From Chaenocephalus aceratus (lineage: Eukaryota > Chordata > Actinopteri > Perciformes > Channichthyidae), in assembly GCA_023974075.1 (NCBI GenBank), contig CM043799.1:8457250-8521249 (forward strand): 64,000 nt of DNA, given 5' to 3'. Below the pieces are notes generated by a model, which did not search any database, was not told the origin of the DNA, and saw nothing but the letters and a program-made list of their open reading frames with translations. Positions 1-64,000 of this stretch are shown here, in pieces. Each line of letters opens with the position of its first letter. Positions within the stretch are counted from its first letter, which is position 1. The translations under genes were made by a program, and so were the position numbers.

Positions 1-341
1 GATTGATTTTACAGTGATATCTGCACTACTCATCGACTAAAAAACACCAGATTATCCTTGTTAATTACACAACATTGATTGGTTTAAATTGTGTGGAATG
101 CTTTTGTATTTTTCCCCTTCGATTCGGAGAAACAAATATTTTTTCTGAGTTAAGGATGGCAGAAGACACTACACTATCCAGAATCCCCAGCTATCGTTTG
201 GACTACACCATGTGCTCTGTTTGACAAACCCCGTGATAGTCCTCAAGCTCTGTGATTGGAGAGTGTGCTCCGAGGGTTAAGCCGATTCTCGAACAGCACT
301 TGAAATTGGATGGAACCACGGCAGAACTGTCCAAAATTGGA
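1..341. other. Unassigned sequence, left edge
   Basis: No convincing coding region, RNA gene or transposon end is visible. The last part (about 240-340) leads into the microsatellite and may be the distal end of the coding remnant read on the minus strand, but no reading frame supports this. Confidence 0.4.
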
Positions 342-554
<213 letters not shown>

Positions 555-555
<1 letters not shown>

Positions 556-924
556 TTAAATATATAACATTAATTTGGTCTCGTCTCTTGACCATCTCCT
601 CAGGGTTGTAACAGGGAACTCCATCGTTAAATGTACAGCTACACCTGTAGTCACTGGCACTCTCAATCTCTTGAGCGCTGTCCTCGCTCACATAATACCG
701 TACGGACTGAAGTGTCTCAGCCAGTTCAGCAGTGGTCGGTCCTCGGTGGTGTCCTCATTCTCTTCAGCATCCGTGGTCTGCTGTCAGTGTCATAATGGGG
801 CAACTTCAACCGGTGCCATCAGAAAGTAATCAGTGATCAGCTGAACCCATTGCTCATCAGAGGCTGTCCCTCTCACAATGTTGGAGTTCAACAGTCTTGC
901 GATTTGCTCTTCTCTGGAATCCAT
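555..924 (-). pseudogene. Unrecognised coding remnant, minus strand
   Basis: Reading from 924, an open frame starts MDSREEQIARLLNSN and runs 44 residues to a TGA at 790-792. After a shift of frame, coding-like sequence resumes with LAETLQSVRYYVSEDSAQE, then SDYRCSCTFNDGVPCYNPEE, and runs toward the CT microsatellite. The composition (acidic, a Cys-rich RCSC...GVPC stretch, few stops in the switched frame) looks like real protein. I do not recognise the family. The frame break and loss of the remainder into a microsatellite suggest a decayed gene or transposon-encoded exon. It could also be an exon pair whose intron I cannot see. Confidence 0.35.
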
Positions 925-1641
925 CGATCTGATTAGGCCTATTAGCGGCTAATACATTGTCAAAGTACGGAGGAAACATATTTTCCTTTGGATTACTGGG
1001 GGAAGGTCGCAAGGAATAATGTTGGTTTTATATAGTGTGTGTGTGTGTGTATTTTTGCGTTTCTGTGTATTGTGTTTGTTTCCCGGGGAAACACTCACAA
1101 GAAACACCGGCTGTTGTTATGCCTGCTGTGACGTTAAATTACTCCGTTCTCTGCTTGAAATCAGATGAAAATAAACTGTCACAGGCCCTGCCGTGTTATC
1201 TATTACTATAGGCCTTACATTCATAATTTCAGTGGGAGGGCGGGGGAGCAACGCTGTGGAAGAGCAGAGTGTGAGTTGAGAGGTGCCTGTCATCTTCCCT
1301 TTACAAGCTTCAAACATTCGTGTGATTTTGGAGATAAAAGTATCATATTCTGAAAGCCAAGATTTTGTTTATTTAAAATAAAACAAAAACACCCGAACCC
1401 CGAAAAACTATTTTTTTACACAAATCCACGTTTATTTTGAAATGAGCCGTTGCGACTTCCGACTGATTTCGATAGAGCGGGTCACGTTTATATAAGCCTT
1501 TTTCTCTGGTCTTTTCAACAACTCAAGCACCTTTACATATTGAAGTCATCATGCATACAGAGACTAAGGGTACCATCCAAGGACCCACCTGTTCATCATG
1601 AGTGCTAAACATCATGAGTGAAAACATATACATGGACTCAC
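925..1641. other. Unassigned sequence
   Basis: No gene or transposon end recognised. There is a short GT run near 1039-1050. Short open frames on both strands lack family resemblance or splice context. Confidence 0.4.
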
Positions 1642-1741
1642 CATTGGTCAAGAACAATATGGGGTCTGGTATCTCCAGGGACCTGCCAAGATCATTTTGT
1701 AATTCTCTGTTGAGTGCCTTACTTCTAGTCTTGCCCCCCAT
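1642..1741 (-). CDS. Candidate first coding exon of an unrecognised gene
   Basis: On the minus strand an ATG at 1741 opens MGGKTRSKALNRELQNDLGR and continues ..LEIPDPILFLTN. It is followed exactly by a consensus splice donor, GTGAGT, at 1636-1641. The 33 codons end in phase 1. The basic start and charged helix look protein-like, but I do not recognise the family and cannot see a downstream exon. It lies outside the 42-kb unit, so it could be host sequence or a transposon leader exon. Confidence is low because one short exon with a donor can arise by chance. Confidence 0.3.
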
Positions 1742-2042
1742 GGCGATTTAAGGTTTTGCTTTTTCTATAAAATATCTCAACATCTAATGCTGCATTCACA
1801 TTATACGCAATTTACTAACCGCAGAGCCTTTCAGTGAAAACAGCTAGTTAACTTTCTTTTCTATGGTTACTTCCCCTGCTAGCTTGCGTTGCTATATACA
1901 GCTGTCTTCTGATTCGTTGCATATCGAAAGGTCATAAGTAAACAAGGACAACGTTTAAATATTTTGAACTTTGAGCTCAGTTTAATGGGTGTGTGACGCC
2001 AAGGGTAGCACTTCCGTGTAGTCGGGCAATATTGCTGTTAAC
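1742..2042. other. Unassigned sequence
   Basis: AT-rich, with no supported feature. It ends where a hAT terminal sequence begins. Confidence 0.4.
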
Positions 2043-2330
2043 CCAGGGGTGGGCAAACTTCTTAGCTCGGGGGCCACTATGAGTTTTAAAATTTGACAGA
2101 CGGGCCGGGCCAGTAACATATCGGTGAAACAATATAGTAGTATAGTAGCTGTCCACTCCTCTGCACTCAATGTCGACTTTTCTTTTCTTTGGTCCACTCA
2201 TTGTTACAGATGCAGGTTCAAAGGTGAATTATTGTGTCATTGCGTCATTGTTTGCGTCATGATGTAACCGTTGACGTGCCTTACTTATTTCCTTACTAAA
2301 ATTGTCCAAATTATAGTAAAGACCGCATTA
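2043..2330 (-). mobile_element. Truncated hAT element (GTF2IRD2/EPM2AIP1-like transposase start)
   Basis: Starts with the hAT-type terminus CAGGGGTGGGCAAACTTCTT at 2043. On the minus strand an ATG at 2201 opens MSGPKKRKVDIECR, the N-terminus typical of GTF2IRD2-like hAT transposases, including a PKKRKV nuclear-localisation-type cluster. Only a few dozen codons remain before the sequence runs into the terminus, so the transposase body is deleted. Sequence to the right (to about 2330) matches the leader of the second copy near 45250-45320 in inverted orientation. The right terminus and a TSD were not found. Confidence 0.6.
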
Positions 2331-2343
2331 ATTTTGCCTTTTT

Positions 2344-2655
2344 CCTGCAATACCCGGCATTTCAGTTGATCCCACTAGATGGCGCGCTCTAGACACAATT
2401 GACCTTTGCTGGAGTCTGGTCTATTCTCTGGCCCTACTCGGCAACCCGGCAAGATCAGGGAACCAAATATTTCACGCTTACATTGGAAGGGGCGAGATTA
2501 AACTGAGCAATAACAGTTCATGGCGAGTACGGCGAATACAAGTTGTAACAAGCAGTAGCGCTGAGCAAAGTGACTAGAACCACACATTTATTAAAAACTC
2601 TTATATAAAGTCAGGCAACACTAACCAGGCTTAGTGTGATTCTGTTTATTTGACC
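2344..2655. repeat. Left half of the target repeat split by the 42-kb unit
   Basis: From about 2540 the sequence (AAGCAGTAGCGCT.., then TCAGGCAACACTAACCAGGC, TGTGATTCTGTTTATTTG) matches the reverse complement of 28640-28780. It stops at the TSD ATTTGACC (2648-2655). The continuation of the same repeat is found at 44633 onward, on the other side of the 42-kb unit. Confidence 0.75.
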
Positions 2656-2690
2656 CAGCGCCATATAGATAGAAGAGTTACGACATCTCC
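2656..2690 (+). repeat. Left TIR of the 42-kb unit
   Basis: A 30-bp inverted repeat with 44603-44632 (one mismatch), immediately preceded by ATTTGACC at 2648-2655. Confidence 0.85.
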
Positions 2691-3808
2691 GTTCACTCCA
2701 ATGGACCAGTTTTTTTACAGCAATGGCGGATCGTGGAGCTCTCAATAGTTCCCCGGAAGTTAGCTTGCCGATGACTTGCGGGGCTATCTGCGGCTAACAG
2801 CACAGTAGAGTTGCAGCATACCGTTCGTGTTGGACTTTGAAAGGTAAGAAGACGTTTAAAGATGTATATTGCGGATATTATCAGCACATCTGAGTCAAAT
2901 TAACATGTGTATTAAAGGATGTTAGTGGATTCCGTGAAGATTATCCCTAAATCAGTAGATTTAGGGAACGTTTACAGATAACAGATTAGGCTAGGATTCC
3001 AGATAACGTAATAACACACGTTAACCACGAATAGCCCATTAATCCGTTCTCTTAATGTTATTTCAACCCAACGTTGTGGAATTAGAGAAAAGGGGCCTCT
3101 TAACGTGCTTTTATCTTGGGTGGAGGGAGTTAAATATTGGTTAAATATAACATTGGGGCGTGTGATTGTAGTGGGTGGAGGTGGTGAAATGAGGATATCC
3201 ATTTTGGAGTTCAAGCTAGTATAATATAGTTCACGTTACACAATAATAAGGAAGAGAGCTATTTTTGTGATACTTAGACTTCCAAACAGTAAACAAAAAC
3301 GTAATTTATGGGTGAGTGTTTTTAGCAGAGCCATATAATGTCCTTATGATTCTGTTGATTATTATCTGTCTGTATTATGTTGCAGCTCAGCTGATTTTGG
3401 ATTGATGGCAAAGGGAGAGGGACTTAAGTGAGAGTGAAAACACAAGGTAAGTTTCAAGGTAATGTCAGCAATTTCCCATCCTATAGGTTGCTAGATGTAT
3501 CTAACCCTTTCTCCTGTCTCCCTCTCTCAGCACAAGAACCCCAGGGGGATTCAATGGAGCCTGAATACCTGCAATGAGACCCTCACCCTGCACCTGAGTC
3601 TCAACTCCCAGAGTTTTGCAAGCCTCTCCCTGTTCCTTATTTTGATTAAACAGACGTTAAGCTTCCCAATGGTGTGGTCTTCGTTTTGTGAAAAATATGA
3701 TTACCTCACATATGTTGTTGTTGTCTTTTGTGATAGTTAAATTCCTCCTGCTGACTTGAGCCAGCCATTCTTTCTTCCTCTCTGTGTCAGTGGGGAAACT
3801 TTACATGT
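2691..3808 (+). other. 5' exon-like segments inside the 42-kb unit
   Basis: Just inside the left TIR is a GC-richer block with ATGGCGG (about 2724) and an ETS-like CCCCGGAAGT. A splice donor follows (exon end 2843, AAAG|GTAAGA). A second exon-like piece lies at 3386-3446 (acceptor TGTTGCAG, donor AAG|GTAAGT). A third begins at 3531 after the pyrimidine-rich acceptor TCCCTCTCTCAG. A fourth acceptor, TCCTCTCTGTGTCAG, ends at 3790, and the exon after it is cut by the retrovirus-like insertion at 3809. Reading frames in these pieces are short, so they look like untranslated leader exons of a gene carried by the unit. The product is unknown because everything beyond 3809 is displaced by insertions. 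Confidence 0.4.
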
Positions 3809-4277
3809 TGTAGGAGCAAACACAGTAGTGGTGGCTTAAAGCCCACCTCCGCTCCGCGGCGTCCGTTAGATGAGCCTGGTCAGATGTAATAAAAGAAGTT
3901 CAAAACGCATAAAAGTTATAACAATAATCTGATTTTAATGGTAAAAAACACAATACGAAATACAGAGTGCCCTGTAACAGAGCACTCCGGGCTCCCCGCT
4001 CTACTGCCGTGCGATACAGATATCGGGACCAGCCAGTCAGAAACAGGGGGCATTTTGCATGAATAAACAACAGTATATATAGACATATTTGGGGCGGAGA
4101 TGTGTGTCGGCTCTTCCGTCCCATTTTACTCCTAAGCGAATCAGAGAGTCCGTGGGGAGTAGTTGGGTCGGTTGCTCACTCCCCTAGGTGTTCTTAGGTG
4201 GATTCACTTTGGGTCGGGCCCAATACAGCGAATCAGAGTTCTGGGAAAAAGTATTTTTCTTCTGAACAGAGCGTGAG

Positions 4278-4621
4278 TGTCACGGTCGAGTGAAGGAAGC
4301 AGGACCCAAATGCAGATAACTTAAGAGAAACCCTTTATTATAAAGATATGCAGAGATACGGAACACTCACCGGTGAACTCCGTCACCAACAAACAATGAC
4401 CCAACACTGAATACAGGGAGGGGTAATCATGACAACGAGAAACAGCCGGGCAGGGGAGGAGAAACACAAGGACAACAGGTGAACACAATCGGGTAATCAG
4501 GGAGGGAAACAGAGAGAAAGCAGACAGGCAGGAAACGGGGGTGAACACTTAACACAATAAGACAGGAAACACACCAACACAGACAAAACTACAAACGTGA
4601 CATAACATGTGCATTGTGACA
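4278..4621 (-). repeat. 3' LTR of the Gypsy-like element
   Basis: 344 bp, matching 8138-8503 except for a 22-bp deletion after CCCAACACTGAA. It is followed by CCCCCCCCTC, the complement of the polypurine tract. Confidence 0.88.
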
Positions 4622-5069
4622 GAACCCCCCCCTCAAGGGACGGATTCCAGACGTCCCTAAAAAAAAAACAAAAAAAGTCCAAAACCCCAAGCAGGGTGGG
4701 CGGAGGGGGTCCGGAGGACGGGTCTTGGGCTGACAGCCCAGGAACACAGCGGAGGACCAGGAAGGGGTCACGGGCGGACGGCCCGGGGTCAAAACAGAGT
4801 CCAAGGTGGGGACCATGGAGGACCGAAGGCAGCGGTAGGAAGAGTCAGGGACCCGGGTCCGAGGGCGAAGGCAACGGCAGGAAGAGTCAGGGGGTCGGGC
4901 CCGAGGGAGAAGACCGCAGCTCTCAGGGGGTCGGGCACGAGGGCGAAGACCGCGGCTCTCAGGGGGCCGGGCTCGAGGGCGAAGACCGCGGCTCCCAGGG
5001 GGCCGGGCTCGAGGGCGAAGACCGCGGCTCTCTGGGGGCCGGGCTCGAGCCGGTGTCGACCAGACAGGA

Positions 5070-8000
5070 TCAGGAGGCCGGGCAGGAAAGCGCCGATGGG
5101 CCAGTTCCCGAGATCGGGCAGGACCCGGTGTCGGCCGGACAGAAACCGGAGCCGGTCGGACCGGCTTCGGCAAGATCCCCCACGGAAAAGGACCAGGAGT
5201 TGGCAGGAACCCCGGCGAGACCGGTGATGGACATGGGGCTGGCAGGGCCCCCGGTAGAACCTCCATTGGCACGGGATAAAGGGTTGGCAGGACCCCCGGC
5301 AGGGGAGTAGACGGCGGGACCTCCAACGACACAGGACACAGGGTTGGCAGGACCCCCGGCAGGGGAGTATTCTGCGGGACCTCCAACGGCACAGGACACA
5401 GGGTTGGCAGGACCCCCGGCAGGGGAGTAGACGGCGGGACCTCCCACGGCACAGGACACAGAGCTGGCAGGACCCCCGGCAGGGGAGTAGACGGCGGGAC
5501 CTCCAACGGGACAGGACACAGGGTTGGCAGGACCCCGGCAGGGGAGTAGACGGCGGGACCTCCAACGGCACAGGAGAAAGGATTGGCAGGACCCCCGGCA
5601 GAAGAGTATTCGGCGGGACCTCCAACGACACAGGACACCGGGTTGGCAGGACCCGCGGCTGGGGAGTAGACGGCGGGACCTCCAACGGCACAGGACACCG
5701 GGTTGGCAGGGCCCCCGGCAGGGGAGTAGACGGCGGGACCTCCAACGACACAGGACACAGGGTTGGCAGGACCCCCGGCAGGGGAGTAGACGGCGGGACC
5801 TCCAACGGCACAGGACACAGAGCTGGCAGGACCCCCGGCAGGGGCGTAGACGGCGGGACCTCCAACGGGACAGGACACAGAGCTGGCAGGACCCCCGGCA
5901 GGGGAGTAGACGGCGGGACCTCCCACGGCACAGGACACAGAGCTGGCAGGACCCCCGGCAGGGGAGTAGACGGCGGGACCTCCAACGGGACAGGACACAG
6001 GGTTGGCAGGACCCCCGGCAGGGGAGTAGACGGCGGGACCTCCAACGGCACTGGACACAGAGCTGGCAGGACCCCCGGCAGGGGAGTAGACGGCGGGACC
6101 TCCAACGGGACAGGACACAGGGTTGGCAGGACCCCCGGCAGGGGAGTAGACGGCGGGACCTCCAACGGCACAGGACACAGAGCTGGCAGGACCCCCGGCA
6201 GGGGAGTAGACGGCGGGACCTCCAACGGGACAGGAGAAAGGGTTGGCAGGACCCCCGGCAGAAGAGTATTCGGCGGGACCTCCAACGACACAGGACACCG
6301 GGTTGGCAGGACCCGCGGCTGGGAGTAGACGGCGGGACCTCCAACGGCACAGGACACCGGGTTGGCAGGGCCCCCGGCAGGGGAGTAGACGGCGGGACCT
6401 CCAACGACACAGGACACAGGGTTGGCAGGACCCCCGGCAGGGGAGTAGACGGCGGGACCTCCAACGACACAGGACACAGGGTTGGCAGGACCCCCGGCAG
6501 GGGAGTAGACGGCGGGACCTCCAACGACACCTGCGCAGGGGCCCGAACAGGGAATGGAGAGGGAACTCGAGCGGAGACCCGAGAGGGGACTCGAGAGGAG
6601 ACTGGAGAGGGGACTCCAGAGGGGACTAGAGAAGGGAACACGAGAGGGGATTTGAGAGGGGAACTAAAGAGGGGACTCGAGGAGGGACCAGAGGAGGGAC
6701 CAGAGGAGGGAACTCGAGAGGGAACTCGAGAGGGGACTCGAGGGGGAACTGGAGAGGGAACTTGGGATGGAAACAGAGAGGGAAGTTGAGAAGGGACTAC
6801 AGAGGGGACTCGAGGGGGAACTGGAGAGGGAACTTGAGATGGGAACAGAGAGGGGACTCGAACAGAGACTAAAGAGGGGACTAGAGGAGTAACTAACGAA
6901 GGGAACTCGAGAGGGGAACTAGAGAGGGGACTCGAGGAGGGACTAGAGGAGGGACTAAAGGAGGGCCTAAAGGAGGGACTAAAGGAGGGAACTGGAGAGG
7001 GGACTCGAGGGGGAACTGGAGAGGGAACTTGAGATGGAAACAGAGAGGGGACTCGAGAAGGGACTACAGAGGGGACTAGAGGAGAAACTAGAGGAGGGAC
7101 TAGAGGAGTAACTAAAGAAGGGAACTCGAGAGGGGAACTAGAGAGGGGACTCGAGGAGGGCCTAAAGGAGGGAACTCGAGAGGGAACTGGAGAGGGAACT
7201 TGAGATGGAAACAGAGAGGGGACTCGAACAGGGACTAAAGAGGGAACTAGAGGAGGGACTAGAGGAGTAACTAGAGAAGAGAACTCGAGAGGGGAACTAG
7301 AGAGGGGACTCGAAGGGGAACCAGAGGAGGGAACCCGAGATGGGACCGTGGCAGCCGGGACCAGATCCGGGTCTGGAACCAAGGCAGCTGGGGTCGGGAA
7401 CATGGCTGCTGGGCCCAGAACCGGGGCCGAAACCCTGACTGCAGGGACCGGAATAGCAGCCAGAAACATGGCTGCTGAAGCCAGAATCCTGTCTATAAGC
7501 TCCAGCTCCGACGCCGGAAACACGGCCGTATAGGGCGCTCCCGGAGCCTGGACCATAGCCGCTGGGGCCAGCCCTGGAGCCGGAAACATGGCTGCGGGAG
7601 CCTGCACTGGGGCAGGAACCATGGCTGCTGGGGCCGAAACCGTGGCTGCTGGGGCCGGAACCGTGGCTGCTGGGGCCAGGACTGAGGCTGGAACCATGGC
7701 TGCTGGCGCCTGTACTGGGACCATGGCTGCTGGGGCCCGGGCTCCTTGTCTGGCCTTGCGACGACTCCTCTTAGCAGCCGCCTGAATGCTCCGTGGGCCT
7801 CCATAAGCCTGACGAGTTCCAGCATAAGACTCATGAACAGGAGCAGGAACTGGGGAAGAAGCAGAGGTTGACTCCAGACGGAACACTCCGAGACGTCTGT
7901 AGTCCGCAGGCTGGAACTCACACCTCCAGAGGAAGTCCAACAACCAGTCAGGCAAGAATTCCACCAAGTCGGGCTTCTCCATCGCCAACCGGTGCGCCTC

Positions 8001-8135
8001 AACCAGGGCGGCCTCCCTCAGCCGAACACTGGACGCCTCCCTCCACCAATCGCGGCAACACTCCAAAGGAATAGAAAGCTGTTGCAGCTCCACCTCAAAA
8101 GGGTCATCTGCTGGGTCCATTTGTGGTTGGGTCAT
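5070..8135 (-). CDS. Gag-like N-terminus fused to long tandem repeats
   Basis: 1021-codon open frame beginning 2 bp inside the 5' LTR. A more family-like start is the MDPADDPFEVELQQL methionine 5 codons in, because Sushi/V-clade Gypsy Gag proteins often begin MDPA. Residues 1-130 are ordinary sequence with a Trp-rich segment (CRDWWREA, LPDWLLDFLWRCEF). The rest is low complexity: Ala/Pro repeats (APAAMVPAP), then PSLVPSRVPSLFPSQVPSP-type repeats, then about 21 copies of a 60-bp unit. The 60-bp unit has no stop in any minus-strand frame, so single-base indels change frame without ending translation. No zinc knuckle or enzyme motif was seen. It may be a decayed Gag kept open by chance or a functional spacer. 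Confidence 0.55.
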   Translation of the reverse strand: MTQPQMDPADDPFEVELQQLSIPLECCRDWWREASSVRLREAALVEAHRLAMEKPDLVEFLPDWLLDFLWRCEFQPADYRRLGVFRLESTSASSPVPAPVHESYAGTRQAYGGPRSIQAAAKRSRRKARQGARAPAAMVPVQAPAAMVPASVLAPAATVPAPAATVSAPAAMVPAPVQAPAAMFPAPGLAPAAMVQAPGAPYTAVFPASELELIDRILASAAMFLAAIPVPAVRVSAPVLGPAAMFPTPAALVPDPDLVPAATVPSRVPSSGSPSSPLSSSPLEFSSLVTPLVPPLVPSLVPVRVPSLFPSQVPSPVPSRVPSFRPSSSPLSSSPLEFPSLVTPLVPPLVSPLVPSVVPSRVPSLFPSQVPSPVPPRVPSPVPSFSPSFRPSFSPSSSPSSSPLSSSPLEFPSLVTPLVPSLVSVRVPSLFPSQVPSPVPPRVPSVVPSQLPSLFPSQVPSPVPPRVPSRVPSRVPSSGPSSGPSSSPLFSSPLKSPLVFPSLVPSGVPSPVSSRVPSRVSARVPSPFPVRAPAQVSLEVPPSTPLPGVLPTLCPVSLEVPPSTPLPGVLPTLCPVSLEVPPSTPLPGALPTRCPVPLEVPPSTPSRGSCQPGVLCRWRSRRILFCRGSCQPFLLSRWRSRRLLPCRGSCQLCVLCRWRSRRLLPCRGSCQPCVLSRWRSRRLLPCRGSCQLCVQCRWRSRRLLPCRGSCQPCVLSRWRSRRLLPCRGSCQLCVLCRGRSRRLLPCRGSCQLCVLSRWRSRRLRPCRGSCQLCVLCRWRSRRLLPCRGSCQPCVLCRWRSRRLLPCRGPCQPGVLCRWRSRRLLPSRGSCQPGVLCRWRSRRILFCRGSCQSFLLCRWRSRRLLPCRGPANPVSCPVGGPAVYSPAGGPASSVSCAVGGPAVYSPAGGPANPVSCAVGGPAEYSPAGGPANPVSCVVGGPAVYSPAGGPANPLSRANGGSTGGPASPMSITGLAGVPANSWSFSVGDLAEAGPTGSGFCPADTGSCPISGTGPSALSCPAS
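5281..6530. repeat. 60-bp tandem repeat array (about 21 copies)
   Basis: Unit begins GGGTTGGCAGGACCCCCGGC and includes AGTAGACGGCGGGACCTCC. The period is 60 bp, with one-base deletions near 5531 and 6321 and variants at a few positions (AACGACA/AACGGCA/AACGGGA). On the minus strand one frame reads VGGPAVYSPAGGPANPVSC; the other two are open too. Confidence 0.95.
6540..7330. repeat. Purine-rich degenerate repeats (GAGGGGACTCGAGA type)
   Basis: Imperfect 15-18-bp units such as GAGAGGGGACTCGAGAGG and GAACTTGAGATGG, repeated at a higher-order spacing of roughly 190 bp. They encode PSLVPSxVPS-like repeats on the minus strand of the Gypsy-like element. Confidence 0.85.
7330..7790. repeat. Ala/Pro-coding degenerate repeats
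   Basis: Recurring CCATGGCTGCTGGGGCC units. On the minus strand they give APAAMVPAPAATV-type peptide between the unique N-terminus and the VPS repeats. Confidence 0.75.
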
Positions 8136-8137
8136 TC

Positions 8138-8503
8138 TGTCACGGTCGAGTGAAGGAAGCAGGACCCAAATGCAGATAACTTAAGAGAAACCCTTTATTA
8201 TAAAGATATGCAGAGATACGGAACACTCACCGGTGAACTCCGTCACCAACAAACAATGACCCAACACTGAACACAGACAGAGACAAGACTAAATACAGGG
8301 AGGGGTAATCATGACAACGAGAAACAGCCGGGCAGGGGAGGAGAAACACAAGGACAACAGGTGAACACAATCGGGTAATCAGGGAGGGAAACAGACAGAA
8401 AGCAGACAGGCAGGAAACGGGGGTGAACACTTAACACAATAAGACAGGAAACACACCAACACAGACAAAACTACAAACGTGACATAACATGTGCATTGTG
8501 ACA
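8138..8503 (-). repeat. 5' LTR of the Gypsy-like element
   Basis: 366 bp, direct repeat of 4278-4621. On the minus strand it is followed at once by GAATGACCCAACCACAAATG, a leader resembling that of fish V-clade Gypsy elements. The primer-binding site is not a standard TGG-type one that I can assign. Confidence 0.88.
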
Positions 8504-8852
8504 GTGAGAGCCTCGGAAGTAAACAAGGTCAGTCACTTTTTATCTTACACCTGGGTTCACTCCTTTACTTTCCCAAGGAATATTTCACACACTCTATTCT
8601 TTCCCAGACAATCAAACATTGTACGCAGATATATTGGTACATTACTTCTGAACAGAGTGTGAGTAGACAAGGGCAGAGTCAATCTTTATCTTCCACCTGA
8701 CTTCACTCCTTTACTTTCCCAAGGAAGATTTCACACAAACTATTCCTTCCCAGACAATCAAACATTGTACACAGATATATTGGTGCTTGAGATTATATTG
8801 GCCCCAGAAATAACCTTGAAAAGAATATGTGTGTGTGCTGGTGGGAGGAGGT

Positions 8853-8969
<117 letters not shown>

Positions 8970-9164
8970 GTATCTGGGTCAGTGAGTGTAGGTGAGCAAA
9001 GAATGTGTGTGTGTGCTGGTGGAAGGAGGTGTATGTGTGTGTAACAGGGTATCTGGGTCATTGAGTGTAAGTGAGAAGGTTTATATATATAGGATTACTT
9101 TAAAACAGTCCCAAATAATACATGTTCACTTCAATACAGTTCAAGATAATACCTGTTTACTTTA

Positions 9165-10982
9165 GGCAAGGCAAGGCAAGGCAAGTTTATGTATATAGCA
9201 CTTTTCAACGCAAGGCAATTCAAAGTGCTTTACAAAAGAAAATGAAAGACATTAAGCATTAAAAAAGAAAAGCTAATAAAATAAACATTAAGGAAAAATA
9301 CATGGATAAAAGTTACAGTGCAGTCTAAAATATGAATAGTTCAATTAAACATTACAAGAAAAAGTACATGGATAAAAGTTACAGTGCAGTTTAAGATATG
9401 AATAGTTCAATTAAAAGCAGCGACAAAAAGAAAAGTCTTCAGCCTGGATTTAAAAGTAGTAAGAGTTGCAGCGGACCTGCAGGTTTCTGGGAGTTTGTTC
9501 CAGATATTTGGAGCATAATAACTGAACGCTGCTTTACCATGTTTAGTTCTGACTCTGGGGACAGAAATCTGACCAGTCCCTGAAGACCTGAGAGATCTGG
9601 ATGGTTCATAGTTTAGCAGGAGGTCAGTAATGTATTTTGGGCCTAAACCATTCAGTGCTTTATAAACCAGCAGCAGTATTTTGAAATCTATTCTTTGACA
9701 CACAGGAAGCCAGTGTAAAGACTTCAGAACAGGGGTGATGTGATCCACTTTCTTAGTGTTAGTGAGGACTCGAGCAGCGGCGTTCTGAATCAGCTGCAGC
9801 TTTCTAATAGATTTTTTAGTGAGACCTGTGAAGACACCATTGCAGTAGTCCAGTCTACTGAAGATAAAGACATGGACAAGTTTTTCCAAATCCTGCTGTG
9901 ACATTAGTCTTTTAATCCTAGATATATTCTTTAGGTGATAATAGGCTGATTTAGTAACTGTTTTAATGTGACTGTTGAAACTCAGGTCAGAGTCCATGAC
10001 TACACCTAGATTTCTGGCTTTATCTGTTGGTTTGAACATTGCAGACTGAAGCTCAGCGCTAACTTTTAAACGTTCTGCCTTGGCTCCAAAAACCATTACC
10101 TCAGTTTTATCTTTGTTTAATTGGAGAAAGTTCTGACACATCCAGTCATTGATTTGTTCAATGCACTCACTCAGTGTTTGAATTGGAGCATAGTCTCCTG
10201 GTGAAATTGTTACGTAAATTTGTGTGTCATCTGCATAGCTATGGTAACTTATTTTGTTGTTCTTCATTATCTGAGCCAGTGGTAGCATGTAGATGTTAAA
10301 GAGAAGAGGCCCCAAGATGGAGCCTTGAGGAACCCCACATGTCATATTTGTCAACTCAGATGTGTATTTACCTATAGAAACAAAGTTGTTTCTATCCTTT
10401 AAGTAGGATTTAAACCAATTTAGAACTGTTTCCGAAAGTCCCACCCAGTTTTCCAGTCGGTCTAGTAATATGCTGTGGTCAACAGTGTCAAATGCAGCAC
10501 TGAGATCTAATAATACTAACACTGAAGCTCTGCCACTGTCTGTGTTTAAGTGGATGTCGTTAAAGACCTTTACAAGAGTAGTCTCAGTGCTGTGGTTTGG
10601 ACGAAAGACTGACTGGAACACATCGAAACAACTATTTAAATGCAAGAAATTACTCAACTGTTGAAAAACAACTTTTTCAATGATTTTACCTAGAAATGGC
10701 AGGTTTGATATGGGCCTGTAATTGTTCATTACTGAAGCATCTAGATTATTCTTTTTTAAGAGCGGTTTAATGACTGCAGTTTTCAGGGCCTGTGGAAAAA
10801 TACCTGAGTGAAGAGATTTGTTTACTATATGAAGTAGTTCTGAGGCCATGCAAGGCAAAACATCTTTGAAAAATCCTGTTGGAATAATATCAAGGCAGCA
10901 GGAGGAGGATTTCAGAAGTTGTATAATGTCCTCTAGGTTTTTATCATTAATCTGATGGAATTGTGTCATGATGTCTGAATTG
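9165..10982 (-). mobile_element. 5'-truncated L2/CR1-clade LINE
   Basis: Inserted in the copy A LTR with a short duplication ACTTTA (9159-9164, 10983-10988); copy B is the empty site. On the minus strand the element starts inside the reverse-transcriptase ORF. It ends in a 3' UTR whose last bases are short direct repeats (GGCAAG units on the plus strand, 9165-9184), the tail type of L2/CR1 elements, which lack a poly-A tail. Confidence 0.92.
9407..10969 (-). CDS. L2-type reverse transcriptase (5'-truncated ORF2)
   Basis: 520 codons open to a natural stop. RT motifs in order: NNYRPISNLPFLGKIIEK, FRPNHSTETTLVKV, LVLLDLSAAFDTVDH (motif A aspartate), GVPQGSILGPLLFNIY (motif B), HSYADDTQIY with Y245-A-D-D (motif C), then the L2-type C-terminal region LDYCNGVFTGLTKKSI..QNAAARVL and HWLPVCQRIDFK. 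The endonuclease half is absent because of 5' truncation. The first methionine is an internal one and not a biological start. The RT itself carries no internal stop or frameshift, so the insertion looks fairly young. Confidence 0.9.
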   Translation of the reverse strand: MTQFHQINDKNLEDIIQLLKSSSCCLDIIPTGFFKDVLPCMASELLHIVNKSLHSGIFPQALKTAVIKPLLKKNNLDASVMNNYRPISNLPFLGKIIEKVVFQQLSNFLHLNSCFDVFQSVFRPNHSTETTLVKVFNDIHLNTDSGRASVLVLLDLSAAFDTVDHSILLDRLENWVGLSETVLNWFKSYLKDRNNFVSIGKYTSELTNMTCGVPQGSILGPLLFNIYMLPLAQIMKNNKISYHSYADDTQIYVTISPGDYAPIQTLSECIEQINDWMCQNFLQLNKDKTEVMVFGAKAERLKVSAELQSAMFKPTDKARNLGVVMDSDLSFNSHIKTVTKSAYYHLKNISRIKRLMSQQDLEKLVHVFIFSRLDYCNGVFTGLTKKSIRKLQLIQNAAARVLTNTKKVDHITPVLKSLHWLPVCQRIDFKILLLVYKALNGLGPKYITDLLLNYEPSRSLRSSGTGQISVPRVRTKHGKAAFSYYAPNIWNKLPETCRSAATLTTFKSRLKTFLFVAAFN

Positions 10983-11020
10983 ACTTTAATACAGTTTAGA
11001 ACAATATCTGTTTACTTTAA

Positions 11021-11440
11021 TCCCCCTTTTGATCTCACCTTCAGAGATCAACTTATACACAGCATTTGAAACATAACCACTGTCATTCTTTTCTACTGTG
11101 TCTGTCCCCCAACATTTATATAAATCCATCAGTCGCTGGGATTTAGAGCATTTTAAACCTTTAGGAACAGTCCACCATAACAACTTCTTATGACAGTGGA
11201 GGGAGACCAAAATATGTTAAACAAAAATTGTACTTGTCGGCTGAGTCATCGTGCTCGTCTTCCTCCGACGCGTAAGCCAACAAGGGCATTTGGTGGGAAG
11301 GGGCAGCTTCTCCCTCAAAAAATGGGTTATTAAAACAAAGTTCCTCAAAAATGGGATATTAAAACAAAGTCCACACCGGCTATATCAACCTGTTTCAGCG
11401 GAGAGTGTAGTCCCCTGTGCCGTCTTGGCTTGCCGTGTCT
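11021..11440 (-). mobile_element. Retrovirus-like copy A, internal region next to the 3' LTR
   Basis: Polypurine tract at 11021-11030, followed on the minus strand by about 400 bp matching 31361-31812 of copy B. A short open frame is present in both copies (about 11210-10986 here), but I cannot assign it to a retroviral gene. Confidence 0.55.
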
Positions 11441-11930
11441 TTGTCGCCCCGATCCGCTGACGGCGGCTTCTGGGCTGCCTGCTAGAGAGAAGTCTTCTGG
11501 ATCCTCCTCCTCTGGCCCGCTGATGGCGGCTTCCGGGTCGATGCTGGAGAGATGTCTTCCCGATCCTCCTCCTCCGGCCCGCTGATGACGCCTCCCGGGT
11601 CGACTGCTGGAGAGATGTCCTCCCGATCCTCCTCCCCCGATCCGCTGACGGCGGCTTCTGGGCTGCCTGCTAGAGAGAAGTCTTCTGGATCCTCCTTCTC
11701 CGGCCCGCTGATGACGCCTCCCGGGTCGATGCTGGAGAGATGTCTTCCCGATCCTCCTCCTCCGGCCCGCTGATGACGCCTCCCGGGTCGACTGCTGGAG
11801 AGATGTCCTCCCGATCCTCCTCCTCCGGTCCGCTGATGGCGCCTTCTGGGTCGACTGCTGGAGAGATGTCCTCCCGATCCTCCTCCTCCGGTCCGCTGAT
11901 GGCGCCTTCTGTGTCAACTCCTAGACGAGA
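11441..11930 (-). repeat. 63-bp tandem repeat array
   Basis: About 7-8 copies of a unit containing GAGAGATGTCCTCCCGATCC and TCCTCCGGTCCGCTGATGGC. The 63-bp period keeps a reading frame (Arg/Ser-rich, GRRRRIGRTSL type) on the minus strand. It lies directly downstream of the pol stop codon of copy A. Confidence 0.9.
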
Positions 11931-12330
11931 GCCAGGTCTGTCCTGATGTCGTCCAAGGTCCTAGCCGGAGGATTCCCCGCCTCACACTGGCTCCAGTGGT
12001 ACCAGCTGTCCCCCTTTCCTCCTAGGCGGACGGCATGAGAGGTTCGCTGGGTCACTCTGTAGAGGCCGGAGAACCTGGGGTTGAGCCACGTGGGCCTGAT
12101 GACCTTCAGCCAGACAAACTCCGCTGTGTCGGCCTCCTGGGTCCCCCTTTGGCGTCAGCGACCTGTGTGGAGAAATCTGATACCAATCCCTTAAGCCTAC
12201 GTGCAGGGCTCCTGGGCCCTCAGCTGTTTGACCCACCACTGCGTAGGCCACTTGGAGCCTGTTGGTGGGGTGTCTTAAAACAACAGCCGTCTGTGAACAG
12301 GTTTTCTAAATTAATTGTAGACCTCCTATC
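11931..12330 (-). pseudogene. Retroviral-type pol remnant (RNase H piece and integrase C-terminus)
   Basis: On the minus strand a frame ending at the stop 11931-11933 carries the integrase C-terminal module, recognisable by VWLKVIRPTW, TSHAVRLGG and WYHWSQC, about 60-70 residues. Upstream (about 12190-12310), in another frame, are fragments resembling an RNase H start (FTDGCCF) and the following YAVVGQT strand. Most of RNase H and the integrase core are missing between them, so this is an internally deleted relic. It belongs to the same minus-strand element as the LTR at 3809. Beyond 12350 no further retroviral sequence is recognised. Not functional. Confidence 0.65.
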
Positions 12331-12349
12331 AGCCAGTGCAGCTTCATAA

Positions 12350-14760
12350 TCTTAATACTTGGACTGTGCCAACAAAATTAAAATCCCAACATCTTTAGGT
12401 GAACTAAATAACATATTTCAATAGATCTGCATTTCTGACAAGCATCTGTGTTATTCTTAAATGAAATCCTTGAGATCCTATTTAAAATCTAAATATAATA
12501 TGAACTGCTAATGTTTCTGGTAAAGAAACACACCAATGTTATGGATTAAAAAAACAACCAAAATCATGATACTGACAAAGTGAATGATTTCCTGGTGATA
12601 CTGCTTTTACCTGTCAGTGCTTAGATATTATCAAGCTGAACAAATAAATACAGAGTTTCAACAAACTGTCATCAAATGTGTTTCTATTATGAATTTAGAT
12701 GAAATGTATATCCCCATAATGACCTAAACAATAAAGTCTATGGCTTTTACTTCTTTACCAGGCTAGTTACATAATATTGTCTCAATTAAATTATGTCTCA
12801 TTACATTACTATGTTTTAGCTTAACTGTAATATGTTCTTTCTACATTTGAAACCTCAGTTACTTTAATGCCTGTTGAAATATTACAAAATTGCTTCATCA
12901 TCACAGGTCTTCAGTATTCCATTCTGGAATTACATCTCTCACAGTAGCCCCTTGGCCACTGATTCTGCATCTGTGTTACCTGTTATAACTCAATCAATAT
13001 TAGAAACATGTCAACATCCATCAAACTGTATCTTATCCCCAGATATGGAGCAGGGGATTAAAACTGTCAATCAATGGTCAGATTGAAAAATGTAGATTGT
13101 GAAGTTTACACTCCCCCTTTTTACACATGAACTGATGTGTAACAAAATCCTGTATGGGAAGAAAACCTTCACGTAATAATGGATTATAAGAAAATACCAA
13201 ACATTATTCACAAATGTATATCCATCATTTTCCACAGTAAACAATCCAGTGAAAAGAAGAGTTTCTCTCCATCTTTCAGTCCTAAAAGAAAAAGAATCTT
13301 CATGTTTTAGTTTGAGCTTCACATTTTGCAAACCGCCACCTCCTGTGTGAGTAAAATACCATCAAGTAGATTAGAAACGGGTCACAAGTGCGGTTTTTCA
13401 ATTCTGTGGAACTTTAGGAAACCTCTCATTTCCCACAGAGCCCCAGAATAATGTGTTAGTCCAAAAGCATGCTTGATTAGTCATTGTTTTAAATCATGCA
13501 GTTGCACTGATCACATGCAAACATACACTCACATTCACACTCACACTGTCAGGTTGTAATGTCAAGTTTGGTCAGGTTCACCCCAGAGTCAGTCATTGAC
13601 AGTGCCTTCTCAAGTTACACTGTCGGTCAGGGTCAAAGGTCATTTGGTCTCAGTCTTTTTGGCCATGTGTCGTGCTCTGCAGAGACTTTGATATGTCAGC
13701 ATAGGCCAGTATCCTTTGTCCACAAAATCTGTCATATATGGAGCGCCATCATTTATTAATTCACGATTACAACTATAATTTTCCAGATATCTCTAACTTT
13801 TGATCGGGACAGCTGTTTCCCACATTTGCTGCAACTTGGTACAAAACTCACTTCCATATAGTACTACTACTGCAGTTCATTAACACCTAATCTATATTAA
13901 AATGTCTAATAGATCTAATTCAGAAACTTGTGTACTTAACTATTATCTTGAGTCAAACCATTACTAGGATCTGTGTAGCTCTGCATTTCATAGCTCATTA
14001 TACTCATTTATCTTCAATTCTGGTCTACCTAAAAACAATGTTAAACTCTTTAGCAGTGTGTGGAACCCTGGGTGTCCGAACATGCAACAATTACTCCCTA
14101 CTTTATCAAGGATTTAAAAACAGAAGTCATTTCGTATGTCCATCCGAAAGCCCTCCTATGGTAATAACCATGCCACAATGGTGAAACCAATACCTCAAAT
14201 TGAAATATATATTAGAACTAGCTTTCCCTTCAACATGACCTATATAAATAAATATTTGTCTGATTTTATTGAGTGGTTACCAAAACTCTCCCTTTGAACT
14301 GTAGATAAATACTGTAACAACTTAAAACACTACCCAATTCTCACATGAATAAAAACTCTAAAAGAATCATTTGTAAACATGATGAAAAGATTGAAGAATC
14401 TGTTCTACTCTGTACGCCTAACTCCAAAACACCCACTGCTGAAAGTGTAGTGAATATTTCCATCATATCTCCCCCTTTATCCCACAGTACCTTCAGTGTG
14501 TGTTAGGATTATTTTCTCCTTTTACTTTAATAGTTTCTTTTTTACTGCTATTTTTAATTTACCAATTGATTGATTAATGGGTAATACAACTTTTTATATT
14601 TACTTATTTATCAAGTCAATTCAATTTCTTTAAATGTGGTTCTTTAAAATACATTAGTAAATACCTTGTGGAGTATTCACAATAACTAATCCTCTCTAGG
14701 ATATGAAATCCGCTCATCTTTAAGCAGATACTATTTCCTTATTTATTTTTTGTTCATGAT
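12350..14760. other. Unassigned AT-rich interior of the 42-kb unit
   Basis: 2.4 kb with no recognised transposon ends. There is a 59-codon plus-strand open stretch preceded by an acceptor-like TCATCATCACAG (ending 12906), and several short frames without family resemblance. It may be original interior sequence of the large unit or an unrecognised retroviral segment. Confidence 0.4.
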
Positions 14761-14854
14761 AACAATGGTATAACAACCACACGTGTTACCCATAGCTAGT
14801 TTCTATCTCAAGATTATTATGTGTGACATAATAATCAGATGTCTTGTTTGCTAA
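14761..14854. repeat. 94-bp target-site duplication, left copy
   Basis: Starts AACAATGGTATAACAACCAC. It repeats at 18756-18849 with a single mismatch (CTATCTC versus CTATGTC), directly flanking the L1 element. Confidence 0.93.
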
Positions 14855-15138
14855 TATTTCAAATCAATAGACCTTTTAGTCTGGGATGGTTTGAGTTGTG
14901 CCCTTTGTGTATACTGAGCAGAGTTATCTCAGTTTACACTGGGGAGGCCCTTCTTACATAGGAGTTCCCCCTCCCCATTTCAGATTTTACTTCTAGAAGT
15001 AATGTCGCTGATGGAAGCCTATTTTGTTTACCTTATGTTTATTAGTTCCATGTTTTTTGTTTTTGTTCATGTGTACGTTATCATGTTAAGGTCACTCTGG
15101 GTTTACAATGTGGATGTACTAAGAATACTTGGAATCAA

Positions 15139-15621
15139 ATGCTCCAGCAAGAATATAACGTAATTACTCTTAATGTTAACGGGTTACAAAGTCCAATAAA
15201 AAGAAGCAAGCTAATTGCAAAAATGAAAAGAGAAAATCAACACATAATCCTTTGGCAAGAAACTCATTTAGTACACCCATCAGTGAAACAATTTACCTTT
15301 TTCTCCCACCCACATTCCTTTTACTCAAGGATTGACTACTTCTTTATGTTTAAATCAGAGAGACACATAATTATAGACTGTGATATCGGTGTTAGAGATG
15401 TATCAGATCATGCAGGGGTGTATTTGAGACTTCATTTAGATATACCGTCCAAAAGCACTCTCTGGAGACTTAATACCAGCTTGCTTAATGATAGTCAATG
15501 CGTACATTTTACTGAGAAGGAAATTCGGGAATATCTGGAATTCAACAATACTGAGGATATTTCACCAAGTGTTTTATGGGATGCGGCAAAGGCAGTGCTT
15601 AGAGGAAAACTAATAATGTGA
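15139..15621 (+). pseudogene. L1 endonuclease with internal deletion
   Basis: Begins as an AP-type endonuclease (VITLNVNGLQSP, then LWQETHL with the catalytic glutamate). It jumps directly to the C-terminal part of the domain (FTFFSHPHSFYSRIDYFF, VSDHAGVYL). Roughly 120-130 residues holding the GGDFN aspartate/asparagine block are missing compared with intact L1 endonucleases. The frame ends at TGA 15619-15621, and a second in-frame stop lies at 15718-15720 before the RT segment. This endonuclease could not nick DNA, so the copy must have been mobilised before the damage or in trans. Confidence 0.85.
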
Positions 15622-15720
15622 TCTTCAAAAAGGAAAAAAGAGAAACAGAAACAATTGAATGATCTAACGACCAAACTGAAAACATTAGAACAAAAACATG
15701 TGGAATTAAACAACCCCTAA

Positions 15721-18501
15721 ATGTTAGAACAAGTTAAGGCAACAAAACAAGAACTGAATAAGATATTAGATAAACATGTGGAGATTAAACTCAAATATGT
15801 CAAACAGACTTACTATGAAAACGGTCCGAGAGCCCAAAAAATGCTTGCATGGAAATTAAGGAAACAGCAATCTGAAAGGTCAATCTTTAAAATCCGAGAT
15901 CCACATTCCAACAACATGTGTTATAAACCAGGAGATATACAACACTCCTTTGAAAGATATTACAAAGAGCTATACTCTCAACCTAATGCAGCAGAATCCT
16001 CTGTCGTTAAAGCTTTCCTGGATTCCCTAGACTTACCATCAGTTGGTGTGGAGCAAAATAAATTGGTTACAAAAGAAATTACAATTTTAGAGATCGACAG
16101 TGCCATATCAAGACTGAAAACAAGCAAGGTGCCAGGGGGAGACGGGCTTCCAGCAGAATGGTACAAGACATTTAGGGAACTATTAACACCTATGCTATTA
16201 AAGTGTTTCACTTATGTCCTTAATGGAGGAGAGACCCCTGCTTCCTGGAAACAGGCTATAATATCTGTGATTCCGAAGATAGGAAAAGACAGAAGTGAAT
16301 GCAGTTCTTACAGACCTATTTCAGTTTTAAACATAGATTACCGGCTATTTTCCTCAATAATTTCAAAAAGACTTGAAAACATAGTTCCTGACTTAATTGA
16401 CACTGATCAAACAGAATTTATTAAAAACAGGCAGACACAAGATAATGTGAGACGTGCATTGTTTGTGATTGATAAAATGAGTAAAAACAATTCTGAGTCT
16501 TTAGCAATTAGCCTCGACGCAGAAAAGGCCTTTGACTCAGTGCGATGGGAGTTTCTGTATTTGGTGTTGCGCCGTTTCGGTTTTAATGAGAAAGTCATAG
16601 GATGTCTTAAATCCCTATACAACTTGCCAACAGCCAGGATTAAATTAAATGGGAATCTCTCAAAGACTGTAGCGTTGGAGAGGGGGTGCCGCCAAGGTTG
16701 TCCTTTAAGTCCCACCCTCTTCGCATTATTTATAGAACCACTTGCTCAATCAATAAGAGAAAATGTTGAAATAACTGGAATTTATATTAAAGAAATAGAG
16801 CACAAAATAGGTCTGTACGCGGACGACATTCTGTTGACCCTCTCCAACCCAGACTCAAGCCAACCTAAACTTATGTCATGCTTGGTTCAATTCGGTTTTT
16901 ACTCAGGATATAAATTAAACATAAATAAGACCCAAACTCTTTCTTACCACTACTCACCACAGGGGAGCGTACGGGAAATGTACAATTTTAAGTGGAATAC
17001 CTCCAGTATTAAACACCTCGGTGTTACTATACCAAAGAATTTGGCCAATATTTACAACATGAATTACGGGAATATCACAAAGGAACTTCAAAAAGATTTG
17101 CATAGATGGAGTCCTCTGACTCTTAACATGCACAACCAGATTGAGATCGTAAAGATGAACACTCTACCACGCCTGCTGTTCCTCTTTCAGTCACTGTCTA
17201 TAGAGATACCAACAAAACAGTTCAACGATTGGAATCGAATGATATCCAGATTTATATGGAAAGGTCAGAAACCCAGAGTGCGACTAAAAACACTGCAGTT
17301 ATCGAAAGAAAAGGGAGGAATGTCCCTTCCATGCTTTGAAGACTACTATAAAGCAGCACAATTAAGGTATTTAGTTTGCTGGTGCAATTGTGACTATGAT
17401 GCAAAATGGAAAGACCTTGAACTGAGCCAACTGAACATACCCCTTCAATGTATATTAGGTGATAAATCCTCAAAGACTGCACACTCTGATAAATTAAGCC
17501 GCTGGACATTGGTTCCGCTCAATATTTGGTTCAAAATTTGCAAAGAATTAAAACTTGAAAGAAAATCCATGTTATTGAGATGGGTGGCGTTTGATAAAGA
17601 TTTTAAACCATCAGAGCTGGATTTTAGATTTAAACAATGGATCCATAAAGGCATTACATCATATTCTCTAATAGCTACCAGTACTGGCTTGAAAAGTGTC
17701 CAACAGCTAACAGAAACCTGCAATTTGGAGCCCCAGGATTTCTACAGGTACTTACAGCTCAGGCATCACTTTGATAGGAATATTAGAATGAAAGGGAACA
17801 CCGAATTTGACCTGATTGACATTTTTGTGGGCGCATACAAGGGCAATACCCAAAATAAACTGGTTTCTAGAATATACTCCTGTCTACAATATGCCAAGAA
17901 CCACTCAACCCTATATGTGAAAGCCAAATGGGAAGTCGAAGCTAATATTACTATTACAGAAGAGGATTGGTCTAACATATGTAAAATACAATCCACCACC
18001 TCCAGCTCTGGCCTTTGGAGAGAATTCTCATGGAAGAATATTATTCGATTTTTTCTAACTCCAAGAATAAAATACCATCAGAATGACAGACCAGAATCTG
18101 GACACTGCTGGAGGCAGTGTAGTAATATAATGGCTGATCATTTCCACATATTCTGGAACTGTCCAGTGATCAAACCCTATTGGCTATCTATAATAATGGA
18201 AATAAATTCAATTATTGGCTTTGAGATTCCAAACAGTTTTGAGGGGATTTATTTAGCTAATATACCAGTGGAATTTAGTGTTCGGGACAAGTATCTTCTT
18301 AAAATATTACTGACAGCCAGCAAAAAGGCAATCACCAAAAAATGGCTTGTGAAAGATCCACCAACAAAGGGAGAATGGATAAACATTGTAAATGACTTGT
18401 TTCGCATGGAGAGGCTGACTTTTTCTCTAAGACTCTGTAGTGAAAAATGTGACAATTACTGGTCCAAATGGGTTTTGCACATGAAGAGGGGGGTCACATA
18501 A
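15721..18501 (+). CDS. L1-type reverse transcriptase (ORF2 C-terminal part)
   Basis: 926 codons, same frame as the upstream endonuclease relic. RT motifs: KVPGGDGLPAEWYK, YRPISVLNIDYRLFSS, SLDAEKAFDSVRWEFL (motif A), GCRQGCPLSPTLFALFIEPL (motif B), LYADDILLTL with Y366-A-D-D (motif C), SGYKLNINKTQT, IKHLGVTIP. A C-terminal cysteine/histidine cluster of the L1 type (HCWRQCSNIMADHFHIFWNC) lies near residues 795-815. No internal stop or frameshift is present, unlike the endonuclease. The methionine used is not the natural start because ORF2 should be continuous with the endonuclease. Confidence 0.9.
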   Translation: MLEQVKATKQELNKILDKHVEIKLKYVKQTYYENGPRAQKMLAWKLRKQQSERSIFKIRDPHSNNMCYKPGDIQHSFERYYKELYSQPNAAESSVVKAFLDSLDLPSVGVEQNKLVTKEITILEIDSAISRLKTSKVPGGDGLPAEWYKTFRELLTPMLLKCFTYVLNGGETPASWKQAIISVIPKIGKDRSECSSYRPISVLNIDYRLFSSIISKRLENIVPDLIDTDQTEFIKNRQTQDNVRRALFVIDKMSKNNSESLAISLDAEKAFDSVRWEFLYLVLRRFGFNEKVIGCLKSLYNLPTARIKLNGNLSKTVALERGCRQGCPLSPTLFALFIEPLAQSIRENVEITGIYIKEIEHKIGLYADDILLTLSNPDSSQPKLMSCLVQFGFYSGYKLNINKTQTLSYHYSPQGSVREMYNFKWNTSSIKHLGVTIPKNLANIYNMNYGNITKELQKDLHRWSPLTLNMHNQIEIVKMNTLPRLLFLFQSLSIEIPTKQFNDWNRMISRFIWKGQKPRVRLKTLQLSKEKGGMSLPCFEDYYKAAQLRYLVCWCNCDYDAKWKDLELSQLNIPLQCILGDKSSKTAHSDKLSRWTLVPLNIWFKICKELKLERKSMLLRWVAFDKDFKPSELDFRFKQWIHKGITSYSLIATSTGLKSVQQLTETCNLEPQDFYRYLQLRHHFDRNIRMKGNTEFDLIDIFVGAYKGNTQNKLVSRIYSCLQYAKNHSTLYVKAKWEVEANITITEEDWSNICKIQSTTSSSGLWREFSWKNIIRFFLTPRIKYHQNDRPESGHCWRQCSNIMADHFHIFWNCPVIKPYWLSIIMEINSIIGFEIPNSFEGIYLANIPVEFSVRDKYLLKILLTASKKAITKKWLVKDPPTKGEWINIVNDLFRMERLTFSLRLCSEKCDNYWSKWVLHMKRGVT

Positions 18502-18755
18502 CCCTGAGATATTTATTTTATATTGCTTTACTCCTTTTGGTACAATAGTCTATAAATGGTGCATAACTCTGCTTCTACTGTATGTTTCACACAGATTGGT
18601 TGTGAACCCGTTGTGAGGGAGATCTTCCCATATCACAAGAATAATTGCTGAGAACATGTTGATGATATATTACCCCAGTGACCTGTATGTTGTATGTTAC
18701 TTGTTTGTTTTTTTCCTCTGTATTGTCTCCAAATTAAAAATAAAGTATTAAAAAA

Positions 18756-18849
18756 AACAATGGTATAACAACCACACGTGTTACCCATAGCTAGTTTCTA
18801 TGTCAAGATTATTATGTGTGACATAATAATCAGATGTCTTGTTTGCTAA
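18756..18849. repeat. 94-bp target-site duplication, right copy
   Basis: One mismatch to 14761-14854; begins right after the A-rich LINE tail. Confidence 0.93.
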
Positions 18850-19080
18850 ACAAGAATATTAAACTTTAATCTTTTCAGTATTCCAGACCATAATTTAAAC
18901 AAGCAGCCTCTTATCTAAACACTAAGCATTAAGGTTTCTACACCACCCCCTGGGAAAATCTTGCACAATTATGCTGTAAAATCATTGCATCATTCCTTCA
19001 GAGTCTGAACAATCTGAGACAAGCATGTCTCAAGATCTTGTCATAATGAGCACAGTCAGTGATGCAGCTGTAGTCAGTGG

Positions 19081-19111
19081 CAGGGTCCCCAAAAAGCTAG
19101 GACCGGCCCTG
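19081..19111. mobile_element. 31-bp hAT-like mini-element
   Basis: CAGGGTCC..GGCCCTG, 31 bp in all, starts CAGGG and ends CCCTG. It is flanked by the perfect 8-bp repeat GTCAGTGG (19073-19080, 19112-19119). The ends resemble the common fish hAT terminus CAGGGCCGGCCC also seen at 52053. It looks like a transposon reduced to its two tips. Confidence 0.5.
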
Positions 19112-19375
19112 GTCAGTGGGCTCGCAGCTAACAATGTCCCAATGTCCCGGGGACCATACAAATTCCTACTGGGACACAAATCTATTTTGTCCGGGACTAT
19201 TTCGGGACAGTGAAAACAAAATTAAAAGTAAACTTCAAAATGGGTATTATTTTCAAAGTCATTGGGCTGTCAAATCATAGAATGCATTCTACGTCATCCA
19301 CTCTGCTGCTGACTGCTGCTAGACTCGAGTCGCGCCAATGCAACGGTCACGACAGAAAGAAACAAGAAGAAAGAA

Positions 19376-19495
19376 ATGCTGAGGTGGTTGAATAAGCAGC
19401 CCCCTGGCCCTGATGCAAGCCCCAATGCCAATTCTGCCGACTCCAGAAACGAGAAAGTCCCAAGTCCTGGTCATGATGCATCGTCTTCCACTGTG
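19376..19495 (+). CDS. hAT transposase first exon
   Basis: 40 codons starting MLRWLNKQPPGPDASPNANS and ending exactly at the donor GTAAGT (ACTGTG|GTAAG). The Ser/Pro/Asn-rich leader with MLRW start matches the beginning of ZNF862-like hAT proteins as I know them. The next recognisable coding is 1 kb away at 20484, so the intervening exon(s) with the catalytic core are lost. Confidence 0.55.
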
Positions 19496-19525
19496 GTAAG
19501 TTAGTTGTCTTAAGTGTCAATGTTA

Positions 19526-19592
19526 GCTAGCGCTCGCTAACTAACGCTAGTGCTAGCTCGCGCTAGCGCTAACTAACACTAGCGCTAGCTAA
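19526..19592. repeat. GCTAGC-rich palindrome cluster
   Basis: Within the first intron of the hAT element, overlapping GTTAGCTAGCG, AGCGCTAGC and CTAGTGCTAGC motifs form several short inverted repeats. Confidence 0.7.
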
Positions 19593-20483
19593 CTTTAGAA
19601 ACTGAAGTGTGCCTTACAATGCATACAAACGTCCTAAAATGCGGTGTCATGTTCTTTTGAAGTTTGTGAAAATGATGTGAAATACAGTTGATCAGAATAA
19701 GAGGTGTAGCCTATCATTTTTGTATTTTCTTTGTCAGTCAGTCAGTGACCAGGCTAGAATCTTTAGCTGCAAAAACGTAAGGCATTTAGCTAATCATTTA
19801 GCTTTTCATCTTTTTTTAGTGTTTTATTTATTTTTTGGTCAAGAACGTCAGTCAGATTGGGTGACGATTAGAAAGGGTGTCGCATGGTAATTTTAGTTTG
19901 TCAATCAACTCTGGTATGAGAATAATGTGTCATGTTAAGAGAGAGTAATGTTCCAGTTGTTTTTGTGCCTAGCTAATCTCCCAGTAGATGTTGCCCTTCA
20001 GAGCAAGGCTACAATGTGCATTAGACTAGTGATGGCACGTTCAATGGCACACTCGCTCGAAACGTGTCTTTAACAAGAACAAACTGACCTGACCATTGTG
20101 CATGTCTGCATTTTTTGGGATCAGGGCTCCCCCAACAGGCCGAAAAAAATATGTGTATATCTGTTAAAACCAAAGACTAAACTAATGCTGTAGAAAAATA
20201 TCAAAATGACTAAGATTATAATGCTCATACAAATGTTAAATTTCACCACTTTTGAAATAACATTTCTTTTACAATTGATAATGTTTTTGTCTTCTACATC
20301 TATATTAAAACAAAACAGGGGTCTGGCTCAAATACATCATCAGGGCTTTAAGACAAGGTTTTATACAACATTGTACCCTACTATGTTATGTAATGTTATA
20401 TTATATTATTATAACATGAACATATGTTTTGTCTTAACTTAATTCTTAATTCTGATCTTGAGACTTTTGTCTCTCACTTTAAG

Positions 20484-20873
20484 GGAATTCTTGAAGCATG
20501 TGAGGACTTCATATCAATTCAAGAAGCGAAACGGGAGTGGATTGACCTAAAGGTACTCGTGCATCGACACTTCAGGCATCTTCAGTATCAGGTGTTATGG
20601 CAGAGACTTTTGCAAGGTGCCATAGGGAGGCCTGAACAGTTTCCCCACATGCAGATGATCGTAGAGATACTGCTTGTGTTCCCGATATCAACATCATGCT
20701 GTGAGAGAGGCTTCTCCTGCATGCAAAGGATCAAGTCTGACTGGAGAGGATCCCTCTCTAACCAAATGCTAAATTCCCTCCTCCGTATATCTCTGCATGG
20801 CCCCGAGGTTGAGGACTATAATGCAGAGCAGGCAGTTGAGAAGTGGTGGCAAAGTGGCCAGAGAACACGATGA
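20484..20873 (+). CDS. hAT transposase C-terminal dimerisation domain
   Basis: Opens after the acceptor CTCTCACTTTAAG and ends at TGA 20871-20873. It contains MIVEILLVFPISTSCCERGF, the conserved hAT C-terminal (dimerisation, hATC) block, and RIKSDWRGSLSNQMLN, ending with the WWQSGQRTR tail typical of ZNF862/KIAA1586-like proteins. The frame is intact but isolated from the RNase-H-like catalytic core, so the element is non-autonomous. Confidence 0.75.
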   Translation, partial: GILEACEDFISIQEAKREWIDLKVLVHRHFRHLQYQVLWQRLLQGAIGRPEQFPHMQMIVEILLVFPISTSCCERGFSCMQRIKSDWRGSLSNQMLNSLLRISLHGPEVEDYNAEQAVEKWWQSGQRTR

Positions 20874-20949
20874 CCCATGTTTAGCAACTACATACATGTA
20901 AATAGTAAATGTGAAGATCTGTTTAGATAGATACATTTATTAAACTGTA

Positions 20950-21470
20950 TTATGGAACTTCTGTTTTTTTATTATCATTCATACCACTTTTATTGCCAGA
21001 TAGAGGGTTCCGATCATAAAACACAGAGACCATACAGCCATACCATATTGAATTGAAAAATACAAATCAGAATTCTTCAATGTTGACATGACAATGATAC
21101 ATTAGTCTGGATATTGAGAAACAATAGAAAAACATGTCTTAAAACAACTCTCTTCCCTTCTACTCTAGGAGAGGCAACAGATCAGACTAATGAAGCTTAG
21201 CGCAAGTTCAGACAGGAAGACCTAACACTCCGTATTGCTCGTCATGGCAATACTTGCTCCCTGCATCTAAATGACAGGGAGCGCCACTCCTCAGCTAACC
21301 TATCACGCCCCTCCATTTACAAGCCTAATGATCGCACCTGTTAATCACTCTATATATGCTCTCCCCTGTTCTATCAGCTGTCTTCCAGGTGTCAACGCGC
21401 AACCCTCCTCCACCCCTTCGCCTCCTGCTTTCAACTCCATGCATGCACACACATGCATTTCCAAACATTT
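20950..21470. other. Unassigned interior of the hAT element
   Basis: No coding or terminal signals. A SINE-like body may run into the LINE tail at its right side, but no tRNA-like A/B boxes were identified. Confidence 0.35.
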
Positions 21471-21775
21471 GGACTACCTATGTTGCAAATGTATTATCTT
21501 TTCAATTTACACACGGCATCTATTGCACGTCTGTCCGTCCTGGGAGAGGGATCCCTCCTCTGTTGCTCTCCCTGAGGTTTCTCCCATTTTTCCCTTTAAA
21601 CTGGGTTTTTCTTCGGAAGTGTTTCCTTGTACGATGTGAGGGTCTAAGGACAGAGGGTGTCGTATTGCCATACTGATATTCTGTACACACTGTGAAGACC
21701 ACTGAGACAAATGTAACATTCGTGATATTGGGCTATATGACTAAACATTGATTGATCGATTGATTGAACTCAGGA
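21470..21775 (+). repeat. Non-LTR retrotransposon 3' tail with TTGA repeats
   Basis: Contains GGGAGAGGGATCCCTCCTCT, TCTCCCTGAGGTTTCT, GATGTGAGGGTCTAAGGACA and GATATTGGGCTATATGA, ending in GATTGATCGATTGATTGA. This is the well-known 3' UTR motif shared by fish LINEs and dependent SINEs. Clade not assigned. Confidence 0.7.
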
Positions 21776-22292
21776 CCAAGCTTAACCTTCTCCCTTCCAA
21801 CCGAACCTAACCACTTATCACCACCACCAGTGTCTAGACCCAGGGGGGGTTCATCGGAAACGGTTCTTCCCTTCCCGATTGATATCCTACAAAAAACCTG
21901 GGCCTAATCGCCAAAACAACATTTCATTCATTTGTTATGAACTGTCATCATTATGTTTCATTGATATAATGTGACCGATAATAAATATGTATTCCATACA
22001 TCATGTCTCTCCTGATTGAAATGGCTGATCTGTATATGTTATATGATATGTTTGATCTGTATATGTTATATGATATGTTTAAAAGAATAAGTATTTTAAA
22101 CTTACATGGTGGACCAGAGTCTATGGTGTGATGATTAACTGACAAATTATATGTATTCTGCATAATTGGGGGGGCGACGATACAAATTTAAATTTGGGAC
22201 ACTGCTGGTTATATCCGGGACAATACAAAGTAGAATTCGGGACAGTTGTGGGACACTCAGGAAAAAAGTTAATTTCGACCCCTGGGTCAGTG

Positions 22293-23257
22293 GGCTTCAA
22301 GGAAACTCTCCCTGGCATTGGGATGAGGGAAGGAATCACTTGGCAGACACACGTTGTCCTCTGTACAGCAGAAATCCCCCCAAAACCGCAGTACCTCTTC
22401 ACACCACTGTTGCCTTGACAACAAGGCACAAGCAAAATGTCAATACCTCCTCAGAGATGCGTTCTTTGCACACTTCTTCTGTTTGCAGTGAGCAAATCTT
22501 CACGAACACACTGATTCAGAGAACCCAAAAGATGGTGCACAACTACCCAATGCTGCTGTAATCACAGCCATTCAGCTACTGAGAAAAACTCAATTTAAAT
22601 CTCTCTCCCAACGGGTTACAAAATAAAACGGCTGAGGTCAGGAATGCTGAAACATGTGAATGTTAAAACAAACTAATGATAGTAGTCTGCCTATTCTTTA
22701 TTACTTCAGTTCTAAGTTAATAGGCAAAAACAAGGAAACTCTCCCTAACCACTATAGATTAATCTTTTATCTACTTGGTTATTCTATTCATTTTCAAATT
22801 GTTTATCTAAGTTGTGTTACAAGCATGGTGAGGTTGTAACAGAATACACAAATAACTGTATTCAATCTGCGCCATATTTGAAAACTGTAATGAATTAAAA
22901 TCAATGTTTAAGGACGTAATATAAGTTAAATATATTGTTAAGCTAATTACTGTTTTATTGTGAAGGCATCTCTGGTGAACAGCGGCCTGTGGCTTTTATT
23001 TTGAAAGGCCGTTCCGGAAATATACTCCGTAATATGAACAGTGAGTTTGACTTCTAGAAACACGGAAAGTTACGATAACAATCGTTCTAATGCATTAAAT
23101 AAAGTCATGAAAGAGACAAGGAGGGGAAAGGCGTGTGGAAGTAAGCAATGAACTGAAAATGCCACCAATCCTCTGTTTTTACGTGATGGCGGACATTGAA
23201 AACCGATGCGGGCATAAGCACCACTGTCATACATACACATTAATAGATTCCTTCTGA
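22293..23257. other. Unassigned interior of the 42-kb unit
   Basis: No gene. 23094-23215 resembles 33140-33265 (shared AAAGTCATGAAAGAGA and a nearby AATCCTC block), suggesting duplicated sequence or an unrecognised repeat. Confidence 0.4.
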
Positions 23258-23754
23258 CTGACAAGTAGGGTTGGGTATCGTTTGAATTTCCACGATTCCG
23301 ATTCAACTTTTTGATTCCGGTTCTTAACGGTTCTCAATTCCGATTCTTTTGAGGGGCAGGGTAAAAAAAAAAATTAAGTTCTTGTTGAGAAAAACAAGCA
23401 TATCTGCCTTCTCAGGCATACCAGGAAGAAATGTTTGAACATTTTAAAGCAAAATGCTTCAATCTGGTGCACTTTAAGCAGAATGACTAGAGACTAGATC
23501 TAGGGGGTACACACCCATATGAAAAAGATCGGTTTACATTTGAATAATTAAATAAGTATGTGAGCATAACCAATAACCCATAGCCAATAACAAATACATG
23601 TAACGTATTTTATGTTTGTTGTTCATTCATATCTTATTTTACTATTTTATTTATGCATATTTGTTTATCTCTCCAGTTTAAAACTATATGTCTGGTTTAC
23701 TGTCCTATAGTATACATTGGAATGATTTCAAACCTGTTTTATCCCAATAATTAT

Positions 23755-26700
23755 TAGGGATGCACGATATTGGTTTTTTGAAACCGATACCGATACCGAT
23801 AACTTCCTGCTTCTCAAGACCGATACCGATAACCGATAAAAAAAAAAAATGTACGCCACTATTTATTTTAACGCGATTAACGCATGTGTATTTTTTTTCG
23901 CCCGCCCCGTAGTTTCAGAGAGCATCGAGTTTAAAATACCATCTACAAGCTGATGCTGACAGCCCCGCTCCTGCCGCCCGCTTGTGGCAGACCACACTTC
24001 CACGCTCACCGGCAGACACCGGTGACTGGAAGCCAGACAGTGGGACATTGTACGAAAAGTCTGTAGTTTTTGCACACCTGGTGGTAAAAAAAGACTAGTA
24101 GTGAGCAAATTACATGAACATTACTACTATGAACAAAACAAAGCCATGAGAACAGTTTTGACTCTTCAAAGTGACCATATCTATTTTCCCAAATAAATAT
24201 AATTGAGTCAATCAGTCAATGACAATGTGTTTCCCTGAACAATGAGTGAACAATGAGTTAAGAAATGGAAACAACTATTACCTGGCATTTATAGGACAAC
24301 AAGCCTATCAAACATTTGCCAAAAGAAATCAAACAAAAACAATTTGACAACCTATCAAATAGATTGTAAAATGTAAACATTTGCCATAGTAAGGTGCATC
24401 ACTTAGTGATATAAAAATAAAGGCATCTACTCCTCTAGAAGGGATGCTGCAAAAGTGCAAATCTTTGCATAAGGATTCAAATTAAATACTGACAAGTAAA
24501 ATCAGTCTCTTTAAACAAACTGAAAAGGTGCATTCCTCACAGTAACAAAAAAATAAGGTACTGAAACAACAAGTTAGACATTGATATGTAAACACGAACT
24601 GAAAAAGTGCATTCCACACAGTAACAAACAGTCATTTACAGAACAAAGGATTAATGACTTGCTTTATGATCCATATAAATGACAGTGAACACGTTTTTCA
24701 CAAAAGCATGAGGTTTCAATTGTCCTCTTTTTTTCCTCAGAGAGAGAGATTCACATTTGAGCTCCCTTTAGAACAAGTAGCTATTCTTCTAATGTTCTAC
24801 TTTTTAAAAAATTCTGGTTTGATCAGAGGGAGATTTTTTTTGACAAAGAGCAGCATCTCTGCCTTGTCGCATGCGAGTCGGTTTCTTTGCTGGGTCATCA
24901 CGTGTCCAGCAGCAGAAAACAAACGCTCGCTGTCAACGCTAGTGCAAGGAGCCGACAGATATTTACGAGCAAGTTGGGCCAGGCACTCGTAACGGGACTG
25001 GTTGCTTCTCCAGTATTCCAGCGGGCAACGGTTCATGGGAAGCGTGGCCTCCGACAGATATGACTGGAGCTTTCAGTAAAAAACAAAACACAGAAGAACA
25101 ACATCTAATTATGATGATGTTCTGAATATCCGGTCCCATTTGTAACATAAGTTATACATTGTGTTCATAAAACAATTAAAACAAAATAATATATACACTT
25201 ACGTTCGCATCCACTCTGCTGTTTTCCTGGTGTTCAGTTGCAGCATCTGTATTTTCTTCGAGGATTGCCTCAAACATGCCCAAGAAGGAGTTGTTGTCGG
25301 TGCCGGTGGCTCGTCTGGCTGGGGACCGGGGGGTGTCTGTGTCACGGCGGTCTCTCTCGGCGACGCTGTGCAGCTGTTCCCGCAGCATTTCTATAGCTTG
25401 CCGTTTTGATGCAAGGGTGAAGTAGCGGTCCTTGTACCTCGGGTCCAATAGCGTTGAGAGATAATACATGGGCTATTCCTCGATGTCACCAAAACGCATT
25501 TGGATTGCTTTTAACAGGGTCTCCTTTGAAGTTTTCACTCCGTGGTCTGTTGGAACAGTTTGTTTTAGCAGGCGCGTTAAGGCTTGGATGGAGGGGATTA
25601 CGTCTGCCGTTGTGGCTGTAGCTTTGCTAATATTTCTAGTCAGCTGTTCACACGGATCGAGGATGGTCAACATGTTTTCAACCAGGGCCCATTGGTGGGA
25701 GTTGAGTGTTGCTGGTAACTTGTATTCTACTGCATAAGCTGCAATAGCTTGCTTCTGCGCCACCAGACTCTTAAGCATGTAAAATGTACTGTTCCAACGT
25801 GTGGCCACGTCCTGTTGGAGTCGTGTACTGGTGGTGGTGGTAGTAGTGGTTGTTGATCCCTTTCGCAGGTTTGCCTGTAACTTTTCCAGGGCGGTGGACG
25901 CTACTTGGGAGTGCTTAAAATGTCCAACAATCTTCCGCCCGATGGCAACACAGTCAGACACAGCTCGTTGGCTAAGCACAGCCTCATTCACGGCCAACTG
26001 TAAAGTGTGGGCCATGCAGCCCAGGCTATCAACTCCATAGTCACCAAAAGCCTTCGCCATATTACGTGCGTTGTCTCTTAGGACAACATGGACCATCTCT
26101 TTACTAATGTTCCATTGCTGAAGCATGGCTTCAAAAGCCTCACGGATCATATTGGCTGTGTGTGAACCTGGTAGCTCCTGAGAATGGCAACACCGCTCTG
26201 TACAGTTTGTAGTCTTTGTCCAGCCACTGCGCCGTCAGACCTAGCATGCTAACGGGGCTAACATCACTGGTCCATATGTCCGTGGTGAAACTTATGTCCC
26301 GTATATCGTTATCGATCAGAGTATGGAGGAGTGTGGCGATCTCATTATACTTGGCTGGTAAACACTCGTCTGAAAAGTGGCGGCGGCTTGGAATGATAAA
26401 CCTGGGCTCCAAATGATTAACGAGCCGACTGAATCCTTTATCTTCGACGAGGGAGAAGGGCTGGTCGTCAAGCGCCATCATTGCTATGATGAAGTTAGAG
26501 ATTGTTTTAGCCCTGGGGTCGTCTCTGGCAAACTTCTTGCCTTTTTCAAATGCCTGGTCGATTGATAAAAGCCCCGGTGCCTTTGCAGTTGGCTTTGGAT
26601 GTGCCGTTAGCTTAGCAGCGCAGGCGTCTTCATACGCTTTTAACACACCATCGTAGCGATGGTGATGTTTCAAGTGACTGATCAGGTTCGAAGTATTATA

Positions 26701-27074
26701 TGTCGTTGCCTTTTTCCCTCCTCGTGGAACTTCTGCATTACATTTGTTACAAATAGCAAGCGAACTTTGAAATAGTCCCATACCACCGACGACATGTTTG
26801 TTTGCTGCAAACCATTTACGTCACAGCCAGGCATGAGTTAGGGAGCGCTGGATTTGTGAAGAACTCCCCTCTTCCTAAACCACTAATACCACAGTACTGG
26901 TAAAACGGGAGGAGCCGAGTGAAAAACAAGTGCCCCTCATCCCAATCTACCCACACCGCAGGATTTTTTTTTTTTCCCCTCAAAAAAATATATTGTATAT
27001 TATCGGGGCTATTAATACTGATATCGGTTTATCGGTATGACGTCATAATTCCTAATAATTATCGTGCATCCCTA
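23755..27074 (-). mobile_element. hAT element with BED-finger transposase (ZBED4-like)
   Basis: Ends TAGGGATGCACGATATTGG and ..ATTATCGTGCATCCCTA, with flanking 8-bp duplication ATAATTAT (23747-23754, 27075-27082). 3320 bp carry a near-complete transposase on the minus strand, described separately. Nested inside the hAT at 23266-27799. Confidence 0.92.
24797..26781 (-). pseudogene. hAT (ZBED-like) transposase, nearly full length
   Basis: Minus strand from 26781. A BED zinc finger (ICNKCNAEV..NLISHLKHHH), then the segment to 26140 with SFTTDIWTSDVSPVSMLG, part of the RNase-H-like core. A frameshift at about 26140-26150 leads to 26150-25473 (CMAHTLQLAVNEAVL, QQDVATRWNSTFYMLKSLV). One in-frame stop (25473-25475) separates it from YYLSTLLDPRYKDRYF (to 25203). 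A GT-AG intron (donor GTAAGT at 25197-25202, acceptor just before 25069) leads to the last exon 24797-25069, with SEATLPMNRCPLEYW and SVDSERLFSAAGHV, the hATC dimerisation block. A single frameshift and a single stop disable an otherwise complete enzyme. Confidence 0.85.
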
Positions 27075-27807
27075 ATAATTATAAAGGAGTGAAATATGTG
27101 TTTACATAAATTGTGATCAAAACGTTTGAGACCCACTGAGATAACTTAGAATAAAGTGAACTATCTAAACACTCAGAGTCCTTTACCTCACTGAGCTGTA
27201 GTTATCAGCCTCAGTCTGACTGGAGAGGACTCTCCCTCCACATCATTGTAGCAACATATTCTTCTTCCGTTAGAGCAGCTAGCACCAGATGCTAATAACA
27301 ACAGCGCCGGTTCCAGTGCACCCTCCCTTTCTCCCTCGCTCACTCGCACTTTGGCTGTGAGCTGCGGTCGCCAGATAAGCCAACATCCCCCATTTTCATC
27401 ACTTGCAGCGCCCATTGTACAGGGCGAATGAAACGTGTAACCGGGGTGAAAAGGGTGTTACATTTACTTAATTATGAATGTTGTTACATCAAGGCCGAAA
27501 ATTAGGATGAGCACCAACAATCAAAACATTTGTTTTCCCTCCCAGAGCTGTCAGCGCAGCGCCTCCACAGATCTGGCGCCCTAGACATCTAGAACGCCAG
27601 TGCAACGGGCCGGCCCTGGTCTCAGGTTACACTGTAGGAAGTGTAAGTACAACGCTACATTTCCCGCCTCGCCGCAGTCATGCAGTAGGGCAGGCTATGG
27701 AGAGCGGCGAGAAACATTTCCTCAGGCATCGAAAAGCGGAACCGAAATTCACATTTCTAAATGATGCCGTTGGAATCGAAATGTTGGAACCCAACCCTAC
27801 TGACAAG

Positions 27808-28529
27808 CGTTCAAAAACCCTTCTGCTTATCACTTACTACTTTTTGTTTTATTCATAACCTAAAAATACAATTGTGGTGAATAGCTTGCGTTTTCCTACT
27901 TTAAACAACCATCAAATGAGAGTCACTATTGTATGATAAATACTACTCCCAAATAACATTTATAATATATATATATTTCTTACAGTGAGTTAGTTATTTC
28001 ATTTCTAACAAATTCTCCTCTGTCTATGTCTAATCTAGGTGGAATCCACTATTATATTTAACTTGTATAGACATTAATCTTTCTAGGTAGGCTACGTCAT
28101 ATACTCAGTGAACCACTTTTTACTTTCCCTCAACGTTACTGTATGTAATTAAGTTCCTCTGAAATATAATTAAGTACAATTCTCAGTTAATTAGAAATAC
28201 CACGAAATTCACAATGCAATGCAAAAGTAACAATCAGTTCTCAAAACCACAATGTGACGTAACTGTATCCCACAAAAACTATGCTAAAAACAACTAATTA
28301 TAGTTTCTTATTTATTTCAATATCTACTACCTCAAATCACACATTGATCTATTAATTTTCAATGTTATTCACTCCAACTTCAGATCACTCGTTGATCTTT
28401 CACTCATTGTTTTAAATTCAACGCTCAGCAGCATTTTTCCAGGCATTAGAGAAAAAGAACAAGCAGTCACACTCCGGGCTGCTGCTCAGCAATTAGAGCA
28501 GAAAAGGGGAGAAAGGGAGGAGATACTCT
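27808..28529. other. Unassigned interior of the 42-kb unit
   Basis: AT-rich, no features. Confidence 0.4.
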
Positions 28530-29495
28530 CTTATGCGGCTTTCAAACCAGCGCTTTTCCCTTTCTAGCTCCGAGCTAGAGCTTTTCTGGTTCAGCGCTGG
28601 TTTCCCTTTTCTGCTCCCGCTCTGTTCACACCGCCCAGAGCCCAACACGTCTGCCTTTCTCCACAATGATCAATAACAGTGAACGGATGGTCAAAGTAAG
28701 GTACAAATAAACAGAATCACACGAAGCCTGGTTAGTGTTGCCTGACTTTATAAAGTGTGTTTATAAGCACTACTGCTTGTAGGCAGGCATAACAGTTGAC
28801 CCATGTTCAGGGGAGGTGGGTTTAGTTTCCTGCACGCCTCGACGTAAGAGAGACGTAAGCGCCGCGACCTCTTAGCTCCGAAGCTCTTGCCTCTAGACCA
28901 GAGGTCGCGTTAACCGAATATTTTCCGTCTATGACGGATTTTTTTTAACAATGACGGACAAATCTGAAAGCAGTCCGTCATTTTGACAGATTAGAACAAA
29001 CTCGGAACAGCGCCAAAGTTTCCCCGCAGCGAGGCTCCGGTGTTATGCCGTGTTATGCATGCCCTCCAAAAAGGAAATCATACCGTTTCCAAACCTAACT
29101 GTGCCGTACAAATCATTGAAATGTCTGTGAGTTTTGGCTTTACGCTGTGCACGCTCCCGCGAGGTGCAGCAGCCATGCATAACACGGCACATGTGAACTG
29201 CCCCCCGTTGACAGTTCACGAGCATGCTTTCCCCCCGTCAGAGTTGTGTAAAGGCCGACGGGTAATTCTGGATTTTGACAGAAGTTTTACGATCCTGTCC
29301 GTCAAAATGACGGGCAGCGAAAAAGTCTAGCGCAACCTCTGCTCTTGACCGACCATTTTTTGGAGCTGGAAGTGAACCGGATTCCGGAGCTAAGAGGTGG
29401 CGCCGCTGCGGTGTGAACAGGCAAAACCGGCACTTTTCAGGCTCCAGCACCGAGCCGGAGCTGAAAACGCGTTGGTGTGAAAGGGGCGACAGACA
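28530..29495. mobile_element. MITE with long imperfect inverted repeats
   Basis: The left block (GCGCTTTTCCCTTTCTAGCT .. TTCACACCGCCC) and right block (GCGGTGTGAACAGGCAAAAC .. GTTGGTGTGAAAGGGG) are imperfect inverted repeats of about 100-150 bp. Its middle (28640-28780) is the uninterrupted paralogue of the site into which the 42-kb unit inserted. It carries a further MITE at 28899-29341. Superfamily not assigned. Confidence 0.6.
28899..29341. mobile_element. hAT-like MITE nested in the larger MITE
   Basis: Ends CAGAGGTCGCGTTAACCG and ..GTCTAGCGCAACCTCTG, flanked by CTCTAGAC / CTCTTGAC (7 of 8 identical). 443 bp with no coding. An internal inverted repeat pairs TGTTATGCATG with CATGCATAACA. 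Confidence 0.75.
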
Positions 29496-30281
29496 CCCCG
29501 GCTGGAGCTGTCAGGCATTCCAGGAGAAGGGGGCTTTCTTGAAACTATGGTATCCTTCCATTATGACTTCGTATTTATTTATCTGACTAAGGTAGATTTA
29601 TGTTCACTAATTCTATATATATATTCACAGCTAGTTATATTCCCCGTACAGTCTATCCGGCCTTTATATTGCGATGAATATTTCCTTTATCGTCACGTTT
29701 AGCCTTTAGACATTTAACCCAACAGAACAAGAGACAGTGAGATCTGATCATTCCAAATAGCTTTTTGAAGGTCCCGTTTCTCCTCTTGGATTTTTACATA
29801 CTGTATAACGCACCTCCTGCTCCTATGAGCCTTGGATTTGTTATTCAGATTAGTCATGGATAGAGACTCTTATACTCTACTTGACTTCCCCAGGAAGTAT
29901 ACCCTGTTGGAGACTTGTTACCTCCACTCAGGCGCAGGGACTCTTCTACCCTTCCAGCCGTCAGAGACTCAATACCCTACGCTGAAATACTTCGCTGCTT
30001 CACTTTTATATTTATATAACTTACCTACCTATACTAAAATATGTATTGTATGTTTTACCGCCAATGACTATGACACTGGGAAATATCTCTGACAACTCTA
30101 AAATGTAGCTTAGCCAATTACAGACCTTCAATAGAAACAGGCGTCCGTTTACCTTTCAGTTGTAGGATCCTGGTTTTAGTTGTCAGATATGATTCCAGGC
30201 ATCTCCCCCGGACTGCTCCGTCCGCTGGCTGCCGGTGGTCCTCCTAGAGACCAGCACTCACGACGTCGGAGGTCACCAGTT
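29496..30281. other. Unassigned interior of the 42-kb unit
   Basis: No coding or repeat recognised. It borders the second retrovirus-like copy. Confidence 0.4.
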
Positions 30282-32038
30282 TGTAGGAGCAAACACAGTA
30301 GTGGTGGCTTAAAGCCCACCTCCGCTCCGCGGCGTCCGTTAGATGAGCCTGGTCAGATTTAATAAAAGAAGTTCAAAACACCGGAATAAAAGTTATAACA
30401 ATAATCTGATTTTAATGGTAAAAAACACAATACGAAATACAGAGTGCCCTGTAACAGAGCACTCCGGGCTCCCCGCTCTACTGCCGTGCGATACAGATAT
30501 CGGGACCAGCCAGTCAGAAACAGGGGGCATTTTGCATGAATAAACAACAGTATATATAGACATCTTTGGGACGGAGATGTGTGTTGGCTCTTCCGTCCCA
30601 TTTGACTCCTAAGCGAATCAGAGAGTCCGTGGGGAGGAGTTGGGTCGGTTGCTCACTCACCTAGGTATTCTTACTGGTTGGATCACTTTGGGTCGGGCCC
30701 AATACAGCGAATCAGAGTTCTGGGAAAAAGTATTTTTCTTCTGAACAGAGCGTGAGAGCCTCGGAAGTAAACAAGGTCAGTCACTTTTTATCTTACACCT
30801 GGGTTCACTCCTTTACTTTCCCAAGGAATATTTCACACACTCTATTCTTTCCCAGACAATCAAACATTGTACGCAGATATATTGGTACATTACTTCTGAA
30901 CAGAGTGTGAGTAGACAAGGGCAGAGTCAATCTTTATCTTCCACCTGACTTCACTCCTTTACTTTCCCAAGGAAGATTTCACACAAACTATTCCTTCCCA
31001 GACAATCAAACATTGTACACAGATATATTGGTGCTTGAGATTATATTGGCCCCAGAAATAACCTTGAAAATAATATGTGTGTGTGCTGGTGGGAGGAGGA
31101 GGTGTATGTGTGTGTGTGCTGGTATCTGGGTCAGTGAGTGTAGGTGAGCAAAGAATGTGTGTGTGTGCTGGTGGAAGGAGGTGTATGTGTGTGTAACGGG
31201 GTATCTGGGTCATTGAGTGTAAGTGAGAAGGTTTATATATATATATATATATATAGGATTACTTTAAAACAGTCCCAAATAATACATGTTCACTTCAATA
31301 CAGTTCAAGATAATACTTGTTTACTTTAATACAGTTTAGAACAATATGTGTTTACTTTAATCCCCCTTTTGATCTCACCTTCAGAGATCAACTTATACAC
31401 AGCATTTGAAACATAACCACTGTCATTCTTTTCTACTGTGTCTGTCCCCCAACATTTATATAAATCCATCAGTCGCTGGGATTTAGAGCATTTTAAACCT
31501 TTAGGAACAGTCCACCATAACAACTTCTTATGACAGTGGAGGGAGACCAAAATATGTTAAACAAAAATTGTCCTTGTCGGCTGAGTCATCGTGCTCATCC
31601 TCCTCCGACGCGTAAGCCAACAAGGGCATTTGGTACGAAGGGGAAGGGGCAGCTTCTCCCTAAAAAAATGGGTTATTAAAACAAAGTTCCTCAAAAAATG
31701 GGATATTAAAACAAAGTTCCTCAAAAAATGGGATATTAAAACAAAGTCCACACCGGCTATATCAACCTGTTTCAGCGGAGAGTGTAGTCCCCTGTGCCGT
31801 CTTGGCTTGCCGTATCTGGGTCAGTGAGTGTAGGTGAGCAAAGAATATGTGTGTGTGCTGGTTGAAGGAGGTGTATGTGTGTGTAACAGGGTATCTGGGT
31901 CATTGAGTGTAAGTGAGAAGGTTTATATATATAGGATTACTTTAAAACAGTCCCAAATAATACATGTTCACTTCAATACAGTTCAAGATAATACCTGTTT
32001 ACTTTAATACAGTTTAGAACAATATCTGTTTACTTTAA
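30282..32038 (-). mobile_element. Retrovirus-like copy B, internally deleted
   Basis: A full LTR (30282-31360, start TGTAGGAGCAAACACAGTAG), then polypurine tract and internal sequence (31361-31812) matching copy A 11021-11410. It jumps at 31813 into a second, partial LTR (to 32038, ending TTTACTTTAA as the first does). Read on the minus strand this is partial 5' LTR, 3'-most internal region, 3' LTR: nearly all coding sequence is deleted. It provides the empty sites for the Gypsy-like and L2 insertions in copy A. No matching target duplication was found at its borders. A 30-bp unit with AATGGGATATTAAAACAAAG is repeated 2-3 times at 31668-31745. Confidence 0.7.
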
Positions 32039-33589
32039 TGTGTACTCCTTTCTCTGAGCGATTGGAGCATCCCCCAGCAGCACAGCAAACCATGGGGGAG
32101 ACTAATATGCCAGGACAACACAGAGGAAAAGGCACAGACAAACTGCATGATATGCTATTCAATGTTTATTGAATTCCATTTATTTACAATGGATGTTCCT
32201 AAAACAACACATTTAACATCATCATCATGCTGCTGCTAGTCCTTTGATAGTCACCTGTTGGTCTCCTGTCCTTTCTGAAAGTCATAAAGATTACATTAGT
32301 CATTTAGATTACTTATGTCCTCAATTACCATGGGATTACTGAGACCACCATGAATTAAAGAAATGGTAGAAATGTATCTAATCAGAATTTTGAAACCTTC
32401 CTTCCCTCCCTCTAAATATATCAATAAACATTAGGATGTGATGCTCCTGACTACCATTACAAGATAATATTTGTTTTAAAGAATTCAAAGCAATAAACAA
32501 CAGGCTCTTTAACCAAGGCAACGTTAGCCTAACATGTATATGTTAACAGGTAAGATAGCTGTTCACACTGTATATTTTTCTACTTTTTGTAATGCTATTT
32601 TATTTTTATTTAAGATGTTTACATTTTAGATTGTTTAATTCTAGTCTTTTAACTGTCTAATGTACAATGCCTTGTCTTTTGCTGCTGCAGCGTAAACATT
32701 TCCCCAATTGGTATTGTTAGAAATTAAAATCAATGTTTTTAATGGCATAAAGTACCTTAAACATACCGTCAGTTTAAATGCTGTTTTATACTGAAAAACC
32801 AGAAGTTCTTGTGCACAACCAGTTGTTAAGCTTTTATTCTGAAAAGCCTTCATCTCCGGTTAGCATTTAGCATGTGGCTAATATACCATTTACTATTGAG
32901 GTGAATTTAGTAGCGATATGACACGGAGTGTTGCACACCGAAACCTACTGATTTCAACACTACAACTATAGACATCGAGATATTATTATTGTTGAATATT
33001 AAATGAAGGTACAGTTTATTTGAATACATTATTGTTTACAGATGTGGGTAGCATGTGACAACATCCGGAACTACTGGAAACCAAAATGCTGTGAAGTATT
33101 TCCTGTATTTTTTAGTGTTGATTTCAGCGTTTGAAATGTATTTAGATGAAAAGTCATGAAAGAGATTAGGAGGAGAAGAGGCGTGTCTAGTTATACAATG
33201 AATGTAAAATGTCGAAATCCTCCGTTTAACGCAATATCGGACACAGAAGAACGAGGGGGAAGTCTCCTACGTCACAGCCCCCAGAGAGAAGGAAGGACGA
33301 ATGCTTGTGAGCTCTCTTCTACACGGCCACCACAGGGAGAGGAAGCTGCAGCCTTTCTCTCCTGACTGAACAATATCCTGTTTGTAACATTACCGTGCCA
33401 TATTTTTAATTAAATAACCATTTGAACCTTCTCTGAGACTCCATTTAGTCTCCTTTTAAAGCTTCTCTCCTGGACGCGAGAATAACGAACACAGCATAAC
33501 AGTATCAATAAAGTACTTCTTATTTTATCTTAATCCTCAAATATTACTTTAAAAAAACAAAAAAACATTGATGTGACTATGACGAAGGT
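32039..33589. other. Unassigned interior of the 42-kb unit
   Basis: No gene recognised. 33140-33265 resembles 23094-23215. Confidence 0.4.
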
Positions 33590-34013
33590 AAGTTTTAACC
33601 GTTTTTTTTTTCGTTCTAATTGAAAAAAAACAAAACAGAAACGGGTCGTTTTTTTGTTATTCAATGTTGCCCCAAAACGGAAATTCAGCTCGTTTTTTCG
33701 TTTTTCTGTTCTTACTGTGAAAACAAGTATACCACTCAATGTTTCGTTTCCATAAGTGGGTGTGTCTCCAGCACCTCCTTGCTTCTGATTGGCTAGTGTG
33801 CCCTATGCTTGCACTGTACTCTTCAAAATAAAGGTTCTACGTCTTTGCCTTTAGACTGCGTTACAAATATACGTATATTATTATATTCATACATACAAGT
33901 ACAGAAGACAGTCTGTCCGTATGTCTGTCTTTCTATGTATATATCTGTCTCGATGTCTTTCTATCTCAATGTCTGTCTGTCTGTCTTTCTGTAACTATAT
34001 TTTAGAGTTTAAA

Positions 34014-34465
34014 GCGTAGCCACTTTTACTCCACTACATGTATTTATAACCTTTAGTAACTTTACAGATTTGGATTAATTATGTGAAATATAATCAAGTG
34101 TTAAATCAGACTTTAGTTCCACCTGGAGTAAATTCACCAGCTACCCTGCAGTATACAAAGTCATTCAAACTAGCTGCACCTTTACCAGCTTTGAGAACAC
34201 TTTCATGATCAATCATTATAAAACATATCATATATATTATTCTGAAATGGACCAATCTGCACAATAAATACTTTTACTGTCGCTACTTTCACTATATTTT
34301 GATGATAATACTTTTCTACTTTTATTTGAGGAACATTTTGAATGCAGGACTTTTACTGTAACAGAGTATTCCTACACTCTGGTACTTCTACTTTTACCTA
34401 AGTACAAGACCTGAGTACTTCTACTTTGACTCAAGTACAATATCTGATTACTTCGACAACCTCTG
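34014..34465. repeat. MITE-like repeat with AGTACTTCTACTTTTACTCA tandem units, copy 1
   Basis: Ends ..CTTCGACAACCTCTG, a hAT-type terminus (CAGAGGTTGTCG inverted). The inner end contains tandem units of about 30 bp (ACTTCTACTTT..AAGTACAA). Further copies are at 35906-36403 (direct) and 43402-44005 (inverted). Confidence 0.7.
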
Positions 34466-34775
34466 ATTAATGGTTGATTTCCAAATGTTCTGTTGGTGCG
34501 TGGATGATAAAATAATAGTGTTTGATTGTATTGCCTTACGTATGCAGCTATTTGCCTGTGTTTAGAAACATAATTAAACATACCATGGACACACATTCAA
34601 ACAATTTTCCATTTATTAAACATTGCAGATTAACAATTAACAAGTCCTTGTTATAACTTCGATTCTCAATAAACTTCCCCCATGTCACAACACCTCACAA
34701 GTTATAATATCAGTAGGACTCAATAATGGACTCTCAGACACTGCACTCTCATCTTCGATTAAACAACTGCACGCC

Positions 34776-35898
34776 ATGTGGAAACAGAGTACTCTCTGCT
34801 TTCCAAACGCCACCATTTACATCCCCATCATAAACTTTTCCAACAGTCTGACCATCCACCAGCAGACTGCACTCACCACACTCAACAACACCATAGCTTC
34901 CAAATACAACTTCATACCGGAAATAAACCCACTACTCTTCCATGTCACTTCACGTGATAACATACACTGGACCCTGCAGACGGCCGAGATGTTACTCAGG
35001 TACTGGAAGCAGCATTTAAACTACTGAACGGGGATCATAATTGCATTACAACTCCCCACCGCTCAAATATAACCAACCTCTCTGCCGTTTTCTCCCCCAC
35101 GGCCGCACAGCTGGAGCTACTGGAAAAAGGTTTATCATTCATTCCAACACCCAAACTCCCCACCCGACCGGAGATCAGGGCGGACCTCCACAGGCGGATT
35201 AAGATCATTGACCACTTCCTGGGGAGCCGGGGGTGGGAGCCTGTTCTGTTCACCGGACCGTCCACCTGGGAACCACACACGGCAACATCAACACCTGAAA
35301 TAACACAACTAATTAATAAAAATCTACTAGCACTCACACATTGGCGCCCCCTTCCACATAGAACACACAAGATTAGCCAGGAACAATTACAAATTATTAA
35401 AACATTAGGTAACAGCCAACACATAGTCATCAAACCTGCAGATAAGGGGAGCCAAATAGTCATACAAGATAGGGACAATTATATATTGGAAGCACATAGG
35501 CAGTTAAATGACAACACATACTACAGATCACTGACGCACCCACTTCAATTGGAAACACAAACACTAGTTAGGGACATTACAGCAACACTTTACACTAACA
35601 AAATCATAAACAAAAAACAATATCTGGATGGTCCGGAGGAGCCCAGGCCCCGCCTCTTCTACCTGCTCCCCAAGATCCACAAGCCTGTTGAGACGTGGAC
35701 GGTCCCCTCTGTGGCTCCGGTCGGCCGCCCCATTATCAGCGACTGCGGTTCAGAATCCTACAACATAACAGAATACATCGATCATTTTATTAATCCCTTA
35801 TCAAAACTCCACCCCAGTTATCTCAGAGACACTTATGATTTTGTTAACAAAATAAAAAACCTCACAGTACCCAGCCACACTCTCATTTTCTCCAGAGA
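34776..35898 (+). pseudogene. Penelope-like element, 5' half (copy 1)
   Basis: Two coding stretches. 34776-35027 contains FPNATIYIPIINFSN and DNIHWTLQTAEMLLRYW. After a frame change at about 35010-35030, 35030-35898 contains GLSFIPTPKLPTRPEIRADL, VIKPADKGSQIVIQD, YLLPKIHKPVETWTVPS and PVGRPIISDCGSES. PKIHKP..GRPI and the KPADKG block are diagnostic of Penelope-like reverse transcriptases. The copy stops before the catalytic SIDIVSLYTN motif, where a MITE-like repeat follows directly, so RT motifs A-C and the GIY-YIG nuclease are absent. The same frame change is present in copy 2. Confidence 0.85.
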
Positions 35899-35905
35899 AA
35901 ACTCT

Positions 35906-36403
35906 CTAGAGTTTAAAGCGTAGCCACTTTTACTCCACTACATGTATTTATAACCTTTAGTAACTTTACAGATTTGGATTAATTATGTGAAATATAATCA
36001 AGTGTTGAATCAGACTTTAGTTCCACCTGGAGTAAATCCACAAGCTACCCTGCAGTATACAAAGTCATTCAAACTAGCTGCACCTTTACCAGCTTTGAGA
36101 ACACTTTCATGATCAATCATTATAAAACATATCATATATATTATTCTGAAATGGACCAATCTGCACAATGAATACTTTTACTGTCGCTACTTTCACTATA
36201 TTTTGATCAGAATACTTTTCTACTTTTATTTGAGGAACATTTTGAATGCAGGACTTTTACTGTAACAGAGTATTCCTACACTCTGGTACTTCTACTTTTA
36301 CCTAAGTACAAGACCTGAGTACTTCTACTTTGAATCAAGTACAAGATCTGAGTACTTCTACTTTTACTCAAGTACAAGATCTGAGTAGTTCTACTTTTAC
36401 TCA
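35906..36403. repeat. MITE-like repeat, copy 2
   Basis: A direct repeat of 34014-34450 (GTTTAAAGCGTAGCCACTTT start), abutting the Penelope-like truncation on the left and the 3' end of the RING-like gene on the right. Confidence 0.8.
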
Positions 36404-36409
36404 GGGCCC

Positions 36410-38411
36410 TTACAGTCCAGCAACCTGGGTATACACTGGCTCCTGATCCCTGCACTTAAGGCATTGGGGAGATGTTATCCTCCACACAGAGCCTGCATCC
36501 CACGATGTTTCGGGAGCAGGAGGAGGAAAACATTTGTCCAGTCATTGTGTCTTTAAAAAGAAAAGAGACAGGTTTTTAAACATATGCTGATAGTTACTGA
36601 TTGATGTCATGGACTGTATTTCTGAAGCCTGCACTCAAACTGAGAAAGATACTGTTCAGAAATAGATTTGAAAAGATTAACTTAGAATAATATGAAAATC
36701 CGGCACCTATACGTTTTATTTTTTAAATACTGTTTGTTACACTGAGCATTATTCAAAGAGAGGATGAAAACAATACCTCTGCAGATCAAACAGCTAAATG
36801 CCTGTTTGACTTCTGGCCTTGGTACTACCAAGTCCTGGCTGGCTGCCACTATGTCAGAAATCTTCCTGGTGACTTCTTCCAGGCCTTGGGATGCATCCAG
36901 CAGTTCCTCCACCTTGTTGCTCAGTGTGTGGACTTCAGATAGCTCATTTCTATTTTTGTCACATTTTGAAAATAGTTTAAGTATTAGCAGTCATTTAAGA
37001 TGTTTTCTTCATTTTATTAGAGATAAAAGAAAGTTATGTATTCCATGGCAAATTAGATGATGCTAAATAAACAAGAGCATGTGGAAACATTTCATTTCTT
37101 GAAATTACATTTAAAGGATATTGTTTATAAATGCTGATTGTCGAACGGATGTTGACTGTGACTCTTCATACCATGTGCTGACCCACAGAGTACTGAGGTG
37201 TGCTACAGTGAAGCCCATGCGTATGCATGTCTGCCCCAGATGGCAAACGTATATAGCCCTTGAGCTGCAAAAATGCTAAATGGCCAGAAAGCAGCCTCTT
37301 TCAAATAATGAGAGGGTTTTGCCAGTCTGTTGTTAGCGAGTAAAGTGAAATGCTGCATATCGTGACCCTTCAGTTTGAGTGCTAGCCCTTCTTTACACAT
37401 TACATTATTTCCCCTATTGATAGACCAGTTCAAACCTTCTCCAGACAAAATCAGTTTTGTTATCCAACCACACCTGCTTCTTGAGCCTCTTCGACGCCAT
37501 TGCCTGAAAGCAGAGCTCTCAACAGCATGGATCTTTCTTGCATTCGGCTTCCAGTACAAAGACCCTTTATGAGAGAAATAAAGAGTAAAGACATGTGAAA
37601 ATAAAATGTTAAAAGGGGCACATTGTTGTACTGATATCACTTTCAGACCCTTATCTTTTGCACAAATGAAAATGAAATATAGAATAATAATATTTACCAA
37701 TTGTCCCTTCAGACTCAACGATTTCATTCCCAACGGTGTCTGTAAGGATGTACTCCTCACTGTCTCCCATGGCCACATTCACTTTTCCTGTGATCAGTGG
37801 AACGCTTTCCTCTGATTCAACAAATCTGATCATGACCACCCTTGTGGAAACAATCTTTCCATCCATTATTTCTGACACATGTTTTGACCTGTAATGCAAA
37901 AAGAACAGTGACACACATTTAGTTAGCAACATGGACTAAAACCTAACATTCTAAAGCATGCCAACATATGAAATGGGCATCTCATTACCTTTGAAATGAC
38001 CGAGGGGTGCCAATTGATCTAGTCAACTGACTCATGTTTGCAGTAGACATTGGCTGACTATGACGAAAAGAAAACGGCCGTGACTCAGCTGGCTCTGTCT
38101 GGATCCTTTGAGTCTCCAGGTTCTTCCCCATGAACCTCATAATGACCGTGATCAGAGAGATCCAGGGAGCAGAAACACCCACACCACCGTTGTGTCCTTG
38201 GGCAAGACACTTCACCCGAATTTGCTCCTGTGGGTATTTTCCACAGTAGATGACCATTACATGTATGTATGATCTGTATGTGTAATGTATATTTGTAAAG
38301 CGCTTTGAGAGTCATTGATAAAGCGCTATAATAAATATAAGGATTATTATTATCCAATGGAAAAACCGCAATGTTGGCAGCATCAGTGATGAAAAGGCTA
38401 CCTGCGTTGAC
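36410..38411 (-). pseudogene. Multi-exon gene fragment with C-terminal RING-like module
   Basis: Minus-strand exons joined in frame by GT-AG introns: 38057-37989 (SQLTRSIGTPRSFQ), 37888-37698 (SKHVSEIMDGKI, VVMIRFVESEESVPLITGKV), 37564-37474 (SLYWKPNARKIHAVESSAF), 36949-36777 (coiled-coil-like NKVEELLDASQGLEEV, then FSCLIC), and from 36550 (RDTMTGQMFSSSCSRNIVGC). A likely earlier exon begins at 38411 (GSLFITDAANIAVFPL) and is cut by a SINE/LINE tail. The last exons give C-x2-C .. C-x6-GC-x2-C, then after a one-base frame change near 36475, QCLKCRDQEP, completing an eight-ligand-like RING/zinc module as in a multicopy fish gene family I recognise only by pattern. Without the shift the frame stops at 36456. 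The 5' exons and start are not found. Five consecutive phase-compatible junctions make it a genuine gene or recent pseudogene. The role is unknown; RING-like proteins are often ubiquitin ligases, but that is inference. Confidence 0.6.
38180..38353 (+). repeat. LINE/SINE 3' tail (RTE-type)
   Basis: TTGTGTCCTTGGGCAAGACA, then AAAGCGCTTTGAGAGTCATT, AAAGCGCTATAATAAATATA and an ATT-repeat end. This is the shared 3' end of fish RTE-like LINEs and their SINEs. It sits inside or beside an exon of the RING-like gene. Confidence 0.7.
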
Positions 38412-38666
38412 CTAAAAGCAAATAACAGGTTATATATATTTCACAATTTCCTTTTAAACAATCACTACATTGTTCTTTGTCTTTCCATGTGTGTCCTTGC
38501 ATAATTTCTTCCTTTGTGTCGTTTCTTCAATGGTGGTAGTGGTTTATTACATTTTATTAAAAAAACATGCAGTTAGTAGTTAATCCTCAAGATTATTTGT
38601 ATGCCTATATCAGACCTCAGTATCAATCTAAGTTTCTTCTTGCTTCGCTTCTGAAAAGTTCAATTA
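38412..38666. other. Unassigned sequence upstream of the RING-like gene fragment
   Basis: Probable intron of the gene (acceptor TTTGCTTTTAG adjoining 38411). No further upstream exon recognised. Confidence 0.35.
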
Positions 38667-38667
38667 T

Positions 38668-39009
38668 ACACTGAACAAAAATATAAACGCAACACTTTTG
38701 TTTTTGCTCCCATTTTTCACGAGGTGAACTCAAAGATCTAAAACATTTTCTATAAACACAAAATAACCATTTCTCTCAAATATTGTTCACAAATCTGAAA
38801 AAAAATCTGTGATAGTGAGCACTTCTCCTTTGCCGAGATAATCCATCCCACCTCACAGGTGTGGCATATCAAGATGCTGATTAGACAGCATTATTATTGC
38901 ACAGGTGTGCATTAGGCTGGCCACAATAAAAGGCCACTCTGAAACGTGCATTTTTGCTTTATTGGGGGTGTCTGGGGGGGTCCGAAAACCAGTCAGTATC
39001 TGGTGTGAG
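38668..39009 (+). mobile_element. Tc1/mariner-like element, terminal fragment
   Basis: Begins at a TA with CACTGAACAAAAATATAAAC and continues with TTTTTGCTCCCATTTTTCAC, CCTTTGCCGAGATAATCCAT, CAGGTGTGGCATATCAAGAT and AACCAGTCAGTATCTGGTGT. This is the long terminal region of a Tc1/mariner family widespread in fish. It stops abruptly at about 39009; transposase and the other end are missing. Confidence 0.8.
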
Positions 39010-40201
<1,192 letters not shown>

Positions 40202-40587
40202 TGTTACGGTGTGCAGGAAGCAGGACCCAAATGCAGACCAGAGTAAAAATAATTCCTTTATTCCAAGGCTATATATACACAAAGACAGAACAGGACACTC
40301 ACCGAAGACCACGTCAATACACAAGACGAACCGACACTGAACACAGGAAGAGACAAGACTAAATACAGGGAGGGGTAATCACAAGACGAGAAACAGCCGG
40401 GCAGGGGAGGAGAAACACAAGGGCCACATGTGAACACAATCAGACAACTAGACACACCAGGGAAACGGGAGGAAAACCACAGGGAAAAGGACCAGACAAT
40501 ATACCCAGAGGAAAACATGACAGGGAGAACAGCAAAACACCCAAACCAAGACATAGAAAACGTGACAATAACACAATAATCGTAACA
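40202..40587. mobile_element. Solo LTR (Gypsy-like, related to 4278-4621)
   Basis: Starts TGTTACGGTGTGCAGGAAGC, ends ..AATAATCGTAACA, with 5-bp duplication TTATT (40197-40201, 40588-40592). It shares AGGACCCAAATGCAGA and CAGGGAGGGGTAATCA with the LTRs of the Gypsy-like element but is clearly diverged. Internal region lost by LTR-LTR recombination. Confidence 0.88.
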
Positions 40588-40650
40588 TTATTAAAGTTAA
40601 TAAAACATGTTTAAGTGGTGGGAGGCGGACCCATCAATTATATTTTTCAT

Positions 40651-41853
40651 TTAGTCCGCCCGGGTCAATGGTGCCCAGACGATGGATCCACCTCCGCCCC
40701 GCCTCTGGCCCGTGCTCCAGCTGCTGCTGCTCTCCAGGCCCATAGACTGTACATTGTGGAGGCCATGGAGTTTAAAATGGTTGTATAAAACGCTCGTGCC
40801 GTCCCCGTCTCTAATTCTATATTGGTGTTGTTTAATTCTGAGGCTGATCTCATTGCGCGTTTCCCCCACATAGAGTCTCTGGCAGGCCTTGCACCTAATT
40901 GCATAAATAGCGTTTTTTGTGTTAGGTATCAAGGCCTGCCGTACATTGCTCCCCTCTCGAGAGAAGGGATTGAAAAAGTGGGGAAGGCGAACGAAACCAA
41001 CCTCAGAGACCCGAGGCGCATCCCTAGTTGTAATGCTTTTATTTAGTTTTGTGTGGACCAGGAGGTCCTGGAGATTTTTGTTACGCCAGTAGGCAGAGAT
41101 CAGCCGGCACGGTCGCCGCGCGTCACAGTCACCCCTGGCCCCCTCAAAATTGGCCTTTAGTTTGTCTAAAAGGCTGGTCAGGCTCCCTGAGTAGGTTGTG
41201 ATGAGGGGGACCAGGGTAGGGCCGGACGGCCGGGTGGAGATGTCTTTATATTTCTCCATGAAGGTGCGGCTGACCTCCGCCTTAATGCTTCTAAGGAAGC
41301 GCCTCGAATAGCCCCTAGGTCTCAGCGCACTAAAGAGGATTCTGGTAGCCTCCTCCACATCCTCCGTGAGGGTGCATATCCTGTGGAAGCGGATCAGCTG
41401 AGACTTAATCAGACCTCTGTACGTGTGCCCAGGGTGATAGCTGGTTTTATGGAGGAGTGCGTGGCGATCTGTGCCTTTAAAGAAAACCCTAGTGGTAAGT
41501 GTATTGCTGTGGTCGCTGGAGCTGCGGAAAAAGACCCCAGTGTCGAGGAACTCCACAGTGTGTGTATTTAACTGGTGTTTGAATTTTATTTTAGGGTGAT
41601 GTGTGTTGAGGATGTCTGAGAAGGTGAGGAAGTCCTGTTCTGTGTGATGCCAGAGGCCAAAGATGTCATCCAAGTACCGGAAGTACAGAAGGGGTTTGAG
41701 GGGGAGTTTAGTGAAAACCGTTTCCTCCCAATGGGCCAGGTAAATATCCGCGTAGGCTGGCGCATATTTCCAGCTCATCGCACAACCACACAGCTGGAGG
41801 TAGTGTTTATTGTTAAACATGAAGTCATTGCGGGTGAGTGTGAGGTGGAGCAA
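40651..41853 (-). CDS. Penelope-like RT C-terminal part with GIY-YIG endonuclease (copy 2)
   Basis: 400 codons open. LQLCGCAMSWKYAPAYADIY (RT motif B region), LLYFRYLDDIFGLWHH with Y60-L-D-D (motif C), HTVEFLDTGVFF and YRGLIKSQLIRFHRIC are typical of Penelope-like RTs. A GIY-YIG nuclease occupies residues 315-375 (AIYAIRC-x2-C-x3-YVGET, SLRIKQHQYRI, YNHFKLHG), with the CxxC insertion characteristic of Penelope elements. The ORF begins just after a frameshift that separates motif A. The two catalytic halves are otherwise undamaged. Reading on the minus strand it continues the inverted-repeat arm. Confidence 0.92.
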   Translation of the reverse strand: MLHLTLTRNDFMFNNKHYLQLCGCAMSWKYAPAYADIYLAHWEETVFTKLPLKPLLYFRYLDDIFGLWHHTEQDFLTFSDILNTHHPKIKFKHQLNTHTVEFLDTGVFFRSSSDHSNTLTTRVFFKGTDRHALLHKTSYHPGHTYRGLIKSQLIRFHRICTLTEDVEEATRILFSALRPRGYSRRFLRSIKAEVSRTFMEKYKDISTRPSGPTLVPLITTYSGSLTSLLDKLKANFEGARGDCDARRPCRLISAYWRNKNLQDLLVHTKLNKSITTRDAPRVSEVGFVRLPHFFNPFSREGSNVRQALIPNTKNAIYAIRCKACQRLYVGETRNEISLRIKQHQYRIRDGDGTSVLYNHFKLHGLHNVQSMGLESSSSWSTGQRRGGGGSIVWAPLTRAD

Positions 41854-41935
41854 CTGAATAATTTGGCTGTCGGGTCTGGATGGGTCTGGGTTTTTATTGA
41901 AGGAGTGCTGAATTGCGGTGAGGCCAAGTGGGGTT

Positions 41936-43091
41936 TCAATGTTGGTATACAGTGAGACTATGTCTATGGAGAAAATGAGTGTGGCTGGGTACTGTGAGGT
42001 TTTTTATTTTGTTAACAAAATCATAAGTGTCTCTGAGATAACTGAGGTGGAGTTTTGATAGGGGATTAATAAAATGATCGATGTATTCTGTTATGTTGTA
42101 GGATTCTGAACCGCAGTCGCTGATAATGGGGCGGCCGACCGGAACCACAGAGGGGACCGTCCACGTCTCAACAGGCTTGTGGATCTTGGGGAGCAGGTAG
42201 AAGAGGCGGGGCCTGGGCTCCTCCGGACCATCCAGATATTGTTTTTTGTTTATGATTTTGTTGGTGTAAAGTGTTGCTGTAATGTCCCTAACTAGTGTTT
42301 GTGTTTCCAATTGAAGTGGGTGCGTCAGTGATCTGTAGTATGTGTTGTCATTTAACTGCCTATGTGCTTCCAATATATAATTGCCCTATCTTGTATGACT
42401 ATTTGGCCCCCCTTATCTGCAGGTTTGATGACTATGTGTTGGCTGTTACCTAATGTTTTAATAATTTGTAATTGTTTCTGGCTAATGTTGTGTGTTCTAT
42501 GTGGAAGGGGGCGCCAATGTGTGAGTGCTAGTATATTTTTATTAATTAGTTGTGTTATTTCAGGTGTTGATGTTGCCGTGTGTGGTTCCCAGGTGGACGG
42601 TCCGGTGAACAGAACAGGCTCCCGCCCCCGGCTCCCCAGGAAGTGGTCAATGATCTTAATCCGCCTGTGGAAGGCGTGGAGGTCCGCCCTGATCTCCGGT
42701 CGGGTGGGGAGTTTGGGTGTTGGAATGAATGATAAACCTTTTTCCAGTAGCTCCAGCTGTGCGGCCGTGGGGGAGAAAACGGCAGAGAGGTTGGTTATAT
42801 TTGAGCGGTGGGGAGTTGTAATGCAATTATGATCCCCGTTCAGTAGTTTAAATGCTGCTTCCAGTACCTGAGTAACATCTCGGCCATCTGCAGGGTCCAG
42901 TGTATGTTATCACGTGAAGTGACATGGAAGAGTAGTGGGTTTATTTCCGGTATGAAGTTGTATTTGGAAGCTATGGTGTTGTTGAGTGTGGTGAGTGCAG
43001 TCTGCTGGTGGATGGTCAGACTGTTGGAAAAGTTTATGATGGGGATGTAAATGGTGGCGTTTGGAAAGCAGAGAGTACTCTGTTTCCACAT
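41936..43091 (-). pseudogene. Penelope-like element N-terminal and central RT (copy 2)
   Basis: Minus strand: 43091-42840 matches the first ORF of copy 1. 42840-41936 carries the KPADKG, PKIHKPVETW and GRPIISDCGSES motifs up to VPSHT. The frame then breaks; in the adjacent frame the motif-A stretch IFSIDIVSLYTNI is readable (about 41985-41945) before the 400-codon ORF. Together with 40651-41853 this is a nearly complete element with two or three frame changes. Confidence 0.87.
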
Positions 43092-44425
43092 GGCGTGCAG
43101 TTGTTTAATCGAAGATGAGAGTGCAGTGTCTGAGAGTCCATTATTGAGTCCTACTGATATTATAACTTGTGAGGTGTTGTGACATGGGGGAAGTTTATTG
43201 AGAATCGAAGTTATAACAAGGACTTGTTAATTGTTAATCTGCAATGTTTAATAAATGGAAAATTGTTTGAATGTGTGTCCATGGTATGTTTAATTATGTT
43301 TCTAAACACAGGCAAATAGCTGCATACGTAAGGCAATACAATCAAACACTATTATTTTATCATCCATGCACCAACAGAACATTTGGAAATCAACCATTAA
43401 TCAGAGGTTGTCGAAGTAATCAGATCTTGTACTTGAGTAAAAGTAGAAGTACTCAGATATTGTACTTGAGTGAAAGTAGAAGTAATCAGATATTGTACTT
43501 GAGTGAAAGTAGAAGTACAGTACTCAGATCCTGTACTTGAGTAAAAGTAGAAGTACTCAGATATTGTACTTGAGTCAAAGTAGAAGTACTCAGGTCTTGT
43601 ACTTAGGTAAAAGTAGAAGTACCAGAGTGTAGGAATACTCTGTTACAGTAAAAGTCCTGCATTCAAAATGTTCCTCAAATAAAAGTAGAAAAGTATTATC
43701 ATCAAAATATAGTGAAAGTAGCGACAGTAAAAGTATTTATTGTGCAGATTGGTCCATTTCAGAATAATATATATGATATGTTTTATAATGATTGATCATG
43801 AAAGTGTTCTCAAAGCTGGTAAAGGTGCAGCTAGTTTTAATGACTTTGTATACTGCAGGGTAGCTTGTGGATTTACTCCAGGTGGAACTAAAGTCTGATT
43901 TAACACTTGATTATATTTCACATAATTAATCCAAATCTGTAAAGTTACTAAAGGTTATAAATACATGTAGTGGAGTAAAAGTGGCTACGCTTTAAACTCT
44001 AAAATATAGTTACAGAAAGACAGACAGACAGACATTGAGATAGAAAGACATCGAGACAGATATATACATAGAAAGACAGACATACGGACAGACTGTCTTC
44101 TGTACTTGTATGTATGAATATAATAATATACGTATATTTGTAACGCAGTCTAAAGGCAAAGACGTAGAACCTTTATTTTTGAAGAGTACAGCGCAAGCAT
44201 AGGGCACACTAGCCAATCAGAAGCAAGGAGGTGCTGGAGACACACCCACTTATGGAAACGAAACATTGAGTGGTATACTTGTTTTAACAGTAAGAACAGA
44301 AAAACGAAAAAACGAGCTGAATTTTCGTTTTGGGGCAAAATTGAAAAACCAAAAAACGTCCCATTTCTGCTTCTTTTTTTCCCAAATAGAACGAAAAAAC
44401 AAACGGTTAAAACGTACCTTCGTCA
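41960..44425 (-). repeat. Right arm of the large inverted repeat
   Basis: Reverse complement of 33590-35900. It extends to within about 210 bp of the right TIR of the 42-kb unit. Confidence 0.85.
43402..44005. repeat. MITE-like repeat, copy 3 (inverted)
   Basis: Begins CAGAGGTTGTCGAAGTAATC, followed by 5-6 tandem units (TTGTACTTGAGTAAAAGTAG AAGTACTCAGA type). It has more tandem units than copy 1. Confidence 0.8.
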
Positions 44426-44602
44426 ACTACACATATCGATATGTTGTATAAATATTGCAAATCAAAACCTTTATTGACCACTAATTACCAAAAATTGCAT
44501 TTCTATCCTGGTATTAATGCATTCAAATGGCCCGCCACGAACTTCCGGGAAACTATTGAGTCTCCCTGAACCACGTGACGATCAAGCATTTTGGACTTCC
44601 GT

Positions 44603-44632
44603 TGTCGCAACTCTTCTATCTATATGGCGCTG
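44603..44632 (-). repeat. Right TIR of the 42-kb unit
   Basis: Inverted repeat of 2656-2685 with one mismatch, followed by ATTTGACC at 44633-44640. Subterminal E-box (CACGTG, about 44573) and ETS-like CTTCCGGG (about 44543). Confidence 0.85.
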
Positions 44633-45249
44633 ATTTGACCTTACTTTAATAACCATCCGTTCACTGTTAATGACCATTGTGAAAAGGAAGACGTTTTCCT
44701 GTTGTTTTGTATTATTGCAGCTATCGGATGGATTCAATACATGGGCTACATGTGGCCATCACAAGTAAAATCATAACGAAAACTACACCGGTAAAATATG
44801 TGTGTAGAAAACGGCTTATGCCAAAATATGATAGCAACAAGTAGTCAAGATAGTCTGATTAGCTAACATCTGTAGAATGCCAGAGAAACTTTCATAACAG
44901 CGTTGTGATGCCAAACAGCTTTCAGACTAAAACACATTCACTTATGGGGATGGGGGATATTTGTCAGCTGCTTGTGACAGTCAGACAAGGAAAACTTTAC
45001 AGCGGCCGCTGCCGCGAGTTAACGGGAGAGTAACTCCGGTAGACGAGCAGCACTGCAGCGGGCAGTAATGCAGCTGAACCACATTAATAAACAATTTATG
45101 GACAAAGGTATAAGGTTGGAGAAGTAGTTCTTTAATTTAATCTGGCTTCGTATAATTAAAAACTACCAGACACAGTCCTCTATTGATGTTGTTGTGAGCG
45201 GTGTTGTGGAGAAAATCAGCGACGTAAAATGCTGTGTGGGTCATAAGAA
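44633..45249. other. Right flank of the 42-kb unit
   Basis: 44633-44700 (TTACTTTAATAACCATCCGT) continues the target repeat begun at 2540-2655. The rest shows no gene or recognised repeat. Confidence 0.55.
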
Positions 45250-45875
45250 GGCACTTAAAAGGTTACGTCATGACGTAAACGATGACGTAATGACGCAATA
45301 ATTCACCTCTGAACCTGCATCTGTAACAATGAGTGGACCAAAGAAAAGAAAAGTCAACATTGAGTGCCGAGTATATAATGAGGAGTGGACAGCTAAATAT
45401 TTTTTCACCGATCTGCTACTGGCCCGGCCCGTCTGTCAAATTGTTACGTTCCCTTGTAGAGCTAGGGGTACCAAGGGAAGTAGCGACACACCAGATAGCC
45501 GGACGAGAGAAAAAGGAGCGGAAACGGAAGGCTGAAGGAGTTTAAGTGAGGTTTTAATCCGTCAATACGTAAGGCGGCTCACCAGCCACATTACAACACA
45601 AACGTACAATAAACAACACAACTAGGCTGGGTTGTACACAGAGACAGGCTGCACACATGCAGCCAGACGAGAAGGAGAGAAAGAAGGGGGCCTCACTGCC
45701 GTCCTCCTCCGGTCCTATATGGAATCCTTGATTGTAAAGTAGGAGCACCTGGGAAGAGGCTGCACCTGGGGACAATCAGAGGGAGAGAGAGAAAAACACA
45801 CACACACACTACGGCACGTAACACAAATGTTAAAACTCATAGTGGCCCCCGAGCCAAAAAGTTTGCCCAGCCCTG
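45250..45875 (+). mobile_element. Second truncated hAT (GTF2IRD2-like), interrupted by a solo LTR
   Basis: Opens MSGPKKRKVNIECR then EEWTAKYFFTDLLLARPVCQ at 45329. The BED-finger start is cut by an LTR at 45442 and resumes directly in the right terminus (GTTTGCCCAGCCCTG, ending 45875). It is therefore an internally deleted copy in which the transposase start is fused to the 3' tip. It inserted into an L2 RT fragment: the codons for TLDRLQ at 45899-45876 run straight into the terminus. The left end is not resolved. Confidence 0.7.
45442..45823. mobile_element. Solo LTR
   Basis: TGTTACGTTCCCTTGTAGAG .. TACGGCACGTAACA with 5-bp duplication CAAAT (45437-45441, 45824-45828). The termini resemble Gypsy-type LTRs in this window, but the body differs. 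Confidence 0.88.
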
Positions 45876-45899
45876 CTGTAGCCTGTCCAAGGTTGTGTT
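45876..45899 (-). pseudogene. L2 RT fragment displaced by two insertions
   Basis: 24 bp encoding TTLDRLQ on the minus strand. They continue LDYCNGVLFGLPN from 49013-49040 across the 3.1-kb element, proving that the two pieces were once contiguous. Confidence 0.75.
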
Positions 45900-46804
45900 G
45901 GGTACCCCAGAGCCCTAGAGATACTAAGAGTTACGACACTCCCATAGACCTCCGTTGTAAAAAATGGCGGCGCCTACTTCCGGGTTATGGACATCAAAAT
46001 AGTTCCAAATATTGTCATTTGGGCGTTGGACCTCATTCACTTACATTACGGCGCGTCGATTAGTTCCAGAGGTAAGTTGCTGAAATATCGAACTCTTTTG
46101 AATTGTCAACTGTCTATATTGTATCAGAGGCCCTTTATGATGCTTATACTGGTCTTCATTTGTATATGCACAGCGTAATTATCTATATTTTATCTTGGTT
46201 GTTACAACCAGTTTTGCTAGCATTGCCTGCTAGTTAGCTAGCGCGACTTCATCAGCGATTTCAGTAATGAATCGCTAGCAGCTTATATATCAATGATGCT
46301 GGGTAACTAACAAGCAGGATTTAGATTGATTATGTGTTTTTATTGTTATTTTGGTTTTTATCTGCTGAACCTGACCGTGTCAGCCATCCTTAGTCGGCTT
46401 TTTCTGTATGATATGACTTAACTGCTAGCACTAGTAGAAATGAGGTGGCGTTTGTGATAAATATTTCATTTAATATTTCATTGAATTTTGGGATACTAAC
46501 ATTTCATTATGTGACATGTTGACTGTACTTAGTTTTTTTTGTACTGTTCCGTGTTAACTCATCTGTACTGTACAACTAGCCTAATGCTTGATGGCATGCT
46601 AGGATAGATTCCTTTGTATTGTAATATACACACTAGTTTAATGATTGTTCTTCAAAGTTATTATTCAGTCTTAAAAAAATAATAGCCTACTGAATAGGCT
46701 ACTCTACAGCAGTGAATGAAGGATGAGCCTAAAACATGGTCATGCATCCAAAATGTTTATTTTTAACAAAATAAACACTTTTTAAAAAATAATTCAGCCT
46801 CATA

Positions 46805-46960
46805 TGTCAGCCATGGCTGTTGCTGCTGCTGCTGGCGGAGGCTGCTGCTGCTGAAGGAGGTTGCTGCTGCTGCTGGAGGAGGGTGCTGCTGCTGCTGGAG
46901 GGTGCTGCTGGCAACGGCTGCAGGTGATGACTGCTGAAAGAAGAGGAGGCTGGAGGCTGC
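46805..46960. repeat. Imperfect (GCT)n/(CTG)n trinucleotide repeat
   Basis: GCTGCTGCTG units separated by GGAGGA. On the minus strand they encode runs of Gln, Ser, Ala and Pro within an open frame (about 47182-46763), with no evidence of expression. Confidence 0.88.
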
Positions 46961-47011
46961 TGACGGTGGACCGGGAATGGAGATGCCAAGTACATCGATG
47001 GCAACGAGTAA

Positions 47012-47621
47012 CGGCCCGTCTACACTACAGGCATCAAAACATCTTGAAGCTGGGCGTGTCTGAGGCTTGGCGATTTCTCGCGCCCAAGGCGACCAACAAC
47101 CAATCAGGAATCTCCCGCCCGCCCCCGGCATACAAAGCAATAGCAATGTTAAAACAAAGTAAACTGGATATAAAATCCCCAAACAGGCGAAAACCTACCA
47201 GTTTCATCCACTGTCTCTGCCTCCTCCCTCCATGCCTGGCTCCTCCGGTTTGTATCCCGGTAGATGAACACAACAAAGACTGATCATACAGCACCGGGTG
47301 ATTCACTACCGCTCCATTTGTTTGAATATGAGGAAATGACCTGCGTAGTCTCTCCCAGCATACACGCGGTTTGATTGGCTAGCGCTTGTACTGTCAGATT
47401 TGCATACACGGGATTTGATTGGCTGATGCCAAGCATCGAGCCTCAAAAGTTGAACATTGTTCAACTTTTGATGCCGATAGATGCTCGTGATGCTTGCAAA
47501 GCCATGCCATGCTCCCCACAATGCAGTTCGGCGGAGTTTAAAAATCTTCTACGTCACCCCATTCAAATGAATGGGCGAAGCGTTGAAAGAATGTTTCGAT
47601 GCCTGTAGTGTAGACGGGCCG
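47012..47621. mobile_element. PIF/Harbinger-type MITE
   Basis: TIR CGGCCCGTCTACACTACAGG, inverse at the right end (CCTGTAGTGTAGACGGGCCG), flanked by TAA on both sides (47009-47011, 47622-47624), the 3-bp duplication typical of PIF/Harbinger. 610 bp, non-coding, with an internal palindrome (AAAGTTGAACATTGTTCAAC, about 47447). Confidence 0.9.
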
Positions 47622-47624
47622 TAA

Positions 47625-48210
47625 GGTGTTTGGCAGTGGCCTAGATGTTATGACCTTCGGTGCAGAGGTCTGTTGGGTCTTCTTTGCCTTCTTACTCTGA
47701 CTCTTGCTGCCAAGATACCCTTTATGTTTATCCTTCCTCTCAGCCCTGATGCCCTTTGATGCAATCCTTAACCTCAGCCTGATGTATGTTGAGAGGATTT
47801 TTTTTCTTTTTTTTTTATTGTCTCGTCGCTGGATCACCTCCCCCTGGCAAAGTGGCCTCGTCATTTTTATTTTTATTGTTGACAAACCTGTTTTTGTTGC
47901 TCTGTTGAACCATGGTTCAACAGGAGCTTCTGAAAATAGTTTGAATATTTATCATAGTACATTTTCAGTCTCCCACTCTGTCTCAATTTCATTTATTGTT
48001 TCTTTGCCCCACCATATGTTTTGTTGTCCAAGGGCACTAATTGGGTCTGTGTTGAAGATTGTTTTACACTTTAGATTAATCAAAATAGTGTTTTTTGGCT
48101 GAATTAATCTGTTTCTGTTGAACCCTAACCCTCTTTGTTCTCCTTCTCATTCATTTTACTTTGTTTTGTTCTAATCACTTTTTCCATACACTGTTCATAA
48201 TACAGTTCTT
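47625..48210. other. Unassigned interior of the 3.1-kb element
   Basis: No convincing gene; T-rich plus strand. Confidence 0.4.
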
Positions 48211-48214
48211 AATT

Positions 48215-48290
48215 GCAGGTCACCCTTGAAAAAGAGATCTTTTGATCTCAAGGGGCTTTCACCTGGTTAAATAAAGGCTACAAAACAAAA
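48215..48290 (+). repeat. LINE 3' tail (non-LTR)
   Basis: GAAAAAGAGATCTTTTGATC then TCACCTGGTTAAATAAAGG, a 3' end found on many fish LINEs. Confidence 0.55.
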
Positions 48291-48900
48291 CAAATACTTG
48301 TTCACACATTTGTTCGTCCCTTTTACTTTGTTCTTCCTGTTGTTCTTGTTCAAACACATATATAAATTGTTCATCCACTGTTGTGGTAAAATGATATTCA
48401 TAGTCTTAACATGATCATGCTACCCATGCTAACATGAACACAAGCGTTTCCCTCCAAAAATGTAAAACGTATCTAAGTAATAGGCTACCAAGCTTTCCGT
48501 TGTCACCCTGCCTCTCCAAATGCAAAACTGTCAATAAAAAGTATGCAATAATGCAATTACAGCTGAAAAAGTACTTGGGTGTGTGTGTTTTTTTTATATA
48601 TATATTTACCATTCAATAACGCAATCGCTGCTGTCTGTCTGTCCCATAGAAGAACATGAGAGCGCAGCGCAACTATACTACAGACGTGACTGCCCTGACA
48701 GTGACAGCAACATAGCCTGCTTGTGCTACCACACTTTCCCCTCAACATATCGTTAAATAAACGAAACTTGTAAATAGTGCCAATCCATACAAAGTGTAAC
48801 CACATCATGTAAATATGAAAGCAATCTTTAAAAAATAACAGCGTTGGTTTAATCTATGACTATTTTGACCATGTTTGTGCTGTTTTTGCCATAGAGAAGC
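48291..48900. other. Unassigned interior of the 3.1-kb element
   Basis: No feature beyond a short TA run near 48595-48605. Confidence 0.4.
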
Positions 48901-49005
48901 ATTGCCACGGAAGTGCGTTTGGAACTATCCCAGCATACATAAACCACGTGACCGGCTGGCGGCGACTTCAAAGAGTGTCGTAACTCTTATCTCTCTAGGG
49001 CTCTG

Positions 49006-49277
49006 GGGTAACCCAAACAGGACACCATTGCAGTAGTCCAAGCGGGAGGTGACAAAGCGTGAACTAAGGTTTCTGCAATCGACTCCGAGAGTGACGGTCG
49101 GAGTCTGGCAATGTTCTTTAAATGGAAAAAGGCAGATTTGGTGTCAGACTTGATGTGGGAGTGGAAGGAGAGGGTGGAGTCAAAGATGACAACCAGGTTG
49201 CGGACTTCAGGAGATGGGGAGTTGGAGCAGCCGTCAACCTCAAGGATGAAGTCATCATGCTTGCTTACACTTTTTAA
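49006..49277 (-). pseudogene. L2/CR1-type RT fragment
   Basis: Minus strand, with one frame change: VRNLVVIFDSTLSFHSHI, TKSAFFHLKNIARLRP and LDYCNGVLFGLP, the C-terminal part of an L2 RT. It continues at 45899-45876 beyond the 3.1-kb element. Confidence 0.8.
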
Positions 49278-49279
49278 GT

Positions 49280-49825
49280 AAGTACCAACCGAAACCAAAA
49301 ATTATCCAACAAAAACATTTTATTCCCTGATGATATTCTCTTTGTTGGTAACAACAGTGTTACCAATAAATAGAGTGTTCTCTGTATATACATGCACTTG
49401 TTTAAAATGTGCACAAAGGAACATTTAAGTGATAGCAGAAGCAGACTAAAGCAGCAAAATATTCGCACTTCATCATGTGATAACCTGCACCACCTGGATG
49501 TGAGGAGATTCTGTGTGAAGAAATACAAAACTATATGCTGAGTCACACTTTTTATGGTAAATCAACTTCCCCTCTCTTATCGGGTGTGATGTGTTTGATG
49601 TATTCACCCTGACAGAATGTGAGTTCCTCAGAAGTAGAGTCCACAGAGAAGAGACGTTGTGAAACTGTCCCACATCAAACACACCTGAAGTATTTCAAAA
49701 ATGTTATATTTCAACATTCCTCTGTTCTGTCTTAAATGCAACAGACTACAGTGCTGCCTTTTTCTTCCATGCATTGCTTTTGAAATTTGAAAAGTTGCTA
49801 GACATACAAACAGCATTGAGTTGTG
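49280..49825. other. Unassigned sequence
   Basis: No gene or transposon end seen. Confidence 0.4.
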
Positions 49826-50276
49826 CAGAATAGAATATAATTCCTTTATTGTCATCGCACCAGGTACAACGACATTTAAAAAAGCAATTATCGCAGTGCA
49901 TTTCCACATAAAACGAATAAATATATATCTATATAAACATATACACACATATGCTCACACATCCATACCAACATGCATACATGCCCGCACATTATTTAAA
50001 TACAGTTTACAATATAAAAAACACAGGGATGATATTTTGCATCTCTGATGTCGATCAGTTAATAAGTTAATACAACTATTAAAAAGTAGTGCAGTTGCAA
50101 GTTGTAACTGTTCAGTTCAGCGTTTGACGGTGTTCAGTTCTCGTATGGCTCTGGGGTAGAAACTGTTTTTCAGTCGGTTTGTCCTTGATTGAATTTACCT
50201 TTAGCGTCTACCGGAAGGCAGAAGAGCAAACAGGAAGTGTCCAGGGTGTGAAGAGTCTGCAATTATTTTGCCTGCT

Positions 50277-51834
50277 CTATTGAGGCAACGTTGGCTGAAG
50301 AGTTCCTCCAGAGAAGGCAGTGAGCAGCCGATGACCTTCTGGGCTGTGTTGAGGAGATTTCCTGTCCTTTTCGGAGCAGCTGGCACACCACGTGGTTAGG
50401 CAATATGCCAGCACACTCTCTATGGAGCAGCGGTAGAAAAACACCAGAAGCTTCTCCTCCAGGTTGTTTTTCCTGAGGATCCTCAGGAAGTGGAGTCGCT
50501 GCTGGGCCTTTTTCACAGATGTTGTGGTGTTGATAGACCAGGATAGATCTTCAGCAATGTGTGTGCCGAGGAACCTGAAGGCGTGAACCCTTTCCACACA
50601 GTTGCCGTTGATGTACAGTGGATCTAGTGTTGTGCTGTTTTTCCTGAGGTCTATAATGAGTTATTTTGTTTTTATGGAGTTCAGAACAAGGTTATTATCT
50701 GAACACCACACTGCCAGTCTCTGGACTTCATCCCTGTAGGCTGACTCATCTCCTCTTGTGATCAGTCCAACCACGGTTGTGTCGTCCGCGAACTTCACGA
50801 TGGTGTTGGTGGGGTGAGTGGGGGCACAGTCATAGGTGTATAGGGAGTAGAGCATGGGGCTCAGCACACAGCCTTGTGGTGAACCAGTGCTGAGTGTGAG
50901 GGTGGAGGAGAGGTGAGGGCCTATTCTCACTGTCTGGGGGCGGTTAGTTAGGAAGTCCTTAATCCATTGGCAGATGTTTGGGGAAAATCCTAGGTCAGAT
51001 AGCTTGGAAACCAATCTTCCCGGGATGACTGTATTAAAGGCAGAACTGTAATCAACAAAGAGCATCCTCACATAGCTCCCCTGGTGTTCAAGGTGGGACA
51101 GTGCACTGTGAAGAACAGTGGCAATGGCATCCTCTGTAGACCTATTTGCTCTATACGCAAACTGATTTGGGTCGAAGGTGGGTGGGAGAATGGTTTTGAT
51201 GTGCTGCAGGACCAGCCTCTCGAAACACTTCATGATGAGCGGTGTGAGTGCTACCGGACGGTAGTCGTTGAGGCTGGAGATGATGGGTTTTTTTCGGCAG
51301 AGGGATGATTGTGGCAGATTTCAGGCACGAAGGGATGATGGATTTGGAGAGTGACAGGTTGAAGATCTTTGTGAAGACCTCCGTAAGTTGGTCTGCACAC
51401 TCCTTCAACATCCTTCCCATCACGCCATCAGGGCCTGCAGCTTTCCTCGGGTTCACCGCTCTGAGCACACACCTCACATCATGCCCCTGCACAGTGAGGG
51501 TGTGACTGTTGGATGCTGGTGAGGTTGTTGTGTCCGTCTCTACTGCATTGACCTCAAAACGAGAAAAGAAACAATTAAGTTCCTCTGCCAGTGAGGCGTC
51601 CCCGTCAACCGTTGTGCTGTTATTGTTCTTGTAGTTGGTGATGTGCTGTATACCTTGCCACACCTGCCGTGGATCGTTGTTGGTGAAGTGGTCCTCAATC
51701 TTCCTCTTGTAGGCTACTTTGGCATCCCTGATGCCTCTCTTCAGGTTGGCTCTAGCTGCACTGTATTGAGCACTATCACCAGACCTGAAGGCGATGTTTC
51801 GGCCCTTGAGGAGAGCTCTGACCTCCTTCGTCAT
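50277..51834 (-). pseudogene. Rex1-like reverse transcriptase, degenerate
   Basis: Segments in order on the minus strand: MTKEVRALLKGRNIAFRSGD and RKAAGPDGVMGRMLKECADQ (to about 51280), a frameshift, [48 protein letters not shown] (motif A), [20 protein letters not shown] (motif B), [14 protein letters not shown] (motif C), an in-frame stop at about 50661, then FRFLGTHIAEDLSWS and a further frameshift near 50360. All RT catalytic motifs are present but divided by a stop and frameshifts. The PNQKPWMTKEV start and FADDT box distinguish it from the L2 copies. Confidence 0.87.
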
Positions 51835-51859
51835 CCAGGGCTTCTGGTTGGGGTATATC

Positions 51860-53211
51860 TAGGGTTAGGTTCCGGTTCGGAACCGGTTCCAACATTTAGA
51901 TTCCAACGGCATCATTTAGACATGTGAATTTCGGTTCCGCTTTTCGATGCCTGAGGAAATGTTTCTCGCCGTTCTCCGTAGCCTACTGTATAACTGCGGC
52001 GAGGCGGGAAATGTAGCGTTGTACCTACACTTCCTACAGCGTAACCTGAGACCAGGGCCGGCCCATCCGGGCCTGATCCGGGCCCATGGCACTGGCGTTA
52101 TAGATGTTCGCCAAGGGCGCCAGATCTGTGGAGGCGCCGCACTGACAGCTCTGGGAGAAAAAAAAAATGTTTTGACCGTTGGTGCTCATCCTAATTTTCG
52201 GCCTTGATGTAACAACATTCATAATTAAGTAAATGTAACACCCTTTTCATCCCGGTTACACTTTTCATTTGCCCTGTACGATGGGCGCTGTAAGTGATGA
52301 AAATGGGGGATGTTGGCTTATCTGGCACCCGCAGCTCACAGCCAAAGTGCGAGTGAGCGTGGGAGCGAGCAAGGAAGAAAGGGAGGGCGCTGTTGCTCAA
52401 ACGGAAGAAGAAGATGTTTCTACAATGATGTGGAGGGAGAGTCATCTCCAGTCAGACTGAGGCTGATAACTACAGCTCAGTGAGGTAAAGGACTCTGAGT
52501 GTTTAGATAATTTATGTAAACACATATTTCCAAGGCACTCCTTTATAATTATTGGGATAAAACAGGTTTTAAATCATTCCAATGTATACTATAGGACAGT
52601 AAACCAGACATATCGTTTTAAACTGGAGAGATAAAAAAATATGCATAAATAAAATAGTAAAATAAGATATGAATGAACAACAAAAATAAAAAATGTATTT
52701 GTTATTGGCTATGGTAGGTTACTGGTTATGTTCACATACTTATTTGATTATTAAAATGTAAACCGATCTTTTTCATATGGGTGTTTCGAGTTGTACCCCC
52801 TAGATCTAGTCTCTAGTAATTCTGCTTAAAGTGCACCAGATTGAAGCATTTTACTTTAAAATGTTCAAACATTTCTTCCCGGTATGCCTGAGAAGGCAGA
52901 TATGCTTGTTTTTCTCAACAAGAACTGTTTTTAAATGGGGGGAGTTTCCTTTAAAAGTTGGACTGTTGCACTGTTGTAGCTTCAGTGGTTCTCAGGTTAC
53001 AGTTACATAGCAGTGAATATAAACAGACTGATTAATGTGAATATTACTGTAAACTAACCTGTGTAAAAGTTTCTCGAATAAATGTAATTTTTTTGGTGGA
53101 AGAAGCAATTTATAATTGTTGTACCTTGCCCCTCAAAGAATCGGAATTGAGAACCGTTAAGAACCGGAATCGAAAAGTAGAATCGGAATCTTCAAACGAT
53201 ACCCAACCCTA
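51860..53211. mobile_element. Non-autonomous hAT (TAGGGTTGGGTA family), second copy
   Basis: TAGGGTTAGGTTCCGGTTCG .. CGATACCCAACCCTA with perfect 8-bp duplication GGTATATC (51852-51859, 53212-53219). Inverted relative to 23266-27799. An inner hAT-type end (CAGGGCCGGCCC at 52053) suggests a further, unresolved nested piece. Removing it restores the Rex1 frame. Confidence 0.9.
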
Positions 53212-53284
53212 GGTATATCTGAATACGTTTTTCAACAGTCACATTATTCACACAGTTCTGTATACAGTATTTTGCGGGTTTCGG

Positions 53285-54317
53285 CATTATGCCATGGAGC
53301 TAATCTATGTTGTTTTATTTTCTTCTTTTTCAAAGGAGCAACAGAGTCTAATTTTATTCGCAGCGCATCTATAGCACTATCAACAACATGGTCAATTTGG
53401 GGTGGTGTACATTTTGTATAAGTTTCCTCCCCGACATGCAGACATGCTATCGAGTTAAGTATTGGTGGAATCTCTTCCTTAAATGTGGCTATAGCACTAA
53501 CAGATAGGTTTCTGCTGCAAGAGCTTTTGACTAATGCTTTGTAGTCTCGTAATAGTACTTCAAAAGTTACTAAGAAATGGTCGGATAAAGCAGGATTATG
53601 CGGTTCGACTAATAGTTGCTCAATTTCAATACCATAAATCAGAACAAGGTCGAGAGTGTGATTATAGCAGTGGGTTGGTTTATTTACACTCTGACAGAAA
53701 CCAACAGAATCTAATATAGAGTTAAATGCAACAGTAAGGCTATTTTTATCATCGTCAACATGAATATTAAAGTCACCTACGATAATTACTTTGTCTGTTT
53801 TAAGAACCAAAGTTGATAAAAACTCAGAGAATTCTGATAAGAATTCTGAATAAGGACCTGGTGCACGATACACTGTAACAAATAAGATTGGCTGCAAAGT
53901 TGTCCAGGTCGGATGCGTAAGACTAAAAACGAGGCTTTCGAAGGAGGTATAATTTAATTTTGGTTTAGTATTGATAAGTAAACTTGAGTCAAAGATTGCT
54001 GCAACTCCACCTCCTCGGCCCGTGCCTCGAGCAATATGAGTGTTGATATGGCTGGGTGGAGTGGCCTCATTTATGCTGACATATTCTTCATGTCTCAACC
54101 AAGTTTCAGTGAGATAGCATATATCAATATTATAATCTGATATTAAATCATTTACCAATATTGCTTTAGATGCTAGAGATCTTATGTTTAAGAGACCACA
54201 TTTAATCTTCCTGTTTTGTTGCACTGTAGTAGTTGTTACATTTACTTTTATTAGGTTATTATGTATGACACCTCTATTAGGTTTTACCTTAAATTGTCCT
54301 TGGGCAGACACACACAC
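53285..54317 (-). CDS. L2 ORF2 endonuclease domain
   Basis: Minus strand, open for about 345 codons of L2 sequence; the open frame runs on to a stop at 53244 through about 14 junction-derived codons. AP-endonuclease motifs in order: CGLLNIRSLASKA (Asn), CYLTETWLRHEE (Glu), GRGGGVAAIF, LFVTVYRAPGP, VIIVGDFNIHVDDD (Asp/Asn), HTLDLVL and LSDHFLVTFE (SDH). The spacer before the RT (PPQIDHVVDSAIDALR, LAPWHNAETR) is typical of L2. All catalytic residues are present. It ends at a chimeric junction rather than leading into an L2 RT. The plus-strand sequence contains no competing gene. Confidence 0.9.
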
Positions 54318-54431
54318 CGCTAATATTGGGTATTTTATTGGGTTCGGGATTCCTATGGATGACTGCCTAGGAGAGAGCGCAGAGAAGCGTGTAAGACTGC
54401 GACTCTGCCTCCTGGTCTCAACTCCAGTTTG

Positions 54432-55289
54432 TCATGGATTAAGTCCACAAAGCCCTGAGATGTTTGCCGAAATGAGATCTGCACCTTCCAAAGTAGGATG
54501 AATGCCGTCTCTCTTAATCAGACCAGGTTTTCCCCAGAAGGCTGTCCAATTATTTACGAAGCCCACATTGTTTGCTGGGCACCACCAAGACAACCAGCGC
54601 TGAAATGATGACATGCGGCTATACATGTCATCATTGATCAGATTGGGGAGGGGACCAGAGAAGATTACGGTGTCCGACATTGTTTTAGCATAACTACACA
54701 CCGACTCCACATTAAGTTTGGTGCATTCTGATTGGCGTAAACGAACATCATTACCACCGACGTGAATAACAATCCAACTGTATTTACGTTTATTTTTAGC
54801 CAGCAGTTTAAGATGCGCCTCAACGTCGCCCGCTCTGGCCCCCGGAATGCATGTGACTGTGGAGGCTTCGGTCTCTAAATTCACGTGTCTCATAATAGAG
54901 CTACCAATAACCAGAGTTGGCTTCTCAGCGGGTGTCTCGCTGAGTGGGAAATATCTGTTAGATACGTGAACGGGTTGGTGGGGACCTGCGGGTTTCGTGT
55001 TATGCCCCTTCTGAACAGTCACCCAGTCTCCCTGCTGCTCGGGAGTTGCCGGGGGACGGCTAAGAGGAGCTACCTTTGGCCGGTCCGCACTGGCTAACAT
55101 GGGCTTTACTGTAGCTGAGTTACTTTCTAAGATGCGGAGCCGGGCTTCTATGGCTATGATTCCCGCCTCCAACCTAACAACTATACTACATTTAACACAT
55201 GTATCCTTACCAGTAAAGGAGGCCGGGAAGTAACCAAACATGAGACAGGAAGAGCAGGAAATAACACCCGAGGGTGGGGAAAGAGCCAT
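54432..55289 (-). CDS. L2 ORF1 with zinc-binding N-terminus and SGNH esterase
   Basis: 285 codons. The N-terminal cysteine pairs (ISCSSC, DTCVKC) suggest a small zinc-binding motif, followed by a predicted coiled-coil helix ([17 protein letters not shown]). A Pro-rich linker leads to an SGNH-hydrolase domain with [11 protein letters not shown] (block I Ser), [12 protein letters not shown] (block III GGND) and [15 protein letters not shown] (block V Asp/His). Esterase-type ORF1 proteins are known from CR1 and L2 LINEs. A stop ends it naturally before ORF2; the frame is intact. Confidence 0.9.
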
Positions 55290-55400
55290 GGCTAGCTATC
55301 AAGCAAAAGTAGCTACCGTTAGCAAACCCGAAAAGAGTGTCGGCAACTGTGGAGTTACAGTCGCTAAGAGAAGGAGAGTTGTGAGTGCTTAAGCTGTAGA

Positions 55401-56149
55401 GCTAGATGCTAACAGATGCCAGATGCTAACAGGCAGTGGGAGCCTGTACAAATTGTGACTGTTCTCTCTGACAAGTTTACTGTAATCACAACTGTGATTA
55501 TGTTTCACCTTTGCTCGGTCCTGTTGAAGGAAAGCCATTACAATAAGGTGAAGAACTACTTAGTGAAGGTTATCGCGATGGCGACTTCAATCTTTTCATT
55601 TAGGCAACAGCTAAATAATAGATCCTAGATTTGAATACCCCATTCACCCAAGTACTGTATAAAAGGCTTGGAGCAAAATGCAAAAATGTACATGTCATTT
55701 CCATGAAATTATCTATGTTGACATACCCTTCAATTAGAGAGGGGGCTACACTGAGAGGAAGTAAAGTCAAAAACAATTAAATACCTTACAGAAGATTATT
55801 GATGATATCCTCTGGGGAACTATCTGTTGAATTAGTCAAGTAAGGACGCTTTTGGACGATTAGGTTATAAACCGGGTTTTCCGTGCCTATCTAAATCAAA
55901 GGAGGACTGCTCCTTGGTTGAAAATGCTGACAAAAAATACAAATGTCCATGTTTTTTCATGCAGATTTCAGGTGTTGATGAGCACATACCAACTGTGTAT
56001 ACATTAATGATGGTTGTTGATGGTGGAGGAAGCAGTGGTATGAATCATAAATGATTCATCAAGCTTCCGTTTGATGAGGGAGCGCGCAGACGTGTGCGTG
56101 GAGGGCTCCTGACAAACTTTTGTATCCCTTTCAAATACTACTCAAAGCC
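55401..56149. other. Intergenic sequence between two LINEs
   Basis: No coding or repeats recognised. The right part probably includes the 5' UTR of the L1 that follows. Confidence 0.4.
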
Positions 56150-56200
56150 GATCTGGTAACCGAATCAAACCACGCTCATATTTAAGGGAACTATGAAGTA

Positions 56201-57063
56201 ATGTCTAAGGGGAAACAGAAACAGCCATCGACATCAACCACACAAACAACCAGAGCTGCGACCACAGCGGCTAAGATAGCAGCTAACATGGCTGCCGCTT
56301 GCCCAGTTACCAAGGGGGACCTGGAGGCTCTTCTCAGCAAACAAAGTGATAGTTTCAAATCCGACATGGCTAGACTGTTAAAAGAATCAACAGACTCCCT
56401 GGAGAGGTCGGTAAACTCACTGGGACAACAAGTGGCATCGTTCAACAGCCGCCTCGACAAAACCGAAGTAGTGGTGGGTGAAAACTTTGAGAAACTCACC
56501 GTGATGGAAGCCGCTGTTCAGTCCCTACAGTCCCAAACCATCACACTCCAGGAGCGGGTGGACGACCTCGAAAACTGGTCCAACTTGAGGATAATAAACA
56601 TACCCGAGGGGCGCGAGAGGGGTCAGGACCCGATAAAGTTTGTGTCTGACTTGATAATGGAGGTGACGGGTCCCGGTGTTCTCAGCAGTCCTCCGGAGAT
56701 AGAACGAGCCCACCGCTCCCTGGGTCCCAGACCGGGAGACTCCAACAACACGGGGAAACCTTGGGCCTTCATTGTAAAATTCCTCCGTTTCCAGGAAAAG
56801 AAGCAGTCTTAAGATGGGCCAGACAACACAAGCTAGATTACGGTGGCACCGAGTTGAGAGTTTATCCTGATATCAGCTCCGTCCTAGCCAAAAAGCGAGC
56901 TGCGTTCATCCCCATCAAGAATTATCTTTACCAGAAAGGAATACAATTCCGCCTGTTGCACCCAGCTCGTCTTCATGTTTCCTTCAGAAATGACGACTAC
57001 TACTTTGACTGTCCGCAAAAAGCCCAGGACTTCTACATCCAACGCATTGTCCCGCCGGAGTAG
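56201..57063 (+). pseudogene. L1 ORF1 protein (coiled coil, RRM-like, C-terminal domain)
   Basis: 56201-56812 codes a basic N-terminus (MSKGKQKQPSTST), a Ser-rich segment and heptad-rich coiled coil (VNSLGQQVASFNSRLDKTEV, LQSQTITLQERVDDLENWS). Then comes the RRM-type NLRIINIPEGRERGQDPIKF and ERAHRSLGPRP. A one-base frame change at about 56800 leads to 56808-57063 with VLRWARQHKLDYGGTELRVY and the conserved C-terminal HVSFRNDDYYF. This is the usual layout of L1 ORF1p, an RNA-binding chaperone of the retrotransposition particle. Broken by one frameshift. Confidence 0.87.
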
Positions 57064-57712
57064 TGGGAGGCTGTGGAGCACGGACTTTCTCTGGACTGAA
57101 TGCAGGGCAAATAAACACTCACAAAAGGACATCTCAGGAAACGGTGAAGTTGAAATGTTTAACCTGAGTCTGTTTGTATTAAGATATCCTGATATGGATC
57201 CACCGTGAGGTATGGATGGATGTTGTTATCCAGCATGTGCACTAGCTTTTCTCTGTTGTTGTGTGATGTTTACTATGGCCACTTCCGGTGTAGCGGTGTT
57301 AAAGGGGCACGGTCCGGGGGAAACAAGCCTTGCTAGGAACCATCTCAGGTTTGTGCGGTTAACTTTGTATTGGCTACAAACGAAACTAGACTGTTTACTC
57401 TGCATGTCAGACCAATTGTAGAGATAGGAGCCCTGTCTGCTCAGGAACATTAGTTAGATTATACGTTAATGTCATACGAAAGTGACATATTTGTTTGGAG
57501 TCCTGCTGCTAGTTCTCGTTTTAGGAACAAGCTTAGGAAAGGGAATGTGTGTTTGGCTCTCCTTTTTGAGAGCATTTCTTTTTTTGGGGAGAATTTGGGT
57601 GTTAGGTCCTACTATATGTTTATTTTTGTTTTTTGTATTTTCGTTGTTCGTTTCTTCTGCTTTCCATTAAATAGGCTGCATACTACCTCTTCATATACTT
57701 CAGGCTCATATT

Positions 57713-58782
57713 TTGATGATGGTTAATGTAACAGGAAATGGTGAAGCATGTCTAAGACTTGTCTCCTGGAATGTTAAGGGCATGAATGCCCCGGTTAAAA
57801 GAGGCAGATTTTTTTCCCACTTAAAACACCTTAAAACTGAAATTACCTTTCTACAAGAAACTCATCTGACCACCAAGGACCACCATAGGTTAAAGGCATC
57901 ATGGGTTGGCCAAACCTTTCATTCCAATTTCAGTAGTAGAGCAAGAGGCGCAGCTATTGTGATGCATACAAAAATACAGTTCAACCCGACTGAGGTTATA
58001 GCGGATCCTCAAGGTCGCTTTGTGATAGTTTCTGGTTCCCTCAATAATGTCAATGTTGTTCTCGCCAATCTATATGCGCCCAACTGGGATGATGAAGCAT
58101 TCATGGGAAAGGTGATATCATTATTACCAGACCTAAGCTCCCACCATTTGATTTTGGGCGGTGATCTCAACTGTACAATGGACCCGCTTTTAGACAAATC
58201 TAGCCCAAACGGGACTCCCCCTCTAAAATGGCTAAAGCCATCTCACTATTTATGAGTCAAACAGGTTGTGTGGACCCATGGCGTTCTCTCCACCCCAAAG
58301 CAAAACAGTTTTCTTTCTACTCCTTGGTTCACAAAACATTCTCGAGAATCGACTATCTTTTTATCGATAACTATTTTCTTCCCGCTGTAAAAAACATAGA
58401 ATACTCACCCATAGTGATATCCGACCACGCCCCATTGTTACTTGACCTCTCATTCACACTGTTACAAAAGACACGTCCCCCCTGGCAACTGAATTGTACA
58501 CTATTAAACGATGATCGATTCTGTGAAATAATCTCTAAAGCTATTGATGATTTCCTTATAACCAATATGTCTGATGGGATATCACCATCTCTTTTGTGGG
58601 AGATGTTAAAAGCTGTGATCCGAGGAGAGATTATCTCTTACTCTGCAAGGCAAAACCAAATGAAAAATCAAAAACAGTTAGAACTTTTGGGCAGTATAGC
58701 AAAACTAGATAGCCAACTCTCAACATGTCCATCCCCTGAACTAGATAAAGAAAGGCAAAATCTTCAGATGGACTACAATTGA
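57713..58782 (+). pseudogene. L1 ORF2 endonuclease domain
   Basis: RLVSWNVKGMNAPVKRG (Asn), TFLQETHLTTKD (Glu), VLANLYAPNWDDEAF, HLILGGDLNCTMDPLLD (Asp/Asn), then a frameshift at about 58205-58230, followed by FYSLVHKTFSRIDYLFID and IVISDHAPLLLDLS. All catalytic motifs are visible but split by the shift. An in-frame stop (TGA 58780-58782) separates it from the linker LSTQETEKLLLRSRGFQYEH. The layout equals that of the plus-strand L1 at 15139 without its internal deletion. Confidence 0.87.
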
Positions 58783-59817
58783 CTTTCAACGCAAGAGACT
58801 GAGAAATTGCTCTTAAGATCGCGTGGATTTCAGTATGAACATGGGGAGAAGGCGGGTCGTCTCCTAGCACACCAAATTAAGAGCCAGTCGGTTTCCCAAC
58901 AAATTAAACAAATACGGACCCCTACTCGTGAACTCACAACAATCCCATCTGTTATCAACGACACCTTTAAAACTTTTACACTGGACTATATGCCTCACAA
59001 GCCCCTGTCGAAAATGCGGACAGAACTAAATTCTTGGATGATCTGGAATTTCCGTCCATAACACCTGCTCAGGAGGGTGAGTTGGATCAACCTCTAAAGC
59101 CTAGTGAAATAGCTGATTCGATCAGGTTGATCCAGAGTGGCAAGTCCCCGGGCCCAGACGGTTATCCAATTGAGTTTTATAAACAATTTATTGATAAATT
59201 GACCCCCCTTCTTTTGAGAATGTTCGAGGACTCTCTGGACCGGGGAACGTTGCCACAAACTCTGACTGAGGCGGTAGTAATTGTATTATTAAAACCAGGC
59301 AAGGATAATTCTGAATGTAGCTCCTATCGCCCCATCTCCCTTATAAATGCGGACTATAAGATCCTGGCTAAAATACTAGCCATACGCCTTGAATCAGTCA
59401 CGCCAAACATCATATCATTAGACCAAACTGGGTTTATGAAAGGCCGATACTCCTTCTCCAACATCTGTCGCCTTCTCAACATCCTCCTCTCTCCTGCATC
59501 CAAGGAGACACCAGAGGTGGTGGTCTCATTGGATGCAGAGAAAGCGTTCGACAGGGTGGAGTGGGGCTTTCTATTTGAGGTCCTTAAGAGGTTCTGCCTT
59601 GGATCCAAATTTGTGTCATGGATAGCATTGTTATACTCTTTACCCAAGGCTTCAGTGAGTACTAACGGTATAAGTTCTCAATACTTTACACTAGGTAGAG
59701 GTACTCGCCAGGGTTGCCCTCTAAGCCCGTTACTATTCGCTATGGCAATCGAAGCCCTATCAATTGCGCTTAAATCGGCCAGCTTTACACAAGGAATTAC
59801 CAGATATGGCTCTGAAC
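58783..59817 (+). pseudogene. L1 ORF2 reverse transcriptase, first part
   Basis: The linker to about 59030 is followed by a frameshift (59034 frame). Then SGKSPGPDGYPIEFYKQF, CSSYRPISLINADYKILAK, DQTGFMKGRYSFSN, VSLDAEKAFDRVEWGFL (motif A) and GTRQGCPLSPLLFAMAIEAL (motif B). The frame is interrupted after GITRYGSE by the hAT insertion at 59818; catalytic motif C lies beyond it at 62378. Confidence 0.88.
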
Positions 59818-59925
59818 CAGAGATGTTCACAAGTCTTTTTTTGCAAGTCCAAGTCAAGTCTCAAGTCTTTGGTCACGAGTCCAAGTCAAGTCTCAAGTCT
59901 TTGTGGGGTGAGACTTGATCAAGTC

Positions 59926-61167
59926 CAGGCCCGGACTGGCCATCGGGAGCACCGGGAGGTTTCCCGATGGCCTGGCCTGCTGAGTGGCCTGCTGGCCTGA
60001 GGATTTTTTTTATGTATGTATTGTGAACGCAACGCTGCGCAAATGACTCTGCCTCACAGAGGGTGACTGGCAGTCTACATGATGTGGCCTGCCCACATGG
60101 CCACTTTCATACAGACCATACACTAATGCCCTCGATTGGTCTCTGTGTGTCATTCAAGCTCGGGAGGGTGTATGTGTGTGTGTGGCGCAAGTGAGCAAGA
60201 GAGAGAAAGCGCGCGCAGCGGTTACGTGTAGGCTATTGTTGTTGTTAGCATCTGGTGCTAGCTAGCTGCGCTAACGGCTGTTTCAACAACAGGTGGAGGA
60301 GAGTCCTCTCCAGTCAGACTGAGAGACTGATAACCTCAGCTCAGGTGAGGTAAAGGACTCTGCTGAGTGTTTAGTTAACTTAGTTCTCAGTGGGTCTCAC
60401 GGTTTGGTCACCATTCATGTAAACACATATTTCCATTTGAAGGGGGAGTGATTAGTAAAATATGCATGAATAATAAAAAATAAAACGTTAACTAGGTGAA
60501 AAAAGGTAAGATAAACTTTAAAAACGTGTTGAGAGCTAAAACTAGTCTTTGCTGCCTCAAAGAGGAGCAGGGGGAGAGGGGGGAGAGGAGCAGGAGGGAG
60601 AGGGGGGAGAGGAGCAGGAGGGAGAGGAGGGAGACAGGTGAGGCTGGTTCAGGAGCACAGACACACTCACAACTATAAATGAACCAAAAACAAATAAATA
60701 AACAAGTTTCAATGTTTTTTCATATTGGATATGGGATGTTATTGGTTATGGCCATGTTCTTATGATTTTATGATTATTTAAATGTATACAGTTCTGTTTC
60801 ATGTGGGCGTAGTCTCTCTCTTTATTTCCCCCTCAAAGTGCACCAGATTGATGCATTTAAGTCCAACATTAAAAAAACAAATCTTACCGGGGGAGCATGC
60901 TCCCAGACCCCCCTATAAGATTTGAGGTCCACCCCCACTTAAAATATGTTCACATGGACAGGTTCCTAAATAGATTTGCACATTTTTTTAAATAGTAACC
61001 CATCTCCATATGTTTATTTTTTGGTAGTAGATTTAGGGCTATCACTATGGGCAGCAATGCTGTAAATATTGACAAATAAATCCAGGAAAATGGCACAAAA
61101 GAAAACTGGTAGTGGCCTGGCTGGGTGTATAATTCCCGGCCTGACTTATTGTCCCAGTCCGGCTCTG
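59926..61167. mobile_element. Nested non-autonomous hAT
   Basis: CAGGCCCGGACTGGCCATCG .. TGTCCCAGTCCGGCTCTG with perfect 8-bp duplication ATCAAGTC (59918-59925, 61168-61175). The interior shares segments (AGTCAGACTGAG, GTGCACCAGATTGA, CATGTAAACACATATTTCC) with the hAT copies at 23266 and 51860, although the termini differ. Confidence 0.9.
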
Positions 61168-61728
61168 ATCAAGTCTCAAGTCTTTGGTCACGAGTCCAAG
61201 TCAAGTCTCAAGTCTCTAAAAAAATAAAAGTCTCATGTCTCTTCTGGTTGTAATAAGCCTTCTATTGTCTGCTGCTATCCAGTCTGTTAAGAATACTGCA
61301 CAGCTATATCTAAGCAATTCAAAGCATTTACTGTGTTATTATACACTGGGTCTCTAATGACATCTTTTAAGTCTACTATTAATAAACATATTCCTCTATC
61401 CTCTCACTCAAAGCCAGTGTCATGGTAACCTGATAAACCTGTAACATTAACGTTACGTGGTCAACAATAAACCTGTAACCTGCCTATAAACCCACAGATG
61501 TATTTATGTATGTAACTATGTATTTTTGTATATACGTTTAACGCAGCGGAACGTAATGATTAACGTTACCGACCTTTTTTATGTCATGTCAAGAGTTGGA
61601 TGTCAACGCCACTCAACTCAAACAAGTGTGACAAGCAAACATTCACTCATCTTTTCAAATATTCAGTTACAAAGCTAGCAGCAAGCTAAGTTAACATTAC
61701 ATAGCTGATGCTGAGCTAAACATGTTTG

Positions 61729-62067
61729 CTAACCGTCCATATGCGTTAATGTGACTGACCCCTCCGGGTGACTTTTCAAGTGCCTGATGAAATTCGACGT
61801 TGTTGCGCCAGCATCCTTGATTTTGATATTGCAGACTTTGCAGTGTGCGCTCCTTTTGTTGGTGCTGCCGGCGTTTTGTTCGCAGTTTTTGTAGTTGAAC
61901 CTAATTACAAGCGGTACAGCCGCAGGTGTGCCGCCGGTCGCTATTGTGTTACTACGAGGTAGTAACAGAGGCCCGCACGTCTGCGTAATGAGCCCGGCTA
62001 AAGTAACTGGATGGCCTACCTGCCTGTCAGCCTTCCATCTGGGCACAAACTGATCTCGTGCCCTCAT
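61729..62067 (-). CDS. hAT transposase N-terminal BED finger fragment
   Basis: 112-codon open frame on the minus strand. AHCKVCNIKIKDAGATTSNF followed by IRHLKSHPEG forms a C-x2-C..H-x4-H BED-type zinc finger, the DNA-binding head of hAT transposases. Nothing of the catalytic core or dimerisation domain follows, so the host element is non-autonomous. Confidence 0.65.
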   Translation of the reverse strand: MRARDQFVPRWKADRQVGHPVTLAGLITQTCGPLLLPRSNTIATGGTPAAVPLVIRFNYKNCEQNAGSTNKRSAHCKVCNIKIKDAGATTSNFIRHLKSHPEGSVTLTHMDG

Positions 62068-62355
62068 TGGTCATGTTCGTGTGTGTTGGAGGAGGCGGGC
62101 TCTATAAGGAAGTAGCAGCCTCTAGCAGATTATCTCTGGTTGTGTATTTTCAAATTCTAGCGATCTCGAGCCGGTCTCAAATGTACCTACCCCACCTTTA
62201 ATACGCCAAAAATAGAAAACACAATGATTGTTCACGAGTCCCAACACACGAGTCTGAAGTCTTTTGGTCACGAGTCCAAGTCAAGTCTCAAGTCTCTGTG
62301 TGCGCGACTTAAGTTCGACTCGAGTCCGAGTCGCAGACTCGAGTCCCCATCTCTG

Positions 62356-63812
62356 CTCTGAACACATACTCTCGTTATACGCTGGCGATTTACTATTGTT
62401 CATTTCTAACCCTATATCTACCATTCCTCAGATAATAGATCTGTTAACCCGATTCGGAACCTTCTCAGGGTACAAGCTAAACTTTTCCAAGAGTGAGTGT
62501 TTCCCCGTAAATGACCTGGCCCTTCAGATCCCCGATAGACTCTTCATCTTCAAGATGTCTAGGAGTAATTTTAAGTATTTAGGCGTGAATATAAGTGGAA
62601 AACTCTCAGACCTTTACAAAGATAACGTCCCACCACTAATTGACAAGCTCAAATATGATTTGGAAAGGTGGAATAATTTACATTTAACTATCGCTGGGAG
62701 GGTAAACTGTATCAAAATGAACGTTCTCCCTCGCTTTCTGTACCTCTTTCAATGTCTGCCAGTCTTCCTACCAAAATCACTTTTTCGTAAAATAGACAAA
62801 CTAATCTCCTCTTTTTTATGGCAAGGGAAGACACCTAGAATTAGGAAAGAGCTTTTACAAAGGCATAGATCTACAGGAGGATTAGCACTTCCAAATATAA
62901 GACACTACTATTGGGCAGCCAATATCCACAAAATAATTCTATGGACTAAGGAACCAACATTGAGTTGGTGTGAGCTTGAAGCCAAATCCTGTCCTAATAC
63001 CTCAGTCTTGGCTTTGCTTACATCTACATTAGCCAGCCGGCCAACTCAATATTCGAATAACCCGATTGTTGTTTCCACCCTAAGAATTTGGTCCCAATTC
63101 AGAAAGGCTCATGGACTCTGTGGATCCTCTATACATAGTCCCATTCGCAACAACCATCTCTTTCTCCCCCCTTACACTGATGGGGCCTTCTCTATGTGGC
63201 AGAGAGTAGGTCTTATAAGAGTAAGGGACCTTTACATTAACAATGTTTTCGGTAGCTTTAGCCAACTCTCTGACAAATGTTGCCTTCCAAGCACTCATCT
63301 ATTTAGCTACTTCCAGGTCCGAAACTGGGTTAAACTAAACAACCCTTCATTCCCCAATATCCCTCCGGATTCAATAATTGACTCAATTCTGGACACGAAC
63401 AATCGAAAAAGGTTTGATTTCAAGAATTTACAATTCCGTCTCCCGTCTCACAGAAACATCGCTTGGTAAAATCAAACAACATTGGGAAGAGGAACTAGTC
63501 CAAGCTATAGATGATGAGGTCTGGGATGGCGCATTAGCGAGAGTGAACAATAGTACATCCTGTGCCAGGCTCAATCTTATACAACTAAAAGTTGTCCACC
63601 GTATCTATTACACCAACTCTAAACTCTCCAAAATATATCCAAATGTTACGGACACCTGTAACAGATGCCACATGTCACCAGCAAACATGACTCATATGTT
63701 TTGGTCTTGTCCTCGCCTACAAGGATACTGGACAAGCATTTTCAAACACCTTACTGAGGCCTTGGACGTGGTATTGACACCATGTGCCAGAGGAAAACTA
63801 AAGACAGTATAG
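62356..63812 (+). pseudogene. L1 ORF2 reverse transcriptase, second part and C-terminus
   Basis: Resumes after the hAT with HILSLYAGDLLLFIS: motif C reads YAGD instead of YADD (62378-62389), replacing a metal-binding aspartate. It continues with SGYKLNFSKSE, FKYLGVNISG, WNNLHLTIAGRVNCIKMNVL and the L1-type thumb, with a frameshift near 63410-63465. The C-terminal cysteine/histidine cluster follows (CNRCHMSPANMTHMFWSCPR). A further frameshift near 63790 leads to the last codons, ending close to 63991. Confidence 0.88.
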
Positions 63813-64000
63813 CCTTTGCATCTATCTTAGCACGTAGAAGAATACCCCTAGAATGGAAATCTTCTATATCACCTAAACCATCTCTATGGCTTAAAGATTT
63901 AATGTTGTACCTGAACTTGGAGAAGATTAAATATAACCTGAGGGGCTCCTCAAAACTATTTGAATCTGTCTGGGGCTCTATGATAGCCTAAATAGCTGAA

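Follow-up and report, generated by a model that had tools for sequence, protein, structure and literature searches.

Non-autonomous hAT elements and hAT-type MITEs form a known class in vertebrates, and the hAT consensus has a short terminal inverted repeat (TIR) starting with CAG. Tol2 is a hAT of fish. Macrotransposons draw their ends from separate element copies, and the target site of Teratorn is TTAA.

ToxhAT, an element of fungi that attack wheat, is reported to contain a cargo gene and to have crossed between species, and in P. nodorum a later insertion enlarged it from 14 kb to about 25.6 kb between its TIRs (PMC6737239). The Ac macrotransposons of maize have large DNA between hAT ends with an 8-bp target-site duplication (TSD) (PMC9910405), and the Teratorn elements are giant transposons of teleosts, 41–182 kb long with short TIRs, that combine piggyBac and herpesvirus in a fusion (PMC6431247).

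Here we report a 42-kb unit of the Antarctic icefish Chaenocephalus aceratus, bounded by positions 2648 and 44640 of the 64,000-nucleotide stretch of DNA that was analysed (the window), which is almost certainly a single hAT-type copy of about 2.1–2.2 kb split by three insertions. The element resembles vertebrate non-autonomous hATs and MITEs in its 8-bp TSD, short CAG TIR, many copies and absence of coding domains from the core stretches scanned. Both ToxhAT and the icefish element have hAT-type TIRs pushed apart by later insertion; however, the icefish copy has swollen about 20-fold, and its 2.1-kb core holds no recognised cargo. An Ac macrotransposon uses the ends of separate copies, whereas the icefish unit is one element interrupted by insertions. 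Fish host, size and short TIRs are shared with Teratorn, but the TSD of the icefish unit is 8 bp, and neither piggyBac-like transposase nor herpesvirus genes were found among the Pfam matches of the window open reading frames (ORFs) and frames scanned. Among the titles listed by searches of the open-licence literature, which were not aimed at this locus, none dealt with it or with a 42-kb fish hAT.

Outer ends and target site

A sequence-only reading of this DNA had claimed a TIR pair with a perfect 8-bp TSD and a paralogue of the empty site in the same window, and both claims hold. The 30-bp TIRs, CAGCGCCATATAGATAGAAGAGTT(A/G)CGACA, are identical at 29 of 30 positions, the flanking TSDs match at 8/8, and a 20-bp subterminal inverted repeat lies at 2741–2760 and 44541–44560 (C or T was allowed at one position). 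With up to three mismatches, a 22-mer taken from the TIR occurs at two sites in the whole window, both at the ends of the unit, and in none of 100 dinucleotide shuffles. When pairs of a perfect 8-bp direct repeat with an exact 7-bp TIR seed were collected, the TIR of the unit scored 18/18, whereas 40 resamplings of the window under an order-1 Markov model gave a best TIR of 14/18. Pairs whose 8-mer is palindromic were removed from the real list because they are a product of the long inverted arms inside the unit. As expected for fish DNA, neither a degenerate TIR pattern in viral contigs nor the 22-mer in prokaryote genomes gave any match.

The joined outer flanks match the minus strand over about 124 bp at 87%, with both flank halves represented and without the element (Table 1). 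The site itself reads ATTTGTACC, the TSD plus one base, and this paralogue lies within the 42-kb unit.

A 2.1-kb core with other genomic copies

A search of the C. aceratus genome with the left end (first 101 bp), in which the best 40 of 1472 candidates were scored, gave at least 41 matches: the window, 39 other places that match most of the query length and one 28-bp partial match. The left end is present in all 27 of the 39 places examined, and eight of these copies have both ends, at lengths of 650, 2168, 2220, 2530, 2975, 3760, 5711 and 9177 bp; their TSDs are perfect 8-bp repeats in six cases and carry one mismatch in two. In the other 19, which were kept in the counts, the right end is absent from the examined stretch, through truncation, larger nests or the shortness of the stretches, seven of which span just 2.6 kb. 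L009, L021, L022 and L023, all among these 19, lie on different short contigs with one and the same left TSD, GATGAGAG, and probably represent a single insertion counted four times. In L011, 5000 bases are withheld. The 3.1-kb stretches L001–L008 are the window and seven loci already among L009–L015, and were counted once.

With the three insertions removed, as the sequence-only reading had suggested doing, the window retains a 2101-bp core that aligns in a single block, 2101/2101, to copies L015 (2220 bp) and L017 (2168 bp). Its four pieces are arranged as in a single uninterrupted copy, both in order and in orientation, and sum to one element. That reading had guessed a core of 10–12 kb, about five times too large, and had left open whether the DNA was inserted as, or grew inside, one transposon; growth inside agrees with the continuity of the core in L015 and L017, but a 42-kb hAT does not. 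Nine other copies retain over 1500 bp of core; the window core departs from their majority at 33 of 2097 sites (1.57%), and each of the nine diverges from all other rows by 1.42–4.08%.

Judged by its termini and TSD length, the family appears to be of hAT type and non-autonomous. Scans of the core revealed no transposase in the stretches covered: there were no Pfam matches in the plus-strand frames of core piece 1 or in six frames of 32040–33569. The TIR starts with CAGCGCC, fitting the hAT consensus, and the TSD lengths given above fit the 8 bp of hATs; we infer a transposase of the hAT class. The hAT domains in the window all lie within nested elements. Nine ORFs from seven other copies included no hAT transposase; three matched RVT_1, one a Tc-type transposase and one at chance level, and four had no match.

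Beyond the unit, an element at 45908–49005 has a similar TIR. Its kinship to the family is likely but weak, since outside the TIR 7 of 300 shuffles equalled the similarity between the two right ends, and 23 of 300 that between the two left ends.

Table 1 Features of the 42-kb unit, in window positions
Feature	Positions	Strand	Remarks
Left target-site duplication	2648..2655	.	ATTTGACC
Left terminal inverted repeat	2656..2685	+	
Core piece 1	2656..3808	+	ends with ATGT copy; runs into piece 2 in L015, L017, L010
Insertion complex I1, LTR-type retroelement	3809..32037	- (orientation as read)	28.2 kb
LTR retrotransposon in I1	4278..8503	-	TSD GTGAG
Short LINE copy in I1	9165..10982	-	RVT_1; TSD ACTTTA
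LINE in I1	14855..18750	+	RVT_1; 99-bp duplicated flank, 95/99 identical
hAT relic in I1	19119..22284	+	hAT C-terminal domain; TSD GGTCAGTG
hAT-type element in I1	23266..27799	.	TSD CTGACAAG; relative at 51860-53211
hAT element inside 23266-27799	23755..27074	-	TSD ATAATTAT
Target-site paralogue without element, in I1	about 28644-28785	-	two flank halves matched
hAT-type MITE in I1	28899..29341	.	TSD CTCTAGAC/CTCTTGAC, one mismatch
Core piece 2	32042..32714	+	
Insertion I2, solo-LTR-like	32715..33501	.	787 bp; TGTTAG...ATAACA
Core piece 3	33506..33579	+	
Insertion complex I3, GIY-YIG/Penelope-type inverted arms	33580..44425	.	10.8 kb
Fish RING-type protein gene fragment in I3	36413..38426	-	
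Core piece 4 with right end	44430..44632	+	44432-44632 aligned
Right terminal inverted repeat	44603..44632	-	
Right target-site duplication	44633..44640	.	ATTTGACC

Three insertions in the core

Nested insertions and an inverted duplication had been proposed as the cause of the size, and three insertions, one with inverted arms, account for it. I1 is flanked by ATGT (3805–3808 and 32038–32041). Copies L015 and L010 have its site uninterrupted, as does L017 apart from a single base change. Its LTR-like copies, at 3809–11440 (interrupted) and 30281–32037, differ at 18 of 1412 sites, indels aside (about 0.6% each). The outer ends are not a canonical TG...CA pair, the 4-bp TSD is short, and three larger interior stretches, read in three minus-strand frames each, gave no Pfam match at all, whether to gag, pol, env or any other domain. 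Target duplications flank most of the nested elements. The LTRs of the retrotransposon in I1 differ at one of 345 aligned sites and by a 22-bp gap, and its long ORF with tandem repeats has no Pfam match. The TSD repeat of the hAT relic reaches 12 bases and its left TIR is decayed, and in the innermost hAT element the zf-BED domain and the hAT dimerisation domain are not in the same frame.

I2 is flanked by GTAT (32711–32714 and 33502–33505) and partly resembles 22729–23211, at 60–69% similarity. I3, flanked by ACTA (33576–33579 and 44426–44429), has nearly identical inverted arms at 33580–36403 and about 40641–44425; at its right junction four target bases are missing, although they are present in other copies. 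Of the two hallmarks of a Penelope-like element, a GIY-YIG endonuclease and a PLE reverse transcriptase, the arms match GIY-YIG barely over the cut-off (25.2 bits against 22.6, and 23.0 in a second scan), and Pfam scans gave no match to reverse-transcriptase models.

The RING-type gene fragment was considered as cargo of the element and rejected because it belongs to I3 and not to the core, is interrupted at the 3′ end and has a first exon that was not found within the window; its RING exon also contains a frame shift. A single fish gene model (P0043, from Megalops) joins the 5′ exons of the RING gene to an integrase-core domain, thin evidence of any tie to transposons, seen in one of 47 integrase matches and one of 41 RING-profile matches. 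Identity of the 42-kb unit with IS3EU-type transposons was also rejected, as its ends and TSD do not match the TA...TA ends and 6-bp TSDs described for these (PMC10045372, PMC12730594).

Age and movement of the unit

The divergence of the core copy (1.57%), the LTR-like copies of I1 (about 0.6% each) and the nested LTRs (1/345) falls in an order that fits the nesting. By this comparison the inserts appear younger than the element copy, which suggests that the copy probably grew after landing. The duplicated LINE flank in I1 counts against a strict age order, as its 4 differences in 99 sites exceed the divergence of the LTR-like copies of I1 itself. Moreover, divergence is not reset by cut-and-paste, so these dates would also allow the swollen unit to have moved later.

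Such a move, in which the swollen element arrived here as a 42-kb unit with nested cargo and transposase supplied in trans, is highly improbable, even though both ends, the subterminal repeats and the TSD are intact and hAT ends can span long DNA: Tol2 reportedly carried a BAC of about 70 kb in transgenesis (PMC2768751) and a 28-kb Ac macrotransposon was excised in maize (PMC9910405). The copy is more diverged than its inserts, the eight other two-ended copies are all at most 9.2 kb, and the one I3 junction searched for (36340–36470) is spanned by the window alone among the matches listed (of 274; best 40 of 606 candidates scored). It is equally doubtful that the swollen copy could move, or has moved, in trans with the LTR complex, the Penelope-type copies and the RING fragment.

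A truly large hAT with 40 kb of gene content of its own, which the TIR- and TSD-bounded 42 kb and the RING fragment within it might suggest, is refuted by L015 and L017, as the interior common to the copies is 2.1–2.2 kb and the fragment is broken and lies in I3. The union of two separate copies' ends by rearrangement or macrotransposon action, which the sequence-only reading had named as its refutation and for which at least 39 other left ends in the genome provide material, can likewise be set aside, because elsewhere a continuous copy of 2.2 kb has both ends and the 8-bp TSD is perfect; the four pieces are collinear with one whole element, and no second TIR pair of this kind was found in the window.

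Discussion

What looks like a giant transposon is an ordinary nest. In the history that we propose, a 2.1–2.2-kb copy would have inserted once, by cut-and-paste, into a short repeat, creating the 8-bp duplication ATTTGACC. After this landing, I1 (28.2 kb), I2 (0.79 kb) and I3 (10.8 kb) would have entered the copy, leaving its ends 42 kb apart; further elements, several with target duplications of their own, fill two of the three insertions.

The locus allows successive insertions to be ordered, since the nesting is four levels deep and each level has a target duplication. It also illustrates that, on the evidence of TIR and TSD alone, a small transposon filled with nested insertions can pass for a giant one, and that a search of the same genome with the element ends decides between the two. 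Collectively, our findings define an icefish family of repeated hAT-type elements of 2.1 kb.

Ends and surroundings of the 42-kb unit

The 42-kb unit (2648-44640) is bounded by terminal inverted repeats (TIRs; 2656-2685 and 44603-44632) with 29/30 identity, carries a further subterminal inverted repeat of 20 bp, and is flanked on the left and right by the 8-bp target-site duplication (TSD) ATTTGACC, bearing out the matching TIRs and perfect TSD claimed in the sequence-only reading. A chance pairing of these ends is excluded, because when the window was resampled 40 times the best TIR next to perfectly matching 8-bp direct repeats scored 14/18, compared with 18/18 here. That reading had also placed a paralogue of the target site in the window, and the joined outer flanks of the unit indeed match 28644-28785 on the minus strand (~124 bp, 87%).

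Candidate outer TIRs lie at 2044 and 45875, with inverted arms ~83% identical. The 42-kb unit is likely to have landed within another hAT-type element (2044-45875), an assignment kept at this strength because the 8-mers flanking the candidate differ at 4/8 positions. The outer arms (2044-2655 and 44641-45875) start CAGGG(G/C)TGGGCAAACTT, and the right arm holds a 382-bp solo-LTR-like insert (45442-45823; TSD CAAAT). A second element (45908-49005) begins ~1.3 kb beyond the right end of the unit, with a related TIR (CAGAGCCCTAGAGATA...AAGAGTTACGAC) and TSD GGGTACCC/GGGTAACC, in whose six frames no Pfam match exceeded the cut-off. A hAT-type element at 59818-62355 (TSD CTCTGAAC) sits in a LINE, with RVT_1 pieces flanking both sides.

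The core and its genomic family

A search of the 1.06-Gb assembly (3032 contigs; window at C15:8457250-8521249) with the unit's leftmost 101 bp gave at least 41 matches (40 best of 1472 candidates scored), comprising the window, 39 others and one 28-bp partial match. We fetched 27 of the 39 other copies, as 20 stretches of ~10 kb and 7 of ~2.6 kb. The left end is present in 27/27 and both ends fall within the fetched stretch in 8/27, spanning 650, 2168, 2220, 2530, 2975, 3760, 5711 and 9177 bp; the 8-bp TSDs of these two-ended copies are identical in six and differ by one base in two, and most of the core interior is missing from the 650-bp copy. When the nested insertions were removed and the rest compared with other copies, a check proposed from the sequence alone, the remaining 2101 bp of the window aligned in a single uninterrupted block with both L015 and L017, the two shortest copies holding the whole core. 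One of the two-ended copies, L026 (G000:C16:4789460-4799455), is also swollen, measuring 9177 bp end to end with the perfect TSD GTTTGGCC. Four short contigs (L009, L021, L022 and L023) have a common left TSD GATGAGAG and share their block structure, and would represent either a duplicated locus or unmerged haplotypes.

Insertions within the core

Three insertions, I1 to I3, split the core, and four nested levels each have a TSD (42-kb unit, 8/8; I1, 4/4; the two nested hAT elements of I1, 8/8 each).

Features of the 42-kb unit, in window coordinates
Feature	Position	Strand	Flanks or remarks
Core pieces	2656-3808, 32042-32714, 33506-33579, 44432-44632		As aligned to other copies
Start of last core piece	44430		By duplication at I3 (44432 in alignment)
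I1	3809-32037		ATGT on each side
4.2-kb LTR retrotransposon, interrupting first LTR-like copy of I1	4278-8503		TSD GTGAG
Short LINE copy, also interrupting first LTR-like copy of I1			TSD ACTTTA
Second LINE, I1 interior			Duplicated flank, 99 bp
hAT relic, I1 interior			TSD GGTCAGTG
hAT-type element, I1 interior	23266-27799		TSD CTGACAAG, 8/8
Second hAT element, inside the preceding	23755-27074		TSD ATAATTAT, 8/8
MITE, I1 interior			TSD with one mismatch
I2	32715-33501		Starts TGTTAG, ends ATAACA; GTAT on either side
I3	33580-44425		Inverted arms; ACTA on each side
Broken RING-type gene copy	36413-38426	minus	

The I1 site is uninterrupted in L015 and L010, and in L017 with one base different. 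On the minus strand of the three larger remaining stretches of I1, no Pfam domains were found. The LTR retrotransposon within I1, whose LTRs differ at 1/345 sites, is very young; its 1036-aa ORF spans an array of ~21 copies of a 60-bp repeat. Direct repeats at 22729-23211, inside I1, and 32545-33259, mostly within the solo-LTR-like I2, are 60-69% alike and are probably related LTRs.

The inverted arms of I3 differ at 31/2316 sites, indels aside, and its right side lacks four bases that other copies have. I3 contains a GIY-YIG domain barely over the Pfam cut-off (25.2 bits versus 22.6; 23.0 in a second scan). Between its arms sits part of a RING-type gene whose protein products are recorded in many fishes, including notothenioids, gadids, cyprinids and cichlids; these are ~320-360 aa long with a RING-like C terminus, score under the Pfam RING cut-offs, and are mostly 'uncharacterized', with one named rnf8-A-like. 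In two separately aligning exon stretches (21 and 31 residues), the C. aceratus protein P0006 and the window are identical, and one Megalops gene model, P0043, fuses 5′ exons of the family to an integrase-core domain.

Order of events and movement

Our analysis shows a single cut-and-paste insertion of the core, making the 8-bp duplication, and three insertions within it at sites uninterrupted in other copies. Because the TIR starts with CAG and the TSD is 8 bp, we infer that a hAT transposase acted on the core in trans. Scanned frames of the core revealed no transposase, and nine ORFs taken from seven of the other copies gave none of hAT type, the sole transposase match among them being of Tc type.

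Against the majority of nine other copies, the window core carries differences at 33/2097 sites (1.57%), and each of these nine differs from all other rows by 1.42% to 4.08%. The LTR-like copies of I1 differ at 18/1412 sites, indels aside (1.27% in total, ~0.6% each; 0/305 to 10/460 across four compared parts), and the LTR pair nested in I1 by 0.3%. This order is as predicted by growth after landing, and is not proof of it, because cut-and-paste movement leaves divergence unreset, family structure inflates divergence from the majority, and the flank duplicated at the inner LINE (4/99 sites) differs more than the I1 copies themselves.

Alternatively, the swollen copy could have moved as one 42-kb unit, which is physically possible, given that Tol2 carried ~70 kb (PMC2768751) and an Ac macrotransposon measured 28 kb (PMC9910405). 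However, the other two-ended copies, eight in all, span 9.2 kb or less, and the window alone spans a query across one I3 junction among the matches listed of 274 (best 40 of 606 candidates scored).

The unit finds its closest parallel, among the literature examined, in ToxhAT of P. nodorum, whose TIRs lie ~25.6 kb apart because an element of 14 kb later received an insertion (PMC6737239). The icefish unit is of the same kind, with a smaller core and more numerous insertions.
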